DNA from: Sphingobium sp. HWE2-09 | GTDB taxonomy: Bacteria; Pseudomonadota; Alphaproteobacteria; Sphingomonadales; Sphingomonadaceae | Assembly: GCF_035989265.1 (NCBI RefSeq) | Contig: NZ_JAYKZX010000001.1 | Location: 818,501-882,500, forward strand | Length of the DNA stretch: 64,000 nucleotides | Reading direction: 5' to 3' | Shown: positions 1-64,000 of the stretch, piece after piece | How positions within the stretch are numbered: position 1 is the stretch's first letter | Layout: every line of letters starts with the position of its first letter | The notes under the pieces: model-generated | Database searches by the model: none | The model's input: only the letters and a program-made list of their open reading frames with translations | Told to the model about the DNA's origin: nothing | Position numbers and translations under genes: made by a program

Positions 1-1467
1 TTGAAGGCCAAGACCGGGGCGGGCGCGATCTTTGCACTGGATCGGCATGGACGGACGATCGCGGCGTCCAACGCGCGCCTGCCCAGCAGTTTCGTCGGGC
101 AGGATTATAGTTTTCGGCCCTATTATAGCGTCGGCTGGCGCAGGGGCGGGGGCGAATATTTCGCGCTGGGCACGGTCAGCCATCGTCCGGGCCTCTATCT
201 GTCCCGCCGGATCGAGAGCAGCGACGGGCCGATCGGCGTGATCGTGGTGAAGGTCGAGTTCGCGGCGATCGAACGGACATGGCAGGACCGGCGCGCGCTC
301 AGCTTCGTGGCCGACGGCAATGGCGTGCTGTTGCTGAGCAGCGATCCAGCGCTGCGGTTTCGGGCGTTGCGGGCGATCGATCCGGCACGCAAGGCGCAGA
401 TCAAGCAGGCGCTGCAATTTGGCGGTGCGCCGTTGACGCCGCTGGGCATCGCGATCGGGACCGATGGCCTGACGCGGATGCCGGACGGATCGCAGGCGAT
501 GACGGCGACGCTGGCCGTCCCGGTGCCGGGATGGCGGCTCTATCATATAGAGCCGCTGGATGGTGCGTTGCAGGGCGCGCGGCAACGGGCGGAGATTGCC
601 GCCATACTGTTTGCGATCCTGCTGGCGTTGCTGCTGGCGGTGGCGGCCTGGGCGATCGTGCGGCGCGCGCGGGCGATGGAGGCACGTTCGGTGCTGGAGC
701 GGGAAGTTGCGCTGCGGACACGGGATCTGGCGCGGGAAATGGATGCGCGGGTGAGCGCCGACCAGCGATACCGCCAGGCGCGCGAGGAGCTGGCCCATGC
801 CAATCGGCTGGGCACGCTGGGCACGATTTCGGCTGGCGTCGCGCATGAGATCAACCAGCCGGTGGCGACGATCCGCACCTTTGCCGAAAATGCGTCCGCT
901 TTTCTGGCCCGGGCGCAGCCCGAACAGGTCGCCACCAACCTGCGCGAGATCGTGGCGATGACCGACCGGATCGGCAGCATCACCGCGCAGCTGCGGCGCT
1001 ATGCGCGACGCGGCGTTGGCGAAATCGGCCCGGTATCGCTGGGGCTGGCCATCGATGGCGTGCGCCTGCTGGTGGGCGACCGGTTCCGAAGCGCGGGCGT
1101 GCGCATCGACCTGCCGAGGCCCGACCCCGCCCTGATGGTGCGGGCGGGGCGCGTGCGGCTGGAACAGGTGCTGGTCAATCTGCTGACCAATGCGCTGGAA
1201 GCGGTGCAGGGCCAGCCCGATCCATGGGTCATGGTCACGCTGGCGCAGGCGGATGGCCGGGTGATGCTGGACATTCGTGACAGCGGGACCGGGATCGATG
1301 CCGCCGTCGCGGATCAACTATTCATGCCCTTCGCCACGACGAAGGCTGGCGGGCTGGGGCTGGGCCTGCATATCGCGCGCGACATCATGGTCGAATTTGG
1401 CGGGTCGCTCGACCATGTGGCGGGCGACGACCACACCCTGTTCCGCATGACATTGGATGCCCTATGA
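1..1467 (+). CDS. DctB-like sensor histidine kinase, 5' end cut by the window
   Basis: This is the C-terminal 488 residues of a membrane sensor kinase of the DctB (C4-dicarboxylate sensing) type. The first visible residues belong to a periplasmic PAS/Cache-like sensor; one membrane span lies at about residues 198-220 (IAAILFAILLALLL). A short coiled linker follows, then the HisKA H-box (GVAHEINQP, His282), the N-box (NLLTNALEAV) and the G-boxes (DSGTGID, GLGLGLHIA). DctB proteins are usually about 600 residues, so roughly 100 residues including the first membrane span should lie left of the window and the TTG at base 1 is not a trusted start. The stop overlaps the ATG of the response regulator by 4 bases, so the two are an operon and a cognate pair. 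No dctA transporter is visible, so the ligand cannot be assumed to be a dicarboxylate. Confidence 0.85.
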   Translation: MKAKTGAGAIFALDRHGRTIAASNARLPSSFVGQDYSFRPYYSVGWRRGGGEYFALGTVSHRPGLYLSRRIESSDGPIGVIVVKVEFAAIERTWQDRRALSFVADGNGVLLLSSDPALRFRALRAIDPARKAQIKQALQFGGAPLTPLGIAIGTDGLTRMPDGSQAMTATLAVPVPGWRLYHIEPLDGALQGARQRAEIAAILFAILLALLLAVAAWAIVRRARAMEARSVLEREVALRTRDLAREMDARVSADQRYRQAREELAHANRLGTLGTISAGVAHEINQPVATIRTFAENASAFLARAQPEQVATNLREIVAMTDRIGSITAQLRRYARRGVGEIGPVSLGLAIDGVRLLVGDRFRSAGVRIDLPRPDPALMVRAGRVRLEQVLVNLLTNALEAVQGQPDPWVMVTLAQADGRVMLDIRDSGTGIDAAVADQLFMPFATTKAGGLGLGLHIARDIMVEFGGSLDHVAGDDHTLFRMTLDAL

Positions 1468-2789
1468 GCGAATTGCCGATCCTGCTGGTCGATGACGACG
1501 AAGCGCTGCGCCATGCGCTGGTTCAGTCCTTTCAACTGGCCGACATGGCGGTGGAAGCCTTTGCCGATGGGGCGTCGGCGCTGGCGCGGCTGGACGCGGG
1601 GTTCGGCGGCGCGATCGTGTCGGACATTCGCATGCCGCGCATGGACGGCAACGAGCTGTTCAGGCGGGTCGCGGCGATCGATCATGAAATTCCTGTCATC
1701 CTGATGACGGGTCATGGCGACGTGCCAATGGCGGTTGCGGCGTTGAAGGCCGGGGTGTTCGATTTCATCGCCAAGCCCTTCGCCACCGATCATCTAGTCG
1801 CATCGGCACGGCGCGCGCTGGAGATGCGACGGCTAGTGCTCGACAATCGCCGGTTGCGCGCGGCGGCGGATGAAAGCGCGGGCGGCGAGCCATTGATCGG
1901 CGAGACGCCGGTGATGGTGCGGCTGCGCGAGAATATGCGACAGGTCGCCGATGCCGACGTCGACATATTGATCGAGGGGGAGACCGGCACGGGGAAGGAA
2001 CTGGTTGCGACGCTGCTCCACCGCTGGAGCCGCAGGCGCGGGCGTCCGTTCGTCGCGATCAACTGCGCGGCGTTGCCCGATGCGATCGCGGAGGTGGACC
2101 TGTTCGGTCAGGAAAGCGGGCGGACGCCGCATGCGCGCACGACCCAGTCGGGCCGCATCGCGCGCGCGAACAAGGGGTCGCTGTTCCTGGACGAGATCGA
2201 GAGCAGCCCGACATGGTTGCAGGGCGCGCTGCTGCGCGTGCTGGAGGAACGGGAAATCCTGCCCGTGGGGGCGGAGCAGCCGCAGGCGGTGGACTTGCGC
2301 GTGATCGCGGCGACCAAACCGGGGATCGAAGCGAGCGTCACCGAAGGCCGCTTTCGCGCCGACCTGCTCTATCGGCTGGACATGGTAAGGCTGCGCATCC
2401 CGCCATTGCGTGAGCGGCGGGCCGACGTGCCGTTGCTGTTCGGCTATCTGCTGCATCATGCGGCCGAGCAGATGAAGCGCGACGTGCCGCGTATCGGGCC
2501 GGACATTCAGGCCTATCTGGCCGATCATGACTGGCCCGGCAATGTGCGCGAACTGACCAATTTCGCCAAGCGGACGGTGCTGGGCATGCAGGCGGACGGT
2601 GCTGGTGACGGGCGCTTTCTCTCGCTCGCCCATCAGGTCGAACGGTTCGAAGCAGGGGTCATCCGCCAAGTGCTGGAGCGCGTCCAGGGCGACGCCCGAT
2701 CCGCCATGGCTGAGTTGCAGCTGCCGCGAAAAACCTTTTACGACAAACTCAATCGCCATGGCATCGAGATCGACGGTTATCGACCATGA
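1464..2789 (+). CDS. DctD/NtrC-family response regulator lacking the GAFTGA loop
   Basis: The protein has 441 residues with an N-terminal receiver (acidic pocket Asp10-Asp12, phospho-acceptor Asp54 in SDIRMPRMDG, Lys104), a central AAA+ domain (Walker A GETGTGKE at 172-179, Walker B LFLDEIE at about 240-246, R-finger region RADLLYRLD) and a C-terminal Fis-type helix-turn-helix (ARSAMAELQLPRKTFYDKL). It should be phosphorylated by the overlapping kinase. The odd point is the L1 loop: where sigma-54 activators have GAFTGA, this protein has ESGRTPHART (about residues 217-226), in a frame that is otherwise intact. It may therefore not remodel sigma-54 polymerase in the usual way. The downstream receptor gene is a plausible target, but I see no clear sigma-54 promoter in the 165-base gap. 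Confidence 0.88.
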   Translation: MSELPILLVDDDEALRHALVQSFQLADMAVEAFADGASALARLDAGFGGAIVSDIRMPRMDGNELFRRVAAIDHEIPVILMTGHGDVPMAVAALKAGVFDFIAKPFATDHLVASARRALEMRRLVLDNRRLRAAADESAGGEPLIGETPVMVRLRENMRQVADADVDILIEGETGTGKELVATLLHRWSRRRGRPFVAINCAALPDAIAEVDLFGQESGRTPHARTTQSGRIARANKGSLFLDEIESSPTWLQGALLRVLEEREILPVGAEQPQAVDLRVIAATKPGIEASVTEGRFRADLLYRLDMVRLRIPPLRERRADVPLLFGYLLHHAAEQMKRDVPRIGPDIQAYLADHDWPGNVRELTNFAKRTVLGMQADGAGDGRFLSLAHQVERFEAGVIRQVLERVQGDARSAMAELQLPRKTFYDKLNRHGIEIDGYRP

Positions 2790-2954
2790 AGCGGTCAAGT
2801 CGGCCGTCGTTACAGTAGATCATTGGGCGGAAGCCACCGGAGGTTCATCAATAAAAATGATGGATTTCAATTTGATCAATTAATTTATCAAACGACGCGT
2901 GGCGATCTAAGGCGAATTGGTAAGGCCACAAGGGTCACCTCAGGAGAGGAATTT

Positions 2955-5315
2955 ATGCTTCATCGTCTTGCCACCATCATATTGTCGTCCACCATGTTCA
3001 CGGCGCCCGCCATGGCGCAGGCGGTTAGCGACAATGCCGATGCCGGTCCGGGTGCAACGGAAATCGTGGTCACCGCTCAGCGCCGCGCGGAAAGCCTGCA
3101 ACGCGTGCCGGTCAGCGTCACTGCCGTATCGCAGGAAACGATCCGCTCGCAAAACCTCAACGATCTCACGCAAGTTTCGCGCGCCGCCCCTTCGCTGCAA
3201 GTGGGCACCGACAACTCCTTCGCCGTCCGCGGCGTCGGCACGCTGGCGTTCGCCGGTACGATCGACAGCAGCGTTGCGCTCGCCATTGACGAGGTCAATC
3301 TGGGCCGCCCGCTGCTCAACAGCCCGATGCTCAACGACATCGCACGCGTCGAAGTTTTGAACGGCCCGCAAGGCCTGTTGTTCGGCAAGAATGCGTCGGC
3401 CGGTTTGCTCAGCATCGTCACGACCCGCCCCAAGCTCGGCGAATATTCCAGTTCGACCAACATCGAAGCGGCCATGCGCTCGACGCCCGGGTCGGACGGC
3501 AATGCACCCGGCATCATTGTGCGCGAGACGCTGAACATCCCCGTGTCGGCCAATTCGGCGCTGCGCTTGAGCGGGCTGTATGCCTATCAGGAGCCGGGCA
3601 CGACCTATGTCGGCAAGCCCGATCCGGGCACGCGCCACGACCTCAATGCCCGCAGCTACTCGCTCAAGGCCAAATATCTGGCCGAACTGTCGGACAAGCT
3701 GACCCTCTATGTGATCGGCGATTACAACGAAAATCACGGCATCGCCGGTATTTTCGACAATAGCTATCGCCAGCTCGATCCCACCAGCCTGAACACCGCG
3801 CCGCTGGCCGCCGACGGGATTACCGCTGGTCGCGAAAATCTGAAGTTCGGCGGTGACGCCGACCAGTTTCGCGACATCAAGACGGGCGGTGCGCAGGGCC
3901 AGTTGAACTATCTGCTCGATTCGGGCGTGGAGATCAGCAACATCTTCGCCTGGCGCTTTTACACGCAGGATCAGGCGGTCGATGGCGATTATACCTCCTC
4001 CAACGGTCTGAACATCAATGCGACCCAGGGGCGGTATGACCAGTTTTCGAACGAGTTCCGCGTTGCCCTGCCTGCCGGGAACCGCCTGAGCGGCCAGGCT
4101 GGCCTCTACTGGTTCAAGTCCAAGCTCGACACCGCGCGCCAGCTGGGCGGCAACAGCTATCTGTCGGAAGCGGCCGCGGCAGCGTCGCCCTTCTGCGTCG
4201 GGCCGAACGCCGCCGCATCCTGCACCCGTATCAACGTGTCGCAGATCGGCAGCGACCGCGATTACATACTCGATACCGAGAGCTACGCCGCCTTCGGACA
4301 GCTGACCTATGACGTCACCGACGCGTTCAAGCTGATCGCGGGTGGCCGCGTGACGCATGACAAGATCGAAATGGACCTGTCGCAAAACCAGCTCAACTAT
4401 TTCCAGACGCTAAGCGGCCCGCGCGGCACCTACACGGCGGATTACAAGAACACCGATTTCAGCTGGAAGCTGGGCGCGCAATATCAGGCGACGCGCGACG
4501 TCATGTTCTATGGATTCTACGGTCGTGGTTATAAGGGGCCGGGCTTCAACGACAGCTTCCCCACCGCGACCGCCGACGTCGTCGTTCGGGAAGAAACGTC
4601 CAAGACCGGCGAAATCGGCATCAAGTCGAGTTTCTTCGATCGCCGTCTGACGCTCAACCTTTCGGCCTTCCATACCAAGTTCAACAATTTCCAAGTGCAG
4701 TCGTTCGAACCCACTCTGGCGACCTTCATCGTTCAGAACGCAGCGAAGGTCACGTCGAAGGGGATCGAGGCGCAGGTCATCGCTGCGCCGGTCACCGGCC
4801 TAACGATCAACGGTTCGGCATCGCTGCTGTCCTCGAAGTTCGACAGTTTTGCAGGCGCACAATGCTATCCGACGCAAACGACGAAGGGCTGTTCCGCAAC
4901 GGTCAGCACTTTCGATGCATCGGGCATGACGCTGCCGGCTGCGCCGAAATTCACCTCCACTTTGCAGGTGCAATATGAGGTCCAGACCGACGGCGACGTC
5001 AAACCCTTCATCCAGGGCAATTGGTATCATCGTTCGTCGATCAACTATGTCGTCAATCAGGCGCCGGGCGCGGGCATCGGCGCGATCGACATCTTCGGCG
5101 CGAGCCTGGGCGCGAAGATCGGCGATGGCATGCGCGTGTCGATCTTCTGCAAGAACTGCACGAACAAGATCAACCCGAGCGCAATCGGCATCGATTCGGG
5201 CGACACCAATGCGCGTAGCCCGCGCGGCGCCGCGACGCCCAAGCTGTCCTATACCCAGCAATGGGGGCTGGATTCGGTGCGGACGATTGGCCTGAACTTC
5301 GGCTTCGATTTCTAA
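2955..5315 (+). CDS. TonB-dependent outer-membrane receptor
   Basis: A 786-residue outer-membrane receptor for energised uptake of a small molecule. It starts with a signal peptide (MLHRLATIILSSTMFTAPAMAQA), then a TonB box (TEIVVTAQRR), a plug domain (VPVSVTAVSQETIRSQ, RVEVLNGPQGLLFGKNASAG) and a 22-strand-type barrel ending in an aromatic residue (FGFDF). The ATG at 2955 is chosen because AGGAGAGG lies just upstream and the signal peptide begins there; the frame is open to 2823 but that extension has no signal sequence. It belongs to the IroN/'iron complex' type expanded in sphingomonads, where most members import plant- or lignin-derived compounds. It sits 22 bases before a glycosidase gene, which suggests a glycoside as substrate. 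Confidence 0.88.
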   Translation: MLHRLATIILSSTMFTAPAMAQAVSDNADAGPGATEIVVTAQRRAESLQRVPVSVTAVSQETIRSQNLNDLTQVSRAAPSLQVGTDNSFAVRGVGTLAFAGTIDSSVALAIDEVNLGRPLLNSPMLNDIARVEVLNGPQGLLFGKNASAGLLSIVTTRPKLGEYSSSTNIEAAMRSTPGSDGNAPGIIVRETLNIPVSANSALRLSGLYAYQEPGTTYVGKPDPGTRHDLNARSYSLKAKYLAELSDKLTLYVIGDYNENHGIAGIFDNSYRQLDPTSLNTAPLAADGITAGRENLKFGGDADQFRDIKTGGAQGQLNYLLDSGVEISNIFAWRFYTQDQAVDGDYTSSNGLNINATQGRYDQFSNEFRVALPAGNRLSGQAGLYWFKSKLDTARQLGGNSYLSEAAAAASPFCVGPNAAASCTRINVSQIGSDRDYILDTESYAAFGQLTYDVTDAFKLIAGGRVTHDKIEMDLSQNQLNYFQTLSGPRGTYTADYKNTDFSWKLGAQYQATRDVMFYGFYGRGYKGPGFNDSFPTATADVVVREETSKTGEIGIKSSFFDRRLTLNLSAFHTKFNNFQVQSFEPTLATFIVQNAAKVTSKGIEAQVIAAPVTGLTINGSASLLSSKFDSFAGAQCYPTQTTKGCSATVSTFDASGMTLPAAPKFTSTLQVQYEVQTDGDVKPFIQGNWYHRSSINYVVNQAPGAGIGAIDIFGASLGAKIGDGMRVSIFCKNCTNKINPSAIGIDSGDTNARSPRGAATPKLSYTQQWGLDSVRTIGLNFGFDF

Positions 5316-5337
5316 GCCAGCGTCCGGAGTTTAGCCC

Positions 5338-6672
5338 ATGTCGGACGCACCGTCTTCGTTCCCCATCGACCGGCGGCACCTTCTTGCCGCCGGCGCCGCG
5401 GCGGGGCTGGTCCATGCGCCCGCCGCCGCTGCGGCTCGGGTGACGAGGGTCCGTTTTCCGTCCGGCTTCCTGTGGGGTGCGGCCACGGCCGGGCATCAGG
5501 TCGAAGGCAACAATACGTCCAGCGACACATGGGTGATAGAACATATATCGCCCACGTCCTTCGCGCAGCCGTCCGGCGATGCGTGCGACAGCCTGCATCG
5601 CTGGCCGATGGACATGGACATTGTCCGCGACCTGCATCTCAACACCTATCGCTTCTCGATCGAATGGGCGCGGATCGAGCCAGAGCCGGGCCAGTTTTCG
5701 CTGGCGATGCTCGACCATTATAAAGCGATGATCGACGGCTGCCGCCAGCGAGGCCTGCATCCGGTCGTCACCTTCAACCATTTCACCTGCCCGCGCTGGT
5801 TCGCGATGCAGGGCGGGTGGACGAACCCGCAGGCTCCAGCGCTGTTCGCGCGCTATTGCGACAAGGCGGCACGGCATTTGGCCCCGGGCATTCACAGCGT
5901 CGTGACGCTCAATGAGCCGAACCTGATGGCACTGTTGCGCTACAAGCTGCCGCCCCAGGCCTTTGCCCGCAACGACGCCATCATGGCGGCGGCGGCGCGC
6001 GCCACCGGATCGGATCGGTTCGTCGCCCAGTTCATCGAGACATCGGCCCAGACCGACGCGATGCTGCCCATCATGATCGCGGCGCACCGCGAAGCGCGCA
6101 AGGCGATCAAGGCCGTGCGTGGCGACCTGCCGGTCGGGTTCAGCCTGGCGATGGAGGATGACCAGCCCTTCGGCGCGGACAGCCGGATCGCGGACAAGCG
6201 GGCTAAATGCTATGACGCATGGCTGCACGAAGCGCGCTCCAACGATTTTATCGGTGTCCAGAATTATGAACGCGCGCGCATCGACAATAAGGGGCAGATG
6301 AAACCGCCTGCGGGCGCGCCCTTAAGCACGCGCGGGGCCGAAATCTACCCGGCTTCGCTCGCGGGTGCAGTGCGCTATGCCTGGCAAACGGCAGGCGTCC
6401 CGATCCTGGTCACCGAACATGGCATCGGCACATCGGACGATACGCAACGGGCCGCCATGATCCCCGAAGCCCTGCGGCACCTGAAAGCCGCGATGGACGA
6501 TGGCATCACGGTGCTTGGCTATATCCACTGGTCCTTACTCGACAATTTCGAGTGGATATTCGGATATGAACCTAAATTCGGCCTCGTCGCCGTCGATCGT
6601 TCGACATTCCGGCGGTCGCCCAAAGCGTCGGCATCGATATTGGCCAAGATCGCCCGCGCGAACGGGCTTTAA
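5338..6672 (+). CDS. Exported glycoside hydrolase family 1 (beta-glucosidase type)
   Basis: A 444-residue retaining beta-glycosidase. The N-terminus has a twin-arginine-like signal (DRRHLLAAGAAAGLV then AAAAA), so it probably acts in the periplasm, which is unusual because most GH1 enzymes are cytoplasmic. The GH1 signature FPSGFLWGAATAGHQVEG opens the barrel. The acid/base is Glu193 in TLNEP and the nucleophile is Glu360 in VTEHGIG (the family usually has TENG). The aglycone-side motif HWSLLDNFEWIFGY and the closing FGLVAVD are present. Length is normal for the family. It follows a TonB receptor by 22 bases, so a beta-glucoside could be imported and hydrolysed as one function. A phenolic glucoside such as coniferin would fit the rest of the window, but this is inference. 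Confidence 0.87.
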   Translation: MSDAPSSFPIDRRHLLAAGAAAGLVHAPAAAAARVTRVRFPSGFLWGAATAGHQVEGNNTSSDTWVIEHISPTSFAQPSGDACDSLHRWPMDMDIVRDLHLNTYRFSIEWARIEPEPGQFSLAMLDHYKAMIDGCRQRGLHPVVTFNHFTCPRWFAMQGGWTNPQAPALFARYCDKAARHLAPGIHSVVTLNEPNLMALLRYKLPPQAFARNDAIMAAAARATGSDRFVAQFIETSAQTDAMLPIMIAAHREARKAIKAVRGDLPVGFSLAMEDDQPFGADSRIADKRAKCYDAWLHEARSNDFIGVQNYERARIDNKGQMKPPAGAPLSTRGAEIYPASLAGAVRYAWQTAGVPILVTEHGIGTSDDTQRAAMIPEALRHLKAAMDDGITVLGYIHWSLLDNFEWIFGYEPKFGLVAVDRSTFRRSPKASASILAKIARANGL

Positions 6673-6765
6673 ACAGACTGCTTGGGATGAAGCGTGCATC
6701 GCGGGCGCGCGAGATCGCCACGCCCTATAGGATTGGCGCGTCACCCCGCGAAAATATGACCACCG

Positions 6766-9700
6766 TCATTGTCTCAAGATGGCGGCCAAGTCGGCCTGTC
6801 GAAACGGCTTGACGAGGCGGGGCAGTTCCGGCGCGATGCCATCGACATCGGCATAGCCCGAAACGATGAGCGGGCGCAGGTCAGGGAGTCGGCGCAACGC
6901 CTCCCGGGCCAATTCGGTGCCGTCCTTTCCGGACATGAGATGGTCGGTCACCAGAAGGTCCGGCTTCAACCCTTCATTCAGCAGCAACAGCGCCTCCTCT
7001 GCGGATCGCGCTTCGACCACTTCATACCCAAGGTCGATCAACATGTCGGCGGTGCTTGCCCGAACCACATCCTCGTCATCGACCAGCAGCACCCGTCCAG
7101 CGCCGGTGGAGGAGATGATGTCGCCAGCCCGTTCGATACGCGCGACATCGTCCTGTGTCGTTGGGAGCCAAAGTACCACAGTCGTGCCCAGGCCCGGCCG
7201 ACTGTCGATCGTCAACGCGCCGCCAAGCTGCGCCGCCAGACCATGCACCATCGACAGGCCAAGGCCGGTCCCCTTTCCGATGCCCTTGGTGGAAAAGAAG
7301 GGTTCGATCGCCCGCGTAAGGGTCTCCGCATCCATCCCGGTTCCGGTGTCCGACACGGATAGGCAAATATACTGGCCGGGCGAAAGACCAATTCTATGTC
7401 CCTTGGCGACGTCCTGGACATGGGCGGTGATGCTGAGGCGACCGCCAGTCGGCATCGCATCGCGTGCGTTTACGCTTAGATTCAACAAGGCCATTTCGAG
7501 CTGGTTCTGATCCGCCAGGGCGGCTGGCAGATTATTCCCCACATCGACGACCAGCTTGGTCTGCGGGCCTGATGTGCTGCCGATCAGTTCGGCCATGCCC
7601 GACACCAGTCCGGCGATGTCGATCGGCCGTGTTTGCAGTGGTTGGCGACGCGCAAACGCCAGCAGCCTTTGCACCAATGTGGTCGCGCGTTCGGCGGATT
7701 GCAGAGCGCCTGCGATCAGGCGCTGCTCGCGCTCGTTTCCGACGCCCTTGCGCTGCAGCATGTCCAGGCTGCCGACGATCGGCGTCAGCAGATTGTTGAA
7801 ATCATGCGCCACGCCGCCGGTCAGGCTGCCCATGGCCTCCATCTTCTGGCTCTGGCGCAAGGCTTCCTGCGCGCTCGCCAATTCCTGCTCGGCGCGCAAG
7901 CGATCAGAAATGTCGGTCGCCAAGTGAAAGGCGCCGACGACATGGCCCGCTTCATTCCTGAGCGGCGTATAATAGATTTCCCAAAAGGGTTGCCCATATT
8001 CCGGACGCCCGAACGTCTCGACCACCGTAAAGGCTTCACCTGCAAGCGCGCGCTTCATCTGCTGCCGCATCGCGGCGCTTTGTTCGGGGACGAACAGATC
8101 GGGGAATATATCACCCAACCGGGTGTCAAACCCGTTCACCCGGCGAAATTCATCATTATGCGCCTTGTTGAAAGCGATCAGTCTATAATCCTGGTCGAAA
8201 GCGCAGATCGGAAATGTGCTTGCCTCGATGATGTCGTGATAGAGCCGAATTTCCGCGGTGCGTTCAACAACCTGCCGCTCCAGTGTTTCATTGAGTTGCC
8301 GTAGCTTGTCCTCGACCGCCTTGCGTGCGCTGATATCATTAAAGAGTATCGCGACGCGATTTTGTCCCGGCGCGCCGGTCGGAAATGCGTGAACGTCGAA
8401 CCAACGCCCCATGGCTTGCGACCCGTTTTCGAAGCGGACGGCTTCGCCGCTGGCGGCCACTTTGCCGTAAAGTTCGAACCAATGCTGCTCCAGGTCGGGC
8501 ACCAGAATACTGGCCCAACGTCCTACGGCGTTGACCAGGCCTGTCTGTCGTTCGAAGGCAGGATTGCTCTCTACGAACCGGTAATCGACCGGACGATCCT
8601 GGTCGAACTTCATTTCTACGACGCAGAAGCCCACGTCCACCGCTTCGAACAGGGTACGGTATCGCGCTTCGCTTTCCCGTAGTCGCGCCTCCGCACCGAC
8701 GCGCTGCACATGCGACCAGCAGCGATCGACCCCGGCCTCGACAAGGGCGACCTCCTCATCGCGCCATGCGCGCGCGCGATCCTGGTGGACAGCCATCATC
8801 GCGACGAGCCGTCCGTCCTTGACGAGGGGGCAGCAGATGATGGCCTCAATCCCGATCGATCGGAACATGTCTCGCCCATCGGCCGGCGCCATTTCCCGCG
8901 CGACATCGGATATGACCAATGTCCGGCCGCTACGCATGTCCGCGGCCGCGCGCGACCCGAACAGATCGAGGCTGTATGTGCCCGCTGAACTCAATGTGCC
9001 GGGCGCGACGAAATCGTCACGGATGAAAAATCGGTCGTTGTCCGCATCCACATCGGCATAGGCGCAGCGTGACGCCTGCAGGGTGGTCGCGAGCAGTCTG
9101 GCCGCTGCGAGCATGGCGTCGGGCGCATCGGTCGCTGCCCGCAGCGCTTCGTCCAGTTCGCCCAAAAACCGCAATCTGGCTTCGCTGGCACGCAGCGCTT
9201 CCTCCGCCCGCTTGCGTTCGGTAATGTCGATCGCGGTGCCGATCATGCGGACGCACATGTCACTTTGGTCAAAAACGCCGCGGCCTTTGGCGGCGACCCA
9301 GCGGACCGTTCCGTCCTTGTTGCCGACCGTGCGATATTCGACATCGTAAAGCGCGCGCTGTTTGGGATCGCACGCGGCGTGATAAGCGGTTACGGTCTTG
9401 TCCCGATCATCGGGATGAATGCCTTCATAATAATCCTGCAGTGAAACCGGCGCATCGCCAGCGATGCCGAACATGGCTTTGACGATGGGCGGCCAGATCA
9501 TGATGTCATGGATCACGTCCACGTCCCAAAACCCGACCTCTGCGGCGTCCGTGGCCAGGCGCAGGCGTTCTTCGCTGATCGCCAGCGCCTGGCGGCTCTG
9601 CTGTCGTTCCGTCAGGTCGAGCATCGCGCCGATCATGCGTGTCGCCCGGTCGTCCTTGTCCCGGATGATATGACCGCGATCCAGAACGGACGCATAGCTG

Positions 9701-10578
9701 CCGTCACCGCGCAAAAAGCGATATTCGTCCTGCCAACTGCGCGCATCGCCATCGATCGCGGCGTGGATGCTGCGATCGATCCGGTCCCGATCATCGGCAT
9801 GGATATGGGCCAGCCACCAGTCGCCGGTCGTCCCGATGTCGCCGGGCGCAAAGCCGTAGCTTTCCTGAAGCGCGCCGTTCCAGATGACATTATTGGTCGC
9901 AAAGTCCCAGTCCCAGACCGCATCGTTCGTCGCACGGGCTGCGAGCGTATATCGTTCTTCGATCGCTTCGAGCGCGCGAACCGCGGCGCTGCGGTCGGCA
10001 ACGACCTGCGCCAATTCCGCCGCGCGGCGGGCCTGCTCGGCCAGCGCCTTGCGCAGTTCGAGTTGCGTCATCACCTGTCGCGCTAGGACTTCAAGCAGGT
10101 GGCGCTGTTGCTGAGTGATGCCTTGCGGACGGGCCTTCCGGTCCAGAACGCACAGGGTGCCGATCGGCAGACCGTCCGCGTTTTTCAACAGGGCGCCCGC
10201 GTAGAAGCGCAAACCGCCATCGACTGTGACAAGCGGATTGCAGGCAAACCGGTCGTCCTGGGTCATGTCCGGAACGACAAGAAACGCGTTCTGCAATATT
10301 GCGTGGGCGCAGACCGACACATCAAGCGGCAAGGAGCGGGTTCCGATGCCCACTTCGGCCTTGAACCATTGACGATCATGCGACACCAGATTGACCACGG
10401 CGATGGGAGCAGCGAAGGCCTCCGCGGCAAGCTGCGCTATCTCGTCGAAATCCGGTTCGACCGGCGTGTCGAGAATGGCATAGCTTTCCAGCGCCGCCAC
10501 ACGCTCCGCTTCCGACCAGCCTGGATATCCAGCTGGATCAAGGCCTTCGGGCGCTGCGCTATCACTGTTGATCGTCAT
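6766..10578 (-). CDS. Large hybrid histidine kinase with GAF and PAS domains
   Basis: A 1,270-residue soluble hybrid sensor kinase with no membrane span or signal peptide. Reading from the N-terminus: a GAF domain (about 25-180), two PAS/PAC units (about 205-330 and 335-460, each ending in LTERQ or ITERK), a second GAF (about 475-630), two more PAS units (about 650-760 and 790-910), a HisKA domain with H-box GGVAHDFNNLL, a HATPase with GTGLGLSMVHGL, and a C-terminal receiver (VLLVDDED, phospho-acceptor in LLVTDHLM, Lys in LVKPF). The N-terminal GAF resembles those that bind small aromatic or tetrapyrrole ligands, but no bilin cysteine can be assigned by eye. No response regulator gene is adjacent, so the output partner is unknown. 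It is convergent with the glycosidase gene. Confidence 0.88.
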   Translation of the reverse strand: MTINSDSAAPEGLDPAGYPGWSEAERVAALESYAILDTPVEPDFDEIAQLAAEAFAAPIAVVNLVSHDRQWFKAEVGIGTRSLPLDVSVCAHAILQNAFLVVPDMTQDDRFACNPLVTVDGGLRFYAGALLKNADGLPIGTLCVLDRKARPQGITQQQRHLLEVLARQVMTQLELRKALAEQARRAAELAQVVADRSAAVRALEAIEERYTLAARATNDAVWDWDFATNNVIWNGALQESYGFAPGDIGTTGDWWLAHIHADDRDRIDRSIHAAIDGDARSWQDEYRFLRGDGSYASVLDRGHIIRDKDDRATRMIGAMLDLTERQQSRQALAISEERLRLATDAAEVGFWDVDVIHDIMIWPPIVKAMFGIAGDAPVSLQDYYEGIHPDDRDKTVTAYHAACDPKQRALYDVEYRTVGNKDGTVRWVAAKGRGVFDQSDMCVRMIGTAIDITERKRAEEALRASEARLRFLGELDEALRAATDAPDAMLAAARLLATTLQASRCAYADVDADNDRFFIRDDFVAPGTLSSAGTYSLDLFGSRAAADMRSGRTLVISDVAREMAPADGRDMFRSIGIEAIICCPLVKDGRLVAMMAVHQDRARAWRDEEVALVEAGVDRCWSHVQRVGAEARLRESEARYRTLFEAVDVGFCVVEMKFDQDRPVDYRFVESNPAFERQTGLVNAVGRWASILVPDLEQHWFELYGKVAASGEAVRFENGSQAMGRWFDVHAFPTGAPGQNRVAILFNDISARKAVEDKLRQLNETLERQVVERTAEIRLYHDIIEASTFPICAFDQDYRLIAFNKAHNDEFRRVNGFDTRLGDIFPDLFVPEQSAAMRQQMKRALAGEAFTVVETFGRPEYGQPFWEIYYTPLRNEAGHVVGAFHLATDISDRLRAEQELASAQEALRQSQKMEAMGSLTGGVAHDFNNLLTPIVGSLDMLQRKGVGNEREQRLIAGALQSAERATTLVQRLLAFARRQPLQTRPIDIAGLVSGMAELIGSTSGPQTKLVVDVGNNLPAALADQNQLEMALLNLSVNARDAMPTGGRLSITAHVQDVAKGHRIGLSPGQYICLSVSDTGTGMDAETLTRAIEPFFSTKGIGKGTGLGLSMVHGLAAQLGGALTIDSRPGLGTTVVLWLPTTQDDVARIERAGDIISSTGAGRVLLVDDEDVVRASTADMLIDLGYEVVEARSAEEALLLLNEGLKPDLLVTDHLMSGKDGTELAREALRRLPDLRPLIVSGYADVDGIAPELPRLVKPFRQADLAAILRQ

Positions 10579-10724
10579 GGGTTTCCGCTAGCATTTCTCC
10601 GGCTGTCAAACACCCGTATTCTGCCGATATCAGCTTGATTTGCATCAAGAAGGCCGATGCCCCAGACGGCGTGATCTTCTTGCTCTTACAAAGCCGGGCG
10701 CCGTCATGCATGGTTGCGTGACCT

Positions 10725-11618
10725 CTAACGTAGCATTGCACCACCAATGGCGGCTGCTTTGATGGCAGAGGCATAACGCTGTAGGCACTGGCTATCCGCA
10801 CTGCGGCTCGCCGAAGCGGGGGCGGTTATCAGGCCGATGCGGCGTCGTTGATCGAAGCCGGACAGGTTCGGCATGGCAACTCCCGGCTGCGCGAAGCAAC
10901 GCGGCATGACGGTTATGCCAAGGCCCGCGCGCACCAGCGCTACGGACCGGTCGTCATTGGTCGTGCGCGCGGCAAAGAAGGGCCGGATGCCCCGCTGCGT
11001 GAAGAAGCGGCTGACATCGGACAGGGCTTCGCAATTTCTGCGCACGATCATTTGCGCATCCCGGACGTCTTCGGCTTCTACTATTTCGTGATGCGCCAGC
11101 GGGTGTTTGTCCGGCAATGCCAGAGCATAGCCTTCCTCGAACAGCATGTCCTGTTCGCGCGCATCGCTTCCTAAAACACCAATCACGACATCGACACGGC
11201 CGCGCTCCAACCGGGGCAGCAGGTCGCGCATACGGCCTTCCACGACTTCGAGCCGCTCGCCGTCCACGCTGCACGCCTGTTGGGTCGCCGCCTCCATCCA
11301 GGGTGATGGCAACGTGGAGACGATGCCGATGCGGATCAGCTTCACCTTCTGATCGACCGCCATCGCCTGCATGGCTTTGGCAAACTCCGCCTCGATCCGC
11401 CGGGCATGGGGCGCAAAGGTCGCGCCGAAGCTGGTCAGTTCTACGCGGCGATTGGTCCGGTGGAACAGCATATGGCCGACGATCGTCTCCAGCTTCGATA
11501 TGCCGACCGATAGCGTGGGCTGCGACACACGGCATTGCTGGGCCGCCCGCGAGAAATTTCCCAGGTCCATGACGGCCAGGAAATATTGCACCAGATAGCG
11601 CTCGATCATAGATACCAT
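10725..11618 (-). CDS. LysR-family transcriptional regulator, likely of the liu operon
   Basis: A 297-residue LysR regulator: an N-terminal winged helix-turn-helix (YFLAVMDLGNFSRAAQQC, SQPTLSVGISKLE, LFHRTNRRVELTSFG) followed by a periplasmic-binding-protein-like effector domain. It is divergent from the isovaleryl-CoA dehydrogenase operon with only about 90 bases between them, the classic arrangement for a LysR activator and its target. Two starts are possible, 11618 and 11609 (MIERYLVQYF is the more typical beginning); neither has a good ribosome site. A TATAAT on the minus strand at 11621-11626 sits so close that the message could be nearly leaderless. The effector is likely an intermediate of leucine or branched-acid breakdown, by position only. 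Confidence 0.85.
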   Translation of the reverse strand: MVSMIERYLVQYFLAVMDLGNFSRAAQQCRVSQPTLSVGISKLETIVGHMLFHRTNRRVELTSFGATFAPHARRIEAEFAKAMQAMAVDQKVKLIRIGIVSTLPSPWMEAATQQACSVDGERLEVVEGRMRDLLPRLERGRVDVVIGVLGSDAREQDMLFEEGYALALPDKHPLAHHEIVEAEDVRDAQMIVRRNCEALSDVSRFFTQRGIRPFFAARTTNDDRSVALVRAGLGITVMPRCFAQPGVAMPNLSGFDQRRRIGLITAPASASRSADSQCLQRYASAIKAAAIGGAMLR

Positions 11619-11690
11619 CTATTATATGATTTAGGTCGGGTCAATTTTTCAAGCCCGCCTCGAACTGCTATCATGCCATGATTAAGATAG
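11608..11690. promoter_or_regulatory. Divergent LysR/liu control region with two palindromes
   Basis: Two perfect inverted repeats are visible: ATAGAT-ACC-ATCTAT at 11608-11622, lying over the regulator's start codons, and ATCATG-C-CATGAT at 11670-11682, flanked further by CTATC (11668) and GATAG (11686). The first could serve autorepression and the second activation or repression of the liu operon. The second palindrome contains the upstream ATG at 11678, which argues that liuA actually starts at the GTG at 11705. Confidence 0.5.
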
Positions 11691-11704
11691 AATGGGAGAG
11701 GCCA

Positions 11705-12862
11705 GTGACGCCCGATTTCGATTTCGCGCTCGGTGAAAATGCCGACATGATCCGCGACACGACGGCGCGCTTCGCCGCCGACCGGATCGCGCCGCTCGCC
11801 GTCAAGATCGATGCGGAGGACTGGTTCCCGCGTGATGAACTTTGGACCGAAATGGGCGCGCTTGGCCTGCACGGGATCACGGTAGAGGAGGAATGGGGCG
11901 GTCTTGGCCTTGGCTATCTGGAACATGTGCTGGCGTGCGAGGAAGTCAGCCGCGCATCGGCCTCGATCGGCCTCAGCTATGGCGCGCATTCCAATCTCTG
12001 CGTCAATCAGATCCGCCGTTGGGGCAATGACGAGCAGAAGGCCAAATATCTGCCGAAGCTGATTTCGGGCGAACATGTCGGGTCGCTCGCCATGTCGGAG
12101 GCGGGGGCCGGTTCCGATGTCATGTCGATGAAGCTGAGGGCACTGGAAACCGACGGCGGCTATGTCTTGGACGGCACGAAATTCTGGATCACCAATGCGG
12201 CCTATGCGGACACGCTGGTCGTCTATGCCAGGACCGGCGAAGGTAGCAGGGGCGTCACCGCCTTTCTGATCGAAAAGGGGATGCCCGGCTTTTCCATCGG
12301 GCAGAAGATCGACAAGGTTGGGATGCGCGGATCGCCGACGGCCGAACTGGTGTTCGATGGCTGCGAAGTCCCGCGCGACAATATCATGGGGCCGTTGAAC
12401 GGCGGCGCGAAAGTGCTGATGAGCGGTCTGGATTACGAACGCACCGTGCTGGCCGGTATCCAGCTCGGCATCATGCAGGCCTGCCTCGACACCGTCATCC
12501 CCTATGTCCGCGATCGCAAGCAATTTGGCCAACCGATCGGCAGCTTCCAGCTGATGCAGGCGAAGATCGCCGACATGTATGTCGCGCTCAACTCCGCCCG
12601 CGCCTATGTCTATGCGGTGGCGAAAAGCTGCGACGCAGGCAGGACCACGCGGTTCGACGCAGCCGGCGCGATCCTGCTGGCAAGCGAAAATGCGGTCCGC
12701 GTCGCGCTGGAGGCGGTGCAGGCGCTGGGCGGCGCGGGCTATACCAGGGACTGGCCGGTGGAGCGATTCATGCGTGACGCCAAGCTGCTCGACATCGGCG
12801 CTGGCACCAATGAAATCCGCCGCATGTTGATCGGCCGCGAACTGATCGGCGCTTCGCAATGA
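11705..12862 (+). CDS. liuA: Isovaleryl-CoA dehydrogenase
   Basis: Flavin-dependent acyl-CoA dehydrogenase that oxidises isovaleryl-CoA to 3-methylcrotonyl-CoA in leucine breakdown. Family signatures are present: [15 protein letters not shown] (FAD binding), FWITNA, and [19 protein letters not shown] with GTNEIRR at the C-terminus. The catalytic Glu of isovaleryl-CoA dehydrogenases is placed in [11 protein letters not shown], matching the human enzyme's GLDLER, which separates it from short-chain and glutaryl-CoA dehydrogenases where the base lies later. I chose the GTG at 11705 because GGGAGAGG precedes it and the protein then begins [17 protein letters not shown] as in relatives; an in-frame ATG at 11678 would add nine residues and lies in a palindrome. 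The stop overlaps liuB (ATGA). Confidence 0.9.
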
Positions 12863-14460
12863 GCGGATCGGTCCTGGACACGGCGCTATCGCCGGACAGC
12901 GAAGCATTTCGCGCCAATGCCGCGCATAATCGCGCACTGGCCGATCGATTGCGCGCGGATGTGGCCGCAGCAGCGCTGGGCGGCGGGGCAGTGGCGCGCG
13001 AACGCCATGTCGGTCGCGGCAAGCTGTTGCCGCGCGACCGGGTCGAAAATCTGCTCGATATCGGCAGTCCGTTCCTGGAAATCGGGCAGCTGGCCGCCAA
13101 CGGCCTCTATGGTGATGAAGTCGCGGGCGGCGGGATCGTCGCGGGTATCGGGCGCGTGGCAGGCCGCCAGGTGATGATCGCTGCCAATGACGCAACGGTA
13201 AAGGGTGGCACCTACTTCCCAATGACGGTGAAGAAGCATTTGCGGGCGCAGGAAATCGCGCTCGAAAATCATCTGCCCTGCATTTATCTGGTCGACAGCG
13301 GCGGCGCCAACCTGCCGCATCAGGCGGAGGTTTTCCCCGACCGCGACCATTTCGGCCGTATCTTCTATAACCAGGCGCAGATGTCGGCACGCGGCATCCC
13401 GCAGATCGCCTGCGTCATGGGCAGCTGCACGGCGGGCGGTGCCTATGTGCCTGCCATGTCGGATGAAACGGTCATCGTCCGCAACCAGGGTACGATCTTC
13501 CTGGCGGGTCCGCCCTTGGTGCAGGCTGCCACGGGCGAAGTCATCAGCGCGGAGGATTTGGGCGGCGGCGATCTGCATGGCCGCAAGTCGGGCGTGGTCG
13601 ATCATGTCGCCGACAGTGACGATCATGCGCTCAGCATCGTGCGCGACATCGTCTCCACCCTTTCGCCGCAGGCCACGCCGCCGGTTAATCTCCAGGAGCC
13701 GATGCCTCCTAAATATGACCCGGCCGAACTCTACGGCATCATCCCTCAGGATGTCCGCGCGCCCTATGACGTGCGCGAAGTGATCGCCCGCATCGTCGAC
13801 GGCAGCGCCTTTCATGAGTTCAAGGCGCTCTACGGCACGACCCTGGTCTGCGGTTTCGCCCATATCTGGGGGATGCCGGTCGCAATCCTCGCCAATAATG
13901 GCGTCCTGTTCAGCGAAAGCGCGGTCAAGGGCGCCCATTTCATCGAACTGGCCTGCCAGCGGCGCATTCCCCTGCTGTTCCTCCAGAATATCTCCGGATT
14001 CATGGTCGGGGGCAAATATGAAGCGGAAGGGATCGCCAAACATGGCGCCAAGCTCGTCACTGCGGTCGCCACGGCGCAGGTGCCCAAGATCACCGTGCTG
14101 ATCGGCGGCAGCTTTGGCGCGGGCAATTATGGCATGTGCGGCCGTGCCTATCAGCCGCGCTTCCTTTTCAGCTGGCCCAACAGCCGGATTTCGGTGATGG
14201 GCGGAGAACAGGCCGCATCGGTGCTGTCGACCGTCCATCGCGACGCGAAAAGCTGGAGCGCAGAGCAGGCCGAAGCCTTCAAAGCACCCATACGCGAGAA
14301 ATATGAGCAGGAGGGTAATCCCTGGTATGCCACGGCGCGGCTATGGGACGATGGTATCATCGACCCGGCCCAGACCCGCGACGTGCTCGGCCTCGCCTTC
14401 GCGGCTGCCCTTAACGCTCCCATTCCCGAACGCCCGTCGTTCGGGCTGTTCCGGATGTGA
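12859..14460 (+). CDS. liuB: 3-Methylcrotonyl-CoA carboxylase, carboxyltransferase (beta) subunit
   Basis: A 533-residue carboxyltransferase subunit that moves the carboxyl group from biotin to 3-methylcrotonyl-CoA, giving 3-methylglutaconyl-CoA. The sequence is typical of MCC beta rather than propionyl-CoA carboxylase: [16 protein letters not shown] near the N-terminus, [50 protein letters not shown], and the C-terminal oxyanion glycines in [22 protein letters not shown]. Length is normal. It overlaps liuA by four bases upstream and abuts or overlaps the biotin subunit gene downstream, so the two subunits are made together. Confidence 0.93.
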
Positions 14461-14465
14461 CGCGC

Positions 14466-16316
14466 ATGATCCAGGCCCTTCTCATCGCCAATCGCGGCGA
14501 AATCGCCTGCCGCGTCATCCGGACCGCGCGTCGTCTGGGCATCCGCACCATCGCGGTCTATTCCGATGCGGATGCGCATGCGCTGCATGTCGCGCTCGCT
14601 GATGAGGCCGTGCATATCGGCGCTGCGCCGGTGCGCGAAAGCTATTTGCTGGGTGACCGGATTATCGCTGCGGCGCAGGAAACCGGGGCGGAGGCGATCC
14701 ATCCGGGCTATGGCTTCCTGTCGGAAAATGCCGACTTCGCGCAGGCGGTCCTTAACGCTGGCATCATCTGGGTCGGCCCCGATCCCGCCAGCATCACCGC
14801 CATGGGCCTGAAGGACGCGGCCAAGGCGCTGATGGCCGATGCAGGCGTGCCGGTCACGCCGGGCTATATGGGCGAAAATCAGGACGCGGATCATCTGGCG
14901 CAGCAGGCGGCGGCGATCGGCTATCCCGTCCTGATCAAGGCGGTGGCCGGTGGCGGTGGCAAGGGGATGCGACTGGTCGATCAGCCATCCGATTTCGCCG
15001 ACGCGCTGCTTTCCTGCCAGCGTGAGGCGTCGTCGTCGTTCGGCAATGCCCATGTGCTGATCGAAAAATATATTCAGCGCCCCCGCCATATCGAAGTGCA
15101 GATATTCGGCGACCGCCACGCTAATATCGTCCATCTGTTCGAACGCGACTGTTCGCTCCAGCGCCGCCATCAAAAAGTGATCGAAGAAGCGCCCGCACCC
15201 GGCATGGATGCGCAAACGCGCGAGGCATTGTGCGCCGCCGCCGTCCGCGCCGCCAAGGCGGTCGACTATGTCGGCGCAGGCACGATCGAGTTCATCGCTG
15301 ACGCATCGGAAGGGCTGCGCGCCGATCGCATTTGGTTCATGGAAATGAACACGCGGCTCCAGGTCGAACATCCGGTGACCGAAGCGATCACCGGCCAGGA
15401 TCTGGTCGAATGGCAGCTACGCGTGGCATCGGGCGAGCCGCTTCCCTGCAAACAGGACGAACTCGCCATCTCCGGCTGGGCGATGGAAGCGCGCCTCTAT
15501 GCCGAAGATCCTGCCAAGGGCTTTCTGCCGTCGATCGGACGGCTCGACGCCTTCGATCTGGGCGACAGCGTGCGCGTGGATACCGGCGTTGCTGAGGGCG
15601 CGACCATCTCGCCCTATTATGATCCGATGATCGCAAAGCTGATCGCCCATGGCGACACGCGCGACGCGGCGCGCATCGCGCTGGCCGCGGCGCTGGACCG
15701 GTCGGTGGTCTGGCCGTTGCGCACCAATGCCGGTTTCCTAGTCAAGGCGCTGGCCCATCCCGATTTCGCGGCGGGTGACGTCGATACTGGTCTGATCGCG
15801 CGAGCAGGGGAGGCGCTGATGCCTGCCACCTTGCCAAGCGAAGCCGCATTGACCCGCGCCAGCGCCAGTATCAGTGGTACGGGCGCGCTGGCGGGCTTTC
15901 GTCTCAACGGCGCACGAAGGCGCACCGGTCACGTCCTGGTTGATGGTCAACCCGTCGATGTCATGGTCGGCAAGGGCGGCAGGACGCTGGCCGAACCACC
16001 CCAGGCGCAGCGCCTGGTCACGGAACATGGCCGTAGCTGGCAGGTGACGGCCTGGCGTGCGGCACCGGCCGGGGCTGCTGCGGCGGGCGACGGCGCGATC
16101 CTGGCGCCCATGCCCGGCCGCATCATCGCGGTGGCAGTGACAAAGGGCGACAAGGTGACAAAGGGCCAGAAACTCGTCACCCTGGAAGCCATGAAGATGG
16201 AACATGGGCTGACCGCCCCCTTCGATGGCATGGTGGAAGACATGCCGCACGCGCAGGGCGCTCAGGTGCAAGAGGGGACGTTGCTGGTCCGGATCGTGGC
16301 GGAGGAAGAGGCATGA
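14466..16316 (+). CDS. liuD: 3-Methylcrotonyl-CoA carboxylase, biotin-carrying (alpha) subunit
   Basis: A 616-residue biotin carboxylase and biotin carrier protein. Order of domains: biotin carboxylase N-terminal (MIQALLIANRGEIACRVI), ATP-grasp (VLIKAVAGGGGKGMRLV, EKYIQRPRHIEVQIFGD, FMEMNTRLQVEHPVTE), C-terminal carboxylase domain, a linker, and a biotinyl domain with the attachment lysine in LEAMKMEHG. With liuB it forms the dodecameric MCC. The start is taken as ATG 14466, which gives the standard N-terminus; the GTG at 14457 overlaps the liuB stop and is possible. The stop overlaps the next gene by ATGA. Confidence 0.93.
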   Translation: MIQALLIANRGEIACRVIRTARRLGIRTIAVYSDADAHALHVALADEAVHIGAAPVRESYLLGDRIIAAAQETGAEAIHPGYGFLSENADFAQAVLNAGIIWVGPDPASITAMGLKDAAKALMADAGVPVTPGYMGENQDADHLAQQAAAIGYPVLIKAVAGGGGKGMRLVDQPSDFADALLSCQREASSSFGNAHVLIEKYIQRPRHIEVQIFGDRHANIVHLFERDCSLQRRHQKVIEEAPAPGMDAQTREALCAAAVRAAKAVDYVGAGTIEFIADASEGLRADRIWFMEMNTRLQVEHPVTEAITGQDLVEWQLRVASGEPLPCKQDELAISGWAMEARLYAEDPAKGFLPSIGRLDAFDLGDSVRVDTGVAEGATISPYYDPMIAKLIAHGDTRDAARIALAAALDRSVVWPLRTNAGFLVKALAHPDFAAGDVDTGLIARAGEALMPATLPSEAALTRASASISGTGALAGFRLNGARRRTGHVLVDGQPVDVMVGKGGRTLAEPPQAQRLVTEHGRSWQVTAWRAAPAGAAAAGDGAILAPMPGRIIAVAVTKGDKVTKGQKLVTLEAMKMEHGLTAPFDGMVEDMPHAQGAQVQEGTLLVRIVAEEEA

Positions 16317-16765
16317 GCGGGCGCTATTATGACGAATGGCAGGTCGGCGACCGCGTCACGCACCCGATCCGCCGAACCGTCACCGAGACGGACAATCTTC
16401 TCTTCTCTTGCATGACCCATAATCCGCAGCCCCTGCATATCGACCGGCAAGCGGCGGAGGCCAGCGAGTTCGGCCAGATCCTCGTCAACGGCACCTTCAC
16501 CTTTTCGTTGATGATCGGCCTGTCGGTCGGGGAAACGACCTTGGGCACGCTGGTCGCCAATCTGGGCTATGACAAGCTGGTCATGCCCAAGCCGGTCTTC
16601 ATCGGCGACACGATGCATGCGACCAGCGAAGTGATGGAACTGCGCGAGAGCCGATCGCGCCCGACCGCCGGTCTCGTCACGTTCCGCCATGAACTCATCA
16701 ACCAGCGGGATGAGATCGTCTGCCAATGCCTGCGCACCGCGCTGCTGCAGCGCAAGCCGATATGA
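16313..16765 (+). CDS. MaoC-family hotdog dehydratase (candidate methylglutaconyl-/itaconyl-CoA hydratase)
   Basis: A 150-residue single-hotdog MaoC hydratase. The family's catalytic Asp/His pattern is visible in the segment SCMTHNPQPLHIDRQAAEASEFGQILVNG. It is locked into the operon by ATGA overlaps on both sides. Standard liu operons carry liuC (a crotonase) to hydrate 3-methylglutaconyl-CoA; none is present here, so this MaoC protein probably does that step. The gene order matches the Mycobacterium tuberculosis block Rv2502c-Rv2498c, where the MaoC member Rv2499c is reported to hydrate itaconyl-CoA and 3-methylglutaconyl-CoA. The assignment rests on family and neighbours, not on substrate residues. 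Confidence 0.83.
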   Translation: MSGRYYDEWQVGDRVTHPIRRTVTETDNLLFSCMTHNPQPLHIDRQAAEASEFGQILVNGTFTFSLMIGLSVGETTLGTLVANLGYDKLVMPKPVFIGDTMHATSEVMELRESRSRPTAGLVTFRHELINQRDEIVCQCLRTALLQRKPI

Positions 16766-17595
16766 GGCTGCGCTCGCTGCTGTTCGTGCCGGGCGATCGG
16801 CCAGAGCGCTTTGCCAAGGCGGCGGCGAGCGGGGCCGACGCGATGATCCTGGACCTTGAGGATTCGGTTTCTCACGGCAGCAGGGGGAAGGCGCGCGATG
16901 CCGTCGCAGACTATCTCGCTATCCCCGCGGCCACCAAGCGCTTCGTTCGGATCAATCCGGTCGATGGCGGTTGGCTTGATGATGATTTCGCGGCGGCAAG
17001 GGGCGCCGACGGCATCATGCTGCCCAAGGCGGAGGGTGCGCAGACCATTCGCCTGATCCTGTCGCGTCTGTCCGGGGCGATGAAGATCCTGCCCATAGCC
17101 ACCGAAACGCCGCAGTCGATTTTCGGCCTGGGCAGCTATGGCGAGATTGCGGACCATCTGTGCGGCCTCACCTGGGGCGCAGAAGATCTGCCTGCCGCGA
17201 TTGGCGCTGCCGGTAGCCGCCATGCCGATGGCAGCTATACCAACCCCTATGCAATGGTGCGCAGCCTGGCCTTGTTCGGCGCCCATGCCGCTGGCGTCGC
17301 AGCGATCGAAACCGTCTATCCCGCGATCAAGGACGAACAGGGGCTGGCAGCCTATGCAGCCCGCGGCGCTTTCGACGGGTTCACTGGTATGATGGCGCTT
17401 CATCCGCTACAGGTGCCGATCATCAACCACGCTTTCACGCCGACGGCGGAACAGATCGATCATGCGCGCCGGGTGATCGATGCTTTCTCCCAGATGCCGG
17501 AGGCAGGCGTGCTGATGCTCGACGGCAGGATGATCGACGCCCCGCACCTTGCGCAGGCCAGGAAGATCATGGCGCGCGCCGGGTTGACGCCGTAG
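16762..17595 (+). CDS. CitE-like (HpcH/HpaI) lyase, candidate HMG-CoA/citramalyl-CoA lyase
   Basis: A 277-residue CitE-like TIM-barrel lyase beginning RLRSLLFVPGDRPERFAKAAASGADAMILDLEDSV, with the metal-binding Glu/Asp carried by DLEDSV and by the later ETPQSIF and WGAEDL segments. Such enzymes cleave 3-hydroxy-3-methyl acyl-CoAs into acetyl-CoA and a keto acid. In this operon the missing liuE (HMG-CoA lyase) step could be done by this enzyme, as reported for M. tuberculosis Rv2498c, which acts on (R)-HMG-CoA and (S)-citramalyl-CoA. ATG 16762 is chosen because it forms the ATGA overlap with the MaoC stop and gives the family N-terminus; an upstream ATG at 16726 lies inside maoC. Confidence 0.85.
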   Translation: MRLRSLLFVPGDRPERFAKAAASGADAMILDLEDSVSHGSRGKARDAVADYLAIPAATKRFVRINPVDGGWLDDDFAAARGADGIMLPKAEGAQTIRLILSRLSGAMKILPIATETPQSIFGLGSYGEIADHLCGLTWGAEDLPAAIGAAGSRHADGSYTNPYAMVRSLALFGAHAAGVAAIETVYPAIKDEQGLAAYAARGAFDGFTGMMALHPLQVPIINHAFTPTAEQIDHARRVIDAFSQMPEAGVLMLDGRMIDAPHLAQARKIMARAGLTP

Positions 17596-17961
17596 TCGCA
17601 GGTCCAACGCGTCAATTCTTCACGTCTCATTCAGACGCTCTTTACAAATTTTACCAATCGGTACAGAAAGCGGTTGACGCCAGCCGCCTCCTGATTATAT
17701 ACCGATAAGTATGAAATCCAGTCGAGGCCGCGCCTCACAGGAGGCTCCATGCTTATTTCGTGTATCCAATAATAGAGTGACATAAAAGAACGGCCGTTTC
17801 GGCGCGCCGGATCTGCATCAACGTCTGGTCATGGAAGGACAGCGCGCATTCGCTGTCTTGCATGGCTTCGCGCATCCTGTGGCCGTCACGGTTCGGGAGA
17901 GGATCGTGCACGTCCCAATCGGACGGCGCGGCCGGGTTTGCGCGCAATCAGGGGATTGAAC
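17596..17961 (+). promoter_or_regulatory. Long leader and promoter of the RND efflux operon
   Basis: This 366-base gap has no convincing gene of normal size. A promoter is visible: TTGACG at about 17674 and TATATA 16 bases later. It is flanked by inverted repeats TACC-AATC-GGTA (about 17653) and ATAC-CGATAA-GTAT (about 17699), arrangements typical of TetR-type operators, yet no tetR gene is adjacent. Two tiny frames follow: ATG 17711 to TAA 17785 (24 codons, starting MKSSRGRASQE, like a TetR N-terminus and possibly a relic) and ATG 17749 to TAA 17772 (MLISCIQ), which has a perfect AGGAGG four bases upstream. The second could be a leader peptide. The remaining 180 bases before 17962 show no clear signal. 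Confidence 0.4.
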
Positions 17962-18363
17962 ATGGCTTATATCGATTTTGCCCAGCCGCTGCCTGCGGCG
18001 GGGGACGGCAACGCCTTGCCGGTCGTCCGCGACCGGATCATGAAAACCGCCACCAGCTTTTCGGCGACGGAATGGCAGATCGTGCAACTGGCCCGGCGCG
18101 ACGGCTTGGCGTCGTTGCGCGGGCCGGGCCTCTGGACGCGATTCAAGACGCTGGTCTTTGGGCCGCAACCGCATTTCCGGCTCGCCAGCGCCCGGCTCGA
18201 AGCGCTGCGCCATCTCGCCGTGGAGGCGTGGCATAACGGTTTCGCCGTGCGCCCGTCAACGATCACCGCTTTCCGTGAGGCCGGATTCAGCGAAGCACAG
18301 CTTGAATTGCTGCTGTCCGCGATCACCGCCGCGCGTCATGGCATCAAAGGGACTTTAGCATGA
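17962..18363 (+). CDS. Small conserved-type hypothetical protein of the efflux operon
   Basis: A 133-residue protein I do not recognise. It has no signal peptide, membrane span or cysteine-rich motif. It starts MAYIDFAQPLPAAGDGNAL, contains a mixed charged segment (TATSFSATEWQIVQLARRDGLASLRG) and ends in two helices (EAGFSEAQLELLLSAITAARHG). The ATG at 17962 is chosen over an upstream TTG at 17938. Its stop overlaps the start of the RND adaptor (ATGA), so it is co-translated with the efflux pump and may be a regulator or accessory factor; that is position-based inference. Confidence 0.65.
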   Translation: MAYIDFAQPLPAAGDGNALPVVRDRIMKTATSFSATEWQIVQLARRDGLASLRGPGLWTRFKTLVFGPQPHFRLASARLEALRHLAVEAWHNGFAVRPSTITAFREAGFSEAQLELLLSAITAARHGIKGTLA

Positions 18364-19631
18364 ACATGATCACCAGGATCGACGGTGACACGCCGGTCGA
18401 AGCCGCTGTTTCCGGCGGCAAGGCCCGGCGCTGGCGTGGACGTCATGTCGCCTGGGCGGCGCTTGCCCTGGCGGTCGTCGGCGGCGTGGCGTGGAAATAT
18501 GGCGGGCAACCGCAGGCTCAGGCGTCGGCCGCGCCGGTCGTGACCGTGGGTATCGCCGCGCCATTGATGCGACATGTGGTCCAGTGGGACGATTATGTCG
18601 GCCGCTTCGCCCCCAGCCAGACCGTCGACGTCCGGCCGCGCGTATCGGGACCGGTGACGGCGATCCATTTCCATGATGGCGATATCGTGCGCAAGGGGCA
18701 GCTGCTCTTCACGCTCGACCAGCGCCCCTTCCTCGCCGCGCTGGCCGAAGCCCGCGCCAATGTCGCCAGCGCGCGCAGCGGACTGCGACTGGCGCGGGCG
18801 GACTATGCCCGCGTCCAGCGCCTGACCGGCGACGAAGCGGTGTCGGCCAGCGAGATCGACACGCTGCGCGCGCGCTTGCAGGCGGCGCACGCTGCCCTGG
18901 CGGCGGCCGACGCTCGCGCCCGGACGCGCGCCCTGGACGTCGAGTTCACCTTGATCCGCGCGCCGATCGCCGGTCGCGTTTCCGATCGCAAGGTCGATAT
19001 CGGCAATCTGGTATCGGGGGCGGAGGGCGCTGGTGCCAGTCTGCTCACCACCATCAATGCGCTCGATCCCATCTATTTCAGCTTCGACGCGTCCGAAGCC
19101 CTGTTTCTGAAGTCGCAGCGCGACCATGCGGACGGCGCCAGCGCCGAAGTGGAAGTGCGCTTGCAGGATGAAACCGATTATCGCTGGAAAGGCCGCCTCG
19201 ATTTCACCGACAATGGCCTTGATCCCCGGTCTGGCACCATTCGAGGACGCGCCGTGCTGCACAATCCTGACCTGTTCCTGACTCCCGGTTTGTTCGGCAA
19301 TATGCGCCTGTCCAGCGGTGGCAAGGTCAACGCCATGCTGGTGCCGGACGACGTGATCCAGTCCGATCAGGCGCTCAAGAGTGTGCTGGTGGTCGGTCGC
19401 GACGATGTGGTCGCCGCCAAGCCAGTCCAGTTGGGGCCGCTGGTGGATGGGCTGCGGATCATCCGTTCGGGCCTGTCGCCGCAGGACAAGGTCGTCGTGA
19501 CGAATGCCCAGGCCGCCATGCCCGGCACGAAGGTCGCGACCCGCAACGCACCGATCAAGGCGACCCCGGCACCGATCACGCTGACCGACAGCGCCGCCCC
19601 GGTGGCGTCTCAGGCGACGTTCGAGCGGTAA
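18360..19631 (+). CDS. RND efflux periplasmic adaptor (membrane fusion protein)
   Basis: A 423-residue AcrA/MexE-type adaptor linking the inner-membrane pump to the outer-membrane channel. An N-terminal anchor (HVAWAALALAVVGGVAWKYG) is followed by the lipoyl half (VRPRVSGPVTAIHFHDGDIVRKGQLLFTLD), a helical hairpin (residues about 120-190, ALAEARANVASARSGLRLARADYARV...), the second lipoyl half (VEFTLIRAPIAGRVSDRKVDIGNLVS) and a beta-barrel domain. There is no lipobox cysteine, so it is held by the uncleaved helix. It is the second gene of a four-gene operon with pump and channel in the usual order. Confidence 0.9.
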   Translation: MNMITRIDGDTPVEAAVSGGKARRWRGRHVAWAALALAVVGGVAWKYGGQPQAQASAAPVVTVGIAAPLMRHVVQWDDYVGRFAPSQTVDVRPRVSGPVTAIHFHDGDIVRKGQLLFTLDQRPFLAALAEARANVASARSGLRLARADYARVQRLTGDEAVSASEIDTLRARLQAAHAALAAADARARTRALDVEFTLIRAPIAGRVSDRKVDIGNLVSGAEGAGASLLTTINALDPIYFSFDASEALFLKSQRDHADGASAEVEVRLQDETDYRWKGRLDFTDNGLDPRSGTIRGRAVLHNPDLFLTPGLFGNMRLSSGGKVNAMLVPDDVIQSDQALKSVLVVGRDDVVAAKPVQLGPLVDGLRIIRSGLSPQDKVVVTNAQAAMPGTKVATRNAPIKATPAPITLTDSAAPVASQATFER

Positions 19632-19722
19632 CGCAGCCGCTTCCTCGTCGAATGTCTTTGCCCGCGATCCGACCCGTCGGATCGTGCGGCCCCCCTTTCG
19701 CTTTTCGCAAAGGACTTGCCCG

Positions 19723-22700
19723 ATGCGCTTTTCGCGCTTTTTCATCGACCGGCCGATCTTCGCCGCGGTCATCGCGGTGGTCATCACCGTCATCGGCGCG
19801 CTCGCCTTTATCGGCCTGCCCGTCAGCCAATATCCCGACATCGTGCCGCCCACGGTCACGGTCGTCGCCCAATATCCCGGCGCATCCGCCGAAACGGTGG
19901 CGTCCACCGTGGCGGCCCCGATCGAGCAGGAAATCAACGGCGTCGATGACATGCTCTATCAGAGCAGCCAGTCGACCGGCGATGGCAAGGTGACGATCAC
20001 CGTCACCTTCAAGATCGGCACTGATCTGGATGCAGCCCAGGTGCTGGTCCAGAACCGCGTCGCCGTCGCCGTCCCGCGCCTGCCTGAAGAGGTGCAGCGG
20101 CTGGGTGTGGTGACGCGCAAGACGACGCCCGAATTTCTGATGGTGGTCAATCTCCAGTCGCCGGACGGCACGTTCGACCGCAACTATCTGTCCAACTATG
20201 CGCTGACCCAGGTTCGCGACCGGCTGGCTAGGCTTGACGGCGTGGGTGACGTGCAACTGTTCGGATCGCGCGATTATGCAATGCGGGTTTGGATCGATCC
20301 GGGCCGCGCCGCCGCCATGGACCTGACGGCAGGGGAGATCGTATCGGCCTTGCGCGCGCAGAATGTCCAGGTGTCGGCTGGCGCGATCGGCCAGCCGCCT
20401 TATGACCGGGGCGAAGCCTTCCAGCTCGGCGTCGAGATGCAGGGTCGCCTGACATCGCCCGACCAGTTTTCCAACATCGTAGTCCGCACGGACGGCAACG
20501 GTCATCAGGTCCGCGTGCGCGACGTCGCACGCGTCGAACTGGGCGCGCAGGATTATGCGATCAACACCTATCTGTCGAACAAGCCCACCGTCGTCATCGC
20601 GGTGATGCAGCGCCCCGGCTCCAACGCGCTCGACGCGGCGGAACATGTGAAGGCGGAGATGGACCAGCTGTCCAAGCGTTTCCCCAAGGGGCTGGAATAT
20701 AGCGTCATCTACAACCCGACCGAATTTATCAGCCAGTCGATCGACGCGGTCTATCAGACCCTGTTCGAAGCCGTGCTGCTCGTCGTCCTTGTGATCCTCG
20801 TCTTCCTGCAGAACTGGCGCGCGGCGATCATCCCGATCATCGCCATCCCGGTATCGCTGATCGGTACGGCGACGATCCTGGCGGGCCTGGGCTATTCGCT
20901 CAACAATCTGTCGCTGTTCGGACTGGTGCTGGCGATCGGCATCGTCGTCGATGACGCCATCGTGGTGGTCGAAAATGTCGAGCGCAATATCGGTCGGGGC
21001 ATGTCTCCTCTGGAGGCGGCGCGCACGTCGATGGACGAAGTGTCGGGCGCACTGGTGGCGATCGTGCTGGTGCTGTGCGCCGTATTCGTGCCGACGCTGT
21101 TCATCACCGGCATTTCAGGCGCCTTCTACCAGCAGTTCGCCGTCACCATATCGACCGCGACCATCATTTCGCTGATCCTGTCTCTCACCCTGTCTCCCGC
21201 CGCCGCGGCCTTGTTGCTGCACGCGAAACATGGTCCGCGCGACCGCAGCCACGATCCGCTCTGGCGGCAGAAGCTGGGCGTGGCAGCTGACGCCTTCAAT
21301 CATGGCTTCGACCGGATGAGCGAGCGCTATGCCCGCCTCACCCGCTGGCTGGTTGCCCGGCCCAAGAAGATGCTGGCGACCTATGCCGGGTTGATCGTCG
21401 CGACGGCGGGCCTGTTCTGGGTGACGCCTGCAGGCTTCATCCCCTCGCAGGACCAGGGTTATTTCCTGGCGGTCGTGCAACTGCCGTCCGGCGCCTCGCT
21501 CGAACGCACCGACAAGGTGACGCGCGAAGTGGCGGACAAGATCCTGCCGATCAAGGGGCTGCGCGGCGCGGTGATGTTCGCCGGTTTCGATGGTCCGTCG
21601 CAGACCGCCGCGCCCAATTCCGCCGCTATCTATTTCCCGTTCAACAGCTTTGCCGAACGCAAGAAGGAAGGCGTGACCTATGCCGGGATCATGGCGGCGG
21701 CGAACAAGGCGGTCGCAGGCTATGACAAGGCGCGCATCCTGCTCCTCCCGCCGCCGGTGATTCAGGGCATAGGATCGGGCAGCGGCTATCGCCTGATGCT
21801 GGAGGACCGGCAGGATCGCGGCTATGCCGCGCTGAACAAGCAGGCTGGCGATTTCATCGGCAAGGCCAACCAGACGCCCGGCCTCGCCATGATCTATACC
21901 CTGTTCGACGTCAGCACGCCGCGCATCTTCGCCGATGTCGATCGGGCCAAGGCCGATCTGCTAGGCGTGCCGCCGGAACGTGTGTTCGAAGCGATGCAGG
22001 TCTATCTGGGGTCCGCTTTCGTCAACGACTTCAACCTGCTGGGCCGCACCTATCGCGTCACGGCGCAGGCGGATGCGCAGCATCGTGGGACTGTGGCCGA
22101 CATCGCCAATCTCAAGACCCGGTCCAACGCCGGGGGCATGGTGCCGATCGGGTCGGTATCGACCTTTCGCGACAAGACCGGCCCCTATCGCGTCGTCCGC
22201 TACAATCTGATGCCCGCGGTGGAGATCGACGGCGACACGGCGCCCGGCTATTCGTCCGGTCAATCGCTGACGACCATCGACAAGATGACGGCGGCGCTGC
22301 CTGATGGCTATGCCAGTGAATGGACCGGCATCGCCTTTCAACAGAAGAGCGCGGGCAACACCGCCGGTATCGTCTTCGGCATGGCCGTCTTCTTCGTCTT
22401 CCTGGTGCTGGCGGCGCAATATGAAAGCCTGACGCTGCCACTGGCGATCATCCTGATCGTGCCGATGTGCCTCTTCGCCGCGATGCTGGGCATCAACCTG
22501 CGGGGGATGGACAATAATATCCTGACGCAGATCGGCCTGGTCGTACTGATCGCCCTGGCGGCCAAGAACGCCATTTTGGTGGTGGAATTCGCCAAGCAGG
22601 CGGAGGAGGAACAGGGGCTGTCGCCGGTCGAGGCGGCGGTGCAGGCGGCGCAGACGCGGCTTCGCCCGATCCTGATGACCAGCTTCGCCTTCATCCTGGG

Positions 22701-22905
22701 CGCGGTGCCACTGGTGATCGCGACAGGCGCGGGGGCGGAACTGCGGCAAGCGCTGGGCACCGCCGTGTTCTTCGGCATGACCGGGGTCACCGCCTTCGGC
22801 CTGCTCTTCACCCCTACCTTCTACGTCGTGTGCCGTGCGCTGGGCGATCGTTTCGCCCGCCGCCGGCGTCCAGAGGCCGACGCTGCCTTGCAGCCGGCCG
22901 AATGA
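19723..22905 (+). CDS. RND multidrug efflux transporter (HAE1 family)
   Basis: A 1,060-residue proton-driven drug exporter of the AcrB/MexB/MexF type. It begins MRFSRFFIDRPIFAAVIAVVITVIGAL as in the family, has the two large periplasmic loops, twelve predicted membrane helices, and the proton-relay aspartates in TM4 (GIVVDDAIVVVENVER). The TM10 lysine region (ALAAKNAILVVEFAKQAEEE) is conserved. ATG 19723 is preceded by AAAGGA; an upstream in-frame GTG at 19684 gives a non-family extension. Substrates cannot be read from sequence; in this setting export of toxic phenolics is plausible. Confidence 0.93.
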   Translation: MRFSRFFIDRPIFAAVIAVVITVIGALAFIGLPVSQYPDIVPPTVTVVAQYPGASAETVASTVAAPIEQEINGVDDMLYQSSQSTGDGKVTITVTFKIGTDLDAAQVLVQNRVAVAVPRLPEEVQRLGVVTRKTTPEFLMVVNLQSPDGTFDRNYLSNYALTQVRDRLARLDGVGDVQLFGSRDYAMRVWIDPGRAAAMDLTAGEIVSALRAQNVQVSAGAIGQPPYDRGEAFQLGVEMQGRLTSPDQFSNIVVRTDGNGHQVRVRDVARVELGAQDYAINTYLSNKPTVVIAVMQRPGSNALDAAEHVKAEMDQLSKRFPKGLEYSVIYNPTEFISQSIDAVYQTLFEAVLLVVLVILVFLQNWRAAIIPIIAIPVSLIGTATILAGLGYSLNNLSLFGLVLAIGIVVDDAIVVVENVERNIGRGMSPLEAARTSMDEVSGALVAIVLVLCAVFVPTLFITGISGAFYQQFAVTISTATIISLILSLTLSPAAAALLLHAKHGPRDRSHDPLWRQKLGVAADAFNHGFDRMSERYARLTRWLVARPKKMLATYAGLIVATAGLFWVTPAGFIPSQDQGYFLAVVQLPSGASLERTDKVTREVADKILPIKGLRGAVMFAGFDGPSQTAAPNSAAIYFPFNSFAERKKEGVTYAGIMAAANKAVAGYDKARILLLPPPVIQGIGSGSGYRLMLEDRQDRGYAALNKQAGDFIGKANQTPGLAMIYTLFDVSTPRIFADVDRAKADLLGVPPERVFEAMQVYLGSAFVNDFNLLGRTYRVTAQADAQHRGTVADIANLKTRSNAGGMVPIGSVSTFRDKTGPYRVVRYNLMPAVEIDGDTAPGYSSGQSLTTIDKMTAALPDGYASEWTGIAFQQKSAGNTAGIVFGMAVFFVFLVLAAQYESLTLPLAIILIVPMCLFAAMLGINLRGMDNNILTQIGLVVLIALAAKNAILVVEFAKQAEEEQGLSPVEAAVQAAQTRLRPILMTSFAFILGAVPLVIATGAGAELRQALGTAVFFGMTGVTAFGLLFTPTFYVVCRALGDRFARRRRPEADAALQPAE

Positions 22906-22916
22906 GGAACAGAGAT

Positions 22917-24329
22917 ATGACACGGACCTTCATCCCCCTATTGCTAGGTGCCAGCGCCCTGACGGCTTGCGCCGCCGGGCCGGACTATCACGTGCCCGCT
23001 ACCCCGATCACCGCCGCCGCCCCGTTTATCGGCGCGGCGAACCCGGCGGTCAGTCGCGCTACGACCCAGGATCGCTGGTGGACGCTCTACGGCGACCCGC
23101 TGCTCGACACGCTGGTCGGCGACGCGCTGGCCGCCAACACCGACATTCGCGTCGCCGTGGCGCGGATCGAGCGGGCGCGCGCCTCGCTGCGGGGCGCGAA
23201 ATCCGATCGCCTGCCGCAAAGCAGCCTGGGGGCGTCGGGCACCTATAACCGGACGTCGGCGGCGCAATCGCTGCCGGGTATCGACCGGGAAAACTGGGTG
23301 CTCGATGGCGGGCTGGACCTGTCCTACGAAGTCGATCTGTTCGGCCGGATAAAGCGCGGCGTGGAAGCGGCGCGCGGTGATCTGGCCGCCGTGCAGGCGG
23401 ATGCGGACGGGGTAAGGGTTGCAGTGATAGCCGATACGGTGCGCGCCTATCTGGACGTCACGGCCACGGCCGAACGGCTGGCGGTGGCGCAACGGACGGT
23501 CGGACTGCTCGATCAGTCGATCCGCATCACCAGCGCCCGTTTCGATGTGGGTCGGTCGGACCGGCTGGACATCATTCGCGTTACCACGCTGCGCGATCAG
23601 CAGAAAGCCGCGATCCCCTCGCTTCAGGCGGATCGCGACGCCGCCCTCTTCCGGTTGGCGACGCTGACTGGGCGGACGCCGCAGCAATTGCCTGACGCCG
23701 TGCGCGCCGCGACCCGCACGCCGCAACTGACGCAGCCGATTCCGGTCGGCGACGGGCAGGCGCTGCTGGCGCGGCGGCCGGATGTGCGCGCAGCGGAACG
23801 GCGGCTGGCGGCGGACACTGCGCGGATCGGCGTGGCGACGGCGGACCTTTATCCCCGCATTACGCTTGGCGCATCGGTCGGCACCACGGCGTTGGGTGGT
23901 GGCAACCTGCTGGGCGGCGGGCCGCTCAACTGGGTGCTGGGACCGTTGATCAGCTGGGCCTTCCCCAACAGGCAAGCAATCCGCGCCCGCATCGGCGCGG
24001 CGAAGGCCGACGGCGCGGCTTCGCTCGCGACTTTCGACGGCACGGTGTTGCAGGCGCTGGAGGAAAGCGAACGCGCTTTATCCGCCTACGCCCATGCGAT
24101 CGAACGGGCGCAGATATTGACCGCCGCGCGGGACGAAGCGGCCCGGGCGGCCCGGATCAGCCTGGCGCGCCAGCGCGAAGGGCGGGTCGATTTCCTGACC
24201 GTGCTGGACGCCCAGCGCACGCTCGCCGGCACCGAAACCGATCTGGCGACCGCGACACGCGCCTTGTCCTTTGCGCAGGTCGATCTGTTCCGGGCCTTGG
24301 GCGGTGGGTGGGGTCAGGGCGCGGCCTGA
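22917..24329 (+). CDS. Outer-membrane efflux channel lipoprotein (OprM/NodT family)
   Basis: A 470-residue TolC-like outer-membrane factor completing the tripartite pump. The signal peptide ends in a lipobox (GASALTAC), so it is lipid-anchored like OprM. Two OEP repeats are visible (AANTDIRVAVARIERARASLRGAKSD and the later ARRPDVRAAERRLAADTARIGVATADLYP), each with the long helical coiled coils. ATG 22917 follows AGGAACAGAG and lies 11 bases after the pump's stop. It closes the operon; its stop codon lies inside an inverted repeat shared with the convergent ferB gene. Confidence 0.9.
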   Translation: MTRTFIPLLLGASALTACAAGPDYHVPATPITAAAPFIGAANPAVSRATTQDRWWTLYGDPLLDTLVGDALAANTDIRVAVARIERARASLRGAKSDRLPQSSLGASGTYNRTSAAQSLPGIDRENWVLDGGLDLSYEVDLFGRIKRGVEAARGDLAAVQADADGVRVAVIADTVRAYLDVTATAERLAVAQRTVGLLDQSIRITSARFDVGRSDRLDIIRVTTLRDQQKAAIPSLQADRDAALFRLATLTGRTPQQLPDAVRAATRTPQLTQPIPVGDGQALLARRPDVRAAERRLAADTARIGVATADLYPRITLGASVGTTALGGGNLLGGGPLNWVLGPLISWAFPNRQAIRARIGAAKADGAASLATFDGTVLQALEESERALSAYAHAIERAQILTAARDEAARAARISLARQREGRVDFLTVLDAQRTLAGTETDLATATRALSFAQVDLFRALGGGWGQGAA

Positions 24330-24348
24330 CCCCGCATATTGTCAGGCC
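24323..24348. terminator. Bidirectional hairpin between convergent genes
   Basis: GGCCTGAC at 24323-24330 and GTCAGGCC at 24341-24348 form a perfect 8-bp stem with a 10-base loop. The stop codons of both flanking convergent genes fall inside the stem arms. There is no T-run, so it would be an imperfect intrinsic terminator or a transcript-stabilising hairpin. Confidence 0.5.
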
Positions 24349-25181
24349 TGGGTCTTCGACTTCGTTAGATCATAGGCGCCCAGACCTGGCTTGTAGCTCT
24401 TTTCATCGATGAACTGGCGAATGCCTTCCTTGCGGCCTTCGCTCTTGTCGTGGAAATTGGCCGCTTCCTGCATCCGGACCAGATAATCCTCCGCCTCGTC
24501 ATAGGTCATGGTGCCCACGCGGCGCACCGCATCCTTGGCGAATTTCAGCGCCACCGGATTCTTCTTCAACAGCATCTCGGCCACTTGAGTGGTCCGAGCC
24601 TTGAGCTGCTCCAGCGGCACGCTTTCATTGACCAGCCGCATCGTCGCCGCCGCCTTGCCGTCGATCAGGTCGCCGGTCAGCGTCAGCCACATGGCGTCGC
24701 GCATCGGCAGCAGGTCGACCACCACCTTGGTCACGCCACCGCCGGGCAATATACCCCAGTTGATCTCGGACAGACCGAATTGCGCCTCGTCCGCGCAGAT
24801 GGCGAGGTCGCAGGCGAAGAGCGGGCCGAACCCGCCGCCAAAGCACCAGCCGTTGACCATAGCGACGGTCGGCTTGTTGTACCAGCGCAGGCGGCGGAAC
24901 CAGCCATAGCTCTCCGCCTGCGACTTGCGCACGCCGCGCAGACCTTGCGACTCGGTTTCCCGGAAATATTCCTTCAGGTCCATGCCCGCCGACCAGGCCG
25001 TGCCTTCGCCGCCCAGCACCAGCACGCCGACATCGTCGCGATATTCCAGTTCGTCCAGCACTTCCATCATGCGGCGGTTGAGCGTCGGACTCATCGCGTT
25101 GCGCTTGGCGGGCCGAGCGAAATTCACCCAGGCGATGCGGTCTTCGATATGTACCGAAACGACGTCCTGCTCTTCCATCAT
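24342..25181 (-). CDS. ferB: p-Hydroxycinnamoyl-CoA hydratase/lyase (feruloyl-CoA to vanillin)
   Basis: A 279-residue crotonase-fold enzyme that hydrates feruloyl-, caffeoyl- or coumaroyl-CoA and splits it to the benzaldehyde plus acetyl-CoA. It matches Pseudomonas HCHL/Ech along its length: RPAKRNAMSPTLNRRM, AGMDLKEYFRE, NGWCFGGGFGPLFACDLAICADEA, FGLSEINWG. The residues assigned to catalysis or phenol binding in the Pseudomonas enzyme are kept: Glu139 (its Glu143), Tyr72 (Tyr75) and Tyr233 (Tyr239). Two adjacent ATGs (25181 and 25178) follow AGGAGCAGG; the second has better spacing. The usual partner, feruloyl-CoA synthetase (ferA), is not adjacent, although an acyl-CoA ligase lies at 52022. 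A MarR-type operator-like repeat is found about 37 bases upstream. Confidence 0.93.
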   Translation of the reverse strand: MMEEQDVVSVHIEDRIAWVNFARPAKRNAMSPTLNRRMMEVLDELEYRDDVGVLVLGGEGTAWSAGMDLKEYFRETESQGLRGVRKSQAESYGWFRRLRWYNKPTVAMVNGWCFGGGFGPLFACDLAICADEAQFGLSEINWGILPGGGVTKVVVDLLPMRDAMWLTLTGDLIDGKAAATMRLVNESVPLEQLKARTTQVAEMLLKKNPVALKFAKDAVRRVGTMTYDEAEDYLVRMQEAANFHDKSEGRKEGIRQFIDEKSYKPGLGAYDLTKSKTQA

Positions 25182-25217
25182 CCTGCTCCTTTGGCCCGCA
25201 GCTTGCTTGCACTGCAA

Positions 25218-25238
25218 TATGTATCATAGGCATACAAT
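25218..25238. promoter_or_regulatory. MarR-type operator-like inverted repeat, site 1
   Basis: TATGTAT, seven bases, then ATACAAT, upstream of ferB. Four other copies of the pattern WWTGTWW-N7-ATACRAW lie upstream of the TonB receptor operon, the marR gene, and the two MFS genes with the LigD-type gene. FerB genes of Sphingobium SYK-6 are repressed by the MarR protein FerC, which makes this a reasonable guess for the local MarR regulator. Confidence 0.5.
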
Positions 25239-25292
25239 ATGGAGGGCGCAGCAGACAAGGCATTTTTACGATCGGATTGCAGCGCTGGCGGC

Positions 25293-25336
25293 TTGACAAC
25301 TGCTCCGTCCAGACAGATGATAACGATCGTTATTAA
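25293..25336 (+). promoter_or_regulatory. Promoter with TAACGATCGTTA palindrome, copy 1
   Basis: The perfect palindrome TAACGATCGTTA lies at 25321-25332. A TTGACA at 25293 is 18 bases from TGATAA; alternatively TATTAA at 25331-25336 is a -10 whose first two bases overlap the palindrome, the same geometry seen at three other promoters in the window. It would control the dehydrogenase-flavoprotein-cytochrome operon starting at 25371. Confidence 0.55.
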
Positions 25337-25370
25337 ATAGAAACCGGCTCGACCGGCGAAGCGAGGCGAG

Positions 25371-26125
25371 ATGGATGTGCAGGGCAAAACGGCGCTCGTC
25401 ACCGGCGGCGCTTCCGGGTTGGGCGCCGCACTGGTGTCTCACTTGCTGTCCGCAGGCGCACATGTTGTGGTCCTGGACGTGCAGATCAGCACCGCGCCCG
25501 GCGTGCAGTCTTTCCTCTGCGATATCACCGACGAGGCTGCAGTCGCCACGGCGATGGCGCAGGTCGGCCCGTTATCGATCCTGGCTAATATGGCCGGGAT
25601 CGGCGGCATCGGCTCGATCGCCACGCCGACGGGACCGGGCGATGTCGCGGCTTTTCGCCGGGTGATCGACGTCAATCTGCTGGGCGCGGTGCATGTGACC
25701 GCTCATGCCGCCCACCGCATGATCGGCAATGCGCCCGACGGTGCCGATCGCGAGCGGGGCGTGATCCTCAACGCCTGCTCCATCGCCTCGTTCGAAGGGC
25801 AGGAGGGTATGGGCGCCTATGGCGCGTCCAAAGCGGCGCTCGCCGCGCTGACCCTCATCTGGGCGCGCGACCTGTCGCGCCATGCGATCCGCTGCGTCGG
25901 GATCGCGCCTGGTTTCTTCGCCACCCCCATGACGGCATCCATGCCTGCCCCCTGGTCGAGGAACTGGTGGGCGGCATGGAATTTCCCCGCCGGGCTGGCA
26001 CGGCGGAGGAGTGTGCCGACGCGGCCATGTTCCTGATCCGCAATCCGATGATCAATGCCGAAATATTGCGCCTCGACGGCGGCGCACGTCCGCCCGCGCG
26101 CACGCGCTGGACCGCGGCGGCCTGA
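25371..26125 (+). pseudogene. Short-chain dehydrogenase with a one-base frameshift
   Basis: The gene encodes an SDR (TGGASGLGAAL Rossmann motif, NMAGIGGIG, catalytic Ser-Tyr-Lys in CSIAS and YGASK). After ...ATPMTASMPAP the frame breaks; the remaining family C-terminus (LVEELVGGMEF, AGTAEECADAAMFLIRN, ILRLDGG) continues in another frame to TGA at 26123-26125. One extra C in the C5 run at 25948-25952 would restore a 251-residue protein. As it stands the product would end at 26036 with a nonsense tail. It is the first gene of the flavoprotein/cytochrome operon, so a role in oxidising an aryl alcohol (as the SDR CalA does with coniferyl alcohol) is possible. A sequencing error cannot be excluded. 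Confidence 0.8.
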
Positions 26126-26156
26126 TCCGTTTTTTCAACACAAGGCAGACAGACAC

Positions 26157-27689
26157 ATGGCCTCCACTCTTCCCCCCGCCACCATTGCCGCCTTTGCGGC
26201 GATCGTCGGCAAGGATCATGTCTTCTTCGAAGAAGCCGACCAGGCCAGCTATCAGGACAAGTTCGCGATAGACGATGCGCGCCATCATCCTGCAGGCGCC
26301 GTCGCGCCGGCCACGGTCGAGGAAATCCAGGCGATCGTCCGCATCGCCGCCGAACGAAGCGTGGCGCTATGGCCGATCAGCCGGGGCAAGAATCTGGGGT
26401 ATGGCGGCTCCGCGCCGTTGCTGTCGGGATCGGTCGTCTTGGACCTCAGCCGCATGAAGAAGATCGACTATGATGAGGTGAACGGCACGGTGCTGCTGGA
26501 GCCGGGGGTGGGCTTTTACGACCTGTATGATTTCCTGAAGTCGAAGGGCATGAAGCACTGGCTGTCGGTGCCAGGCAACAGTTGGGGGTCGGTGGTCGGT
26601 AACGCCCTGGACCGCGGCGTGGGCTATACCCCCTATGGCGAACATGCGACGCGCATCTGCGGCGTGGAAGCCGTGATGGCCGATGGGTTGGTCGTGCGCA
26701 CCGGCATGGGCGCGCTGGATGGCGCGCCGACATGGCAGCTCTATCGGTTCGGCTTTGGTCCCGGCTGGGATCAGATGTTCGTCCAGTCTAATTTCGGCAT
26801 CGTTACCAAGATGGGCCTGTGGCTGATGCCGGCGCCTGAATCGCTGATGGGCATGGACCTAGAGTTCGACCGGCCGGAGGATTTGGGGCCGCTGATCGAC
26901 GCGATCGGACCGCTGCGGCGTGAAGGGTTGTTGCAGCAATCGCCGACCATCGGCAACTGGCTGCGCGCCGCCGCCGTCGTCACGACCCGCGACCAGTGGA
27001 CCGACAAGCCCGGTGCGTTGCCCGACGATGTGATCGCGGCGATCCGCAAGAAATTCAACGTCGGCTGGTGGGGCGTCAGCCTGCGCCTCTATGGCCGGGA
27101 CTCGGTCAACAAGGCCGCCTATGCGATATTGGAACAGGAGATGGGCAAGCTCAAACCCCTGTCGCTGCGGCCCACCGTCTGGAAGACGGGCGAACCGCTG
27201 GAGGCGACCGGCTGGACCGGCACGCCGCTCACCATGCCGATGCAGAACGCCAACTGGCACGGTGGACGGGGTGGTCATATCGGCTTTTCCCCGATCCTGC
27301 CGCAATCGGGCGCAGCGGCCCAAGCTCAGTTCCAGCGCACCTATGCCCGCTACAAGGAATATGGAATGGATTATCAGGCCAGCTTCGCCTTTGGCGAACG
27401 CCATCTGATCAACGTCAACGCCGTGCTGATCAACAAGGATGATCCCGATCTCATGGACCGGGTCGACCCCTTCCTCAAACATCTGATCGCGGATGCCAAG
27501 AGCCAGGGTTATGGCGAATATCGCACCCATCTCGACTATATGGACGCGGTCGCAGGCACCTATGACTATAACAAAGGGGCGCTCGCAACCTTGAACCGCA
27601 AGGTGAAGGATGCGCTTGATCCCAAGGGCGTGATCGCGCCCGGCAAGAGCGGTATCTGGCCCAGCGCCCGGATGGGAGGGAAAGGCTGA
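26157..27689 (+). CDS. VAO/4-cresol dehydrogenase-family flavoprotein (para-alkylphenol hydroxylase type)
   Basis: A 510-residue FAD enzyme of the vanillyl-alcohol oxidase / p-cresol methylhydroxylase family, which oxidises the benzylic or allylic carbon of para-substituted phenols through a quinone methide. The FAD-binding domain shows PISRGKNLGYGGSAPLLSGSVVLDLSRM; the C-terminus GYGEYRTHLDYMDAVAGTY...DPKGVIAPGKSGIWP is nearly the same as fungal VAO. The residue for covalent FAD (His in VAO, Tyr in PchF) cannot be assigned with certainty; the aligned segment is GERHLINVNAVLIN. The cytochrome c gene overlaps its stop, as in 4-cresol dehydrogenase and eugenol hydroxylase, so electrons probably go to cytochrome rather than O2. 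Candidate substrates are eugenol-, 4-propylguaiacol- or dihydroconiferyl-type phenols. The ATG at 26157 is chosen because it gives the family start. Confidence 0.86.
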   Translation: MASTLPPATIAAFAAIVGKDHVFFEEADQASYQDKFAIDDARHHPAGAVAPATVEEIQAIVRIAAERSVALWPISRGKNLGYGGSAPLLSGSVVLDLSRMKKIDYDEVNGTVLLEPGVGFYDLYDFLKSKGMKHWLSVPGNSWGSVVGNALDRGVGYTPYGEHATRICGVEAVMADGLVVRTGMGALDGAPTWQLYRFGFGPGWDQMFVQSNFGIVTKMGLWLMPAPESLMGMDLEFDRPEDLGPLIDAIGPLRREGLLQQSPTIGNWLRAAAVVTTRDQWTDKPGALPDDVIAAIRKKFNVGWWGVSLRLYGRDSVNKAAYAILEQEMGKLKPLSLRPTVWKTGEPLEATGWTGTPLTMPMQNANWHGGRGGHIGFSPILPQSGAAAQAQFQRTYARYKEYGMDYQASFAFGERHLINVNAVLINKDDPDLMDRVDPFLKHLIADAKSQGYGEYRTHLDYMDAVAGTYDYNKGALATLNRKVKDALDPKGVIAPGKSGIWPSARMGGKG

Positions 27690-28084
27690 TGCGTCGTCCG
27701 ACGATCGCGCTCGCCGCCGCTATGCTGGTCCTGGCGGGTGCCGCCTGCGGCCGGGCGAGCGAATCGCCGACGCAAGCACCGAAGGGACCGCCACCCTTAC
27801 CCGCGCCGGAAACGCTGTCGTCTCGTCCGGCTGCCGGACCGGGCGAGAAATTGTATCTTGCAAAATGCGCGATGTGCCATGGTCCTGGGGGGATGGGAAC
27901 AGGGCTGCTGGCGCGGCGGACCGAGCAGCCATTGCTGGAGAAGCGCACCGACCTGACCGTCGACTATGTCGTGCAGGCCGCGCGCATGGGCATAGGCAAT
28001 ATGCCCGCCATACCGCGCGGCGAAGTCAGCGATGCCGAACTGCAATTGATTGCGGAGCATCTGGCTAAAGGAGCCAAGCCATGA
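27689..28084 (+). CDS. Cytochrome c subunit of the flavoprotein hydroxylase (lipoprotein)
   Basis: A 131-residue class I cytochrome c. The signal peptide ends in a lipobox (LVLAGAAC, Cys20), so it is membrane-anchored in the periplasm. The haem motif is CAMCH at 60-64 and the distal ligand is Met105 in GIGNMPAIP. Its ATG overlaps the flavoprotein TGA (TGATG), indicating translational coupling, and the pairing matches PchF/PchC. Because the flavoprotein has no obvious signal peptide, how the complex reaches the periplasm is not clear; in PchFC the flavoprotein is carried with its partner. Confidence 0.87.
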   Translation: MRRPTIALAAAMLVLAGAACGRASESPTQAPKGPPPLPAPETLSSRPAAGPGEKLYLAKCAMCHGPGGMGTGLLARRTEQPLLEKRTDLTVDYVVQAARMGIGNMPAIPRGEVSDAELQLIAEHLAKGAKP

Positions 28085-28590
28085 TCGGCCTGTCGCGCCG
28101 GGGCTTTCTGACAAGTGCGGCCGTGGCATCGACCCTGCTGGCGGCCGATGGGGTTCGAGCCGGTACGCCACCATTATTGCTGCACGATCCCGCGCTCCCC
28201 GCCGGGCGACGCTTCGCCGCGCGCATAGAGAGGCTGGGCGGCCAAGCGGTGGCGTTGGAGGGTGATCGGGTTCGGCAGATACAAGCGGCGCTTGCCTATG
28301 CACCCGTTGCGCTGTTCGCAGTGACGCAGCGGAGCGACGAACTATTGGTAGGCGAAATCGCAGCGGAACATGGCTATCGCCGTATAGCCCTTGTGCGACA
28401 TGCTCAGGACGGCCGGATGACTGCGCGCTGCATGGCGGAAGGCAAGACAATCGGCGCCCTGGCGCATTTTGCCGGGACAGGCTGGCCGGAAGCATTTGCA
28501 GATATGGCGCTGGACAAGATCGGACAATGCCCTGCCGTGTCAGACGGGAATATCGAGCCAGCGTTCAGTTGGGTAATGATCCGGGGCTAA
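28081..28590 (+). CDS. Tat-exported protein of unknown function
   Basis: A 169-residue protein with a clear twin-arginine signal (LSRRGFLTSAAVASTLLAADGVRA). The mature part has no motif I recognise; it contains alternating beta/alpha segments (PALPAGRRFAARIERLGGQAVALEGDRVRQIQAAL, VALFAVTQRSDELLVGEIAAEHGYR) and two cysteines. It overlaps the cytochrome stop by ATGA, so it belongs to the flavoprotein operon. Export through Tat fits a chaperone or accessory that helps the flavoprotein, but this is only suggested by position. Confidence 0.72.
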   Translation: MIGLSRRGFLTSAAVASTLLAADGVRAGTPPLLLHDPALPAGRRFAARIERLGGQAVALEGDRVRQIQAALAYAPVALFAVTQRSDELLVGEIAAEHGYRRIALVRHAQDGRMTARCMAEGKTIGALAHFAGTGWPEAFADMALDKIGQCPAVSDGNIEPAFSWVMIRG

Positions 28591-28596
28591 ACGCTG

Positions 28597-28640
28597 TCGG
28601 TCGAGACGCTGTTGGCAGCGTGCCAACGCTTCTCGACCGA
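28597..28640. terminator. Strong hairpin between convergent genes
   Basis: The arm at 28597-28617 (TCGGTCGAGA...TTGGCA) pairs with 28621-28640 (TGCCAA...TCTCGACCGA) around a GCG loop, with two small internal mismatches. It separates the convergent flavoprotein operon and the NTF2-like gene. No long T-run follows on either strand, so termination may be partial. Confidence 0.55.
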
Positions 28641-28650
28641 TTAAATCCGC

Positions 28651-29148
28651 TTAGCGCTTGATGATCAGCGAATCCGGCCGCTTGCGCGGCACCCATTCAC
28701 CGCGGCCGGGAAAATTCTTGAGGATTTCCCCATCCCACAATCGCACCGTGCGGCGCTGGAATCGCCACTGGCCGTCGGCTTCCTTGATGGCGTGATCGTC
28801 ATACCACCCGGCAAAACGCAGCAGATAGGGAGGTTCGCCGTCGCATTCCGTGACGAAGGCGAAGGAGCGCATGGTGCAACTCCCGTCATCTTGCGGCCGA
28901 TATTGAGTTTGCGTGACATGATGCTGACGACCGGGGAAGCCGGGCGCATTGCGATAATGTTCGGCGATGCCGCGAATGCCAGCATGACCTTCCCAGATAT
29001 CGGGATCGTCGAAAACTTCCTCCACCATCCGTGCGTCCGGCGTGAAGCAGGCGACCAGCGCGTCCACATCGCCGGTATCCAGCGCCCAGCTATAGGCGGC
29101 GATCAGGTCTTGGAGCGCAATCCTGTCCTCGATCGGAAGGGAAGGCAT
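28651..29148 (-). CDS. NTF2-like/SnoaL-fold protein
   Basis: A 165-residue protein of the SnoaL-like, nuclear-transport-factor-2 fold (EDRIALQDLIAAYSWALDTGDVDALVACFTPDA, then GIAEHY and FAGWYDDHAIKEADGQWRFQRR). Members include scytalone-dehydratase-like lyases, ring-hydroxylase small subunits and isomerases. No haem or metal motif is visible. ATG 29148 follows GGAGAGACCC. It is divergent from the NmrA-type reductase with one shared operator-like palindrome, so it is probably co-regulated with that operon. Substrate unknown. Confidence 0.8.
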   Translation of the reverse strand: MPSLPIEDRIALQDLIAAYSWALDTGDVDALVACFTPDARMVEEVFDDPDIWEGHAGIRGIAEHYRNAPGFPGRQHHVTQTQYRPQDDGSCTMRSFAFVTECDGEPPYLLRFAGWYDDHAIKEADGQWRFQRRTVRLWDGEILKNFPGRGEWVPRKRPDSLIIKR

Positions 29149-29175
29149 GATGGGTCTCTCCTCAAGTTCTTTGGC

Positions 29176-29203
29176 TTGACGACATAATAACATTCGTTAC
29201 TAT
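29176..29203 (+). promoter_or_regulatory. Promoter with TAACATTCGTTA palindrome, copy 2
   Basis: TTGACG at 29176-29181, 16 bases, then TACTAT at 29198-29203 form a promoter for the gene at 29245. TAACATTCGTTA at 29188-29199 (one mismatch from the palindrome) starts exactly 12 bases after the start of the -35 and overlaps the first two bases of the -10. The same box could also act on the divergent gene ending at 29148. Confidence 0.55.
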
Positions 29204-29244
29204 TATCTGCAACAAGACGACAGATCGCGCAAGTGAGAGGACGC

Positions 29245-30159
29245 ATGGCGAAGATCATTATTTCGGGCGCGTCGGGCGCCTTCGGACGGGCGGCCGCCCT
29301 GTTGCTGCTCGACAAGGTCGCGCCGCGCGATGTCATCCTGCTGACGCGGACACCCGAAAAACTGGCGGATCTTGCTGCCCGTGGCGCTGATGTGCGCTTT
29401 GCCGATTTCGACGATCCTGCCTCGCTAGGCCCGGCCATGACGGGCGGCGACAGGATGTTGTTGATCAGCACTGCGCGGGTCGGCACCCGGGTCGGCCAGC
29501 ATCGCAACGCCGTGGAAGCCGCGGTCGCGGCAGGCGTAGGGCATATCGTCTATACATCGATCATTGCAGCCGATGCGCCCGGCAATCCGGCGATCGTCAA
29601 GAACGACCATCGTGCGACGGAGGAAATCATCGAGGCATCCGGCGCAGCCTGGACGCATTTGCGCGACAGCCAATATGCCGAAGCGATCGCGGGGCCGATG
29701 ACTATCCCTGCGCTGATGGCGGGGGGCAAGCCCGACAATTGCGGCGACGGCACGGTCGCTTTCGTCAGCCGCAACGATTGCGTCGCCACCGCCGTTGGCG
29801 TGCTGACGCAGGCGGGCCATGAGAATAAGGCCTATGTACTGACGGGGCCGGACCTCATTACCATACCGATGGCGATGGCGATGGCGAGCCGGATCGCAGG
29901 CAAGCCGATCCGGGTCGAAGCGGTCGATGACGACGCGATGTTCGCTTATTTCGACGCACTGGGCGCGCCGCGCCACGCTTCCGACATCCTGCCCGACGGA
30001 CCCATCCCCTGGTCCAGCGACGATATGGTGACCTTCGGTCAATCGATCCGTGAAGGCTATTTCGCCGAAAAGACCGAATGGGTCGAACGGATCACCGGTC
30101 GCAAACCTGCCAGCCTGTACGATGTGATGCTGGCGCATAAGGGAAGCTGGCCGCTGTGA
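29245..30159 (+). CDS. NmrA-like atypical SDR (NAD(P)H-dependent reductase)
   Basis: A 304-residue atypical short-chain dehydrogenase with an N-terminal Rossmann motif (IIISGASGAFGRAAALLLL) and the NmrA/QorB-type body (VRFADFDDPASLGPAMTGGDRMLLIST, HIVYTSIIAAD, WTHLRDSQYAEAI). QorB-like relatives reduce quinones with NADPH. ATG 29245 follows GAGAGG; a GTG twelve bases earlier is less likely. It overlaps the PQQ dehydrogenase start (GTGA), so the two are one operon. A role in reducing a quinone or quinone methide made by the neighbouring oxidases is possible but unproven. Confidence 0.82.
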   Translation: MAKIIISGASGAFGRAAALLLLDKVAPRDVILLTRTPEKLADLAARGADVRFADFDDPASLGPAMTGGDRMLLISTARVGTRVGQHRNAVEAAVAAGVGHIVYTSIIAADAPGNPAIVKNDHRATEEIIEASGAAWTHLRDSQYAEAIAGPMTIPALMAGGKPDNCGDGTVAFVSRNDCVATAVGVLTQAGHENKAYVLTGPDLITIPMAMAMASRIAGKPIRVEAVDDDAMFAYFDALGAPRHASDILPDGPIPWSSDDMVTFGQSIREGYFAEKTEWVERITGRKPASLYDVMLAHKGSWPL

Positions 30160-32339
30160 GGAACGCGATACTGGCGATGGCCGGGCTGTTGGCGCTGGTC
30201 GGCTGCGCATCGGGCGGACGCGATGTCGGCGCCGGTGACGATTGGCCCTATACCGGCGGCGATGTCGGGGGCAGCCATCATTCGCGCCTGACCGATATCG
30301 ACAAGGGCAATGCGGGCCGGCTGGGCCTGGCCTGGTCCTATGATTTGAACACCAATCGCGTACAGGAAGCGACGCCGGTGGTGATCGATGGCGTCATGTA
30401 TAGCAGCGGCAATTTGGGCCGGGTCTATGCGCTGGACGCCGCGACCGGCAAGCCGCTCTGGACCTTCGAGCCGGAGGTGGACATGCAGGCGAACCGGTCC
30501 GCCTGCTGCGACCAGGCCAATCGCGGCGTCGCCGTCGCCAATGGCAAGGTGATGGTCGGCGCGCTGGACGGCATGCTCTATGCGCTGGATGCGAAGACCG
30601 GCAAAATCCTCTGGAAAGTCGACACGGTGGTCGATCACAGCCGCGGCTATACCAGCACCGGCGCGCCCGAAGTGGCGGGCGACCTGGTCCTCATCGGCAA
30701 TGCCGGTGCCGAATATGATACGCGCGGCTATGTGACGGCCTATCGTATCGCCGATGGCGGGCAGGCCTGGCGCTTCTACACCGTGCCGCACGATCCGGCG
30801 AAGGGGCCGCAAGAGGGAAAGGCGCTCGACGTCGCGCTCAAGACGTGGGACGCCAAGAGCCGCTGGGATATTGGCGGCGGTGGTACGGTCTGGGACGCGA
30901 TCAATTATGATCCCAAATATGGCACCGTCTATATTGGCGTCGGCAATGGCGGCCCCTATTCGATCGCGACCCGATCGCCCAAGGGCGGCACCAATCTCTA
31001 CCTCTCCTCCATCGTCGCGCTGGACGCGAAGAGCGGGGCGGTGAAGTGGCATTATCAGGAAACGCCCGGCGACAGCTGGGACTTCACGGCGACCCAGCCG
31101 ATGGTGCTGACCGACATGGAAGTGGACGGCAAGGTCCGCCCGGTCATCCTGCATTCGCCCAAAAACGGCTATCTGTTCGTGCTGGACCGCGAAACCGGCA
31201 AGCCGCTGCGGGTGAACGCCCTGGTGCGGACGAACTGGGCCAAGGGGTTCGACAAGAATGGCGTGCCGCAGATGACGCCGGAGCGTACGGACTTCTGGAA
31301 CGGGCCGCGCATCATCTATCCCGCGTCGGCGGGCGCGCGCAACTGGTATCCGGCGGCCTATGACGCGGAACGCAAAAGCTATTATGCCCATGTGCTGGAC
31401 ATGGGGAACCTCATGTTCACGGTGCCGCCCGGTACGCCGGCACAACCCCGGCGACCCAAAGCGCTTAACGTCCAGACGACGCTGATCTTCACGCCGCAAT
31501 TGCAGGCTGTGCTGCCGACCCTGCCGCCTGCGATCAGGGCGCAGGTGGAAAAGCTGCCGGAAATGCAGTGGGTGAAGGACAAGCCCTATAGCAGCGAACT
31601 GCGCGCGATCGACCCGCTGACTGGCAAGGCGCGCTGGGCGGTGCCGACGGAGGGATGGCAGGACCGGATGGGTGTGCTGTCGACCGCATCTGGTCTGATC
31701 GTCCATGGCACGATCGGCGGCAAGCTGATCGTGCGGGACGCCGACAATGGCACGCTGATCAAAGCGATCGACACCGGCAGTTCGATCATGGCGGCGCCCA
31801 TGACCTATCGGGTGAAGGGCGTGCAATATATCGCGGTCGCGGCGGGTTTTGGGGGTGGCGGTTGGGGTTATGTGCCGCGCTATTCGGCAGCCTACCGCAA
31901 TGGCAACGCCAATCGCATCCTGGTGTTCAAACTGGATGGCGGGCCGGTGACGCAGCCGACGCCGTTGCCGCCGATGGTACCGGCATCCGCGCCGCCCGCG
32001 CAGAAGCCCGGCGTGACGCCTGCGGTCCTGGCGAAGGGGCAGGGGTTGTTTTTCCAGAATTGCGCCATCTGCCACAGCAATCAGTTGCGCTCCACCGCGC
32101 CCGACCTGCGGCGGATGCAACCGGCGACGCATGACGTCTTCAACCAGATCGTGCGGGACGGGTTGCTGCTGCCCAATGGCATGCCGCGCTGGGACGATCT
32201 GCTCAGCGTGGACGATGTCGATGCCATCCATGCCTGGCTGATCGCCGAACAGGGACCGTTGCGGGAACGGGAGCTGAAACTCAAGGCCGCGGGCAAGCCG
32301 ATCGATGCGCCCAGCGCCGCCATCATGTCCAATTTCTAG
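30156..32339 (+). CDS. PQQ-dependent quinohaemoprotein dehydrogenase (lipoprotein)
   Basis: A 727-residue periplasmic alcohol dehydrogenase with a PQQ propeller and a C-terminal cytochrome c domain. The GTG start gives a lipoprotein signal (MAGLLALVGC). The vicinal disulfide under PQQ is in ACCDQANRG, tryptophan-docking repeats recur (VYALDAATGKPLW, LYALDAKTGKILW), and the expected catalytic Asp is in SIVALDAKSG before GDSWDFTATQ. The haem motif is CAICH. It would pass electrons from a substrate alcohol to its haem and on to the respiratory chain. Local candidates are benzylic or side-chain hydroxyls of lignin fragments. PQQ synthesis genes are not in the window. Confidence 0.9.
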   Translation: MRNAILAMAGLLALVGCASGGRDVGAGDDWPYTGGDVGGSHHSRLTDIDKGNAGRLGLAWSYDLNTNRVQEATPVVIDGVMYSSGNLGRVYALDAATGKPLWTFEPEVDMQANRSACCDQANRGVAVANGKVMVGALDGMLYALDAKTGKILWKVDTVVDHSRGYTSTGAPEVAGDLVLIGNAGAEYDTRGYVTAYRIADGGQAWRFYTVPHDPAKGPQEGKALDVALKTWDAKSRWDIGGGGTVWDAINYDPKYGTVYIGVGNGGPYSIATRSPKGGTNLYLSSIVALDAKSGAVKWHYQETPGDSWDFTATQPMVLTDMEVDGKVRPVILHSPKNGYLFVLDRETGKPLRVNALVRTNWAKGFDKNGVPQMTPERTDFWNGPRIIYPASAGARNWYPAAYDAERKSYYAHVLDMGNLMFTVPPGTPAQPRRPKALNVQTTLIFTPQLQAVLPTLPPAIRAQVEKLPEMQWVKDKPYSSELRAIDPLTGKARWAVPTEGWQDRMGVLSTASGLIVHGTIGGKLIVRDADNGTLIKAIDTGSSIMAAPMTYRVKGVQYIAVAAGFGGGGWGYVPRYSAAYRNGNANRILVFKLDGGPVTQPTPLPPMVPASAPPAQKPGVTPAVLAKGQGLFFQNCAICHSNQLRSTAPDLRRMQPATHDVFNQIVRDGLLLPNGMPRWDDLLSVDDVDAIHAWLIAEQGPLRERELKLKAAGKPIDAPSAAIMSNF

Positions 32340-32429
32340 CGGTGACGATGCGACGGCGCGCCGTGACGTGAGACAGGGATGGCGACAGTTGTGAGCGATT
32401 AACACCGGCCGGTCGCGGGCATTCCAGCC

Positions 32430-32457
32430 TTGATATTATAATAACGAACGTTAGCAT
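32430..32457 (+). promoter_or_regulatory. Promoter with TAACGAACGTTA palindrome, copy 3
   Basis: TTGATA at 32430-32435, 16 bases, and TAGCAT at 32452-32457 flank TAACGAACGTTA at 32442-32453. The palindrome starts 12 bases after the -35 start and covers the first two bases of the -10, the same geometry as copies 2 and 4. It serves the stilbene dioxygenase gene at 32487. Confidence 0.6.
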
Positions 32458-32486
32458 ATAAATGAGACGATAAGGAGCGAGAGGCC

Positions 32487-33962
32487 ATGTCAGCCTACCC
32501 CCAGACGATCCATTTTACCGGGCTGAATACGCCCGTCGGCATCGAATGGTCTGTCCGCAATCTGGATGTCGTAGGTACGATGCCCGCAGAGATAGACGGC
32601 GCCTTTTTCCGGGCCGTGCCGGACCCTGCCCATGCGCCGATGTTCGCCGACGATATCGTCCTGTCCGGCGATGGCATGATCTCGAAATTCACCATCCATG
32701 ACGGCCAGGTGGATTATGCGATCCGTTATGTCGAAACCGAGCGATACCGATTGGAAAAGGATTCGCGGCGCGCGCTGTTCGGTCAATATCGCAATCCCTT
32801 CACCGACGATCCGGCCGTGGCGGGGCGCGACCGTACCGTCGCCAATACTACGCCGGTCTGGCATGGCGGGCGGCTGTTCATGACCAAGGAGGACGGCTTT
32901 GGCTACGAGATCGATCCCGATACGCTGGAGACGATCGGCCGCTGGAACTATCATGGCGCCTTCACGTCGCAGACCTTCACCGCGCACCCCCGCGTCGATC
33001 CGGACACCGGCGAAATGTTCTTCTTCGGCTATGAAGCCGACGGGCTATGTTCGACCAGGGTCGCCTATGGCGTGGCGGATCGTGACGGCCATTTGTTGCG
33101 CGAACAATGGTTCGACCAGCCCTATTGTTCGTCCATCCATGATTTCGCGATCACGCAGACCTATGCGATTTTCCCGATCTTCCCCACGACCGCCGACGTC
33201 GACCGGTTGAAGGCGGGCGGCGCGCACTGGGCGCACCAGCAGGATCTGGACAGCTGGGTCGGCATCATGCCGCGCCATGGCGGTGTCGAGGATATGCGCT
33301 GGTTCAAGGGGCGGGCGGGCGTGTCCGCCTTCCACATCGTCAACGCCTATGACGATGGCGATCTCGTCCATCTCGACCTCTGCCTGTCGGACACGAATGC
33401 GTTCGGTTTCATGCGCGAAGCAGGCGGCATCCAGCGCGACCAGCGGGAGATACAGGGCGGGCTGACGCGCTGGACCTTCGACCTGTCGAAAGAGGGTGAC
33501 ACTTATGAAGAGCGGCTGATCGGCCCGCCGGGCGACATGCCGCGCCTGCGCGATGCCGACCAGGGGAGGCCCTATCGATCGGCCTGGTATCTGTCGATGA
33601 ACCCACAGGGTGGGCCGCCATTGCCGGGCGGGCCGGTCGGCTTCGCGTTCAATGCGCTGTTGCAGATCGAGCCGGGCAATGGCCGCATCGACATGATGGG
33701 GCTGGATTTCGGCATGGCGATCAGCGAGCCGGTCCATGTCCCGGCGCAGGCGCCCGACCATGCGGGATGGTTGCTGATGGTCGTGGACCGACAGGCGACG
33801 GAGACGGATTTCCGGTCCGAACTGTGGGTGGTGGACGCCGGGGCGATCGCCGCTGGACCAGTTGCGCGCGTGCCGATGCCCTTGCCGATGCGGGCGCAGG
33901 TGCATGGCGTGTGGGTTTCGGCGGCGCATCTGGCCGAGGCCCGCACCCGCAAGCCAGCCTGA
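32487..33962 (+). CDS. Lignostilbene-alpha,beta-dioxygenase (NOV1-like)
   Basis: A 491-residue non-haem iron carotenoid-cleavage-family enzyme that splits the central double bond of hydroxystilbenes with O2 to two benzaldehydes. The four iron histidines fall at His167 (FTAHPRV), His218 (SSIHDF), His283 (AFHIVN) and His473 (QVHGVW), almost the numbering of Novosphingobium NOV1. The two residues that bind the phenolic hydroxyl in the lignostilbene subgroup are also kept, Tyr101 (FGQYRNP) and Lys134 (FMTKEDG). These separate it from apocarotenoid oxygenases. No signal peptide, so cytoplasmic. Lignostilbenes arise from beta-1 and beta-5 lignin dimers and the product vanillin would join the same pool as the ferB product. 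Confidence 0.93.
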   Translation: MSAYPQTIHFTGLNTPVGIEWSVRNLDVVGTMPAEIDGAFFRAVPDPAHAPMFADDIVLSGDGMISKFTIHDGQVDYAIRYVETERYRLEKDSRRALFGQYRNPFTDDPAVAGRDRTVANTTPVWHGGRLFMTKEDGFGYEIDPDTLETIGRWNYHGAFTSQTFTAHPRVDPDTGEMFFFGYEADGLCSTRVAYGVADRDGHLLREQWFDQPYCSSIHDFAITQTYAIFPIFPTTADVDRLKAGGAHWAHQQDLDSWVGIMPRHGGVEDMRWFKGRAGVSAFHIVNAYDDGDLVHLDLCLSDTNAFGFMREAGGIQRDQREIQGGLTRWTFDLSKEGDTYEERLIGPPGDMPRLRDADQGRPYRSAWYLSMNPQGGPPLPGGPVGFAFNALLQIEPGNGRIDMMGLDFGMAISEPVHVPAQAPDHAGWLLMVVDRQATETDFRSELWVVDAGAIAAGPVARVPMPLPMRAQVHGVWVSAAHLAEARTRKPA

Positions 33963-33976
33963 CCCGGACACGCCCC

Positions 33977-34004
33977 TTGACAATATAGTAACGAACGTTA
34001 GTAA
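33977..34004 (+). promoter_or_regulatory. Promoter with TAACGAACGTTA palindrome, copy 4
   Basis: A consensus TTGACA at 33977-33982 is 16 bases from TAGTAA at 33999-34004; TAACGAACGTTA sits at 33989-34000 in the same register as copies 2 and 3. The transcript would carry a leader of about 180 bases before the TonB receptor ATG at 34193, in which I see no riboswitch or long hairpin. Confidence 0.6.
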
Positions 34005-34192
34005 TAAGGTGGAGAGGCGGGCCACGGCCCTATTCTCCAACGAAGACCGTAAAGCACGAACCGGCTGCTGAAACGGGCGAGAGGATGACTGCGGAAGGCA
34101 GGCGAACAACGCCGCCCCGAACGGACCTGCGACCGGCAGGAGCGACAGCATCTTCTCCATGCCCGATGCCGCCATAGAGGGAGAAAATCAGG

Positions 34193-36604
34193 ATGTCCGA
34201 TTGGAAGCGCACGATCAGGGGCCATGTGGCGGGATGGACGCTGGCGACCGCGATGATGGCCGCGCCAGCGCTGGCGCAGGATGCGCCCGCGGCAGGCGAA
34301 GGGGCCGCCCCGAAGCCGGCACAGGCGCCCGAACAGGCCGCAGGCACCGCCGACATCATCGTCACGGCCCAGTTCCGCGCGCAGAATTTGCAGGATACGC
34401 CGATCGCGATCACGGCCGTGTCGGCCGATACGTTGGCGGCGCGCAGCCAGACCAGCGTCACCGACCTTGGCCAGTTCGCGCCCAACGTGGCGCTGGCGCC
34501 TGCGACCAGCATTCAGGGCAATGCCGTCGCCGCCTTCATCCGCGGCGTCGGCCAGCTCGACGCCAGTTTCGCGCTGGAGCCGGGCGTCGGCATCTATATC
34601 GACGATATCTATTATGGCACGACCTTTGGCGCGGTCATGGACCTGACCGATCTGGAGCGGGTCGAAGTGCTGCGCGGACCACAGGGCACGCTGGCGGGCA
34701 AGAATAGCGTCGGCGGCGCGGTGAAGCTGTTCAGCAAGAAGCCGGATGCGACGCCGGGCGGTTTCGTCGAGGCGACCTATGGCCGGTTCGACCGGCTGGA
34801 ACTGCGCGGCAGCGCCAATGTCCCCTTGACCGACGATCTGTTCCTGCGCGTGTCGGGCGTGTCGAAGAATGTCGATGGCTATATGAAGCTGCTCGACTAT
34901 GGCTGCGTGAACCCGGCGTCCGGCATTCCGTCCAGCAGCGGCAACAAGAATTGCCGGATCGGCACCGAAGGCGGGATCGACGTGATGGCGCTGCGTGCCG
35001 CGCTGCGTTACGCGCCTGCCGGATCGCCGCTGGAAATCAACATCGTCGCCGATGTGTCGAAGGACAAGAGCGAGACGGTCGCGACCAAATTGCTCTACGC
35101 CGACAATCCTGCGGTGCGCAGCTATGTCGCTGGCGATCCGACAGCCGGCATCCCGTTCGACAGCCGGTTCATGACCGGGGACAAGAGCTACACATCCTAT
35201 GCCACCTATGCGACCGGCGGCAATTACACGACCGTGTTCGGCATCCCGACCCAGATCGCGCCAGGCGGCTTTTCCGCCAGCCCGACCAGCACGGTCAAGG
35301 CCTGGGGTCTGTCCGGCACGATCAATTACGACCTGTCGGACAGCCTGAAGCTGAAATCGATCACCGGCTATCGCAGCGCCGACGGCACGAGCGCGATCGA
35401 CGTCGACGGATCGCCGCTCGCCATATTGTTGCAGCAATTCACTTACGGCCATGAGCAGTTTACCCAGGAATTGCGCCTGAGCGCCAACTTCAACGATCTG
35501 GTCGACCTGACGGTGGGCGGCTTCTATTACAAGGCCACCGACACGATCCAGGGCCGCAGCCAGATCCCAACACTGCTCTTCGATTTCCTGTCGGACGACG
35601 TCATCAAGAATCGCAGCGCATCGGTCTTCGCCCATGGCGAATTTCATATCACCGACGCCTTCAACATCATCGGCGGTCTGCGCTACACCGACGACAAGAA
35701 AACCTATCGCTATTCGCGCCGCAATGTGGACGGCAGCTTGCCGAGCGGCGCTTTCTTCACGCCCAATTTCCTGCTCGTGGGACTGGACGGGCTGACCGGC
35801 ACGTTCAAGGGCAATCGGGTCGATTATCGCATCGGCGTCAATTATCGCTGGTCGAGCGAACTGATGACCTATGCGCAACTCTCCACCGGCTTCAAGGGCG
35901 GCGGCATCAATCCCCGCCCGTCCGCGCCCGATCAGGTCCAGACCTTCGGCCCGGAAAAGCTGACCACCTATGAAGCCGGGTTCAAGGCCGATCTGTTCGG
36001 CCGGATGCTGCGCCTGAACGGCGCGGTGTTTCTCAACAAATATGACGATATGCAGCTCGTCCGCTATCAATGCCCGGAAAGCATCGTCCTGTCCTGTTCG
36101 GTGCCGTCCAATGCGGGCGATGCGGAAGTATTGGGCTGGGAATTGGAGGCGCAACTGCGCCCGGCGGACGGCCTGTCGTTCGACGCGTCGGTCGGCTATC
36201 TCGACTTCGACTATAAGCGGATCACCAACCCTGCAACCTTGGTGACCAAGGACATGATCGCACCCTTCATCAGCAAATGGCAGCTGTCGGCGGGCGTGCA
36301 ATATGAGGCCGACCTGGGCGGCAACGGCACGCTGACGCCGCGGATCGACTGGTCGTGGCGCTCCAACTTCTATTATAACTCGGTCAACAACCGCTATAAT
36401 CTGATCGACGCGCCCAGCCTGTTCAATGCGCGGCTGACCTATCAGGCGGCGGACAAGGACTGGTCGCTCAGCGTCGGCGTGACCAATGTCTTCGACACAT
36501 TCTATTATAATGGCGTGGCGGAAAATGTCGGCACCTTCGGCGTCGTCACCGGCACCGTGGGTCGCCCGCGCGAATGGACCGCGACGGTCAAGAAAAGCTT
36601 TTGA
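34193..36604 (+). CDS. TonB-dependent outer-membrane receptor
   Basis: An 803-residue receptor with a signal peptide ending APALAQD, a low-complexity Ala/Pro spacer, a TonB box (ADIIVTAQFRAQ), a plug (DTPIAITAVSADTLAARSQ; RVEVLRGPQGTLAGKNSVGGAV) and a barrel ending KKSF. It resembles the receptor at 55162 (ends KKKF, similar plug), so the two are paralogues. AGGGAGAAAATCAGG precedes the ATG. It is followed after six to fifteen bases by an aldehyde dehydrogenase and is headed by operator copy 4, so it probably imports an aromatic compound degraded by this regulon. Confidence 0.9.
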   Translation: MSDWKRTIRGHVAGWTLATAMMAAPALAQDAPAAGEGAAPKPAQAPEQAAGTADIIVTAQFRAQNLQDTPIAITAVSADTLAARSQTSVTDLGQFAPNVALAPATSIQGNAVAAFIRGVGQLDASFALEPGVGIYIDDIYYGTTFGAVMDLTDLERVEVLRGPQGTLAGKNSVGGAVKLFSKKPDATPGGFVEATYGRFDRLELRGSANVPLTDDLFLRVSGVSKNVDGYMKLLDYGCVNPASGIPSSSGNKNCRIGTEGGIDVMALRAALRYAPAGSPLEINIVADVSKDKSETVATKLLYADNPAVRSYVAGDPTAGIPFDSRFMTGDKSYTSYATYATGGNYTTVFGIPTQIAPGGFSASPTSTVKAWGLSGTINYDLSDSLKLKSITGYRSADGTSAIDVDGSPLAILLQQFTYGHEQFTQELRLSANFNDLVDLTVGGFYYKATDTIQGRSQIPTLLFDFLSDDVIKNRSASVFAHGEFHITDAFNIIGGLRYTDDKKTYRYSRRNVDGSLPSGAFFTPNFLLVGLDGLTGTFKGNRVDYRIGVNYRWSSELMTYAQLSTGFKGGGINPRPSAPDQVQTFGPEKLTTYEAGFKADLFGRMLRLNGAVFLNKYDDMQLVRYQCPESIVLSCSVPSNAGDAEVLGWELEAQLRPADGLSFDASVGYLDFDYKRITNPATLVTKDMIAPFISKWQLSAGVQYEADLGGNGTLTPRIDWSWRSNFYYNSVNNRYNLIDAPSLFNARLTYQAADKDWSLSVGVTNVFDTFYYNGVAENVGTFGVVTGTVGRPREWTATVKKSF

Positions 36605-36619
36605 GAGGAAATGAACAGC

Positions 36620-38089
36620 ATGACCCCCGACGGCATCCGCATCGCCCATCCCGACAAATTGTTCATCGGCGGCGCGTGGATCGATTCCACCGGTAACGGC
36701 ATGATCGAGATCGTCTCGCCCAATAGCGAGGAAGTGATCGCACGGGTCGCCGACGGCACGGCAGCGGACATGGACCGCGCCGTCGCCGCCGCGCGGGACG
36801 CGTTCGACAACGGGCCGTGGTCGACCATGGCCCCGGCCGAACGCGGGGCCATAGTGCGGCGCATGGGCGCGGAGCTGGAAAAGCGCGCGCCCGAACTGGC
36901 GGCGGCCTGGACCGCGCAGGTGGGCGGACTCGCCAGCTTCGCGCCCGTCATGACCGGCGGCGCGACCGCCACGCTGATGGCGATCGCGGGCTATGCCGAT
37001 AGCTATCCGTTTGTGGAACGGCGGCCCTCGCACATGGTGAATACCGCGATCGTGGTGCAGGAACCTGCGGGCGTGGTCGCGGCGATCGCACCGTGGAACG
37101 CGCCCTATGGCATCATGTCGGCCAAGGTCGGCTATGCGCTGGTCGCGGGCTGCACCGTCGTCATGAAGCCATCGCCCGAAACCCCGCTGGAAGCCTATAT
37201 CATGGCCGAAGCGGCGGAGGCGGCGGGCGTTCCGCCGGGCGTCGTCAATCTGGTCGCCGCCGGGCGCGATGCGTCCGACCATCTCGTCCGCAATCCGGGC
37301 GTCGACAAGGTGACCTTCACCGGATCGACGCTGGCGGGCAAGCGGATCGGCGAAGTGTGCGCATCGCGGGTAGCGCGCTGCACGCTGGAACTGGGCGGCA
37401 AGTCGGCGGCGATCGTGCGCGACGACTTCCCGATCGAGGCGGCGGCCGCGATTCTGGGGAACACCATCACCATCATGAGCGGGCAGGTCTGCGCGATGTT
37501 GAGCCGCGCGATCGTGCCGCGCCATCGGCATGACGAACTGGCCGACGCCATCGCCAAAGTCATGCAAGGCATCCGCATTGGCCCCAGCGATGCGCCCGAT
37601 ACGCAGCTTGGCCCGGTGGCGATGAAGCGGCAACTCGACCGGGTGGAGGAGTATATCGCGCTGGGCCGCGAGAGCGCCGATCTGGTGACGGGCGGCAACC
37701 GTCCGGCGCATCTGAACAAAGGCTATTTCATCGAACCGACCCTGTTCGCCAATGTCGATAATAGCAGCCGCATCGCCCAGGAGGAAATTTTCGGCCCGGT
37801 CCTCTGCCTCATCCCGGCCGAGGACGAGGAGGATGCGATCCGCATCGCCAATGACAGCAGTTTCGGCCTCAACAGTTCGGTGCTGACCCACGATGCCGAC
37901 GCCGCCTATCGCATCGGGCGGCGCATTCGTGCGGGCGGCTTCGGACAGAATGGCATGAAGCTGGAATTCGGCCTGCCCTTTGGCGGGTTCAAGCAATCGG
38001 GCATCGGGCGCGAGGGTGGGGTGGAAGGCTTGCAGCCCTATCTGGAAACCAAGACGATCCTGCTCGACGGCGCGCCGATGGGCTTCTGA
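36620..38089 (+). CDS. NAD(P)-dependent aldehyde dehydrogenase
   Basis: A 489-residue ALDH-superfamily enzyme oxidising an aldehyde to its acid. The catalytic cysteine is in SGQVCAMLS, the general base Glu in LELGGKSAA, and the cofactor motif is FTGSTLAGKRIG. The oxyanion Asn is in APWNAPYG. ATG 36620 has AGAGGAA nine bases upstream; ATG 36611 is too close to it. It follows the TonB receptor and precedes a DoxX-like membrane gene. Substrates could be aromatic aldehydes such as vanillin made by FerB and the stilbene dioxygenase, or side-chain aldehydes; sequence alone does not decide. Confidence 0.88.
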   Translation: MTPDGIRIAHPDKLFIGGAWIDSTGNGMIEIVSPNSEEVIARVADGTAADMDRAVAAARDAFDNGPWSTMAPAERGAIVRRMGAELEKRAPELAAAWTAQVGGLASFAPVMTGGATATLMAIAGYADSYPFVERRPSHMVNTAIVVQEPAGVVAAIAPWNAPYGIMSAKVGYALVAGCTVVMKPSPETPLEAYIMAEAAEAAGVPPGVVNLVAAGRDASDHLVRNPGVDKVTFTGSTLAGKRIGEVCASRVARCTLELGGKSAAIVRDDFPIEAAAAILGNTITIMSGQVCAMLSRAIVPRHRHDELADAIAKVMQGIRIGPSDAPDTQLGPVAMKRQLDRVEEYIALGRESADLVTGGNRPAHLNKGYFIEPTLFANVDNSSRIAQEEIFGPVLCLIPAEDEEDAIRIANDSSFGLNSSVLTHDADAAYRIGRRIRAGGFGQNGMKLEFGLPFGGFKQSGIGREGGVEGLQPYLETKTILLDGAPMGF

Positions 38090-38091
38090 GC

Positions 38092-38502
38092 GTGATCGCC
38101 CTGGATGCGCGGGGGCGTGGCACCGGTGCGGCGTTCACCGCTGCCCGGATCGTCTTTGGCGGCTGGTTCCTGTTTTCGGGGGTGGAATATTTCACCCCCT
38201 TCGACCTGCAGCCGCTGGGCAATACGCCGCTGGCGCAGGAATTTACGCTGGCCCTGATCCATAGCGGCCTGTTCGCCTGGATCAAGGTGATGGAGGTGGT
38301 CGCCGCGCTGCTGATATTGGCGAACCGGGCCGTGCTGCCTGCGGCGCTGGCCTGCGTGCCGCTCAATATCGTGATCGGCTACTGGAATTTCGTGCTCGAT
38401 CCGGGCGTGGTCGAATATGCGTTCGGGATCGTGACGCTATGGCTCAATGCGATCCTGCTCTGGCCCTGGCGACGGGAGTTGGTGGGGCTGCTGCGCTGGT
38501 AG
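38092..38502 (+). CDS. DoxX-like small membrane protein
   Basis: A 136-residue protein with four predicted membrane helices (AARIVFGGWFLFSGVEYF, LFAWIKVMEVVAALLIL, LPAALACVPLNIVIGYW, EYAFGIVTLWLNAILLW), the DoxX/DoxD-like pattern. Such proteins are often linked to quinone-dependent oxidation or redox stress. The GTG start follows the aldehyde dehydrogenase stop by two bases, so it is the last gene of that operon. A REP-like hairpin follows at once. Confidence 0.7.
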   Translation: MIALDARGRGTGAAFTAARIVFGGWFLFSGVEYFTPFDLQPLGNTPLAQEFTLALIHSGLFAWIKVMEVVAALLILANRAVLPAALACVPLNIVIGYWNFVLDPGVVEYAFGIVTLWLNAILLWPWRRELVGLLRW

Positions 38503-38515
38503 GCCAATCTTCATG

Positions 38516-38578
38516 CCGTTCGGTTCGAGCCTGTCGAGAACCATAACGCAGTCTTCTCGACAAGCTCGAACCGAACGG
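38516..38578. repeat. REP-like palindrome, 25-bp arms
   Basis: Arms at 38516-38540 and 38554-38578 (starting CCGTTCGGTTCGAGCC) match in 24 of 25 positions around a 13-base loop. It lies between convergent operons and could stop transcription from both sides. The unit is of a type I associate with dispersed sphingomonad repeats. Confidence 0.75.
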
Positions 38579-38581
38579 GAG

Positions 38582-39496
38582 TCATTCGAAGAATGCCACC
38601 GCCCGAACTTCGATGCTGGACCGCGTCTTCGTGTCGGGCAGGCTGCTATCGTGGAATGCCGTATGCGGGCAGCGCCACGTCACATCATGATCGCTGTCCT
38701 GGAATTTGAACAACAGCACATCGTCCGCCGCCATGTTAGAGAAATACCACCAGCGATGACGATCGCGATGGCGGAAGATGGAGGCGGCGATCATCTGGTC
38801 CTCGCCCGCGACCGGCGCGGTCAGCGCGTCGCCGACCGGAAATTCATCGACCACGAATAAGGTGTTCGACGTCGCTTCCTCATCCGACACGGTGCGGCCG
38901 TCGCACACCGCCAGCGGCCAATCCTGTGGCCCCGGGGTAAAGGTGCGCCAGAAACTAACGCAGACATAGCGTTTATAGCCCGGCCCATCGGGGAAGGCGG
39001 CGGCATAGGCGCGTTCGGCGGCGCGGCGGCCGGTAATCTCGTTATAATCGACATGCGCCTCGCCCGCCGGGGGCTGAATGCCGCCTTCATGGCGGTAATT
39101 CTCCACCTTCTGCTGTGCGCGCGCGGTGAGATCGGCAGAGGTCCGGATCATCCAGCCGCCCGCCGATACGCAGGACGCGCCGGTCAGCGCCTGGATCGCG
39201 CCTTCGCATTCGCGCAGGTACAGGCGATCCACGTCTTCCTTGTCGAAGAAGTCGGTGATCGCGCTGGGATGCCTGCCCAGCATGAAGCCATGGGTGTCGA
39301 AACGGAAATGATCGCGGATCGGCATCCCGTCGCGCACCACCATGCGATGGTCGCCATAGGTGCCGGTATTAATCTCCACGCCCCGCGACACATAGCGCCG
39401 CGTGACGAAATCGCCTTCGTCCAGATAGCGGATCAGCGCGGGCGCCTGCCGCGCGCTATCCTCTACGTCATCTTCGATGCGGGGCAGGCTCGCCAT
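38582..39496 (-). CDS. CmcJ/NvfI-family oxygenase-like protein
   Basis: A 304-residue protein resembling the CmcJ/NvfI (GA4-desaturase-like) family, fungal and actinobacterial enzymes related to Fe(II)/2-oxoglutarate oxygenases. A HxD pair is at His148-Asp150 (EAHVDYNEITGRRAAE) and a later His in WRCPHTAFHD could complete a metal site. The segment VCVSFWRTF...WPLAVCDGRTV is typical of the family. It overlaps the upstream aldehyde dehydrogenase by TGATG and is the last gene of ligF-ligG-aldh, so it probably acts on a beta-ether metabolite or its ring substituent. No function for such a protein in lignin breakdown is known to me. Confidence 0.72.
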   Translation of the reverse strand: MASLPRIEDDVEDSARQAPALIRYLDEGDFVTRRYVSRGVEINTGTYGDHRMVVRDGMPIRDHFRFDTHGFMLGRHPSAITDFFDKEDVDRLYLRECEGAIQALTGASCVSAGGWMIRTSADLTARAQQKVENYRHEGGIQPPAGEAHVDYNEITGRRAAERAYAAAFPDGPGYKRYVCVSFWRTFTPGPQDWPLAVCDGRTVSDEEATSNTLFVVDEFPVGDALTAPVAGEDQMIAASIFRHRDRHRWWYFSNMAADDVLLFKFQDSDHDVTWRCPHTAFHDSSLPDTKTRSSIEVRAVAFFE

Positions 39497-40932
39497 CAGG
39501 CCACCTCTTCGGGGAGCGCCCCGATGACCGACTTGACCTCCAGAAATTCCTCCAGCCCATATTTGCCGAATTCGCGGCCATTGCCCGATTGTTTGTAGCC
39601 GCCAAACGGCATGTCCATGACCAGCCCGCCTGCATTGACGAACACCGCTCCGGCCCGCAGCCGACTGACGAATTTACGCGCGTGGGCGGGGTCGCCCGCG
39701 ACATAGGCGCCCAGACCATAGGGCGTGTCGTTGGCAATGCGGATGGCGTCTTCATCGTCTTCATAGGGCATGAGGACGAGGACCGGGCCGAAAATCTCCT
39801 CCTTCGCGATCGTCATGTCCGGCGTGACGTTGGCGAAGACGGTGGGGCGGACATAGCTGCCTTCGTCCATTCCCTCGGGACGGCCGGTGCCGCCGGTGAC
39901 CAGGGTCGCGCCTTCGTCTATGCCGGTCTGGATCAAGCCCTGGATGCGGTCCCACTGACGCTGGCTGACCACCGGGCCGATATGATCGCCCTCGCTCTGC
40001 GGATCGCCGACTTTTTTGGCGGCGAACATCGCGCCGACCTTTTCGGCCGCTTCGTCATGCTGGGATTTGTGGACCAGCATCCGGGTGGGCGCGACGCAAC
40101 TCTGGCCACTGTTGAGCAGCACGCCGCCCACGCCCCCGGGCAGCGCCTTGTCGAGCGGCGTCCCTTCCAGGATGATGTTGGGCGACTTGCCGCCCAGTTC
40201 CTGGGCGACGCGCTTGACCGTGTCGGCGGCGTTCTTCGCCACCATGATGCCCGCGCGGGTGGAGCCGGTGAAGCTGACCATATCGATATCGGGATGTTTG
40301 GCGAGCGCAGTGCCGACGCCTTCGCCGTCGCCCTGTACCAGGTTGAAGACGCCCGGTGGCACGCCGGCCGCGTCCAGCACCTCCGCGAAGATGGCGGCGC
40401 AGCTGGGCGCTTCTTCCGACGGCTTGAGGATCATCGTGCAGCCCGCCGCCAGCGCTGGGCCGACCTTGGCGACGATCTGGTTCATCGGCCAGTTCCATGG
40501 CGTGATCAGCGCGACGACGCCGATCGGTTCCCGCACGACGCGGTTGTCGCCGATCTTTTCGGAAAATTCGTAATTTTTGAGCGCATTCAATGCCTGGCCC
40601 AGATGCCCCAGGCCCGATCCGGCTTGTGCCGTCTGGGCGATGGAGATGGGGCAGCCCATTTCGGTCGCGATGGCGCGCGCGATGTCGGGCACGCGCTTTT
40701 GATATTCGGCGACGATGCGTTCCAGCAGCGCAACGCGCTCCTCGCGGCTGGTCTGCGAAAATGTCTCGAACGCGCGGCGCGCGGCGATGACGGCGGCGTC
40801 CACGTCCGCGGCCGTGCCCAGGATCAGGTCGGCGGCTTTCTGGTCGGTGGCGGGGTTGATGACCGTGACGGTGCGGCCGCCCTGGCTGTCGACCCACTGG
40901 CCGTCGATATATTGTTGCGTCGTATTGGGCAT
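39496..40932 (-). CDS. Aldehyde dehydrogenase of the ligFG operon
   Basis: A 478-residue ALDH with catalytic Cys in SGQSCVAPT, Glu in QELGGKSPN, oxyanion Asn in TPWNWPMNQ and cofactor loop FTGSTRAGI. ATG 40932 gives the normal beginning PNTTQQYIDGQWVDSQGG. It lies 10 bases after ligG and overlaps the CmcJ-like gene. In SYK-6 the ether-cleavage product hydroxypropiovanillone is oxidised first to an aldehyde and then to vanilloylacetic acid; a dehydrogenase in the ligFG operon is a good candidate for that second step. This is inference from position. Confidence 0.88.
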   Translation of the reverse strand: MPNTTQQYIDGQWVDSQGGRTVTVINPATDQKAADLILGTAADVDAAVIAARRAFETFSQTSREERVALLERIVAEYQKRVPDIARAIATEMGCPISIAQTAQAGSGLGHLGQALNALKNYEFSEKIGDNRVVREPIGVVALITPWNWPMNQIVAKVGPALAAGCTMILKPSEEAPSCAAIFAEVLDAAGVPPGVFNLVQGDGEGVGTALAKHPDIDMVSFTGSTRAGIMVAKNAADTVKRVAQELGGKSPNIILEGTPLDKALPGGVGGVLLNSGQSCVAPTRMLVHKSQHDEAAEKVGAMFAAKKVGDPQSEGDHIGPVVSQRQWDRIQGLIQTGIDEGATLVTGGTGRPEGMDEGSYVRPTVFANVTPDMTIAKEEIFGPVLVLMPYEDDEDAIRIANDTPYGLGAYVAGDPAHARKFVSRLRAGAVFVNAGGLVMDMPFGGYKQSGNGREFGKYGLEEFLEVKSVIGALPEEVA

Positions 40933-40942
40933 GGGAAAATCC

Positions 40943-41764
40943 TTATGCGGGAATGAGGCCGAGATCGGCGTCCGTGGCGGGGGCGCCCCATTTGTCGCGG
41001 GGCGGCAGCGGGCGGCTGTCCCAGGGCGGGGACAGCGCGAAACTGGAGACGGTGCGGCCTTCGGGCAGGCGACCATTGCCGCCGCCCTGGCTGTAATCAT
41101 AATAGAGCGTCATCAGTTCCTGATGGCTGTGATGACGCTGCGCCACGGGATGTGCCAGGCACGCCTCGCGCCAGCGCAGCAGCCGGGTCAGATGCTGCGG
41201 GATCTGATAGGCCTCATAATAGTCGAGGAACCACAGCCGCTTGAACATCGGCGTGAAGGCGACCTCCGCCCAGCCGAACCGGTCGAACAGATAGTCGCCG
41301 TCCGGCGCATAATGGCGCAGATAGTCGTCCAGCCGCGCATATTGCGCGTCCACTTCGGCCTTATGCTCGTCGCGCTTGGCGGGATCGCGGTTCAGGATCA
41401 TGCGGTAGCCTGCGCCGGTGAACTGGCCGTCGGTCGCGCACAGCATCGCTTCGACCGCATGTTCATAGGGGTCCTGGCGCGCCACCGGCGGATCGGGAAA
41501 ACGATCCTCAAAGTAGCGCATGATGACCATGCTTTCCTTGAGCGTCGCGCCATTTTCCAGTTCCAGCGCTGGCAGCGCGGTGGTGCCGCGCGTCTTGGCG
41601 AGCAGCCAGTCGGGGCGTGGCTGCGATATGTCGATCTCATGATCGGCCATGATCCCGTCCAACCCTTTGAGGTCGAGCAGCAGCTCGATCCGCTCGGAAA
41701 AGGGGCAGCCGGGAATATGATACATGCGCAGCTGCCCTGCGGCCGGTTCGTCCTGCCAGCCCAT
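40943..41764 (-). CDS. ligG: Glutathione lyase LigG (omega-class GST)
   Basis: A 273-residue omega-class GST that removes glutathione from the beta-ether cleavage product (glutathionyl-hydroxypropiovanillone), giving the free ketone and GSSG. Identity to Sphingobium SYK-6 LigG is evident over the full length: MYHIPGCPFSERIE with the catalytic Cys20, DISQPRPDWLLAK, GTTALPALELENG, GAGYRMILNRD, FGWAEVAFTPMFKRLWFLDYYE, YYDYSQGGGNGRLPEGR and the unusual C-terminal tail PPRDKWGAPATDADLGL. The gene lies three bases after ligF. Stereopreference (beta-R thioether in SYK-6 LigG) cannot be read from sequence. Confidence 0.95.
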   Translation of the reverse strand: MGWQDEPAAGQLRMYHIPGCPFSERIELLLDLKGLDGIMADHEIDISQPRPDWLLAKTRGTTALPALELENGATLKESMVIMRYFEDRFPDPPVARQDPYEHAVEAMLCATDGQFTGAGYRMILNRDPAKRDEHKAEVDAQYARLDDYLRHYAPDGDYLFDRFGWAEVAFTPMFKRLWFLDYYEAYQIPQHLTRLLRWREACLAHPVAQRHHSHQELMTLYYDYSQGGGNGRLPEGRTVSSFALSPPWDSRPLPPRDKWGAPATDADLGLIPA

Positions 41765-41767
41765 GGA

Positions 41768-42523
41768 TCAGGCCGCCGCCGTCGCCGCAGGGCGGGGCGG
41801 CATTTCGCTTTTGGACTTGGCGAACATCGCCTGGGCAGCAGGCCGGGCGGCGATCCGCTCGATCCAGGCGACCAGATGCGGCGTCGCTTCCTTGTTGACC
41901 ATATCGGCGTACCCATGCTGCATCCCGTTCGCGATCGCGAAGTTGCAGATATCCGCCAGCGTATAATCCTCGCCCGCCAGCCAGGGGCTTTGCGACAGCC
42001 GCTGTTCCAGACGGTCGATCGATACGCGGATCTTGCGCATTTCCTCGTCCAGCACCTCTTTGGGAAAGCCCGCGCGAGCGCTGCGCCACTTGGCTTGCTG
42101 TTCGGGGATCGGGATATGCTTCAGCTTCTCCTCAAACTCGGCGTCGGACAACTTGCGCGCCATCGGGCCGATCATCCGTTCCCAGCCGATGGTGGAGACG
42201 CACCAGCAGAAATATTCGTCCACCCATTTGGTCCAGACGCGCATTTCGGCGATCTGCACCGGATCGACCGGGCGCAGGCGGATGGCGTCGGGAAAGGCGT
42301 CCTCCAGATATTCGCAGATCACCGTCGATTCGGTGATGATATGCCCGTCATGATCGAGCGCGGGCACCTGGCCGCGCGGGTTGATCGCCTTGAACCAGGG
42401 TTCGTGATGTTCGAACCGCGTCGGGTCGACGAAGCGGGGGGTGAAATCCAAGCCCTTTTCATACAGGGCCAGCAGGGGTTTCAGGCTATTGGCGGCCGGA
42501 CCGAAGCTGTAGAGCGTCAACAT
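41768..42523 (-). CDS. ligF: Beta-etherase LigF (beta-S-selective GST)
   Basis: A 251-residue GST that cleaves the beta-aryl ether of the ketone form of guaiacylglycerol-beta-guaiacyl ether, adding glutathione to the beta carbon and releasing guaiacol. It follows SYK-6 LigF closely: LYSFGPAANSLKPLLALYEKGL, PRGQVPALDHDGHIITESTVICEYLEDAFPD, EMRVWTKWVDEYFCWCVSTIGWE, YTLADICNFAIANGMQ. The N-terminal Ser/Asn pair (GPAANSLKP) implicated in glutathione use is present. It heads the minus-strand operon ligF-ligG-aldh-cmcJ. The 217-base gap to the divergent Nu-GST has CTATCA/TGATAG elements (about 42617 and 42666) but no clear promoter. Confidence 0.95.
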   Translation of the reverse strand: MLTLYSFGPAANSLKPLLALYEKGLDFTPRFVDPTRFEHHEPWFKAINPRGQVPALDHDGHIITESTVICEYLEDAFPDAIRLRPVDPVQIAEMRVWTKWVDEYFCWCVSTIGWERMIGPMARKLSDAEFEEKLKHIPIPEQQAKWRSARAGFPKEVLDEEMRKIRVSIDRLEQRLSQSPWLAGEDYTLADICNFAIANGMQHGYADMVNKEATPHLVAWIERIAARPAAQAMFAKSKSEMPPRPAATAAA

Positions 42524-42740
42524 ACGCTATCCTCACCTTATCGTTGGCGGCGTCTGGTGCGCCTTCGGGGCAAGTGGTGCCGGGCGATCGGGCGGGCCGC
42601 AAGTCGTCTGTCGATACTATCAGTGACGCTACCCGGCAGCGCGGCGCTCAACCTGTCAGTTTCAATGATAGCGCCGCCACTCGCCTTGCGTGCGGGGCCG
42701 GGCTTTGCTTGGGTGGCAACAAGAAAAGCGGGAGAGAATG

Positions 42741-43409
42741 ATGCTGGAACTGCTAACGTCGGAGACGCCCAATGGGTGGAAAGTCTCGATCCTGCTGGAG
42801 GAACTGGGCATACCGTATAAGGTCACGCCGATCGCGCTGACCGATCTGGTGCAGAAGCAGGATTGGTATGTCGCGCTCAACCCCAATGGCCGCATTCCCA
42901 CGCTGGTGGATCATGATGCTGACGGGTTCGCCATTTTCGAATCCGGCGCGATTCTGCTGTATCTTGCGGAAAAGTTCGGGCGGTTCATCCCCGCCGATCC
43001 GCAGGACGGCAGCCGCGTGATCCAGTGGGTGATGTGGCAGATGTCCGGCCTTGGCCCAATGATGGGGCAGGCGACCGTCTTCAATCGCTATTTTGCCGAA
43101 AAGCTGCCCGCCGTGATCGACCGCTATGTGCGCGAAAGCCAGCGATTGTTCGGCGTGATGGACGCGCGATTGGCGGACCGCGACTATCTGGTCGGCGACT
43201 ATTCGATCGCGGACATCGCCTGTTTCCCCTGGGTGCGGGGACATGACTGGGCCGGGGTCGATATGAGCGGTTTTTCCAACCTACAGCGCTGGTTCGACAG
43301 AATTTCAGCGCGGCCAGCGGTGCAGCGCGGGCTGCTTGTCCCGACGCCGCCGACCGATGCGGACATGGCGGAAAAGACTACGAAACAGGGAAAGACCATC
43401 ATCGCGTGA
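42741..43409 (+). CDS. Nu-class glutathione S-transferase (candidate thioether lyase)
   Basis: A 222-residue GST of the Nu class (YfcG/YghU-like): MLELLTSETPNGWKVSILLEELGIPY, NPNGRIPTLVDHD, FAIFESGAILLYLAEKFGRF, and QWVMWQMSGLGPMMGQ. Nu-class enzymes bind two glutathiones and reduce disulfides; in Novosphingobium aromaticivorans one is reported to release glutathione from both stereoisomers of the beta-etherase product. Sitting divergent from ligF-ligG it probably overlaps LigG in function. Two ATGs (42738, 42741) follow GGAGAGA; the second has the better spacing. It overlaps the thioesterase gene by four bases (GTGA). Confidence 0.88.
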   Translation: MLELLTSETPNGWKVSILLEELGIPYKVTPIALTDLVQKQDWYVALNPNGRIPTLVDHDADGFAIFESGAILLYLAEKFGRFIPADPQDGSRVIQWVMWQMSGLGPMMGQATVFNRYFAEKLPAVIDRYVRESQRLFGVMDARLADRDYLVGDYSIADIACFPWVRGHDWAGVDMSGFSNLQRWFDRISARPAVQRGLLVPTPPTDADMAEKTTKQGKTIIA

Positions 43410-43828
43410 CCGCCTTCCTGCAGCGGATCGTCCGCATCGAATGGGGGCATTGCGACCCCGCCGGCATCGTCCACGCCCCGCGCTACTTCGACATTTTCGG
43501 CGAAAGCACGATGCTGTTGTTCGAACGGGCCGGCTTGCCCAAAAAGCGGGAGATGCTGGCGACCATGCCTTTTGCCGGATTCCCGATGGTGGATGTGTCG
43601 GCGCGCTTCTTCGTGCCGACCGCTTATGGCGACGATGTGCTGGTGGAGGCGGACGCGCCGGTCTTCGGCAATAGCAGCTTCACCGTCGCGCATCGGCTGT
43701 CTCTGGATGGCAGGCTGTGCGTCGAATGTGTCGAGAAGCGGGTATGGACGGCGCCCGATGCCAGCCGACCGGGGGGATTGCGCGCGGAGCGGGTGCCGGA
43801 TGACGTGCGGGCGCTTTTCATAGGATGA
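43406..43828 (+). CDS. Hotdog acyl-CoA thioesterase (4-hydroxybenzoyl-CoA thioesterase type)
   Basis: A 140-residue hotdog thioesterase starting at GTG. The catalytic motif EWGHCDPAGIVHAPRYFDIFGE with Asp17 is that of Pseudomonas 4-hydroxybenzoyl-CoA thioesterase. The rest of the fold is typical (FFVPTAYGDDVLVEADAPVFGNSSF). It is translationally coupled to the Nu-class GST. An aroyl-CoA is the expected substrate. A good candidate is vanilloyl-CoA formed by the nearby beta-keto-acid cleavage enzyme, which would complete the route from hydroxypropiovanillone to vanillate. Confidence 0.85.
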   Translation: MTAFLQRIVRIEWGHCDPAGIVHAPRYFDIFGESTMLLFERAGLPKKREMLATMPFAGFPMVDVSARFFVPTAYGDDVLVEADAPVFGNSSFTVAHRLSLDGRLCVECVEKRVWTAPDASRPGGLRAERVPDDVRALFIG

Positions 43829-43836
43829 TATGTGTT

Positions 43837-43892
43837 CCCGCGCAGGCGGGAATCCAGTCCTGCCGCCTCAATTAGGCTCCCACCTGCGCGGG
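43837..43892. repeat. REP-like palindrome
   Basis: CCCGCGCAGGCGGGA at 43837-43851 pairs with TCCCACCTGCGCGGG at 43878-43892 (14 of 15). It follows the thioesterase stop directly and shares its core with the repeats at 44961 and 48902. Confidence 0.65.
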
Positions 43893-43975
43893 CGCACGGC
43901 GTTCTTTATCCACGTTCAGCGCGCGGCAAGACTGACCGCGCCATAGCATCGCCCTTGCAAAAAGGGAGACGCGTC

Positions 43976-44647
43976 ATGGAGCAATCATTCGGCCTTTCCG
44001 ACAGGCGCAGCCTGATCGCGGCGCTGGCGTTGCTGCCGCTGGCGGCCTGCGCGACGCCGATGGGGCGCTATACGGTCGAGGATGCGGTGCGCCGACTGCT
44101 CGAACTGTCGAGTTAGCGCGCTTTTGCCCGGCTGACCGAACCGGGCGGTTTCTATGACGATCAGCTCACCCGCATCACGCCGCCGGACCTGGGCGGCGGC
44201 AAGGGCGGGGCGGTGCTGTCCGCGCTGCTGCGCACCAATGCGGTGCGGAACCAGGTGGGCCGGGCGCTGAACGATGTCGCGGTCGATTTGGCCGACAATG
44301 CGACGCCGGTCGTGATGGATGCGGTGCGGCGCATGACGCTGGCCGATGCCGTATCGGTGTTGCGCGGCGGTCCGACGGCGGCGACCGACCTGCTGGCCGG
44401 GCAGGCGCGCGGCGCAGTGATCGAAGCGCTGCTGCCCGGCACGTCGCGGGCGTTGCGGTCCGATATGTTCGAAATGCTGTCGGCCGCGCTCTCCGCAACC
44501 GGAGGCCGGGACTATCTGGCGCTGGCGGACAATGTGTCGGGCCAGATCGGCGATGCGATCTTCCGGGCGATCGGGCGTGAGGAGGCAGAGATTCGACGCA
44601 ATCCGGGCGCAACGCGCGATCCGATCCTGATGGCGCTGCTGCGATAG
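43976..44647 (+). pseudogene. DUF4197-type lipoprotein gene interrupted by an in-frame TAG
   Basis: The frame from ATG 43976 encodes a signal peptide with a lipobox-like end (LALLPLAACA) and runs into TAG at 44114-44116. The same frame then continues, without a shift, as RAFARLTEPGGFYDD, LLRTNAVRNQVGRALNDVA and DAVRRMTLADAVSVLRGGPTAATDL to a stop at 44645-44647, the pattern of DUF4197 proteins. Without the stop it would be 223 residues. A single C-to-T change (CAG to TAG, giving SSQRAF) explains it. The function of the family is unknown. Confidence 0.75.
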
Positions 44648-44686
44648 GGCTTGATTTCCGTCCCGCGCCATGGTGTCGCTGCGTCC

Positions 44687-44950
44687 ATGGAACAGAAATT
44701 TCCCGGCGTCGCCGAAATCCCCTGGGATCAGCCCGCGACCATGATCGACCTGGATGGCAAGGCACCGCTGATCGGCACGATCCGCGACTGCGCCGTCCAT
44801 TTCGGACTCTACAAGCTGCAGGCCAGGGCGCAGGCGCGCGTGCTGCTGACCCAGCCGATCCATCGCGAAGGCCGCAAGACGCGGACTTGGCTGCTGGAGC
44901 CTGAAGAGATCGAGGCCTTGGCCGAGCGGCTGAAGCGCGAGACGAACTGA
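44687..44950 (+). CDS. Small hypothetical protein
   Basis: An 87-residue protein with no family I can name. It starts MEQKFPGVAEIPWDQPATMIDLDG, has a basic central helix (HFGLYKLQARAQARVLLTQPIHREGRKTRT) and an acidic C-terminal helix (EPEEIEALAERLKRE). ATG 44687 is chosen over a TTG at 44651. It has no signal or membrane segment. Its coding bias is like its neighbours. Nothing in its context indicates a role. Confidence 0.55.
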   Translation: MEQKFPGVAEIPWDQPATMIDLDGKAPLIGTIRDCAVHFGLYKLQARAQARVLLTQPIHREGRKTRTWLLEPEEIEALAERLKRETN

Positions 44951-44960
44951 GGCATCCATG

Positions 44961-45046
44961 TCGTCCCCGCGAAGGCGGTGACCCATCTCCTGGCTATTCA
45001 ACCAGATGCAAGGCCGGGAGATGGATTCCCGCCTTCGCGGAAATGA
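44961..45046. repeat. REP-like imperfect inverted repeat
   Basis: Arms at 44961-44992 and 45013-45046 share CCGCGAAGGCGG and CCATCTCC in inverted order, with a few mismatches and a 20-base loop. The core matches the repeats at 43837 and 48902. It lies between convergent genes. Confidence 0.6.
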
Positions 45047-45058
45047 CGCCGGATAGAG

Positions 45059-45895
45059 TTACGCCAGTGCCTCGACCGCCGGTTCTTCGACCAGCTTCGC
45101 CAGCCGCGCCGCACTGACATCGTCCAAAGGCGCGAAGAGCAAAAGCCGCTGGCCTGGCGCTTCCTCGATCGCGTAGCTGGTGTGGCGGAACATGATTTCG
45201 CCGACGCCGGGCATATCGGCGATATTGGTATCCTCGAAATGGGCCATGATGTCCGATTCCTGCCAATAGCGGCTGAAAAATTCGGACTGTTCCATCATGT
45301 CGGCGATGATGCCTTCGAACACGTCGGGCTGGGCGGTGCGGCTATAATCCCATTTGAAGCGGGCGATCAGGCGGCGGCACATATCCTGGAATTTGTCCGG
45401 GTCGGCGCGATAGCGCGGGTTGAGCATCAGGATGCGGAACAGGTTGCGTTCCTCGCGCGGCATGGCGCTATAATCGCGAAAGGCGCGGGCGACGAGCCGG
45501 TTCCAGCCGATCACCGTCCAATCCTCCACGATCACCAGCGCCGGGATCGATAGCGCATCCATCAGATGCTGCGTGCCCGCATGGATCGTCTCGTCCGGGC
45601 GGCGCGCCAGTGGCGGCGGGCGATGCTGGGCCAAGGCGAAGAGAAATTCGCGCTCATTGGGGTTGAGCCGCAGGGTTCGGCTCAGCCGTTCCAGCATCGG
45701 CGCGGATAGCTGCACCTCCCGCCCCTGTTCGAACCAGGTGTACCAAGTGACGCTCATCCCCGCGAGGGTCGCCACCTCTTCGCGCCGAAGTCCGCGCGTG
45801 CGGCGGCGTTCGCCAGGCGGCAGGCCGACTTCCGACGGGGCCAGCTTCGCCCGCGCGGCTTTCAGGAACCGCGACAATTCTTCCCGTTGTGCCAT
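45059..45895 (-). CDS. XRE-family regulator with MmyB-like ligand domain
   Basis: A 278-residue regulator with an N-terminal helix-turn-helix (RTRGLRREEVATLAGMSVTWYTWFEQGR) and the MmyB-type C-terminal PAS-like domain (ALVIVEDWTVIGWNRLVARAF, RNLFRILMLNPRYR). Such proteins often control adjacent catabolic genes and may bind a fatty or small acid. It is divergent from the beta-keto-acid cleavage operon. The symmetric box TTACTCGTAA at 45907-45916, 11 bases before its ATG, is a plausible operator for both directions. Confidence 0.87.
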   Translation of the reverse strand: MAQREELSRFLKAARAKLAPSEVGLPPGERRRTRGLRREEVATLAGMSVTWYTWFEQGREVQLSAPMLERLSRTLRLNPNEREFLFALAQHRPPPLARRPDETIHAGTQHLMDALSIPALVIVEDWTVIGWNRLVARAFRDYSAMPREERNLFRILMLNPRYRADPDKFQDMCRRLIARFKWDYSRTAQPDVFEGIIADMMEQSEFFSRYWQESDIMAHFEDTNIADMPGVGEIMFRHTSYAIEEAPGQRLLLFAPLDDVSAARLAKLVEEPAVEALA

Positions 45896-46014
45896 GCCTT
45901 ATCCAGTTACTCGTAATGATGGGACATCCACCGGCCTTCTTGCGGGCCGTTGCCTCTGCAAGACCTGTGATCCTGCGATCGGCAGCATAGCCGAGACTAC
46001 ACAGGAGAGTAAGA

Positions 46015-46890
46015 TTGGCTGGCAAGCTATTTGTGACATGCGCGGTAACGGGAAGTTCGCCGATGCCCACGCACCCCAATTTCCCCTTCCGCCCCGATCA
46101 TGTCGCCGCCGAAGCGCTGGCCGCTGCCGAAGCGGGCGCGGCGATCATCCATCTGCATGTGCGCGATCGTGAAACCGGCGATCCGTCGCAATCGCTGGAG
46201 GATTATCGCGAAGTCGTCGGCCTCATTCGGGCGAAGAATAACGAAGTCATCCTGAACGTCACCACCGGGCCGGGCTGCACCTGGATGCAGGGGGACGAAG
46301 ACCCCGCCGTCTGCGGCCCCGGGACTTTGATGTTCACGGCCGAACGGCGGCTGGAGCATATTCTCGATCTCAAGCCCGATATGTGTACGCTCGACATCTG
46401 CACCATGCAATTGTGGGGCGGGGTGGCGATCAACCTTGACCCCATGATCACCAAGATGGGGCATATGATCCAGGATGCGGGCGTGTTGCCGGAGATCGAA
46501 TGTTTCGAGGCGGGCGATTTCGTCTTTGCCGACGATCTGATGGCCAAGGGCGCGATCCCCAAGGGCGTGCCCTTCACCTTCGTGCTGGGCACCAAATACG
46601 GCCTGCCCGCGACACCCGAAGCGATGCTCTATGCCAAGAACCAGATCCCACGCGGGGCGCAGTTCACCGGCTTTGGCGTCAGCCGCCACAGCTTTCCCAT
46701 GGCGGCGCAGTCCGCGTTGCTGGGCGGCCATATCCGCGTGGGGTTTGAGGATACGATCTATCTGCGGCGCGGCAAACTGGCGGCCGACAATGCCGACCTC
46801 GTGCGCTGGGGCGTCGAGATAGTCGAACGGATCGGCGGCGACATCGCCAGCGCGGGTGAGGCGCGGGCGATGCTGGGCCTGAAACAATAA
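46015..46890 (+). CDS. Beta-keto-acid cleavage enzyme (BKACE)
   Basis: A 291-residue zinc TIM-barrel enzyme of the BKACE family (formerly 3-keto-5-aminohexanoate cleavage). It condenses a beta-keto acid with acetyl-CoA and releases acetoacetate plus the CoA ester of the shortened acid. Zinc ligands His46 and His48 are in IIHLHVRDRETGDPSQ; CAVTGSS and EIECFEAGD are also typical. The start is TTG 46015, supported by CAGGAGAGT eight bases upstream. It heads an operon with two LigD-type dehydrogenases. Beside ligF/ligG and an aroyl-CoA thioesterase, vanilloylacetate is an attractive substrate: the products would be vanilloyl-CoA and acetoacetate, as I recall for VceA of Sphingobium SYK-6. Confidence 0.87.
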   Translation: MAGKLFVTCAVTGSSPMPTHPNFPFRPDHVAAEALAAAEAGAAIIHLHVRDRETGDPSQSLEDYREVVGLIRAKNNEVILNVTTGPGCTWMQGDEDPAVCGPGTLMFTAERRLEHILDLKPDMCTLDICTMQLWGGVAINLDPMITKMGHMIQDAGVLPEIECFEAGDFVFADDLMAKGAIPKGVPFTFVLGTKYGLPATPEAMLYAKNQIPRGAQFTGFGVSRHSFPMAAQSALLGGHIRVGFEDTIYLRRGKLAADNADLVRWGVEIVERIGGDIASAGEARAMLGLKQ

Positions 46891-46904
46891 GGGAGAGGAC
46901 GGAT

Positions 46905-47839
46905 ATGACGCAGACAGCACAGGCGCCCATGGGCGACGTAAGCGGGAAAACCGCCTTCATCACTGGCGGGGCGGACGGCATCGGCTTAGGGATCGCGCGC
47001 GCACTGGTGCGGGCCGGGGCCAATGTGGTGATCGCCGATATTCGCGAGGATGCGCTGGCGCAGGCCAAGGCGGACCTGGCCGCCGACGCGCAGGTGGAAA
47101 TCGTGCAGCTGGACGTGACCGACCGTGCCGCTTTCGTGCGCGCGGCCGATGCGGCGGAGGCCCGGTTCGGCAAGATTCACATGCTGATCGGCAATGCCGG
47201 GGTCGGGGTGCTGGGTCCGGTGCTGGATGCGCGATTCGATGACTGGGACTGGGGGCTTGGCGTCAATCTGGGCGGGGTGATCAATGGACTCGTCACCATA
47301 TTGCCGCGCATCAGGGCGCATGGCGAAGGGGGGCAGATCGTCACCACATCGTCGCAATCGGCGCTGATCCCGATCAACGGATCGGCCATCTATACCGCGG
47401 CCAAGGCGGCGGTGTTGGGTCTGTCCGAAGCGATCCGGGGGAGCTGGCAACGGTCGATATCGGCGTGTCCGCCTTCATGCCGGGACCGGTGCAAAGCAAT
47501 ATCGGCCATAGCAGCCAGTTGCGCCCTGACGCCTTCCGCGAAAATAGCGGTTATCGCCAGCATGAGGCGGCGATGGAGCAGCGGCCCGTCTCGCCGCTTT
47601 GGATGAGCGCTGACGAAGTGGGTGAGCGGGTGCTGGCGGGCATCCGCGCCAATGATCTCTATATCCTGACCCATCCCGAATTTGCGGACGGTATGCGGAC
47701 GCGGTTCGATGCGATCCTGGCATCGATGCCCGATGAGCGGATCAACCAGGAACGGGCAGGGGCCATCGGCTTTCTACTGTCCAACCCGGTGTTCGACGAT
47801 CAACTGGCCCGGCGCACGGCGCAGGAGCCGGTGGCATGA
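46905..47839 (+). pseudogene. LigD-type short-chain dehydrogenase with a one-base frameshift
   Basis: The gene encodes an SDR related to SYK-6 C-alpha dehydrogenases (LigD/L/N/O): FITGGADGIGLGIA, LDVTDRAAF, FDDWDWGLGVNLGGVINGLVT, SSQSALIPINGSAIYTAAKAAVLGLSEA. After EAIRG the frame breaks; the family C-terminus (VSAFMPGPVQSNI, NDLYILTHPEF) continues in another frame to 47839. One extra G in the G5 run at 47437-47441 restores a 311-residue protein whose stop overlaps the next gene by ATGA, which strongly suggests that the ancestral gene was intact. As written it would end at 47606 with a false tail. Confidence 0.82.
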
Positions 47840-48729
47840 CGCAGGTCGCGGGGCGCACCGCCTTCATCACCGGGGGCGGATCGGGCGTGGCGCTGGGGCA
47901 GGCGAAGGTGTTTGCGCAGGCCGGGTGCAAGGTCGCGATCGCCGACATCAGGCAGGATCATCTGGACGAGGCGATGGCCTGGTTCGACGGACGCGGGCAT
48001 GAGGTGATGGCGGTGAAGCTGGATATCACCGACCGCGATGCCTATGCCCGCGCCGCCGACGATGTGGAGGCGCAGCTGGGGCCGGTCGAACTGCTGTTCA
48101 ACACGGCGGGCGTATCGATCTTCGGGCCGCTGCAAAATGCGACCTATGATGATTGGGACTGGCAGCTGGACGTCAATCTGCGCGGCGTCATCAACGGTAT
48201 TCAGACTTTCGTGCCGCGGATGATCGAACGGGGCAATGGCGGGCATATCGTCAATACCGCGTCGATGTCCGCCTTCGTCGCACTCAAGGGGACGGGCATT
48301 TACTGCACGTCCAAGATGGCGATCCGGGGGCTTACGGAATGTCTGGCGCTGGACCTGGCCGATCATGGCATCGGCGTGTCGATGCTCTGCCCCGGTGCGG
48401 TCAACAGCAATATCCATGAAGCGGTGCTGACCCGCCCGGCGCATCTCCAGAAGACCGGCTATTATGGCGCGGACCCTGAAAAAATGGCCTATCTGAAGCA
48501 GGTGATCGCGGTCGGCATGGAGCCGGAGGTGCTCGCGCAATATGTGTTGAAGGGCGTCGAGGACGACCAGCTTTATATCCTGCCCTATCCCGAATTTCGA
48601 GGGACGCTGGAAGAGATTCATGATCGCGTCATGGCGGCTGTGGCGCAGCCGGAGGACGACCCCGATTACGAGAAGCGCGTCGCTTATGGCGTGCCGGGCG
48701 GAGAGAAGCGGGAGACGGTCGAGAGCTGA
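47836..48729 (+). CDS. LigD/LigL-type C-alpha dehydrogenase (SDR)
   Basis: A 297-residue NAD-dependent SDR of the family that oxidises the benzylic alcohol of arylglycerol-beta-aryl ethers to the ketone required by the etherases. Motifs: FITGGGSGVALGQAK (NAD binding), NTAGVSIFGP, TYDDWDWQLDVNLRGVINGIQTFVPRM, catalytic Tyr-Lys in GIYCTSKMA, and the LigD-like C-terminal half (VEDDQLYILPYPEFRGTLEEIHDRVMAAV). SYK-6 carries four such enzymes with different stereopreferences (LigD, O for one alpha configuration; LigL, N for the other); I cannot say which this matches. It overlaps the broken SDR upstream. Confidence 0.88.
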   Translation: MTQVAGRTAFITGGGSGVALGQAKVFAQAGCKVAIADIRQDHLDEAMAWFDGRGHEVMAVKLDITDRDAYARAADDVEAQLGPVELLFNTAGVSIFGPLQNATYDDWDWQLDVNLRGVINGIQTFVPRMIERGNGGHIVNTASMSAFVALKGTGIYCTSKMAIRGLTECLALDLADHGIGVSMLCPGAVNSNIHEAVLTRPAHLQKTGYYGADPEKMAYLKQVIAVGMEPEVLAQYVLKGVEDDQLYILPYPEFRGTLEEIHDRVMAAVAQPEDDPDYEKRVAYGVPGGEKRETVES

Positions 48730-48901
48730 GCAAGTCTGCGGCCGGGGTTGATGAAGAGGTAAGCCTTAACTTCGCACATTTCCCCCAAGTTTTGACATTT
48801 AAGAACAAAAATTGGAAACTATATTACGTTTCCTTTATGCGCTACTGCGCATCCGGTGTAGTGGAGCATGCCACTGTAGGACAGCTCCGATCATTCTAGT
48901 C

Positions 48902-48967
48902 GTTCCCCGGCGAAGGCCGGGGTCCAGTCCCACGCTCAGAACTGGACCCCGGCCTTCGCCGGGGAAC
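48902..48967. repeat. REP-like perfect palindrome, 27-bp arms
   Basis: Arms 48902-48928 and 48941-48967 (starting GTTCCCCGGCGAAGG) are perfectly complementary around a 12-base loop. The repeat lies just after the minus-strand amidohydrolase stop and faces the plus-strand SDR, so it could end transcription from both sides. The preceding stretch 48770-48835 is AT-rich and unexplained. Confidence 0.8.
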
Positions 48968-48979
48968 AGCGTATGGCTG

Positions 48980-49852
48980 TCAGCCCAGCCCCAGCAGCTT
49001 CACCGCATTGTCCTTCATGATGAGCGGCAGCACTTCTTCGCGGAAGCCCGCTTCGCGCGCGGCGTCGATCCATTTTTCCGGGCGGATGAGCGGCCAATCG
49101 GAGCCGAACAGCATCTTATGTTTAAGCTGCGTATTGGCGTACTGGATCACCTGTTTGGGAAAATATTTGGGTGACCAGCCGGACAGATCCATGAAGACAT
49201 TGTCCTTGTGCAACGCCATCGACAGGCTCTCGTCGGTCCAGGGCCAACTGGGATGGGCGAGGATGATCTTCATGTCGGGAAAGTCGACCGCGACATCGTC
49301 CACCAGGATCGGCTGACCATATTTCAGGCGCACGCCGCCACCGCCGCGCATCCCCGTCCCCATGCCCGAATGGCCGGTGTGGAAGATGGCGGGCAGCTTA
49401 TATTGCGCGATCACTTCGTAGATGGGATAGGCGACCCGGTCGGCCGGGTGGCAATCCTGCATGATGCCGTGGAATTTGAAGCCCTTTACCCCATAATTTT
49501 CGACCAGATCGCGGGCTTCGCGCGCGCCATATTTGCCCTTGCGCGGATCGATCGAGGCGAAGGGGATGACGATGTCGCTGTCGTTGGCGGCAAGTTCCGC
49601 TACCTCGTAATTGCTGATCCGCTTGGCGCCGATGCCGCTCTCGCAATCGACGGTGAACAGGCAGAAGGCGATATTCTGCGCGCGATAATAAGCGATGGTT
49701 TCAGGGATGGTCGGCCGCTTGCGGTCCGCCTTGAAATAGGCCGAGGCGGCGTCGAAATATTTCGCCATCACCGGGTCTTCGGGATCGTGGCACGACACTT
49801 CGGCGTGGACATGCACGTCGATGGCGAGGACTTTGGTGGGATCAACGGGCAT
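48980..49852 (-). CDS. Amidohydrolase-family hydrolase or decarboxylase
   Basis: A 290-residue member of the amidohydrolase_2 family. The metal motif HxH is in AIDVHVHAEV, further ligand histidines are likely in GFKFHG, AIFHTGHSG and ILAHPSWPW, and the metal Asp in MLFGSDWPLIRPEKW. Relatives include aromatic-acid decarboxylases (LigW, gamma-resorcylate) and the amidohydrolase-fold beta-ketoacyl-CoA hydrolases of hydroxycinnamate pathways (CouO type). As the operon holds an acyl-CoA ligase, the second role (cutting an aroylacetyl-CoA to an aromatic acid and acetyl-CoA) fits well. ATG 49852 lies inside the 3' end of the PQQ dehydrogenase gene (11-base overlap). Confidence 0.82.
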   Translation of the reverse strand: MPVDPTKVLAIDVHVHAEVSCHDPEDPVMAKYFDAASAYFKADRKRPTIPETIAYYRAQNIAFCLFTVDCESGIGAKRISNYEVAELAANDSDIVIPFASIDPRKGKYGAREARDLVENYGVKGFKFHGIMQDCHPADRVAYPIYEVIAQYKLPAIFHTGHSGMGTGMRGGGGVRLKYGQPILVDDVAVDFPDMKIILAHPSWPWTDESLSMALHKDNVFMDLSGWSPKYFPKQVIQYANTQLKHKMLFGSDWPLIRPEKWIDAAREAGFREEVLPLIMKDNAVKLLGLG

Positions 49853-51971
49853 TGGGCGTGCTTTCCAGTGTCTTGTCCTCATTGGCGCGGTGGATGACAT
49901 AGGCGCGGATATCCTCGATCTCCTGCGCGGAGAAGATCGAGGCGAAGCTGACCATGCCATTATCCTTCAATGCGCCGTCATGGACGATCATCTGCCAGGT
50001 CGCCTTGTCGTTGAGGGCGGCGCTGCGGCGCAGGTCGGGGACGATGCTGCCGCCCACTGCCGCGTCGCCATGGCAGGTACTGCAATAACGGCCGAAGCGT
50101 GCGCCGCCCGCCGCGATCTGCGCCGCGCTGGCGGTGGAGGGGGGCGGGTCGAGCGGCATGGCGGCCAAGGGCGGGGCGGGGGGCAGGGCGGCCTTGCCGT
50201 CCAGCTTGAACACCAAAAGGCGGCTGATATTGCGGCTGGGGCCGCTCTTGTCGGAGAGGATGCCGGGCGCCAGCGCCCAGACCCCGCCCCAGCCTGCCAT
50301 CACCGCGACATATTGCTGCCCATCCAGTTCATAGCTGATCGGTGCGGCGACGATGCCGGTCTGCGCCGGGAAGGACCAGAGCTTGCGGCCGTCTTTGATG
50401 GCATAGGCGTTGAAGTCGCCGGTCGCCGTCCCCTGAAACACCAGGTCGCCGCCGGTCGCCAGCAGCCCGCCATTCCATGGTCCCTTATAGGAAACGCGCC
50501 ATTTTTCCTTCTGCGCGATGGGATCCCAGGCGATGAGCGCGCCGGTGGTCGCCTTCAATGCCGCATCGCGCACCGCCTTATCGGCGGGCATGGCGGCGGA
50601 CGCGATATCGACGCCGACATTGAAGCCGAGCTTGTTCGCCTTCCAGCCCTTTTCCGGGATGTAAGGGAAGGCGGCGAGGTTGGCGGGGATGAAGACGGTC
50701 CGGCTTTTGGGATCGAAGGCCATCGGGTGCCAGCTATGCGCGCCGGTCGCGCCGGGGGAGCCGATGAAGGGCTTGCCGGTCTTGTAATAGCGCGCCTCCG
50801 GATTTTCGATCGGGCGGCCGGTCGCCATGTCGATGCCACTCGCCCAGTTGACCGGCACGAAATTCTTCGCCGACAGCAGATTTCCGTTGGTGCGATCGAG
50901 GACGTAGAAGAAACCGTTCTTGGGCGCCTGCATCAGCACTTTCTTCTGCTGCCCGCCAATCTCCATGTCGGCCAGCATGATATGCTGAGTGGCGGTGAAG
51001 TCCCAGCTGTCGCCGGGCGTGGTTTGATAATGCCAGGCATATTCGCCGGTCTTGGCGTGGACCGCAACGATCGAGGAGAGGTAGAGATTGTCGCCCTTGC
51101 CGTCCGAGCGATAGGCCTGGTTCCAAGGCGATCCGTTGCCGACGCCGATATAGAGCAGGTCCAGCTCCGGGTCATAGGCCATCGCGTCCCATACGGTGCC
51201 GCCGCCGCCCTGTTTCCACCATTCGCCATACCAGGTGGCGGCGGCTTTCTTGAGATAATCCGGTTCCTTCTCCGTGCCGGGCTGGGCCGGGACGGTGTAG
51301 AATTTCCAGCGTTCCTTGCCGGTGTCGGCATCATAGGCGGCGACATAGCCGCGCGCGCCGAATTCCGCGCCGCCATTGCCGATGACGACCAGTCCGTTCA
51401 CCACGCGCGGCGCGCCTGTGATGGTGTAATTCTTCGTCTGGTCGAGGGTGACGACGCTCCAGACCGGCTTGCCGCTCTTGCGGTCGATCGCGATCAGGCG
51501 GCCATCCAATGTGCCCACGAACAATTTGTCGCCCCAAGCGGCGACGCCGCGATTGACCGCGTCGCAGCAGGCCTTGACCAATGTTTCGCGCGGGACTTCC
51601 GGATCGTAGGACCAGAGCAGCTTGCCGCTGCGCGCGTCATAGGCCTTCACCATGCTCCAGGCGGTCGAGGTGTAGAGGACGCCGTCGATGAACAGCGGCG
51701 TGCTTTCCTGCCCGCGATTGCTGTCCATGTCGGCGAACCAGGCGAGGCCCAACTTGCCGACCGTGTCCTGATTGATCGCGGACAGCGGACTGAAGCGCTG
51801 CTCGTCATAGGTGCGGCCGGTGGAGAGCCATTCAGCGGGCTTGGCCGCGATGATCCGGGCGGCATCGACGCCGCCTGTCGAGGCAGGGGCGGCGGTTTCC
51901 CGGCTCGTCCCCGTGCCACAGGCCGACAGGGCCAAACTCGTTCCCACCAGCAGCGCTATCGCGACCCGCAT
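49842..51971 (-). CDS. PQQ-dependent quinohaemoprotein dehydrogenase with altered active site
   Basis: A 709-residue paralogue of the enzyme at 30156. ATG 51971 follows GAGAGGAAGACA and gives a lipoprotein signal (LLVGTSLALSAC). The vicinal cysteines (ACCDAVNRG), propeller tryptophan repeats and the haem motif CSTCH are present. However, the residue that is Asp in the paralogue (SIVALDAKSG) is His here (SIVAVHAKTG), directly before the conserved GDSWDFTATQ segment. If this is the catalytic base position, activity could be altered or lost. It sits between the acyl-CoA ligase and the amidohydrolase in the TonB-GST operon. Confidence 0.88.
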   Translation of the reverse strand: MRVAIALLVGTSLALSACGTGTSRETAAPASTGGVDAARIIAAKPAEWLSTGRTYDEQRFSPLSAINQDTVGKLGLAWFADMDSNRGQESTPLFIDGVLYTSTAWSMVKAYDARSGKLLWSYDPEVPRETLVKACCDAVNRGVAAWGDKLFVGTLDGRLIAIDRKSGKPVWSVVTLDQTKNYTITGAPRVVNGLVVIGNGGAEFGARGYVAAYDADTGKERWKFYTVPAQPGTEKEPDYLKKAAATWYGEWWKQGGGGTVWDAMAYDPELDLLYIGVGNGSPWNQAYRSDGKGDNLYLSSIVAVHAKTGEYAWHYQTTPGDSWDFTATQHIMLADMEIGGQQKKVLMQAPKNGFFYVLDRTNGNLLSAKNFVPVNWASGIDMATGRPIENPEARYYKTGKPFIGSPGATGAHSWHPMAFDPKSRTVFIPANLAAFPYIPEKGWKANKLGFNVGVDIASAAMPADKAVRDAALKATTGALIAWDPIAQKEKWRVSYKGPWNGGLLATGGDLVFQGTATGDFNAYAIKDGRKLWSFPAQTGIVAAPISYELDGQQYVAVMAGWGGVWALAPGILSDKSGPSRNISRLLVFKLDGKAALPPAPPLAAMPLDPPPSTASAAQIAAGGARFGRYCSTCHGDAAVGGSIVPDLRRSAALNDKATWQMIVHDGALKDNGMVSFASIFSAQEIEDIRAYVIHRANEDKTLESTPNAR

Positions 51972-52021
51972 TGTCTTCCTCTCCATCTTTGGCGCGGATG
52001 TTTTCATCTGTCGCCGCTTGC

Positions 52022-53581
52022 TCAATTCACCATCCGCGCGCCGGTCCAATAGGCGGCGCGCAGGGCTTTCTTGTCCATCTTGCCCGCCGCGGTCCGGGGA
52101 ATGGCGGGGACGAAGGCGACGCTTTTGGGTGCCTTCACCCCGCCCAATCGGGCCTTGGCATGGGCGATGATATCCGTTTCCCCGATATTGTCGGCAACGA
52201 CAATGGCGTGGACCGCTTCGCCCCATTTTTCATGGGGGATGCCGATCACGGCGCATTCGCGCACGGCGGCCAGTTCGGTGACGGCGGCCTCCACTTCGGC
52301 GGAAAACACGTTGAAGCCGCCGGACACGACCATGTCCTTCTTGCGATCGACGATATAGAGATAGCCGTCCGCGTCGCGCCGGGCGATGTCGCCTGTATGG
52401 TGCCAGCCATGGGTGCGGATTTCGGCGGTGGCTTCGGGCATTTCATAATATTCGCGCGACACCAGCACGCCGCGCACCACCAGTTCGCCCGCTTCGCCAT
52501 CGGGGAGGAGGTTGCCGTCTTCGTCCATGATGGCGACCTGCACCGATCGGCTGGGACGCCCGCAACTGGCGAGCCGTTCGGGCCGGTCGCTTGCCGCTGC
52601 GGCGATGGCTTCGGGCGAGAACCAGGTGACGATCATCGGCGATTCCACCTGACCATAGGCCTGGCAGAGGCAGGGGCCGAAAATTTCCACCGCCTGCCGC
52701 AGCTTTTCCGGGGAGACGGGGGAGCCGACCAGCAGGAAAATCTTGAGCGAGGACGTGTCGCTGCCCGCCAGTTCCGGCGCGTCGAGCAGGCTGTAGAGCG
52801 CAGTCGGCGGCATATAGACATGGGTGACGCGGCGGCGCGCGATCGTGTCGAGGACGGCGGCGGCGTCGAAACCGGGCAGGATGACCTGGGTCGCGCCGAT
52901 CGACAGGGTCGCGAGCGCCACCGGGCCGGCCGCATGGGTGATCGGTGCGACGACGAGTGAGACAGGTGTGGGCGTTTTTCCGTCGATCGCCTGCGCCAGC
53001 GTCTCGATCATCGTGCCCCAGCCCAAATTGGTGACGACCACCCCCTTGGACGGACCGGTGGTGCCGCCGGTGGGAAAGAGGCCGACCACGTCGTCGGGCT
53101 TGCCGAAGGGATCGGAAAAGTCCGGCAAGCTGTCACACTCGCTGTCGCAGACGAACCGGTCGAGCGACGGGTCGCCGTCATGGTCGCAGTCGAGGCAGAC
53201 GAAGCGGGTGAGGCCGGGGACGCGGGCCTTGAGCGCCGCGACGTCCGCCGCCTGGCTGCTATGGTAGAAGAGCCAGCCGCAGCGGACATAGGCGAGATAG
53301 GCGGCATTGGCGTCGATCGCGTTACGGCTGTTGACTGGCACCCACTGGCCATTGGCGCGCCAGATGGCGAGCAGGGCGACCATCATCGTCGCGCTGTTGG
53401 GCCCGTAGAGCGCGATCGGCTGCTGATCGCGGAAGCCGCCCGCATAGAGTGCGCAGGCGATCCGCTCCGTCAGCGCCTTCACCGCCGCGAAGCTGAGCGT
53501 CTCGCCGCTTGTCCCGTCGACCAGGCAGGGACGGTCGGGGCCAAGGTCGTGACCCCGGTCGAAATAGTCGATCGCGCGCAT
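52022..53581 (-). CDS. AMP-forming acyl-CoA ligase (aryl or hydroxycinnamate type)
   Basis: A 519-residue class I adenylate-forming enzyme. The P-loop is FPTGGTTGPSKGV, the A5 motif YGQVESP, A7 HTGDIARRDADGYLYIVDRKKDMVVSGG and the A10 lysine in RTAAGKMDKKALR. It would convert an aromatic or aryl-alkanoic acid to its CoA ester with ATP. The sequence is closer to the fatty/aryl acyl-CoA ligase group than to FerA (which is ADP-forming-like). Located four bases after the GST gene and 50 bases before the PQQ dehydrogenase. It could supply feruloyl-CoA-type substrates for FerB, whose own ligase gene is not nearby. Confidence 0.87.
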   Translation of the reverse strand: MRAIDYFDRGHDLGPDRPCLVDGTSGETLSFAAVKALTERIACALYAGGFRDQQPIALYGPNSATMMVALLAIWRANGQWVPVNSRNAIDANAAYLAYVRCGWLFYHSSQAADVAALKARVPGLTRFVCLDCDHDGDPSLDRFVCDSECDSLPDFSDPFGKPDDVVGLFPTGGTTGPSKGVVVTNLGWGTMIETLAQAIDGKTPTPVSLVVAPITHAAGPVALATLSIGATQVILPGFDAAAVLDTIARRRVTHVYMPPTALYSLLDAPELAGSDTSSLKIFLLVGSPVSPEKLRQAVEIFGPCLCQAYGQVESPMIVTWFSPEAIAAAASDRPERLASCGRPSRSVQVAIMDEDGNLLPDGEAGELVVRGVLVSREYYEMPEATAEIRTHGWHHTGDIARRDADGYLYIVDRKKDMVVSGGFNVFSAEVEAAVTELAAVRECAVIGIPHEKWGEAVHAIVVADNIGETDIIAHAKARLGGVKAPKSVAFVPAIPRTAAGKMDKKALRAAYWTGARMVN

Positions 53582-53585
53582 TGCT

Positions 53586-54335
53586 TCAGCCCCAGCGGTT
53601 GATCTCCGGGCCGGGCGCCCAGACGGTTTCGGGGCGGGGCACGGTGGCGAGGGCCAACCCCCGCGCCACGGCGGGGCGGGCGCGCAGGCGTGCTTCCCAC
53701 GCGTCGGTCAGCGGCGTAGCGGCAAAGGCGTCGGCCACGATGGCGCGCATGCCCGCTAGCCACGCGAAACTTTCGAGGTCGGCGATGGAAAAGTCGCCCA
53801 TCAGCCAGTCGCGCCCGTCGGCCAGCTGCGTCTCCAGCTTCTCGACCGCCTGGCTAATCTTGGTGCGGCTGTCGGCCAGCTTGCCTTCGTCGATGCGGCC
53901 ATCGACGGCGTCCTGCCAGCGGGCGGCGAGATCGGCGCTGGCGATGGTGGCGGGGATAGCCGGCGGCGGCGCGGCGGCGGTGCCCAACGCGGCGGCGGCG
54001 GGTGCGACCCGTTCGATGACATAGCGGCACCAGGCCATCATCTGCCAGCGGGCATAGGGATCGGCCGGGCGCAAGGCGGGGCCGGAGCCGACCTCGTCCA
54101 GATAGCAGGCCAGGAAGACGCTGTCGGTCATGGCGACATCGCCGACGACCAGCACCGGCCCTTCGCCCTCGATCGACTGATCGACTTCGATGCCGTGGGG
54201 CAGGGCGGTCGAATGGCGTTCGCCCACGACCAGATCGATCGGATGCAGATTAAGATCGACGCCCTTTTCGAAGGCGGCGGCCAGGACGGTGAAGGACGGG
54301 CCATTGGGCTGGCCGTGATAGAGAGTGCCGGTCAT
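53586..54335 (-). CDS. Divergent GST, candidate subunit of a heterodimeric beta-etherase
   Basis: A 249-residue GST-fold protein. The thioredoxin domain is degenerate (TLYHGQPNGPSFTVLAAAFEKGVDL) and lacks the usual cis-Pro VPAL motif; the helical domain is recognisable (WLMGDFSIADLESFAWLAGM). Its start overlaps the stop of the next GST by ATGA, so equal synthesis is expected. Novosphingobium aromaticivorans has a heterodimeric etherase BaeA/BaeB, encoded by adjacent genes and specific for the beta-R ether; this pair has the same layout. I do not assign the symbol because the individual sequences could not be compared. Confidence 0.78.
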   Translation of the reverse strand: MTGTLYHGQPNGPSFTVLAAAFEKGVDLNLHPIDLVVGERHSTALPHGIEVDQSIEGEGPVLVVGDVAMTDSVFLACYLDEVGSGPALRPADPYARWQMMAWCRYVIERVAPAAAALGTAAAPPPAIPATIASADLAARWQDAVDGRIDEGKLADSRTKISQAVEKLETQLADGRDWLMGDFSIADLESFAWLAGMRAIVADAFAATPLTDAWEARLRARPAVARGLALATVPRPETVWAPGPEINRWG

Positions 54336-55099
54336 GCGGGTTCGCTTTCGAGCAGGGAGATGCGGCGGGCGAGGTCGGTGCGGCCCAAGGCCCAGCAGGC
54401 GCGGGTGGCGGGACGCGCATAGATGGCGCGCAGCCAGCGCATGATGTTGGGCGTCAGCTCGTCATTGCATAGATGCGGCTGCGACAGCGGCATGGCATAG
54501 GCGAGGTTGAAGCCGTTGATGTCGGCCAGGCCATATGTGTCCGAAGCCAGCCATTCCCGCTGGCCCAATGCTTCCTCCAGATAGCCAATGCCAAGGCCCA
54601 CGCGGCGTTTCGATTCGGTCATCTCTTCGTCCGAAAAGGCGCCGTTGATCGCCTTGCGCCAGGCGACGCGCCGTTCGGGCATGGGGATGCGGTCGATCGC
54701 CGCTTCCAGTTCGGCCGGGTCTTTCTGGCGCACGGACGGGCCGACGAAGATGCTCCAGCCGATCATGGAGAAGCTGGGCGCGAGCCACTGGTCGAGGAAC
54801 TTCATCCACCAGCGGGCGCGCCATTGGTCCACCGGATCGGCGGGCATCAGGCGGGGGCCGTCGAACGCTTCGTCCACATATTCCATGATCGCGGTGGATT
54901 CGGTCAGCACCAGGTCGCCATGCGTCATCGCGGGAATGGTGCCGAGCGGATTGACTGCCAGATATTCAGGTTTGTGCTGGTCGAAATTCAGCAGGTCGAG
55001 ATAATGGCTGTCGAACGCGACGCCCTTTTCGAACAAGGCCAGCATGGGCTTGCCCGAATTGGCGTTGGGTTCCCAATGATAGAGGGTGACGTTGGTCAT
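54332..55099 (-). CDS. LigF-related GST, candidate partner in a heterodimeric beta-etherase
   Basis: A 255-residue GST closer to LigF than its neighbour: LYHWEPNANSGKPMLALFEKGVAF, NPLGTIPAMTHGDLVLTESTAIMEYVDEAF, WWMKFLDQWLAPSFSMIGW, IPMPERRVAWRKA and YGLADINGFNLAYAM. The glutathione-site Asn/Ser (NANSGKP) is kept. It is the first enzyme gene after the TonB receptor in this operon. Together with the coupled GST it may cleave the beta-R ether, which would complement LigF (beta-S). The window has no LigE/LigP-type enzyme, so the R route would otherwise be missing. Confidence 0.82.
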   Translation of the reverse strand: MTNVTLYHWEPNANSGKPMLALFEKGVAFDSHYLDLLNFDQHKPEYLAVNPLGTIPAMTHGDLVLTESTAIMEYVDEAFDGPRLMPADPVDQWRARWWMKFLDQWLAPSFSMIGWSIFVGPSVRQKDPAELEAAIDRIPMPERRVAWRKAINGAFSDEEMTESKRRVGLGIGYLEEALGQREWLASDTYGLADINGFNLAYAMPLSQPHLCNDELTPNIMRWLRAIYARPATRACWALGRTDLARRISLLESEPA

Positions 55100-55161
55100 G
55101 CCGGATCAATCTCCGAAAAGAGTCCGGCCAGGCGGTGAGGCCCGGCCGGTCAGGGGGAGGC

Positions 55162-57684
55162 TTAGAATTTCTTCTTCACGGTCACCGCCCATTCGCGCGG
55201 ATTGCCCGGGCGGCCCTTGCGGACCCCGCCGCCTGCGCCGCGCAGGTCGAGAACGGAGAGAAGATAATATTTGTCGAACAGGTTGGTGACTTCGAACGAC
55301 ACGTCGAGATCCTCATCCGCATTCTGCCAGGTGACGCGCGCATTGGCGAGCGTGTAGGCTGGCACGAAATTGAGGATGCGTTCGCCGTTCACGACCGATG
55401 GGCCGCCATATTTCTTGTCTTCATAGGTGACGTCGAAGCGCGGCGTCAGGCTGCCTGCCTTGTCGAGGTCGATCTTATACTGGGCGCCGACGCTGAATTT
55501 CCAGGGCGGCGAGGCGGGCGGGTCGGAGGGCGATACGCCGCCGGGATTGGTGCCGCCCGGCACGGTCGGCGATGTCGCCGCCGGATCCAGGCTGCCGGCG
55601 ATATATTTGAAGTCCAGATAGCTGATCGACGCATCGATCGCGAGGCCGTCGATCGGGTAGGCGGACAGTTCCGCCTCGAACCCCTTGACCCGCGCGTCGC
55701 CCGCGTTGAGACGGGCGGCGCAGGGCGCGGTCGGGCAGGTCAGCACCGGAATCTGAATATCGACATAGTCGTTGATGAAGGCGGACGCATTCAGGCGGAC
55801 CCGACGATTAAAGAAGTCGCTTTTGAACCCGACTTCATAGGCGGTCAGCTTTTCCGGGCGGAAGGCGATGACCTGCTGCGTGGTGAAGGGGCGCGGGTTG
55901 GAGCCGCCGCCCTTGAACCCGGTCGATACCGATCCATAGACCATCAGATTGTCGGTCAGCCGATAATCGGCCGCCACGCGATAGTCCCAGCGCTTGGCGC
56001 TGTAATGGGCGGTCAGGCCCGACAGAGCGGTGACCGTTTCGGTCGTGTTGCCGTTGCCGTTATAATCGAGCGTATCGGCGCCCGAATAGCCGATCCCATA
56101 GGCGACGCCGACAGGATCGAGGAAGCGGTTGACCGACCCGTCATAGTTCAGGCGATAATAGGTCTGGTCCTTGGTTTCGGCGGTGTAGCGCAAGCCGCCG
56201 CTCAGCGTCAGGCGATCGATCGGTTTCCAGGACAGATGGGCGAACACCGCCTTGGCTTCCGCCTTGGTCGGGTCGGGCTGGCGGAATTGCAGCGGATAGA
56301 CCGCGACGTAGCGAATGTCCTGGAACGAGTCATAGGTGGACTTCTGCTTGAAATAATAGCCGCCGACCGTACCGTTCAGACTGTCGCTCAGGTCCATGTT
56401 CAACCGAACTTCCTGGCTGAAACTCCAGTTTTCCAGCGAGTTTCGGCCGAAATTGGTATTGGCAGGCGACAGGTCGTCATCGGAATCGAACTGGGTGTCG
56501 AAACTGCGATAGCCGGTGATCGACGTCAGCTTGAAGGCGTCGGACAGGGTATAGTTGATCTGGCCCGACACGCCCCAGCCCTTATAGAGGCTGCGGTCGG
56601 TGCCCTGGGTCGCGGCGAGCGGCGTGCCGGCTGCGCCGAACGGATCGACCGGGATCGGCGGCGTCCAGACGCCCGCTGGCTGGCCGGTGCCGATATAGTT
56701 GCAATAGCGGCCGCAGATGAAGCGGTTGTCGTACGGGATGCCGGGTGCGGGATTGGTGTTGGGCGAATTGATGGTGGCCGTGTCGAGCAGCACTTCGCCC
56801 GCGATCGTATGTTCGTCGCGCGTATAGTCGCCGATGACCGTCACATCCAGCTTGTCGGTCGGTTGCCAGGCCAGGATGCCGCGGATCGCCTGATAGCCAA
56901 CGCCACCCAGCTTGCTGATGGTGCAATCGCCGGCAGACCGGGTGGACGGGATGCCGCTGCCCGGATTGGCGCAGCCATAATCGATCCGGTCGACAAAGCC
57001 GTCCTGCTGCTTGGCGACGCCCGATATGCGCATGGCCAGCGTGTCGGTGATGCCGAAGTCGGCGGCGGCGCGGATGCCGATGCGGTTGCGGATGCCGTAA
57101 TTGACTTCGACAAAGCCGCCGCCGTCGCCGGTGGGGCGCTTGGAATAGAGTTTGATCGCGCCGCCTTCGGCATTGCGGCCCGCCAGCGTGCCTTGCGGTC
57201 CGCGCAATATTTCGACGCGGTCGAGGTCGAGCAGTTCGAAGACCGCGCCGGTCAGCTGCGGATAATAGACATCGTCGATATAGATGCCGACGCCCGGTTC
57301 ATAGGCGGGGTTGAAGTCGTTCTGGCCGATACCGCGGATCGATGCGGTGATGGAAGGGCCGAAGGACGCGCCCTGGGGTTTCAGCGACACGTTGGGGGCG
57401 GCGTCGGCCATTTGGGCGAGGTTGGTCTGACTCTTGGCCTCCAGCTCGGCAGCGCCCACGGCGGTGATGGAGATGGGCGTGTCCTGCAAGCGCTGGGCGC
57501 GGAACTGCGCGGTGACGACGATGTCGGCCACCGAACTTTGCGGCTCCGTACCCTGCTCGGCCGCCTGCGGCGCGGCGGCGGGCGGTTGCGCGGAGGATTG
57601 CGCCGACGCGGGCGTGGTGATTGCGAGGATGGAGGCCGACGCCAACAGGGCGCGCGACATCATTGCACGAAGATCGTGTTGCAT
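55162..57684 (-). CDS. TonB-dependent outer-membrane receptor heading the paired-GST operon
   Basis: An 840-residue receptor: signal peptide (MSRALLASASILAITTPASAQS), Pro/Ala/Gln spacer, TonB box (VADIVVTAQFRAQRL), plug (DTPISITAVGAAELEAKSQ; RVEILRGPQGTLAGRNAEGGAI) and barrel ending VTVKKKF. It is 62 bases upstream of the GST pair, so receptor and cytoplasmic enzymes probably form one transcript, and it is a paralogue of the receptor at 34193. The most likely cargo is a lignin dimer or oligomer too large for porins. A MarR-type repeat lies 79 bases before the ATG. Confidence 0.9.
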   Translation of the reverse strand: MQHDLRAMMSRALLASASILAITTPASAQSSAQPPAAAPQAAEQGTEPQSSVADIVVTAQFRAQRLQDTPISITAVGAAELEAKSQTNLAQMADAAPNVSLKPQGASFGPSITASIRGIGQNDFNPAYEPGVGIYIDDVYYPQLTGAVFELLDLDRVEILRGPQGTLAGRNAEGGAIKLYSKRPTGDGGGFVEVNYGIRNRIGIRAAADFGITDTLAMRISGVAKQQDGFVDRIDYGCANPGSGIPSTRSAGDCTISKLGGVGYQAIRGILAWQPTDKLDVTVIGDYTRDEHTIAGEVLLDTATINSPNTNPAPGIPYDNRFICGRYCNYIGTGQPAGVWTPPIPVDPFGAAGTPLAATQGTDRSLYKGWGVSGQINYTLSDAFKLTSITGYRSFDTQFDSDDDLSPANTNFGRNSLENWSFSQEVRLNMDLSDSLNGTVGGYYFKQKSTYDSFQDIRYVAVYPLQFRQPDPTKAEAKAVFAHLSWKPIDRLTLSGGLRYTAETKDQTYYRLNYDGSVNRFLDPVGVAYGIGYSGADTLDYNGNGNTTETVTALSGLTAHYSAKRWDYRVAADYRLTDNLMVYGSVSTGFKGGGSNPRPFTTQQVIAFRPEKLTAYEVGFKSDFFNRRVRLNASAFINDYVDIQIPVLTCPTAPCAARLNAGDARVKGFEAELSAYPIDGLAIDASISYLDFKYIAGSLDPAATSPTVPGGTNPGGVSPSDPPASPPWKFSVGAQYKIDLDKAGSLTPRFDVTYEDKKYGGPSVVNGERILNFVPAYTLANARVTWQNADEDLDVSFEVTNLFDKYYLLSVLDLRGAGGGVRKGRPGNPREWAVTVKKKF

Positions 57685-57762
57685 GGGTAGTCCCCTCTCC
57701 TAATCCGGCTTGTAATCCGCCCTGCCCGGACGTGATCCGCCTCATGACGTTGCTGTGCGTCG

Positions 57763-57783
57763 ATTGTTAGTAAGACATACAAT
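57763..57783. promoter_or_regulatory. MarR-type operator-like inverted repeat, site 2
   Basis: ATTGTTA, seven bases (GTAAGAC), ATACAAT, upstream of the TonB receptor/GST/ligase operon. It shares the right half exactly with site 1 and the spacer end GAC with site 3. Confidence 0.55.
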
Positions 57784-57957
57784 TTTATCGGATGCAAGAG
57801 CCGGTTTCACCCGACGACGAACATTGTTGCACTATTCGCCACTATTGGGAGAGGGCAAATAATGCTGTTGTCTCTATTGGTGGTACTACTGATAACAGGA
57901 TGAGCAGACCGGGCGAGCGAGGACCAAGGTCAATGCGGCTGACGGGTAGTGGGTTGG

Positions 57958-58422
57958 TCAGACGTAGATGCGGCGCAGCAGTTCCACCAGCATCGCGGTT
58001 TCGGCCGGACTGAACCGGGCCTTGAGCCAATTTTCATGCTCGGCGATGCAGTGGCGCGCTTCGGCGAGCGACTCGCGGCCTGCGTCCGTCAGGCTCAGCG
58101 TCTGGCGGCGGCGGTCTTGTGCGGACGCGCCGCGGGTCAGGAAACCGCGGTCCTGCATGCGGTTGACGATCGCCATCACGCTCGCCCGGTCCATCTTGAG
58201 GCGACGGCCGATGTCCGCCTGGGCGATGCCGGACTGATCCTGGATCAGCCACAGCACGGCGACCTGCTTCTGGGTCAGACCCAGGTCGCTGAAGGTTTCG
58301 GTGAAATGTTGATAGACGGCCGCGCTGGCGAGGCGGACATGGAAACCGACAAGATCGTCTATGCCGCTGAGGCGAGGATCCGGGAAGATGTCGAGGGGCG
58401 GCACGTCGTTCATGGTATTCAT
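57958..58422 (-). CDS. MarR-family transcriptional regulator
   Basis: A 154-residue winged-helix repressor. The core is complete: LGLTQKQVAVLWLIQDQSGIAQADIGRRLKMDRASVMAIVNRMQDRGFLTR followed by the wing SAQDRRRQTLSLTDAG. MarR proteins of aromatic pathways typically release DNA on binding an aryl-CoA or phenolic; FerC of SYK-6 responds to hydroxycinnamoyl-CoAs. It lies between the TonB-GST operon and the MFS genes, and the WWTGTWW-N7-ATACRAW repeat is found before its own gene and before four other transcription units, so it is the best candidate for the protein that binds it. Confidence 0.87.
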   Translation of the reverse strand: MNTMNDVPPLDIFPDPRLSGIDDLVGFHVRLASAAVYQHFTETFSDLGLTQKQVAVLWLIQDQSGIAQADIGRRLKMDRASVMAIVNRMQDRGFLTRGASAQDRRRQTLSLTDAGRESLAEARHCIAEHENWLKARFSPAETAMLVELLRRIYV

Positions 58423-58473
58423 AGTAACAGTGTGGGCAGTAAGCGGTGATCCGTCAATCCTGCGCCGCGGGTA

Positions 58474-58494
58474 AATGTAAATGTGACATACGAT
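58474..58494. promoter_or_regulatory. MarR-type operator-like inverted repeat, site 3 (autoregulation)
   Basis: AATGTAA, seven bases (ATGTGAC), ATACGAT, 52 bases upstream of the marR start codon. The position suits autorepression. Confidence 0.55.
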
Positions 58495-58514
58495 TTATCG
58501 CCGCGTCTTTGGCA

Positions 58515-60119
58515 TCATACCGTCTCGCCCGCCGCCCGCGCGCGGGGCAGCAGGCTGGCATGGTCGCGTTCGACCCGCCGCAGCAGGACCAGCAGGATCA
58601 GCACCAGCGGCGGGGCCACCCAGTTGATCGACAGGATCGCGCCGCCCAGGTCGCCGCCGCGCGCATCGCTGATCATCCCCACGGCGTAGGGGCCGATGCC
58701 CAGGCCGAAGATGGTCGACACGACGATATAGAGGCTGACGATCAGCCCGCGCATTCGCGGCAGCACCTGTTCGAACAGCACGGCATAGAGCGGCGGCATC
58801 CACATGGTCAGGATCAGGCTGTAGAGGATGAAGCGCAGGTAGAAGCCCCCGGCATCGCCCGCGCGATAGACCCAGAGCGCCAGCAGCGGCGACACCGCCA
58901 TGGCGAACAGCGCGACCCAGACGCGGCGTGACAGGCGATGCGCGCCGATCCGGTCGGACAACGGCCCGGCCAGCAGCGGGCCGACCACGCCCAGCGCCGC
59001 GGACAGCAGTCCGAATTGCAGGCCGGTGTCGGCGGGGGACAGGCCATAGCTTTTCATCAGGAAGGAGGGGGTAAAGCCCATGACGCCATAGTTGATGACG
59101 CTTTGCAACGCGCCCGCGGCGATGCACAGCATCAATGAGGGATTGCCGGTGATCAGCGCATAGGCGACCGGATCGCGCCCTTTGAGATTTTGCAGCAGAT
59201 TGGCGATGACGAAGGCGCCAAAGCCAATCACGCTCCATTGGACGACATGCGGACTGACCGCCAGGCCATGCAGCAGCAGGGGCGGGCGCGGGGAAAAGGC
59301 CTCCGCCCAACCGATCGCCAGCAGCATCGCCACGATGATCAACCCCAGCAGGCCGATATTGATCGCCCAGTCCCGCCCACTGGCCCGTGTCCGGCCAAGG
59401 CTGATCCAGTGAAAGCCCGGCGTCACGGCGCCCAGCACGTTCAGGCTGGCGCGGAACGGATGCGGATCAGGCGGGGTGGGGATGCCGTCCATCACGCCGC
59501 GCCGCGGTTCGGGCAGGCGGCTCATGAGAAGGGCGATGATAAAGCCGGGCGACGCGGCGACGGCGAAGGCGAATTGCCAGCCCTTCAGCCCCAGCGGTGC
59601 GCCGCCCCCTGCATAGCGCGCGTCCCACCATTGCGCCGCCATGCCGCCAATGACGAGCGATCCGCCCAGGCCGATGGCGATCGCGGCGGCCATCACCGCC
59701 ATCACCATGCCGCGCTTTTCGCGGGGGAAATAGTCGTAGCTGAGGCTGGTGCCCGCCGGTTGCGATGCCGCTTCGCCAATGCCGACGCACAGGCGCGAGA
59801 GCATCAGCGTGAAGAAGCCGGTGGCGAAGGCCGCCCCGCCGGTGGCGAGCGACCAGAAGCCGATCGTGATCGCCAGCAACCGGGTGCGTATCCACCCGTC
59901 CGCGAGGCGCCCGAGCGGCAGGGAGAAGAGCGCATAGAACAGGGCGAAGACGGTGCCGTAGAGCAGCCCCATTTCCGCGTCGCCGATATGGAGGTCCGCC
60001 TTGATCGCGGGGGCCAGGATCGCAAGGATGTTGCGGTCGAGCAGGCTGACGAGGTTGGTGGCGGCGATGAGGGCCAGCGCATAATAAGCGGTGCTGCGCG
60101 AGGGCGTGGGCGCGGTCAC
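58515..60119 (-). CDS. MFS transporter (spinster/aromatic-acid type)
   Basis: A 534-residue major facilitator with about 12 membrane helices. The N-terminal half shows LDRNILAILAPAIKADLHIGDAEMGLLYGTVFALFYALFSLPLGRLAD, including the MFS loop-2-3 motif, and CVGIGEAASQPAGTSLSYDYFP. A long cytoplasmic loop sits between helices 6 and 7. Sphingomonad relatives are usually found beside aromatic or steroid catabolic genes. It is coupled to a 30-codon frame upstream and lies under MarR-type site 4, so inner-membrane uptake (or export) of the regulon's substrate is likely. Confidence 0.87.
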   Translation of the reverse strand: MTAPTPSRSTAYYALALIAATNLVSLLDRNILAILAPAIKADLHIGDAEMGLLYGTVFALFYALFSLPLGRLADGWIRTRLLAITIGFWSLATGGAAFATGFFTLMLSRLCVGIGEAASQPAGTSLSYDYFPREKRGMVMAVMAAAIAIGLGGSLVIGGMAAQWWDARYAGGGAPLGLKGWQFAFAVAASPGFIIALLMSRLPEPRRGVMDGIPTPPDPHPFRASLNVLGAVTPGFHWISLGRTRASGRDWAINIGLLGLIIVAMLLAIGWAEAFSPRPPLLLHGLAVSPHVVQWSVIGFGAFVIANLLQNLKGRDPVAYALITGNPSLMLCIAAGALQSVINYGVMGFTPSFLMKSYGLSPADTGLQFGLLSAALGVVGPLLAGPLSDRIGAHRLSRRVWVALFAMAVSPLLALWVYRAGDAGGFYLRFILYSLILTMWMPPLYAVLFEQVLPRMRGLIVSLYIVVSTIFGLGIGPYAVGMISDARGGDLGGAILSINWVAPPLVLILLVLLRRVERDHASLLPRARAAGETV

Positions 60120-60208
60120 AGGGCGCAGCCGGTCTGGGCGATCGGGTCGGGCCCGACCGATGTCAGGACGAATGGATCGCTGCCGTCGGCGCGCAACGCA
60201 TAGCGCAT
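60116..60208 (-). CDS. Possible 30-residue leader or accessory peptide
   Basis: A short frame beginning MRYALRADGSDPFVLTSVGP and ending AQTGCAL. It has a good ribosome site (AAAGGACAAAGG next to the ATG) and its stop overlaps the MFS start by ATGA. These features suggest it is translated and couples to the transporter. It has no membrane helix. It could equally be the remnant of a larger gene, as the frame is open further upstream. Confidence 0.35.
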   Translation of the reverse strand: MRYALRADGSDPFVLTSVGPDPIAQTGCAL

Positions 60209-60308
60209 CCTTTGTCCTTTATTGCTGACGGGATATGACGCCCGCGATGCATGGCGTTCGGCTATCAATAATCTCATATCCCGTACCGCCCGCTTATTAT
60301 CGCTTGAA

Positions 60309-60329
60309 ATTGTATGGTTCACTTACGGA
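60309..60329. promoter_or_regulatory. MarR-type operator-like inverted repeat, site 4
   Basis: On the minus strand: TCCGTAA, seven bases (GTGAACC), ATACAAT. The stretch GTAAGTGA...ATAC is shared with site 5. It lies 101 bases before the 30-codon frame and 190 bases before the MFS start, just after the other MFS gene's stop. Confidence 0.45.
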
Positions 60330-61754
60330 TCAGGCGCTTTGCGCCGCCAGTCTTTCCACTTCCTCGCCATAGGGGCGGATCGCGCGGATCATGCAGAACG
60401 TGGCGATCGGCAGCAGGATGGCGGCCGTCAGCAGCATCGCCTTCCACAGCTGGGTGGAATCGCCGACGATATAGTCCTGCACCAGCCCAACGATGAAGCT
60501 GCCCATCGCCCCGAAGAAGGTGAACATGAAGAGGTAGATCGCCGTCACCTGCCCGCGCATGGCATTGGGCGCCACGCGCTGGATCGCGGCATTTTGCGGA
60601 ACCGCGCCGGCCATGCCGAACATCGCGCCGATGCTGGAGACTGCCAGCGACGCATAGCCATTGGGCATCAGCGGCGCCAATATGGCGCAGACGGTGACGC
60701 ACCCGAAGAAGATCGCCGCGGCGCGCACATTGGCGTCGGCATGGCGCTTGGCCAACCATTCAACGAAGATGCCGCCCAACAGCAGGCCCAGCAGCGACGC
60801 GACCAGCGTCATCGACCCCATGACCGCGCCGATTTGCGCCTCGTTCCAGCCATAGGTGCGGATCATGAAGGGGACGCGCCAGAATTGCAGGCCGAACACT
60901 TCGATCGCGCTGAGCGCCAGTCCCGCGAACAACGGATAATAGACGCGGCGCTTGGCATGGATCGCCTTGGCGGCGTCCAGCCCGGTGAAGGTCAGGATAC
61001 GGCGGCCAAGCGAAGCGCTGACAGGCACGGGCGCGATGCCGGGGGCTGACGCCTGGCGCGGCGGTTCCTTGATAGTCAGGAACAGCAGGGACACGCACAA
61101 AGCGGGCAGGCCCAGCCAGATCAACAGCCATTGCCAGCCCAATATGGTGAGGCCGCCATGCTGGGTCGGCGCCCATCCCACCGCATGGGCGATCAACATG
61201 CCGCCGATCACCGGTCCCAATGTGGTGCCGCCGATAAAGCCGAATTGCAGCAACGCGAAGGCGCGGGTCAGAATACGCGGCGGAAAAGCGTCGGCCAGCA
61301 GCGAATAGGAGGATGGCGCATGGGCCGATCCCCCCGCCGCCAGGAAGACGCGGGTGCCGACGAACTGGCCGAAATTCTGCGCGATGCCGCCCAGCGCGGT
61401 GATGACGCCCAAGGCTGCGCATCCGCCCGCCAGCACGAATTTGCGCGGAAAGATATCGGCCAGGCGCGCGAGCGGGATGCCGACGAACAGATAGCAGATG
61501 ATGCTGGCGGGACCGGCGAGAAAGCCGAGCTGCGAATCGGACAGGCCGAAATCCGCCTTGATCCGTTCGGCCAGCATGGCGAACACCACTTGTTCGAAGA
61601 AGGTGACGAATGTCGCCAGGATGATGACGAACAAGGCCCAATAGGCCGCCTTTGTCGAATAGGACGGGAGCGTAGGCCGCGCGCCATCAGCGGCGACTTC
61701 CCCCGCTTCGTTCCACGGCAGGTCGGTTGCAATCGGGGCGGGCGCCAGGGCCAT
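60330..61754 (-). CDS. Second MFS transporter
   Basis: A 474-residue 12-helix major facilitator, similar in type to the one downstream (FFEQVVFAMLAERIKADFGLSDSQLGFLAGPASIICYLFVGIPLARLADIFPRK; LAAGGSAHAPSSYSLLADAFPP). It is divergent from the LigD-type dehydrogenase at 61886 with MarR-type site 5 in the gap. Two related carriers next to each other may handle different members of the substrate family, or import and export. Confidence 0.87.
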   Translation of the reverse strand: MALAPAPIATDLPWNEAGEVAADGARPTLPSYSTKAAYWALFVIILATFVTFFEQVVFAMLAERIKADFGLSDSQLGFLAGPASIICYLFVGIPLARLADIFPRKFVLAGGCAALGVITALGGIAQNFGQFVGTRVFLAAGGSAHAPSSYSLLADAFPPRILTRAFALLQFGFIGGTTLGPVIGGMLIAHAVGWAPTQHGGLTILGWQWLLIWLGLPALCVSLLFLTIKEPPRQASAPGIAPVPVSASLGRRILTFTGLDAAKAIHAKRRVYYPLFAGLALSAIEVFGLQFWRVPFMIRTYGWNEAQIGAVMGSMTLVASLLGLLLGGIFVEWLAKRHADANVRAAAIFFGCVTVCAILAPLMPNGYASLAVSSIGAMFGMAGAVPQNAAIQRVAPNAMRGQVTAIYLFMFTFFGAMGSFIVGLVQDYIVGDSTQLWKAMLLTAAILLPIATFCMIRAIRPYGEEVERLAAQSA

Positions 61755-61813
61755 GGCCTTCTCCTCTCCACCATTCCCCCTTTTTCACAGGGGTGAAATT
61801 TCGGCTTGGCGAA

Positions 61814-61834
61814 TTTGTAAGTGATCTATACGAA
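61814..61834. promoter_or_regulatory. MarR-type operator-like inverted repeat, site 5
   Basis: TTTGTAA, seven bases (GTGATCT), ATACGAA, in the 131-base gap between the second MFS gene and the divergent LigD-type dehydrogenase, 60 and 52 bases from their start codons. Confidence 0.5.
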
Positions 61835-61885
61835 TATGGCGAGCAGAAAATGGATCGTCGTTAAAAATCGACACAGGAGAGTGGG

Positions 61886-62788
61886 ATGCTGGATTTTAGC
61901 GGTCGGACGGCCTTCGTCACCGGGGGCGGCAATGGCATTGGCTTGGGCTTGGTGCGCGCCTTGCTGGCGCAGGGGTGCAAGGTCGCCATCGCCGACATTC
62001 GTCAGGACGCGATCGACGCGGCGCTCAAGACGCTCGACAATCAGGACGTGGTTGGTGTCCAACTCGATGTCGCATCCCGCACTGGTTTTGCTGAGGCGGC
62101 CGATCGGGTGGAGGCGGCGCTGGGGCCGGTCAGCCTGGTCTTCAACAATGCCGGCATCAACATCTTCCAGACGATCGACGAGTTCAGTTACGACGATTGG
62201 GACTGGGTGATGGGTGTCAATTTGCACGGGGTCATCAATGGTGTGATGACCTTCGCCCCGCGGATGAAGGCGCTGGGGCAGGGCGGCCATATCGTCAATA
62301 CGGCGTCGATGGCGAGTTTTCTGTGCGGTCCGGCGCCCGGCATCTACAACACCACCAAATTTGCGGTGCGGGGGTTGAGCGAATCCCTGCGCTACAGTCT
62401 GGCGCCCCATGGCATCGGCGTATCGGTGCTGTGTCCCGGTCTGGTAAAAAGCCACATCTTCGCCAGCGACGAAATCCGGCCTGCTGCCTTGAGCGCGGGG
62501 GCGAAGCCGGTGGACAGCGCCGCGGTCGATCGACTGGCGCAATTGCACCAGTTCGGTATGGAGCCTGATGTGATCGCTGCGCGCACGTTGGAAGCGATGC
62601 AGGAAAACCGCTTCCATATCTTTCCCCATCCCGAATTTCGCGATGAGCTGGCGACGATCTTCGATGAGGTGCTGGCCGATTTCCGCGATTATCCGCAGGA
62701 CGCCGGTTTCGACCAGCGCACCGGTTTTGAAAAGATGCGCCGCGACAATTATGCCGCGGCGCGCCGTGCGTCCCGCGAACGGGCTTAG
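61886..62788 (+). CDS. LigD-type C-alpha dehydrogenase (SDR), stop formed at a mobile-element end
   Basis: A 300-residue SDR of the same group as 47836: FVTGGGNGIGLGLVRALL, NNAGINIFQTI, SYDDWDWVMGVNLHGVINGVMTFAPRM, Tyr-Lys in GIYNTTKFAVRGLSES, and C-terminal NRFHIFPHPEFRDELATIFDEVLADF. AGGAGAGTGGG precedes the ATG. It probably oxidises the benzylic alcohol of a lignin dimer. The TAG stop consists of the TA and first G at the left end of the inserted element, so the original C-terminus may have been longer than ASRERA. The body of the enzyme is complete. Confidence 0.87.
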   Translation: MLDFSGRTAFVTGGGNGIGLGLVRALLAQGCKVAIADIRQDAIDAALKTLDNQDVVGVQLDVASRTGFAEAADRVEAALGPVSLVFNNAGINIFQTIDEFSYDDWDWVMGVNLHGVINGVMTFAPRMKALGQGGHIVNTASMASFLCGPAPGIYNTTKFAVRGLSESLRYSLAPHGIGVSVLCPGLVKSHIFASDEIRPAALSAGAKPVDSAAVDRLAQLHQFGMEPDVIAARTLEAMQENRFHIFPHPEFRDELATIFDEVLADFRDYPQDAGFDQRTGFEKMRRDNYAAARRASRERA

Positions 62789-63071
62789 GGTGCAGACCCA
62801 TAAATTACGAGGTCGAGATGGAGACGAAAATGGCCGGTGGGAGGGAGAGCGCGCCGCGAGATAGCGGGGCTATCTTGCAAGCGTTCGACCGCGCCACCGG
62901 CCATTTTCGTCCCACCCCCTCCTTAACGAAAGAATTGGGGGGCAGGATTGTCCGGGCGCTGTGGCACGTCGAAGCTCTCGACCGGGCAATTTTGCCCGCT
63001 CTTCGCGCTTCTCCTCCCACAGCATTCCGGGCAATTCTGTCTTGATCCTCGTAATTTATGGGTCTGCACCC
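62788..63071. mobile_element. MITE-like element with perfect terminal inverted repeats
   Basis: A 284-bp segment bounded by TA on both sides. Including the TA, the ends at 62786-62812 and 63047-63073 are perfect 27-bp inverted repeats (beginning TAGGGTGCAGACCCATAAAT). A second perfect inverted repeat of 18 bp lies inside (62823-62840 with 62894-62911, ACGAAAATGGCCGG core), enclosing a GATAGC-GGG-GCTATC hairpin at 62850-62864. No transposase is encoded. TA duplication and size suggest a non-autonomous relative of IS630/mariner-type elements. Both flanking convergent genes take their TAG stop from its ends. Confidence 0.75.
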
Positions 63072-63643
63072 TAATGCGCGAACAGGTCGCCCTGCCGGGG
63101 AGGGGCCGCCCGGCGTGATGGCGCGGGGCTGCCGATCAGCACCCGCGCCCGACCTGTCAAGATATAGACCGCCTGTCGTTGCGCCCCGCGATTGAGATGA
63201 TCGACGCGATAGCCCTGATAATGGCGTTTGAGCAGGCCCGCCTTGACCAGTTCGGACGCCGCGCGGCTAAGATTGGTCTTGCCTGACGCGCGGACGCGAT
63301 TGCGCACTTCCTCCTGCACCAGCCTATCGTCGGATGCGGCGTCGCCTGAGAGCTTGGCGTCCCGGCGCAATTCGTCGCGCACCCGTTCCACCAATGCCAT
63401 GCGGCGCGGGTCGCGATGACCCATGGGCGTGAGCGCATCGCATAGCCAGTCGCGCAGCGGCATAAGCCCATTGTCCACCCGGACCAGCGGCCCGGCGCTG
63501 CCGTCCGGCCGCGCTACGTCGGCGATCAGCGTTAACAGCATGAAGGCGTAGCGTGGCCGCGAGCAGCAATGCGACAATTGGTCGAGCAACAGCGAAAGGT
63601 CGCTGCCGCCAGGCGTGCGGGAAGGAACGGGCATGGGAAACAT
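63071..63643 (-). CDS. Hypothetical protein with winged-helix-like C-terminal half
   Basis: A 190-residue protein from ATG 63643 (or 63634). Visible segments: LSLLLDQLSHCCSRPRYAFMLLTLIADVARPDG, LRDWLCDALTPMGHRDPRRMALVERVRDELRRD, and a likely DNA-binding part KTNLSRAASELVKAGLLKRHYQGYRVDHLNRGAQRQAVYIL. I do not know a named family. Its TAG stop lies in the right terminal repeat of the adjacent element, so the C-terminus may have been changed by insertion. A perfect 9-bp inverted repeat 70 bases upstream may be its operator. Confidence 0.65.
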   Translation of the reverse strand: MFPMPVPSRTPGGSDLSLLLDQLSHCCSRPRYAFMLLTLIADVARPDGSAGPLVRVDNGLMPLRDWLCDALTPMGHRDPRRMALVERVRDELRRDAKLSGDAASDDRLVQEEVRNRVRASGKTNLSRAASELVKAGLLKRHYQGYRVDHLNRGAQRQAVYILTGRARVLIGSPAPSRRAAPPRQGDLFAH

Positions 63644-63712
63644 ATCGTGAATCAAGCACAGTGTGAGTCGGATGTGAATCCACTTTCTTTCGGCCCTGTC
63701 AGTTTGTCGGCT

Positions 63713-63740
63713 GTGACACTTTACCCGCTGGCAAAGTGTC
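63713..63740. promoter_or_regulatory. Perfect 9-bp inverted repeat upstream of the hypothetical gene
   Basis: TGACACTTT (63713-63721) and AAAGTGTCA (63732-63740) are separated by 10 bases. The half-site spacing of about two helical turns fits an operator for a dimeric regulator, perhaps the winged-helix protein itself. Confidence 0.4.
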
Positions 63741-64000
63741 ATTGGGGAAACTTTGGTGTCGTGACGGGCCGCAAGATTGGTGATCGGGTTTGTGGACAGC
63801 GGGGCGGGGGGCTTTTGGAGGTGTCATATGGCCATGGCGATCGGGGCGCCTGGGGCGGGCGACTCTTGTCTTGGGAATGACCGAAGGCAAAGGGCTGTGC
63901 TTTATGGGGAAGCGCCAAGCCTCGACCAGGCCTGGCTATGCGTTCACACCCCATCGCAGGCCGCATGACATTTTTTTGAAAAAGCCGGTTGACCGACTCA
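63741..64000. other. Right-edge region without a supported gene
   Basis: Together with the upstream part from 63644 this makes about 350 bases with no frame that looks coding. Near the end, a T7 run followed by GAAAAA and then TTGACC at about 63990 suggests the -35 of a plus-strand gene beyond the window. Confidence 0.3.

Follow-up and report, generated by a model that had tools for sequence, protein, structure and literature searches.

A Sphingobium gene island predicted to cleave both mirror-image forms of the lignin beta-O-4 bond, with a candidate beta-keto-acid cleavage enzyme for a later step

The island at 38582..62788 of the window (the whole stretch of DNA analysed, 64,000 nucleotides) is most likely a beta-O-4 (beta-aryl ether) catabolic region of a Sphingobium-type genome, with cleavage of both isomers and likely later steps. 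Its enzymes are predicted from their sequences to cut the commonest lignin bond in both mirror-image forms. The island itself is a further example of a known pathway, and the fresh lead that it provides is a candidate beta-keto-acid cleavage enzyme (BKACE) for a poorly understood later step.

Results

Open reading frame and profile searches over the island found every gene named in the original prediction near where it had been placed (Table 1): LigF, LigG, a Nu-class GST and a coupled pair of GSTs lie within 24 kb, and the match scores of the LigF-, LigG-, Nu-, BaeA/BaeB- and LigD-type genes are far above chance. That prediction had listed the ether-cleavage genes correctly but left out the BKACE, the aldehyde dehydrogenases (ALDHs), the CoA ligase, the PQQ dehydrogenase and a frameshift in one of the SDRs.

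Table 1. Genes of the island, with positions in the window.
Feature	Position	Strand	Evidence
CmcJ/NvfI-family oxidoreductase, final gene of LigF-LigG run	38582..39496	-	NF041278, 259.9 bits (cut-off 80)
Aldehyde dehydrogenase ALDH1	39496..40932	-	PF00171, E 2.2e-152; start inferred from translation
LigG-type omega-class glutathione lyase (predicted)	40943..41764	-	phmmer E 3.2e-118 to 4g10
LigF-type beta(S)-etherase (predicted)	41768..42523	-	phmmer E 4.2e-104 to 4xt0
Nu-class GST	~42738..43409	+	E 6.2e-83 to 4eci
MmyB/MLTR-type HTH regulator, divergent from BKACE	45059..45895	-	PF17765, E 3.2e-29
BKACE (beta-keto-acid cleavage enzyme)	46015..46890	+	PF05853
LigD-type SDR1; frameshift at about 47.43-47.44 kb, ORF as listed ending at 47606	46905..47839	+	
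LigD-type SDR2, candidate C-alpha dehydrogenase	47836..48729	+	47% to LigD-position gene
Amidohydro_2 protein of BaeAB module	48980..49852	-	PF04909, E 2.6e-39; start inferred from translation
PQQ-dependent alcohol dehydrogenase	49842..52007	-	TIGR03075, 632 bits (cut-off 480); start inferred from translation
AMP-forming acyl-CoA ligase	52022..53581	-	PF00501, E 3.7e-65
BaeB-type subunit	53586..54335	-	81% to SxeBaeB; tree 99/96
BaeA-type catalytic subunit	54332..55099	-	93% to SxeBaeA; tree 99/100
TonB-dependent receptor (TBDR1), upstream of baeA	55162..57684	-	PF00593, E 8.9e-42
MarR-type regulator of BaeAB module	57958..58422	-	PF12802, E 4.5e-15
MFS transporter near BaeAB module	58515..60119	-	PF07690, E 2.9e-41
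Second MFS transporter	60330..61754	-	PF07690, E 3e-36
LigO/LigL/LigD-type SDR3	61886..62788	+	E 9.4e-68 to 4ya6, 6.4e-54 to 4yae

LigF and LigG of the window are each 66% identical to their counterparts in a SYK-6-like genome, whose LigF is identical to that of SYK-6. Asn12 and Ser13 of the window LigF correspond to Asn13 and Ser14 of the SYK-6 enzyme, both being aligned by phmmer with 4xt0, and the catalytic Cys-Pro of LigG is aligned with that of SYK-6 LigG (4g10). Judged by sequence, the two are orthologues of experimentally tested enzymes, a predicted beta(S)-etherase and a predicted glutathione lyase. The Nu-class GST is divergent from ligF and corresponds to MBES04 GST3 in class and, by published gene order, in place; the same place in Novosphingobium mathurense L005 holds a GST of 72% identity. 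We rejected an identity of the NaGSTNu/LigQ type for this protein, as 5uun (E 1.2e-34) ranked far below YfcG-like chains (4eci, E 6.2e-83). A CmcJ/NvfI-family gene stands beside ALDH1-LigG-LigF in seven of the nine relative stretches in which ALDH1 adjoins LigG (it is absent from L149 and L159), and ALDH1 is a candidate for the conversion of vanilloyl acetaldehyde to vanilloyl acetate.

All three LigD-type dehydrogenases of the original prediction are present as SDR genes, but only two are certainly intact because SDR1 is frameshifted. The frameshift sits in a G run, and a near relative (L168) has an intact SDR1 copy of 313 amino acids; a narrow motif found intact SDR1 in 1 of 10 relative loci and did not resolve the remaining nine. 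Identity to the gene at the LigD position of the SYK-6-like genome is 44% for SDR1 (over 191 residues), 47% for SDR2 and 38% for SDR3. The best match of SDR3 is 3ioy, an SDR (E 1.3e-134), and it also matches 4ya6 and 4yae, both named C alpha-dehydrogenase. On these comparisons, SDR1 to SDR3 are related to the LigD/L/N/O C-alpha dehydrogenases.

The overlap of the two coupled GST genes is 4 bases. Among solved structures, LigF ranks first for the GST at 54332-55099 (E 5.2e-45) and second for that at 53586-54335 (E 4.8e-11), after 6to3 (E 1.8e-11). Alignment to BaeA and BaeB of S. xenophagum NBRC 107872 gave 93% and 81% identity, respectively, and both values, with the S. xenophagum pair as the reference, exceed the 50% used in the BaeAB paper. 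In a GST tree of 17 rows, from which LigG and Nu rows were left out, the window proteins group with the tested S. xenophagum BaeA (99/100) and BaeB (99/96), and the BaeA clade (98/98) and BaeB clade (100/100) stand apart from LigF and LigE. BaeA keeps Asn14 and Ser15, and BaeB has Pro13-Ser14, the Pro taking the place of the Asn as it does in the S. xenophagum subunit. The S. xenophagum heterodimer is reported to be a beta(R)-specific etherase that acts on MPHPV in vitro, and BaeAB of N. aromaticivorans to be required for beta(R)-MPHPV in vivo after loss of ligE (PMC6369299). The window pair is thus a predicted beta(R)-specific heterodimeric etherase. The acyl-CoA ligase gene begins 4 bases after the baeB stop; the Amidohydro_2 protein is 74-99% identical near BaeA in relative loci where present, and the PQQ dehydrogenase has a C-terminal cytochrome c and a lipoprotein-like N terminus. 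In L163, L165, L031 and L029, a TonB-dependent receptor stands beside BaeA, the MarR-type regulator adjoins TBDR1, and the first MFS transporter is also present.

The LigE/LigP model NF042997 had no match in the genome at E 1e-5, while 11 of the 94 genomes of the genus gave a match above the curated threshold of the model; with this working control, we rejected a LigE hidden elsewhere in the genome. As no LigE/LigP was found there, BaeAB is the sole R-etherase of a known type seen in the genome. The best reading of the sequence is therefore that both stereoisomers would be handled, the R form by a heterodimer and without LigE/LigP, because the pair groups with BaeA/BaeB, LigF and LigG are orthologous to tested enzymes, and LigE was not found. 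This is what the original prediction had proposed, and that part of it is supported by the sequence, whereas its view of the clustering as unusual does not (see Discussion).

The BKACE carries the PF05853 domain and, in a fold search, the BKACE fold, both shared with family members such as Kce and the Paracoccus structures 8rio, 8rip and 9hnf, as are His46 and His48, which are invariant in 45 rows and which we take to have a metal role. Its predicted structure is of middling confidence (pLDDT 71.8), and the nearest solved BKACE, 9zsc, was not among the fold-search rows. On the 3-oxoadipate BKACE model it scored 139.8 bits, below the cut-off of 350. No thioesterase match was found among the window ORFs scanned. 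Beyond the window, the genome carries four genes for GMC oxidoreductases and three for LigB-type dioxygenases, and the window itself has none of them.

Among 94 genomes of the genus, 30 have LigF, and every one of these has BaeA (27), LigE (11) or both (8). BaeA without LigE is found in 19 of the 30, so that BaeAB looks like the usual R-etherase of the clade and not a backup. BaeB occurs in 26 genomes, all with BaeA, and all BaeA genomes also have LigF; the other 64 genomes gave no BaeA or LigE match at the E-values used. The 30 LigF genomes, and no others of the 94, have a BKACE of at least 72% identity. These counts leave out G204 and G280 for BKACE (42-45% only; 32/94 match at E 1e-60) and G225 for BaeA (43% only; 28/94 match at E 1e-60). 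BKACE was shown within 25 kb of LigF in 17 of the 30 genomes, some contigs being short, and LigF, BaeA and BKACE all lie within 25 kb in 10, one of which we infer to be S. xenophagum. The distances of BKACE and LigF are congruent (Mantel r 0.96, within the LigE clade only 0.23), and the 30 LigF genomes trace back to few independent origins. Outside the genus the link between LigF and BKACE is weak: among 24 genomes with LigF from other genera, a single one has this BKACE, and in G034 the BKACE is accompanied only by a LigF relative of 50% identity.

Discussion

The original prediction regarded these genes as scattered in the best-known strains and their clustering here as worth checking. Scattering applies to N. 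aromaticivorans DSM 12444 only; clusters are described for SYK-6 (ligDFEG), MBES04 and PP1Y (PMC7691349), and with these and the 10 of 30 LigF genomes of the genus that have LigF, BaeA and BKACE together, we rejected clustering as a novelty. Compared with ligDFEG of SYK-6, the window has LigF and LigG (~66% identical) as neighbours in the same order but no ligE between them; ligG is followed by the ALDH and the CmcJ-type gene, and the SDRs are several kb off. The GST3-GST4-GST5-GST6 cluster of MBES04 and its PP1Y counterpart share the Nu-class GST divergent from the LigF-LigG run (PMC4609964, PMC7691349), whereas the window lacks the LigE-type GST5 and has BaeAB ~11 kb away instead. Adjacent overlapping baeA and baeB genes are common to the window, N. 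aromaticivorans (Saro_2873/Saro_2872), Novosphingobium PP1Y and S. xenophagum NBRC 107872. N. aromaticivorans is described as having BaeAB plus LigE (PMC6369299), in contrast to the window genome, in which LigE was not found. The cluster of S. xenophagum NBRC 107872 is nearly the same as that of the window, and this strain is reported to convert some GGE to pathway intermediates with no biomass gain and no use of vanillate (PMC5892560), so that the later steps may not work there.

In the pathway that we propose, the TonB receptors and MFS proteins would import guaiacylglycerol-type dimers, and LigD-type SDRs would then oxidise these at the C-alpha alcohol. With glutathione, LigF would act on the beta(S) ketone, and the beta(R) ketone would be cut by the BaeA/BaeB heterodimer in place of LigE/LigP, after which LigG and the Nu-class GST would strip the glutathione to give the achiral hydroxypropiophenone (HPV). 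We derive these steps, dimer oxidation, ether cleavage and glutathione removal, from the orthology of the proteins to tested enzymes. Less certain are those that follow, in which ALDHs, acting with the PQQ dehydrogenase of the window or with a GMC oxidase encoded in another part of the genome, might convert HPV to vanilloyl acetate, which would then become vanilloyl-CoA. For the last of these, we lean slightly towards the BKACE as a dedicated aryl-beta-keto-acid enzyme that would cleave vanilloyl acetate with acetyl-CoA to vanilloyl-CoA and acetoacetate. If this is true, and with BKACE kept, linked or not, in every LigF genome found in the genus, one island would lead from the uncut dimer to a monomer CoA ester.

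SYK-6 VceA is reported to convert vanilloyl acetate, and VceB to be a vanilloyl-CoA thioesterase (PMC11837543); these reactions would fit BKACE chemistry. The window BKACE may be the counterpart of VceA, and the genome carrying the SYK-6 LigF has an orthologue of 75% identity, which comes after two Zn-ADH genes and a benzoylformate-decarboxylase-like gene. We take vceA to be SLG_24960. SLG_24930 has been termed an aryl-alcohol dehydrogenase (PMC12052742), and if it is the 372-aa ADH, gene count makes the BKACE SLG_24960, while the 335-aa ADH would make it SLG_24950; this is a weak argument for the BKACE being VceA. Among the literature matches listed for VceA or BKACE in lignin work, none linked BKACE to vanilloyl acetate.

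It is unlikely that ether cleavage works here only as a dead end or a sensor that makes unassimilated HPV-type ketones, with the BKACE and the CoA ligase serving other acids, e.g., beta-ketoadipate. Such an outcome would resemble Novosphingobium MBES04, reported to accumulate phenylpropanones without energy use (PMC10866074), and S. xenophagum with its lack of biomass gain from GGE (PMC5892560), and for the BKACE carried by vanillate-use (pca) clusters of Methylobacterium, beta-ketoadipate has been proposed as the substrate (PMC8963497, PMC12379598). However, within the genus the BKACE and LigF occur in one and the same set of genomes, whether linked or unlinked, the BKACE score on the 3-oxoadipate model is low, an ALDH lies directly behind ligG, and the genome with the SYK-6 LigF carries BKACE, SYK-6 being reported to grow on GGE (PMC11837543).

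Quite improbable is also a separate module, in which BaeAB with the CoA ligase, PQQ dehydrogenase and amidohydrolase would serve other beta-ethers or aryl substrates and stand beside LigF-LigG by chance. The module is indeed distant from LigF in three genomes (G267, G242 and G276), in the first of which BKACE is distant from both, and in Novosphingobium subterraneum L061 it lies near a LigF2-type gene with no LigG within the flank; yet BaeAB of S. xenophagum acts on MPHPV, and that of N. aromaticivorans is needed in vivo without ligE (PMC6369299). In addition, LigF accompanies BaeA in every BaeA genome of the genus sample. Finally, GST folds are promiscuous and the Nu-class protein has its closest matches among YfcG-type enzymes, but the strong orthology to dedicated etherases, the catalytic residues kept and the conserved neighbours (SDRs, ALDHs and TonB receptors) make general detoxifying GSTs with no specific lignin role a very remote prospect.

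We thus favour a dedicated beta-O-4 region, and it represents a natural system that seemingly handles the R isomer through no enzyme other than the BaeAB heterodimer and has many close relatives. In N. aromaticivorans, further enzymes for the vanilloyl acetate step are reported as still to be found (PMC11837543, 2025), and the BKACE reading, if true, would give a Sphingobium answer to this step. The co-occurrence of BKACE and LigF in the genus offers a concrete and cheap way to probe the breakdown of vanilloyl acetate.

Results

The beta-O-4 region is made up of three modules lying side by side, beyond which come one more MFS gene and one more SDR (see the table below). The island is real, has nearly all the parts of a beta-O-4 system and is best read as the original prediction had it, with its activity predicted from sequence. 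No HpvZ/HpvY-type GMC oxidases were found within the window; elsewhere in the genome there are four GMC genes and three LigB-type dioxygenase genes. One of the two LigD-type SDRs of module 2 is frameshifted in a run of G, which may be true decay or an assembly error, and a near relative (locus L168) carries an intact copy.

Features of the beta-O-4 island and the genes upstream of it, with positions in the window
Feature	Position	Strand	Content
Lignin-type genes	24345-38089		Enoyl-CoA hydratase, SDR, eugenol/vanillyl-alcohol-oxidase-like FAD enzyme, NmrA-type reductase, PQQ dehydrogenase, lignostilbene-dioxygenase-like protein, TonB receptor, ALDH
Module 1	38.6-43.4 kb	minus (Nu-class GST divergent from ligF)	CmcJ/NvfI-type oxidoreductase, aldehyde dehydrogenase, LigG, LigF; Nu-class GST
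CmcJ/NvfI-type oxidoreductase	38582-39496	minus	
Module 2	45.1-48.7 kb		MLTR-type regulator divergent from the BKACE (beta-keto-acid cleavage enzyme) gene, then two LigD-type SDRs
BKACE gene	46015-46890	plus	
Frameshifted LigD-type SDR	46905-47839		
Module 3	49.0-60.1 kb	minus	Amidohydrolase, PQQ alcohol dehydrogenase, CoA ligase, BaeB, BaeA, TonB receptor, MarR regulator, MFS transporter
Amidohydrolase to CoA ligase	48980-53581	minus	
BaeB	53586-54335	minus	
BaeA	54332-55099	minus	
Second MFS gene and third SDR	beyond module 3, to 62.8 kb		

The LigF and LigG of the window match the solved structures of the SYK-6 proteins with E-values of 4.2e-104 and 3.2e-118, respectively. For the overlapping GST pair, the reference was its counterpart in Sphingobium xenophagum NBRC 107872 (locus L031). 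According to PMC6369299, the proteins of this same strain, when expressed, assemble into a heterodimer whose cleavage is confined to beta(R)-MPHPV. The N. aromaticivorans pair was not among the loci listed. BaeA and BaeB of the window are 93% and 81% identical to the S. xenophagum proteins, and in a tree of 17 rows each protein pairs with its tested S. xenophagum partner (support of 99/100 and 99/96), with LigF and LigE separate from both. The assignment of the two GSTs to the BaeA/BaeB type, proposed from the sequence, is borne out by this grouping. BaeA retains Asn14 and Ser15, while BaeB retains Ser14 and has Pro at the Asn position, as does the BaeB of S. xenophagum.

The island had been expected to handle both stereoisomers without LigE or LigP, and a search of the window's genome with the curated beta-etherase model NF042997 (E-value of 1e-5) returned no LigE/LigP match, which agrees with that expectation. 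The same model gave proteins above its own curated cut-off in 11 of the 94 genomes of the genus, and one of these 11, the genome with a LigF identical to that of SYK-6, had two, matching what is expected for LigE plus LigP. LigF is present in 30 of the 94 genomes (at least 65% identity), LigG in 29 (at least 66% identity; the LigF genome lacking a match, G257, is 80% complete), BaeA in 27 (at least 68% identity), and BaeB in 26, the BaeA genome lacking a BaeB match (G255) being in 450 contigs. Every LigF genome carries BaeA or LigE, and eight carry both; at the E-values used, neither had a match in the 64 genomes without LigF. BaeA occurs without LigE in 19 of the 94 genomes.

Discussion

The original prediction called clustering of such genes worth checking, on the ground that they are scattered in the best-known strains. 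Clustering is in fact not rare. According to PMC7691349, ligDFEG form one operon in SYK-6, GST4-5-6 of MBES04 adjoin the divergent Nu-class GST3, the organization in PP1Y is almost the same as in MBES04, and DSM 12444 is the only scattered case among the strains compared; even there, BaeAB is nevertheless in a gene cluster with LigF2 according to PMC6369299. Within the genus, LigF and BKACE lie within 25 kb of each other in 17 of the 30 LigF genomes, and LigF, BKACE, and BaeA do so in 10, some contigs being too short to tell. All three modules are separate from one another in genome G267, the BaeAB module alone is apart in G242, and the LigF-LigG module alone is apart in G276. BaeA retrieved loci from 80 of the 142 relatives, and BaeB follows BaeA at an identity of at least 48% in 77 of these, two of them partial; in the remaining three, the contig ends less than 300 bases from BaeA.

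The amidohydrolase, PQQ dehydrogenase, and CoA ligase genes recur in the vicinity of BaeAB in many of the same 80 loci, with the amidohydrolase at 74 to 99% identity where present, and this recurrence hints at an unrecognized step tied to BaeAB. The CmcJ/NvfI-type oxidoreductase gene adjoins LigF-LigG-ALDH in seven of the nine retrieved relative stretches that have ALDH1 beside LigG, and we know of no role for this enzyme in the beta-O-4 pathway.

Upstream of the island, the eugenol/vanillyl-alcohol-oxidase-like enzyme matches 8s7t (E-value of 1.8e-136) and the lignostilbene-dioxygenase-like protein matches 6xm6 (E-value of 1.4e-108). Between the enoyl-CoA hydratase, near 24 kb, and ligF, the genes stand in largely the same order in three other genomes (G207, G212, and G238), with no match to SDR4 in the G212 stretch. 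These lignin-type genes and their conserved order raise the possibility that the island acts on more than one type of lignin linkage. S. xenophagum has a cluster much like that of the window, and according to PMC5892560 this organism converts some GGE without growing on GGE or vanillate. In the genome with the SYK-6 LigF, BKACE is distant from ligF, with a benzoylformate-decarboxylase-like gene on one side and an IclR regulator on the other (locus L160, G144:C1:2682001-2700000).

In conclusion, the island belongs to an already known kind with many close relatives, and what is fresh in it is the BKACE lead, the proposed conversion of vanilloyl acetate and acetyl-CoA to vanilloyl-CoA.
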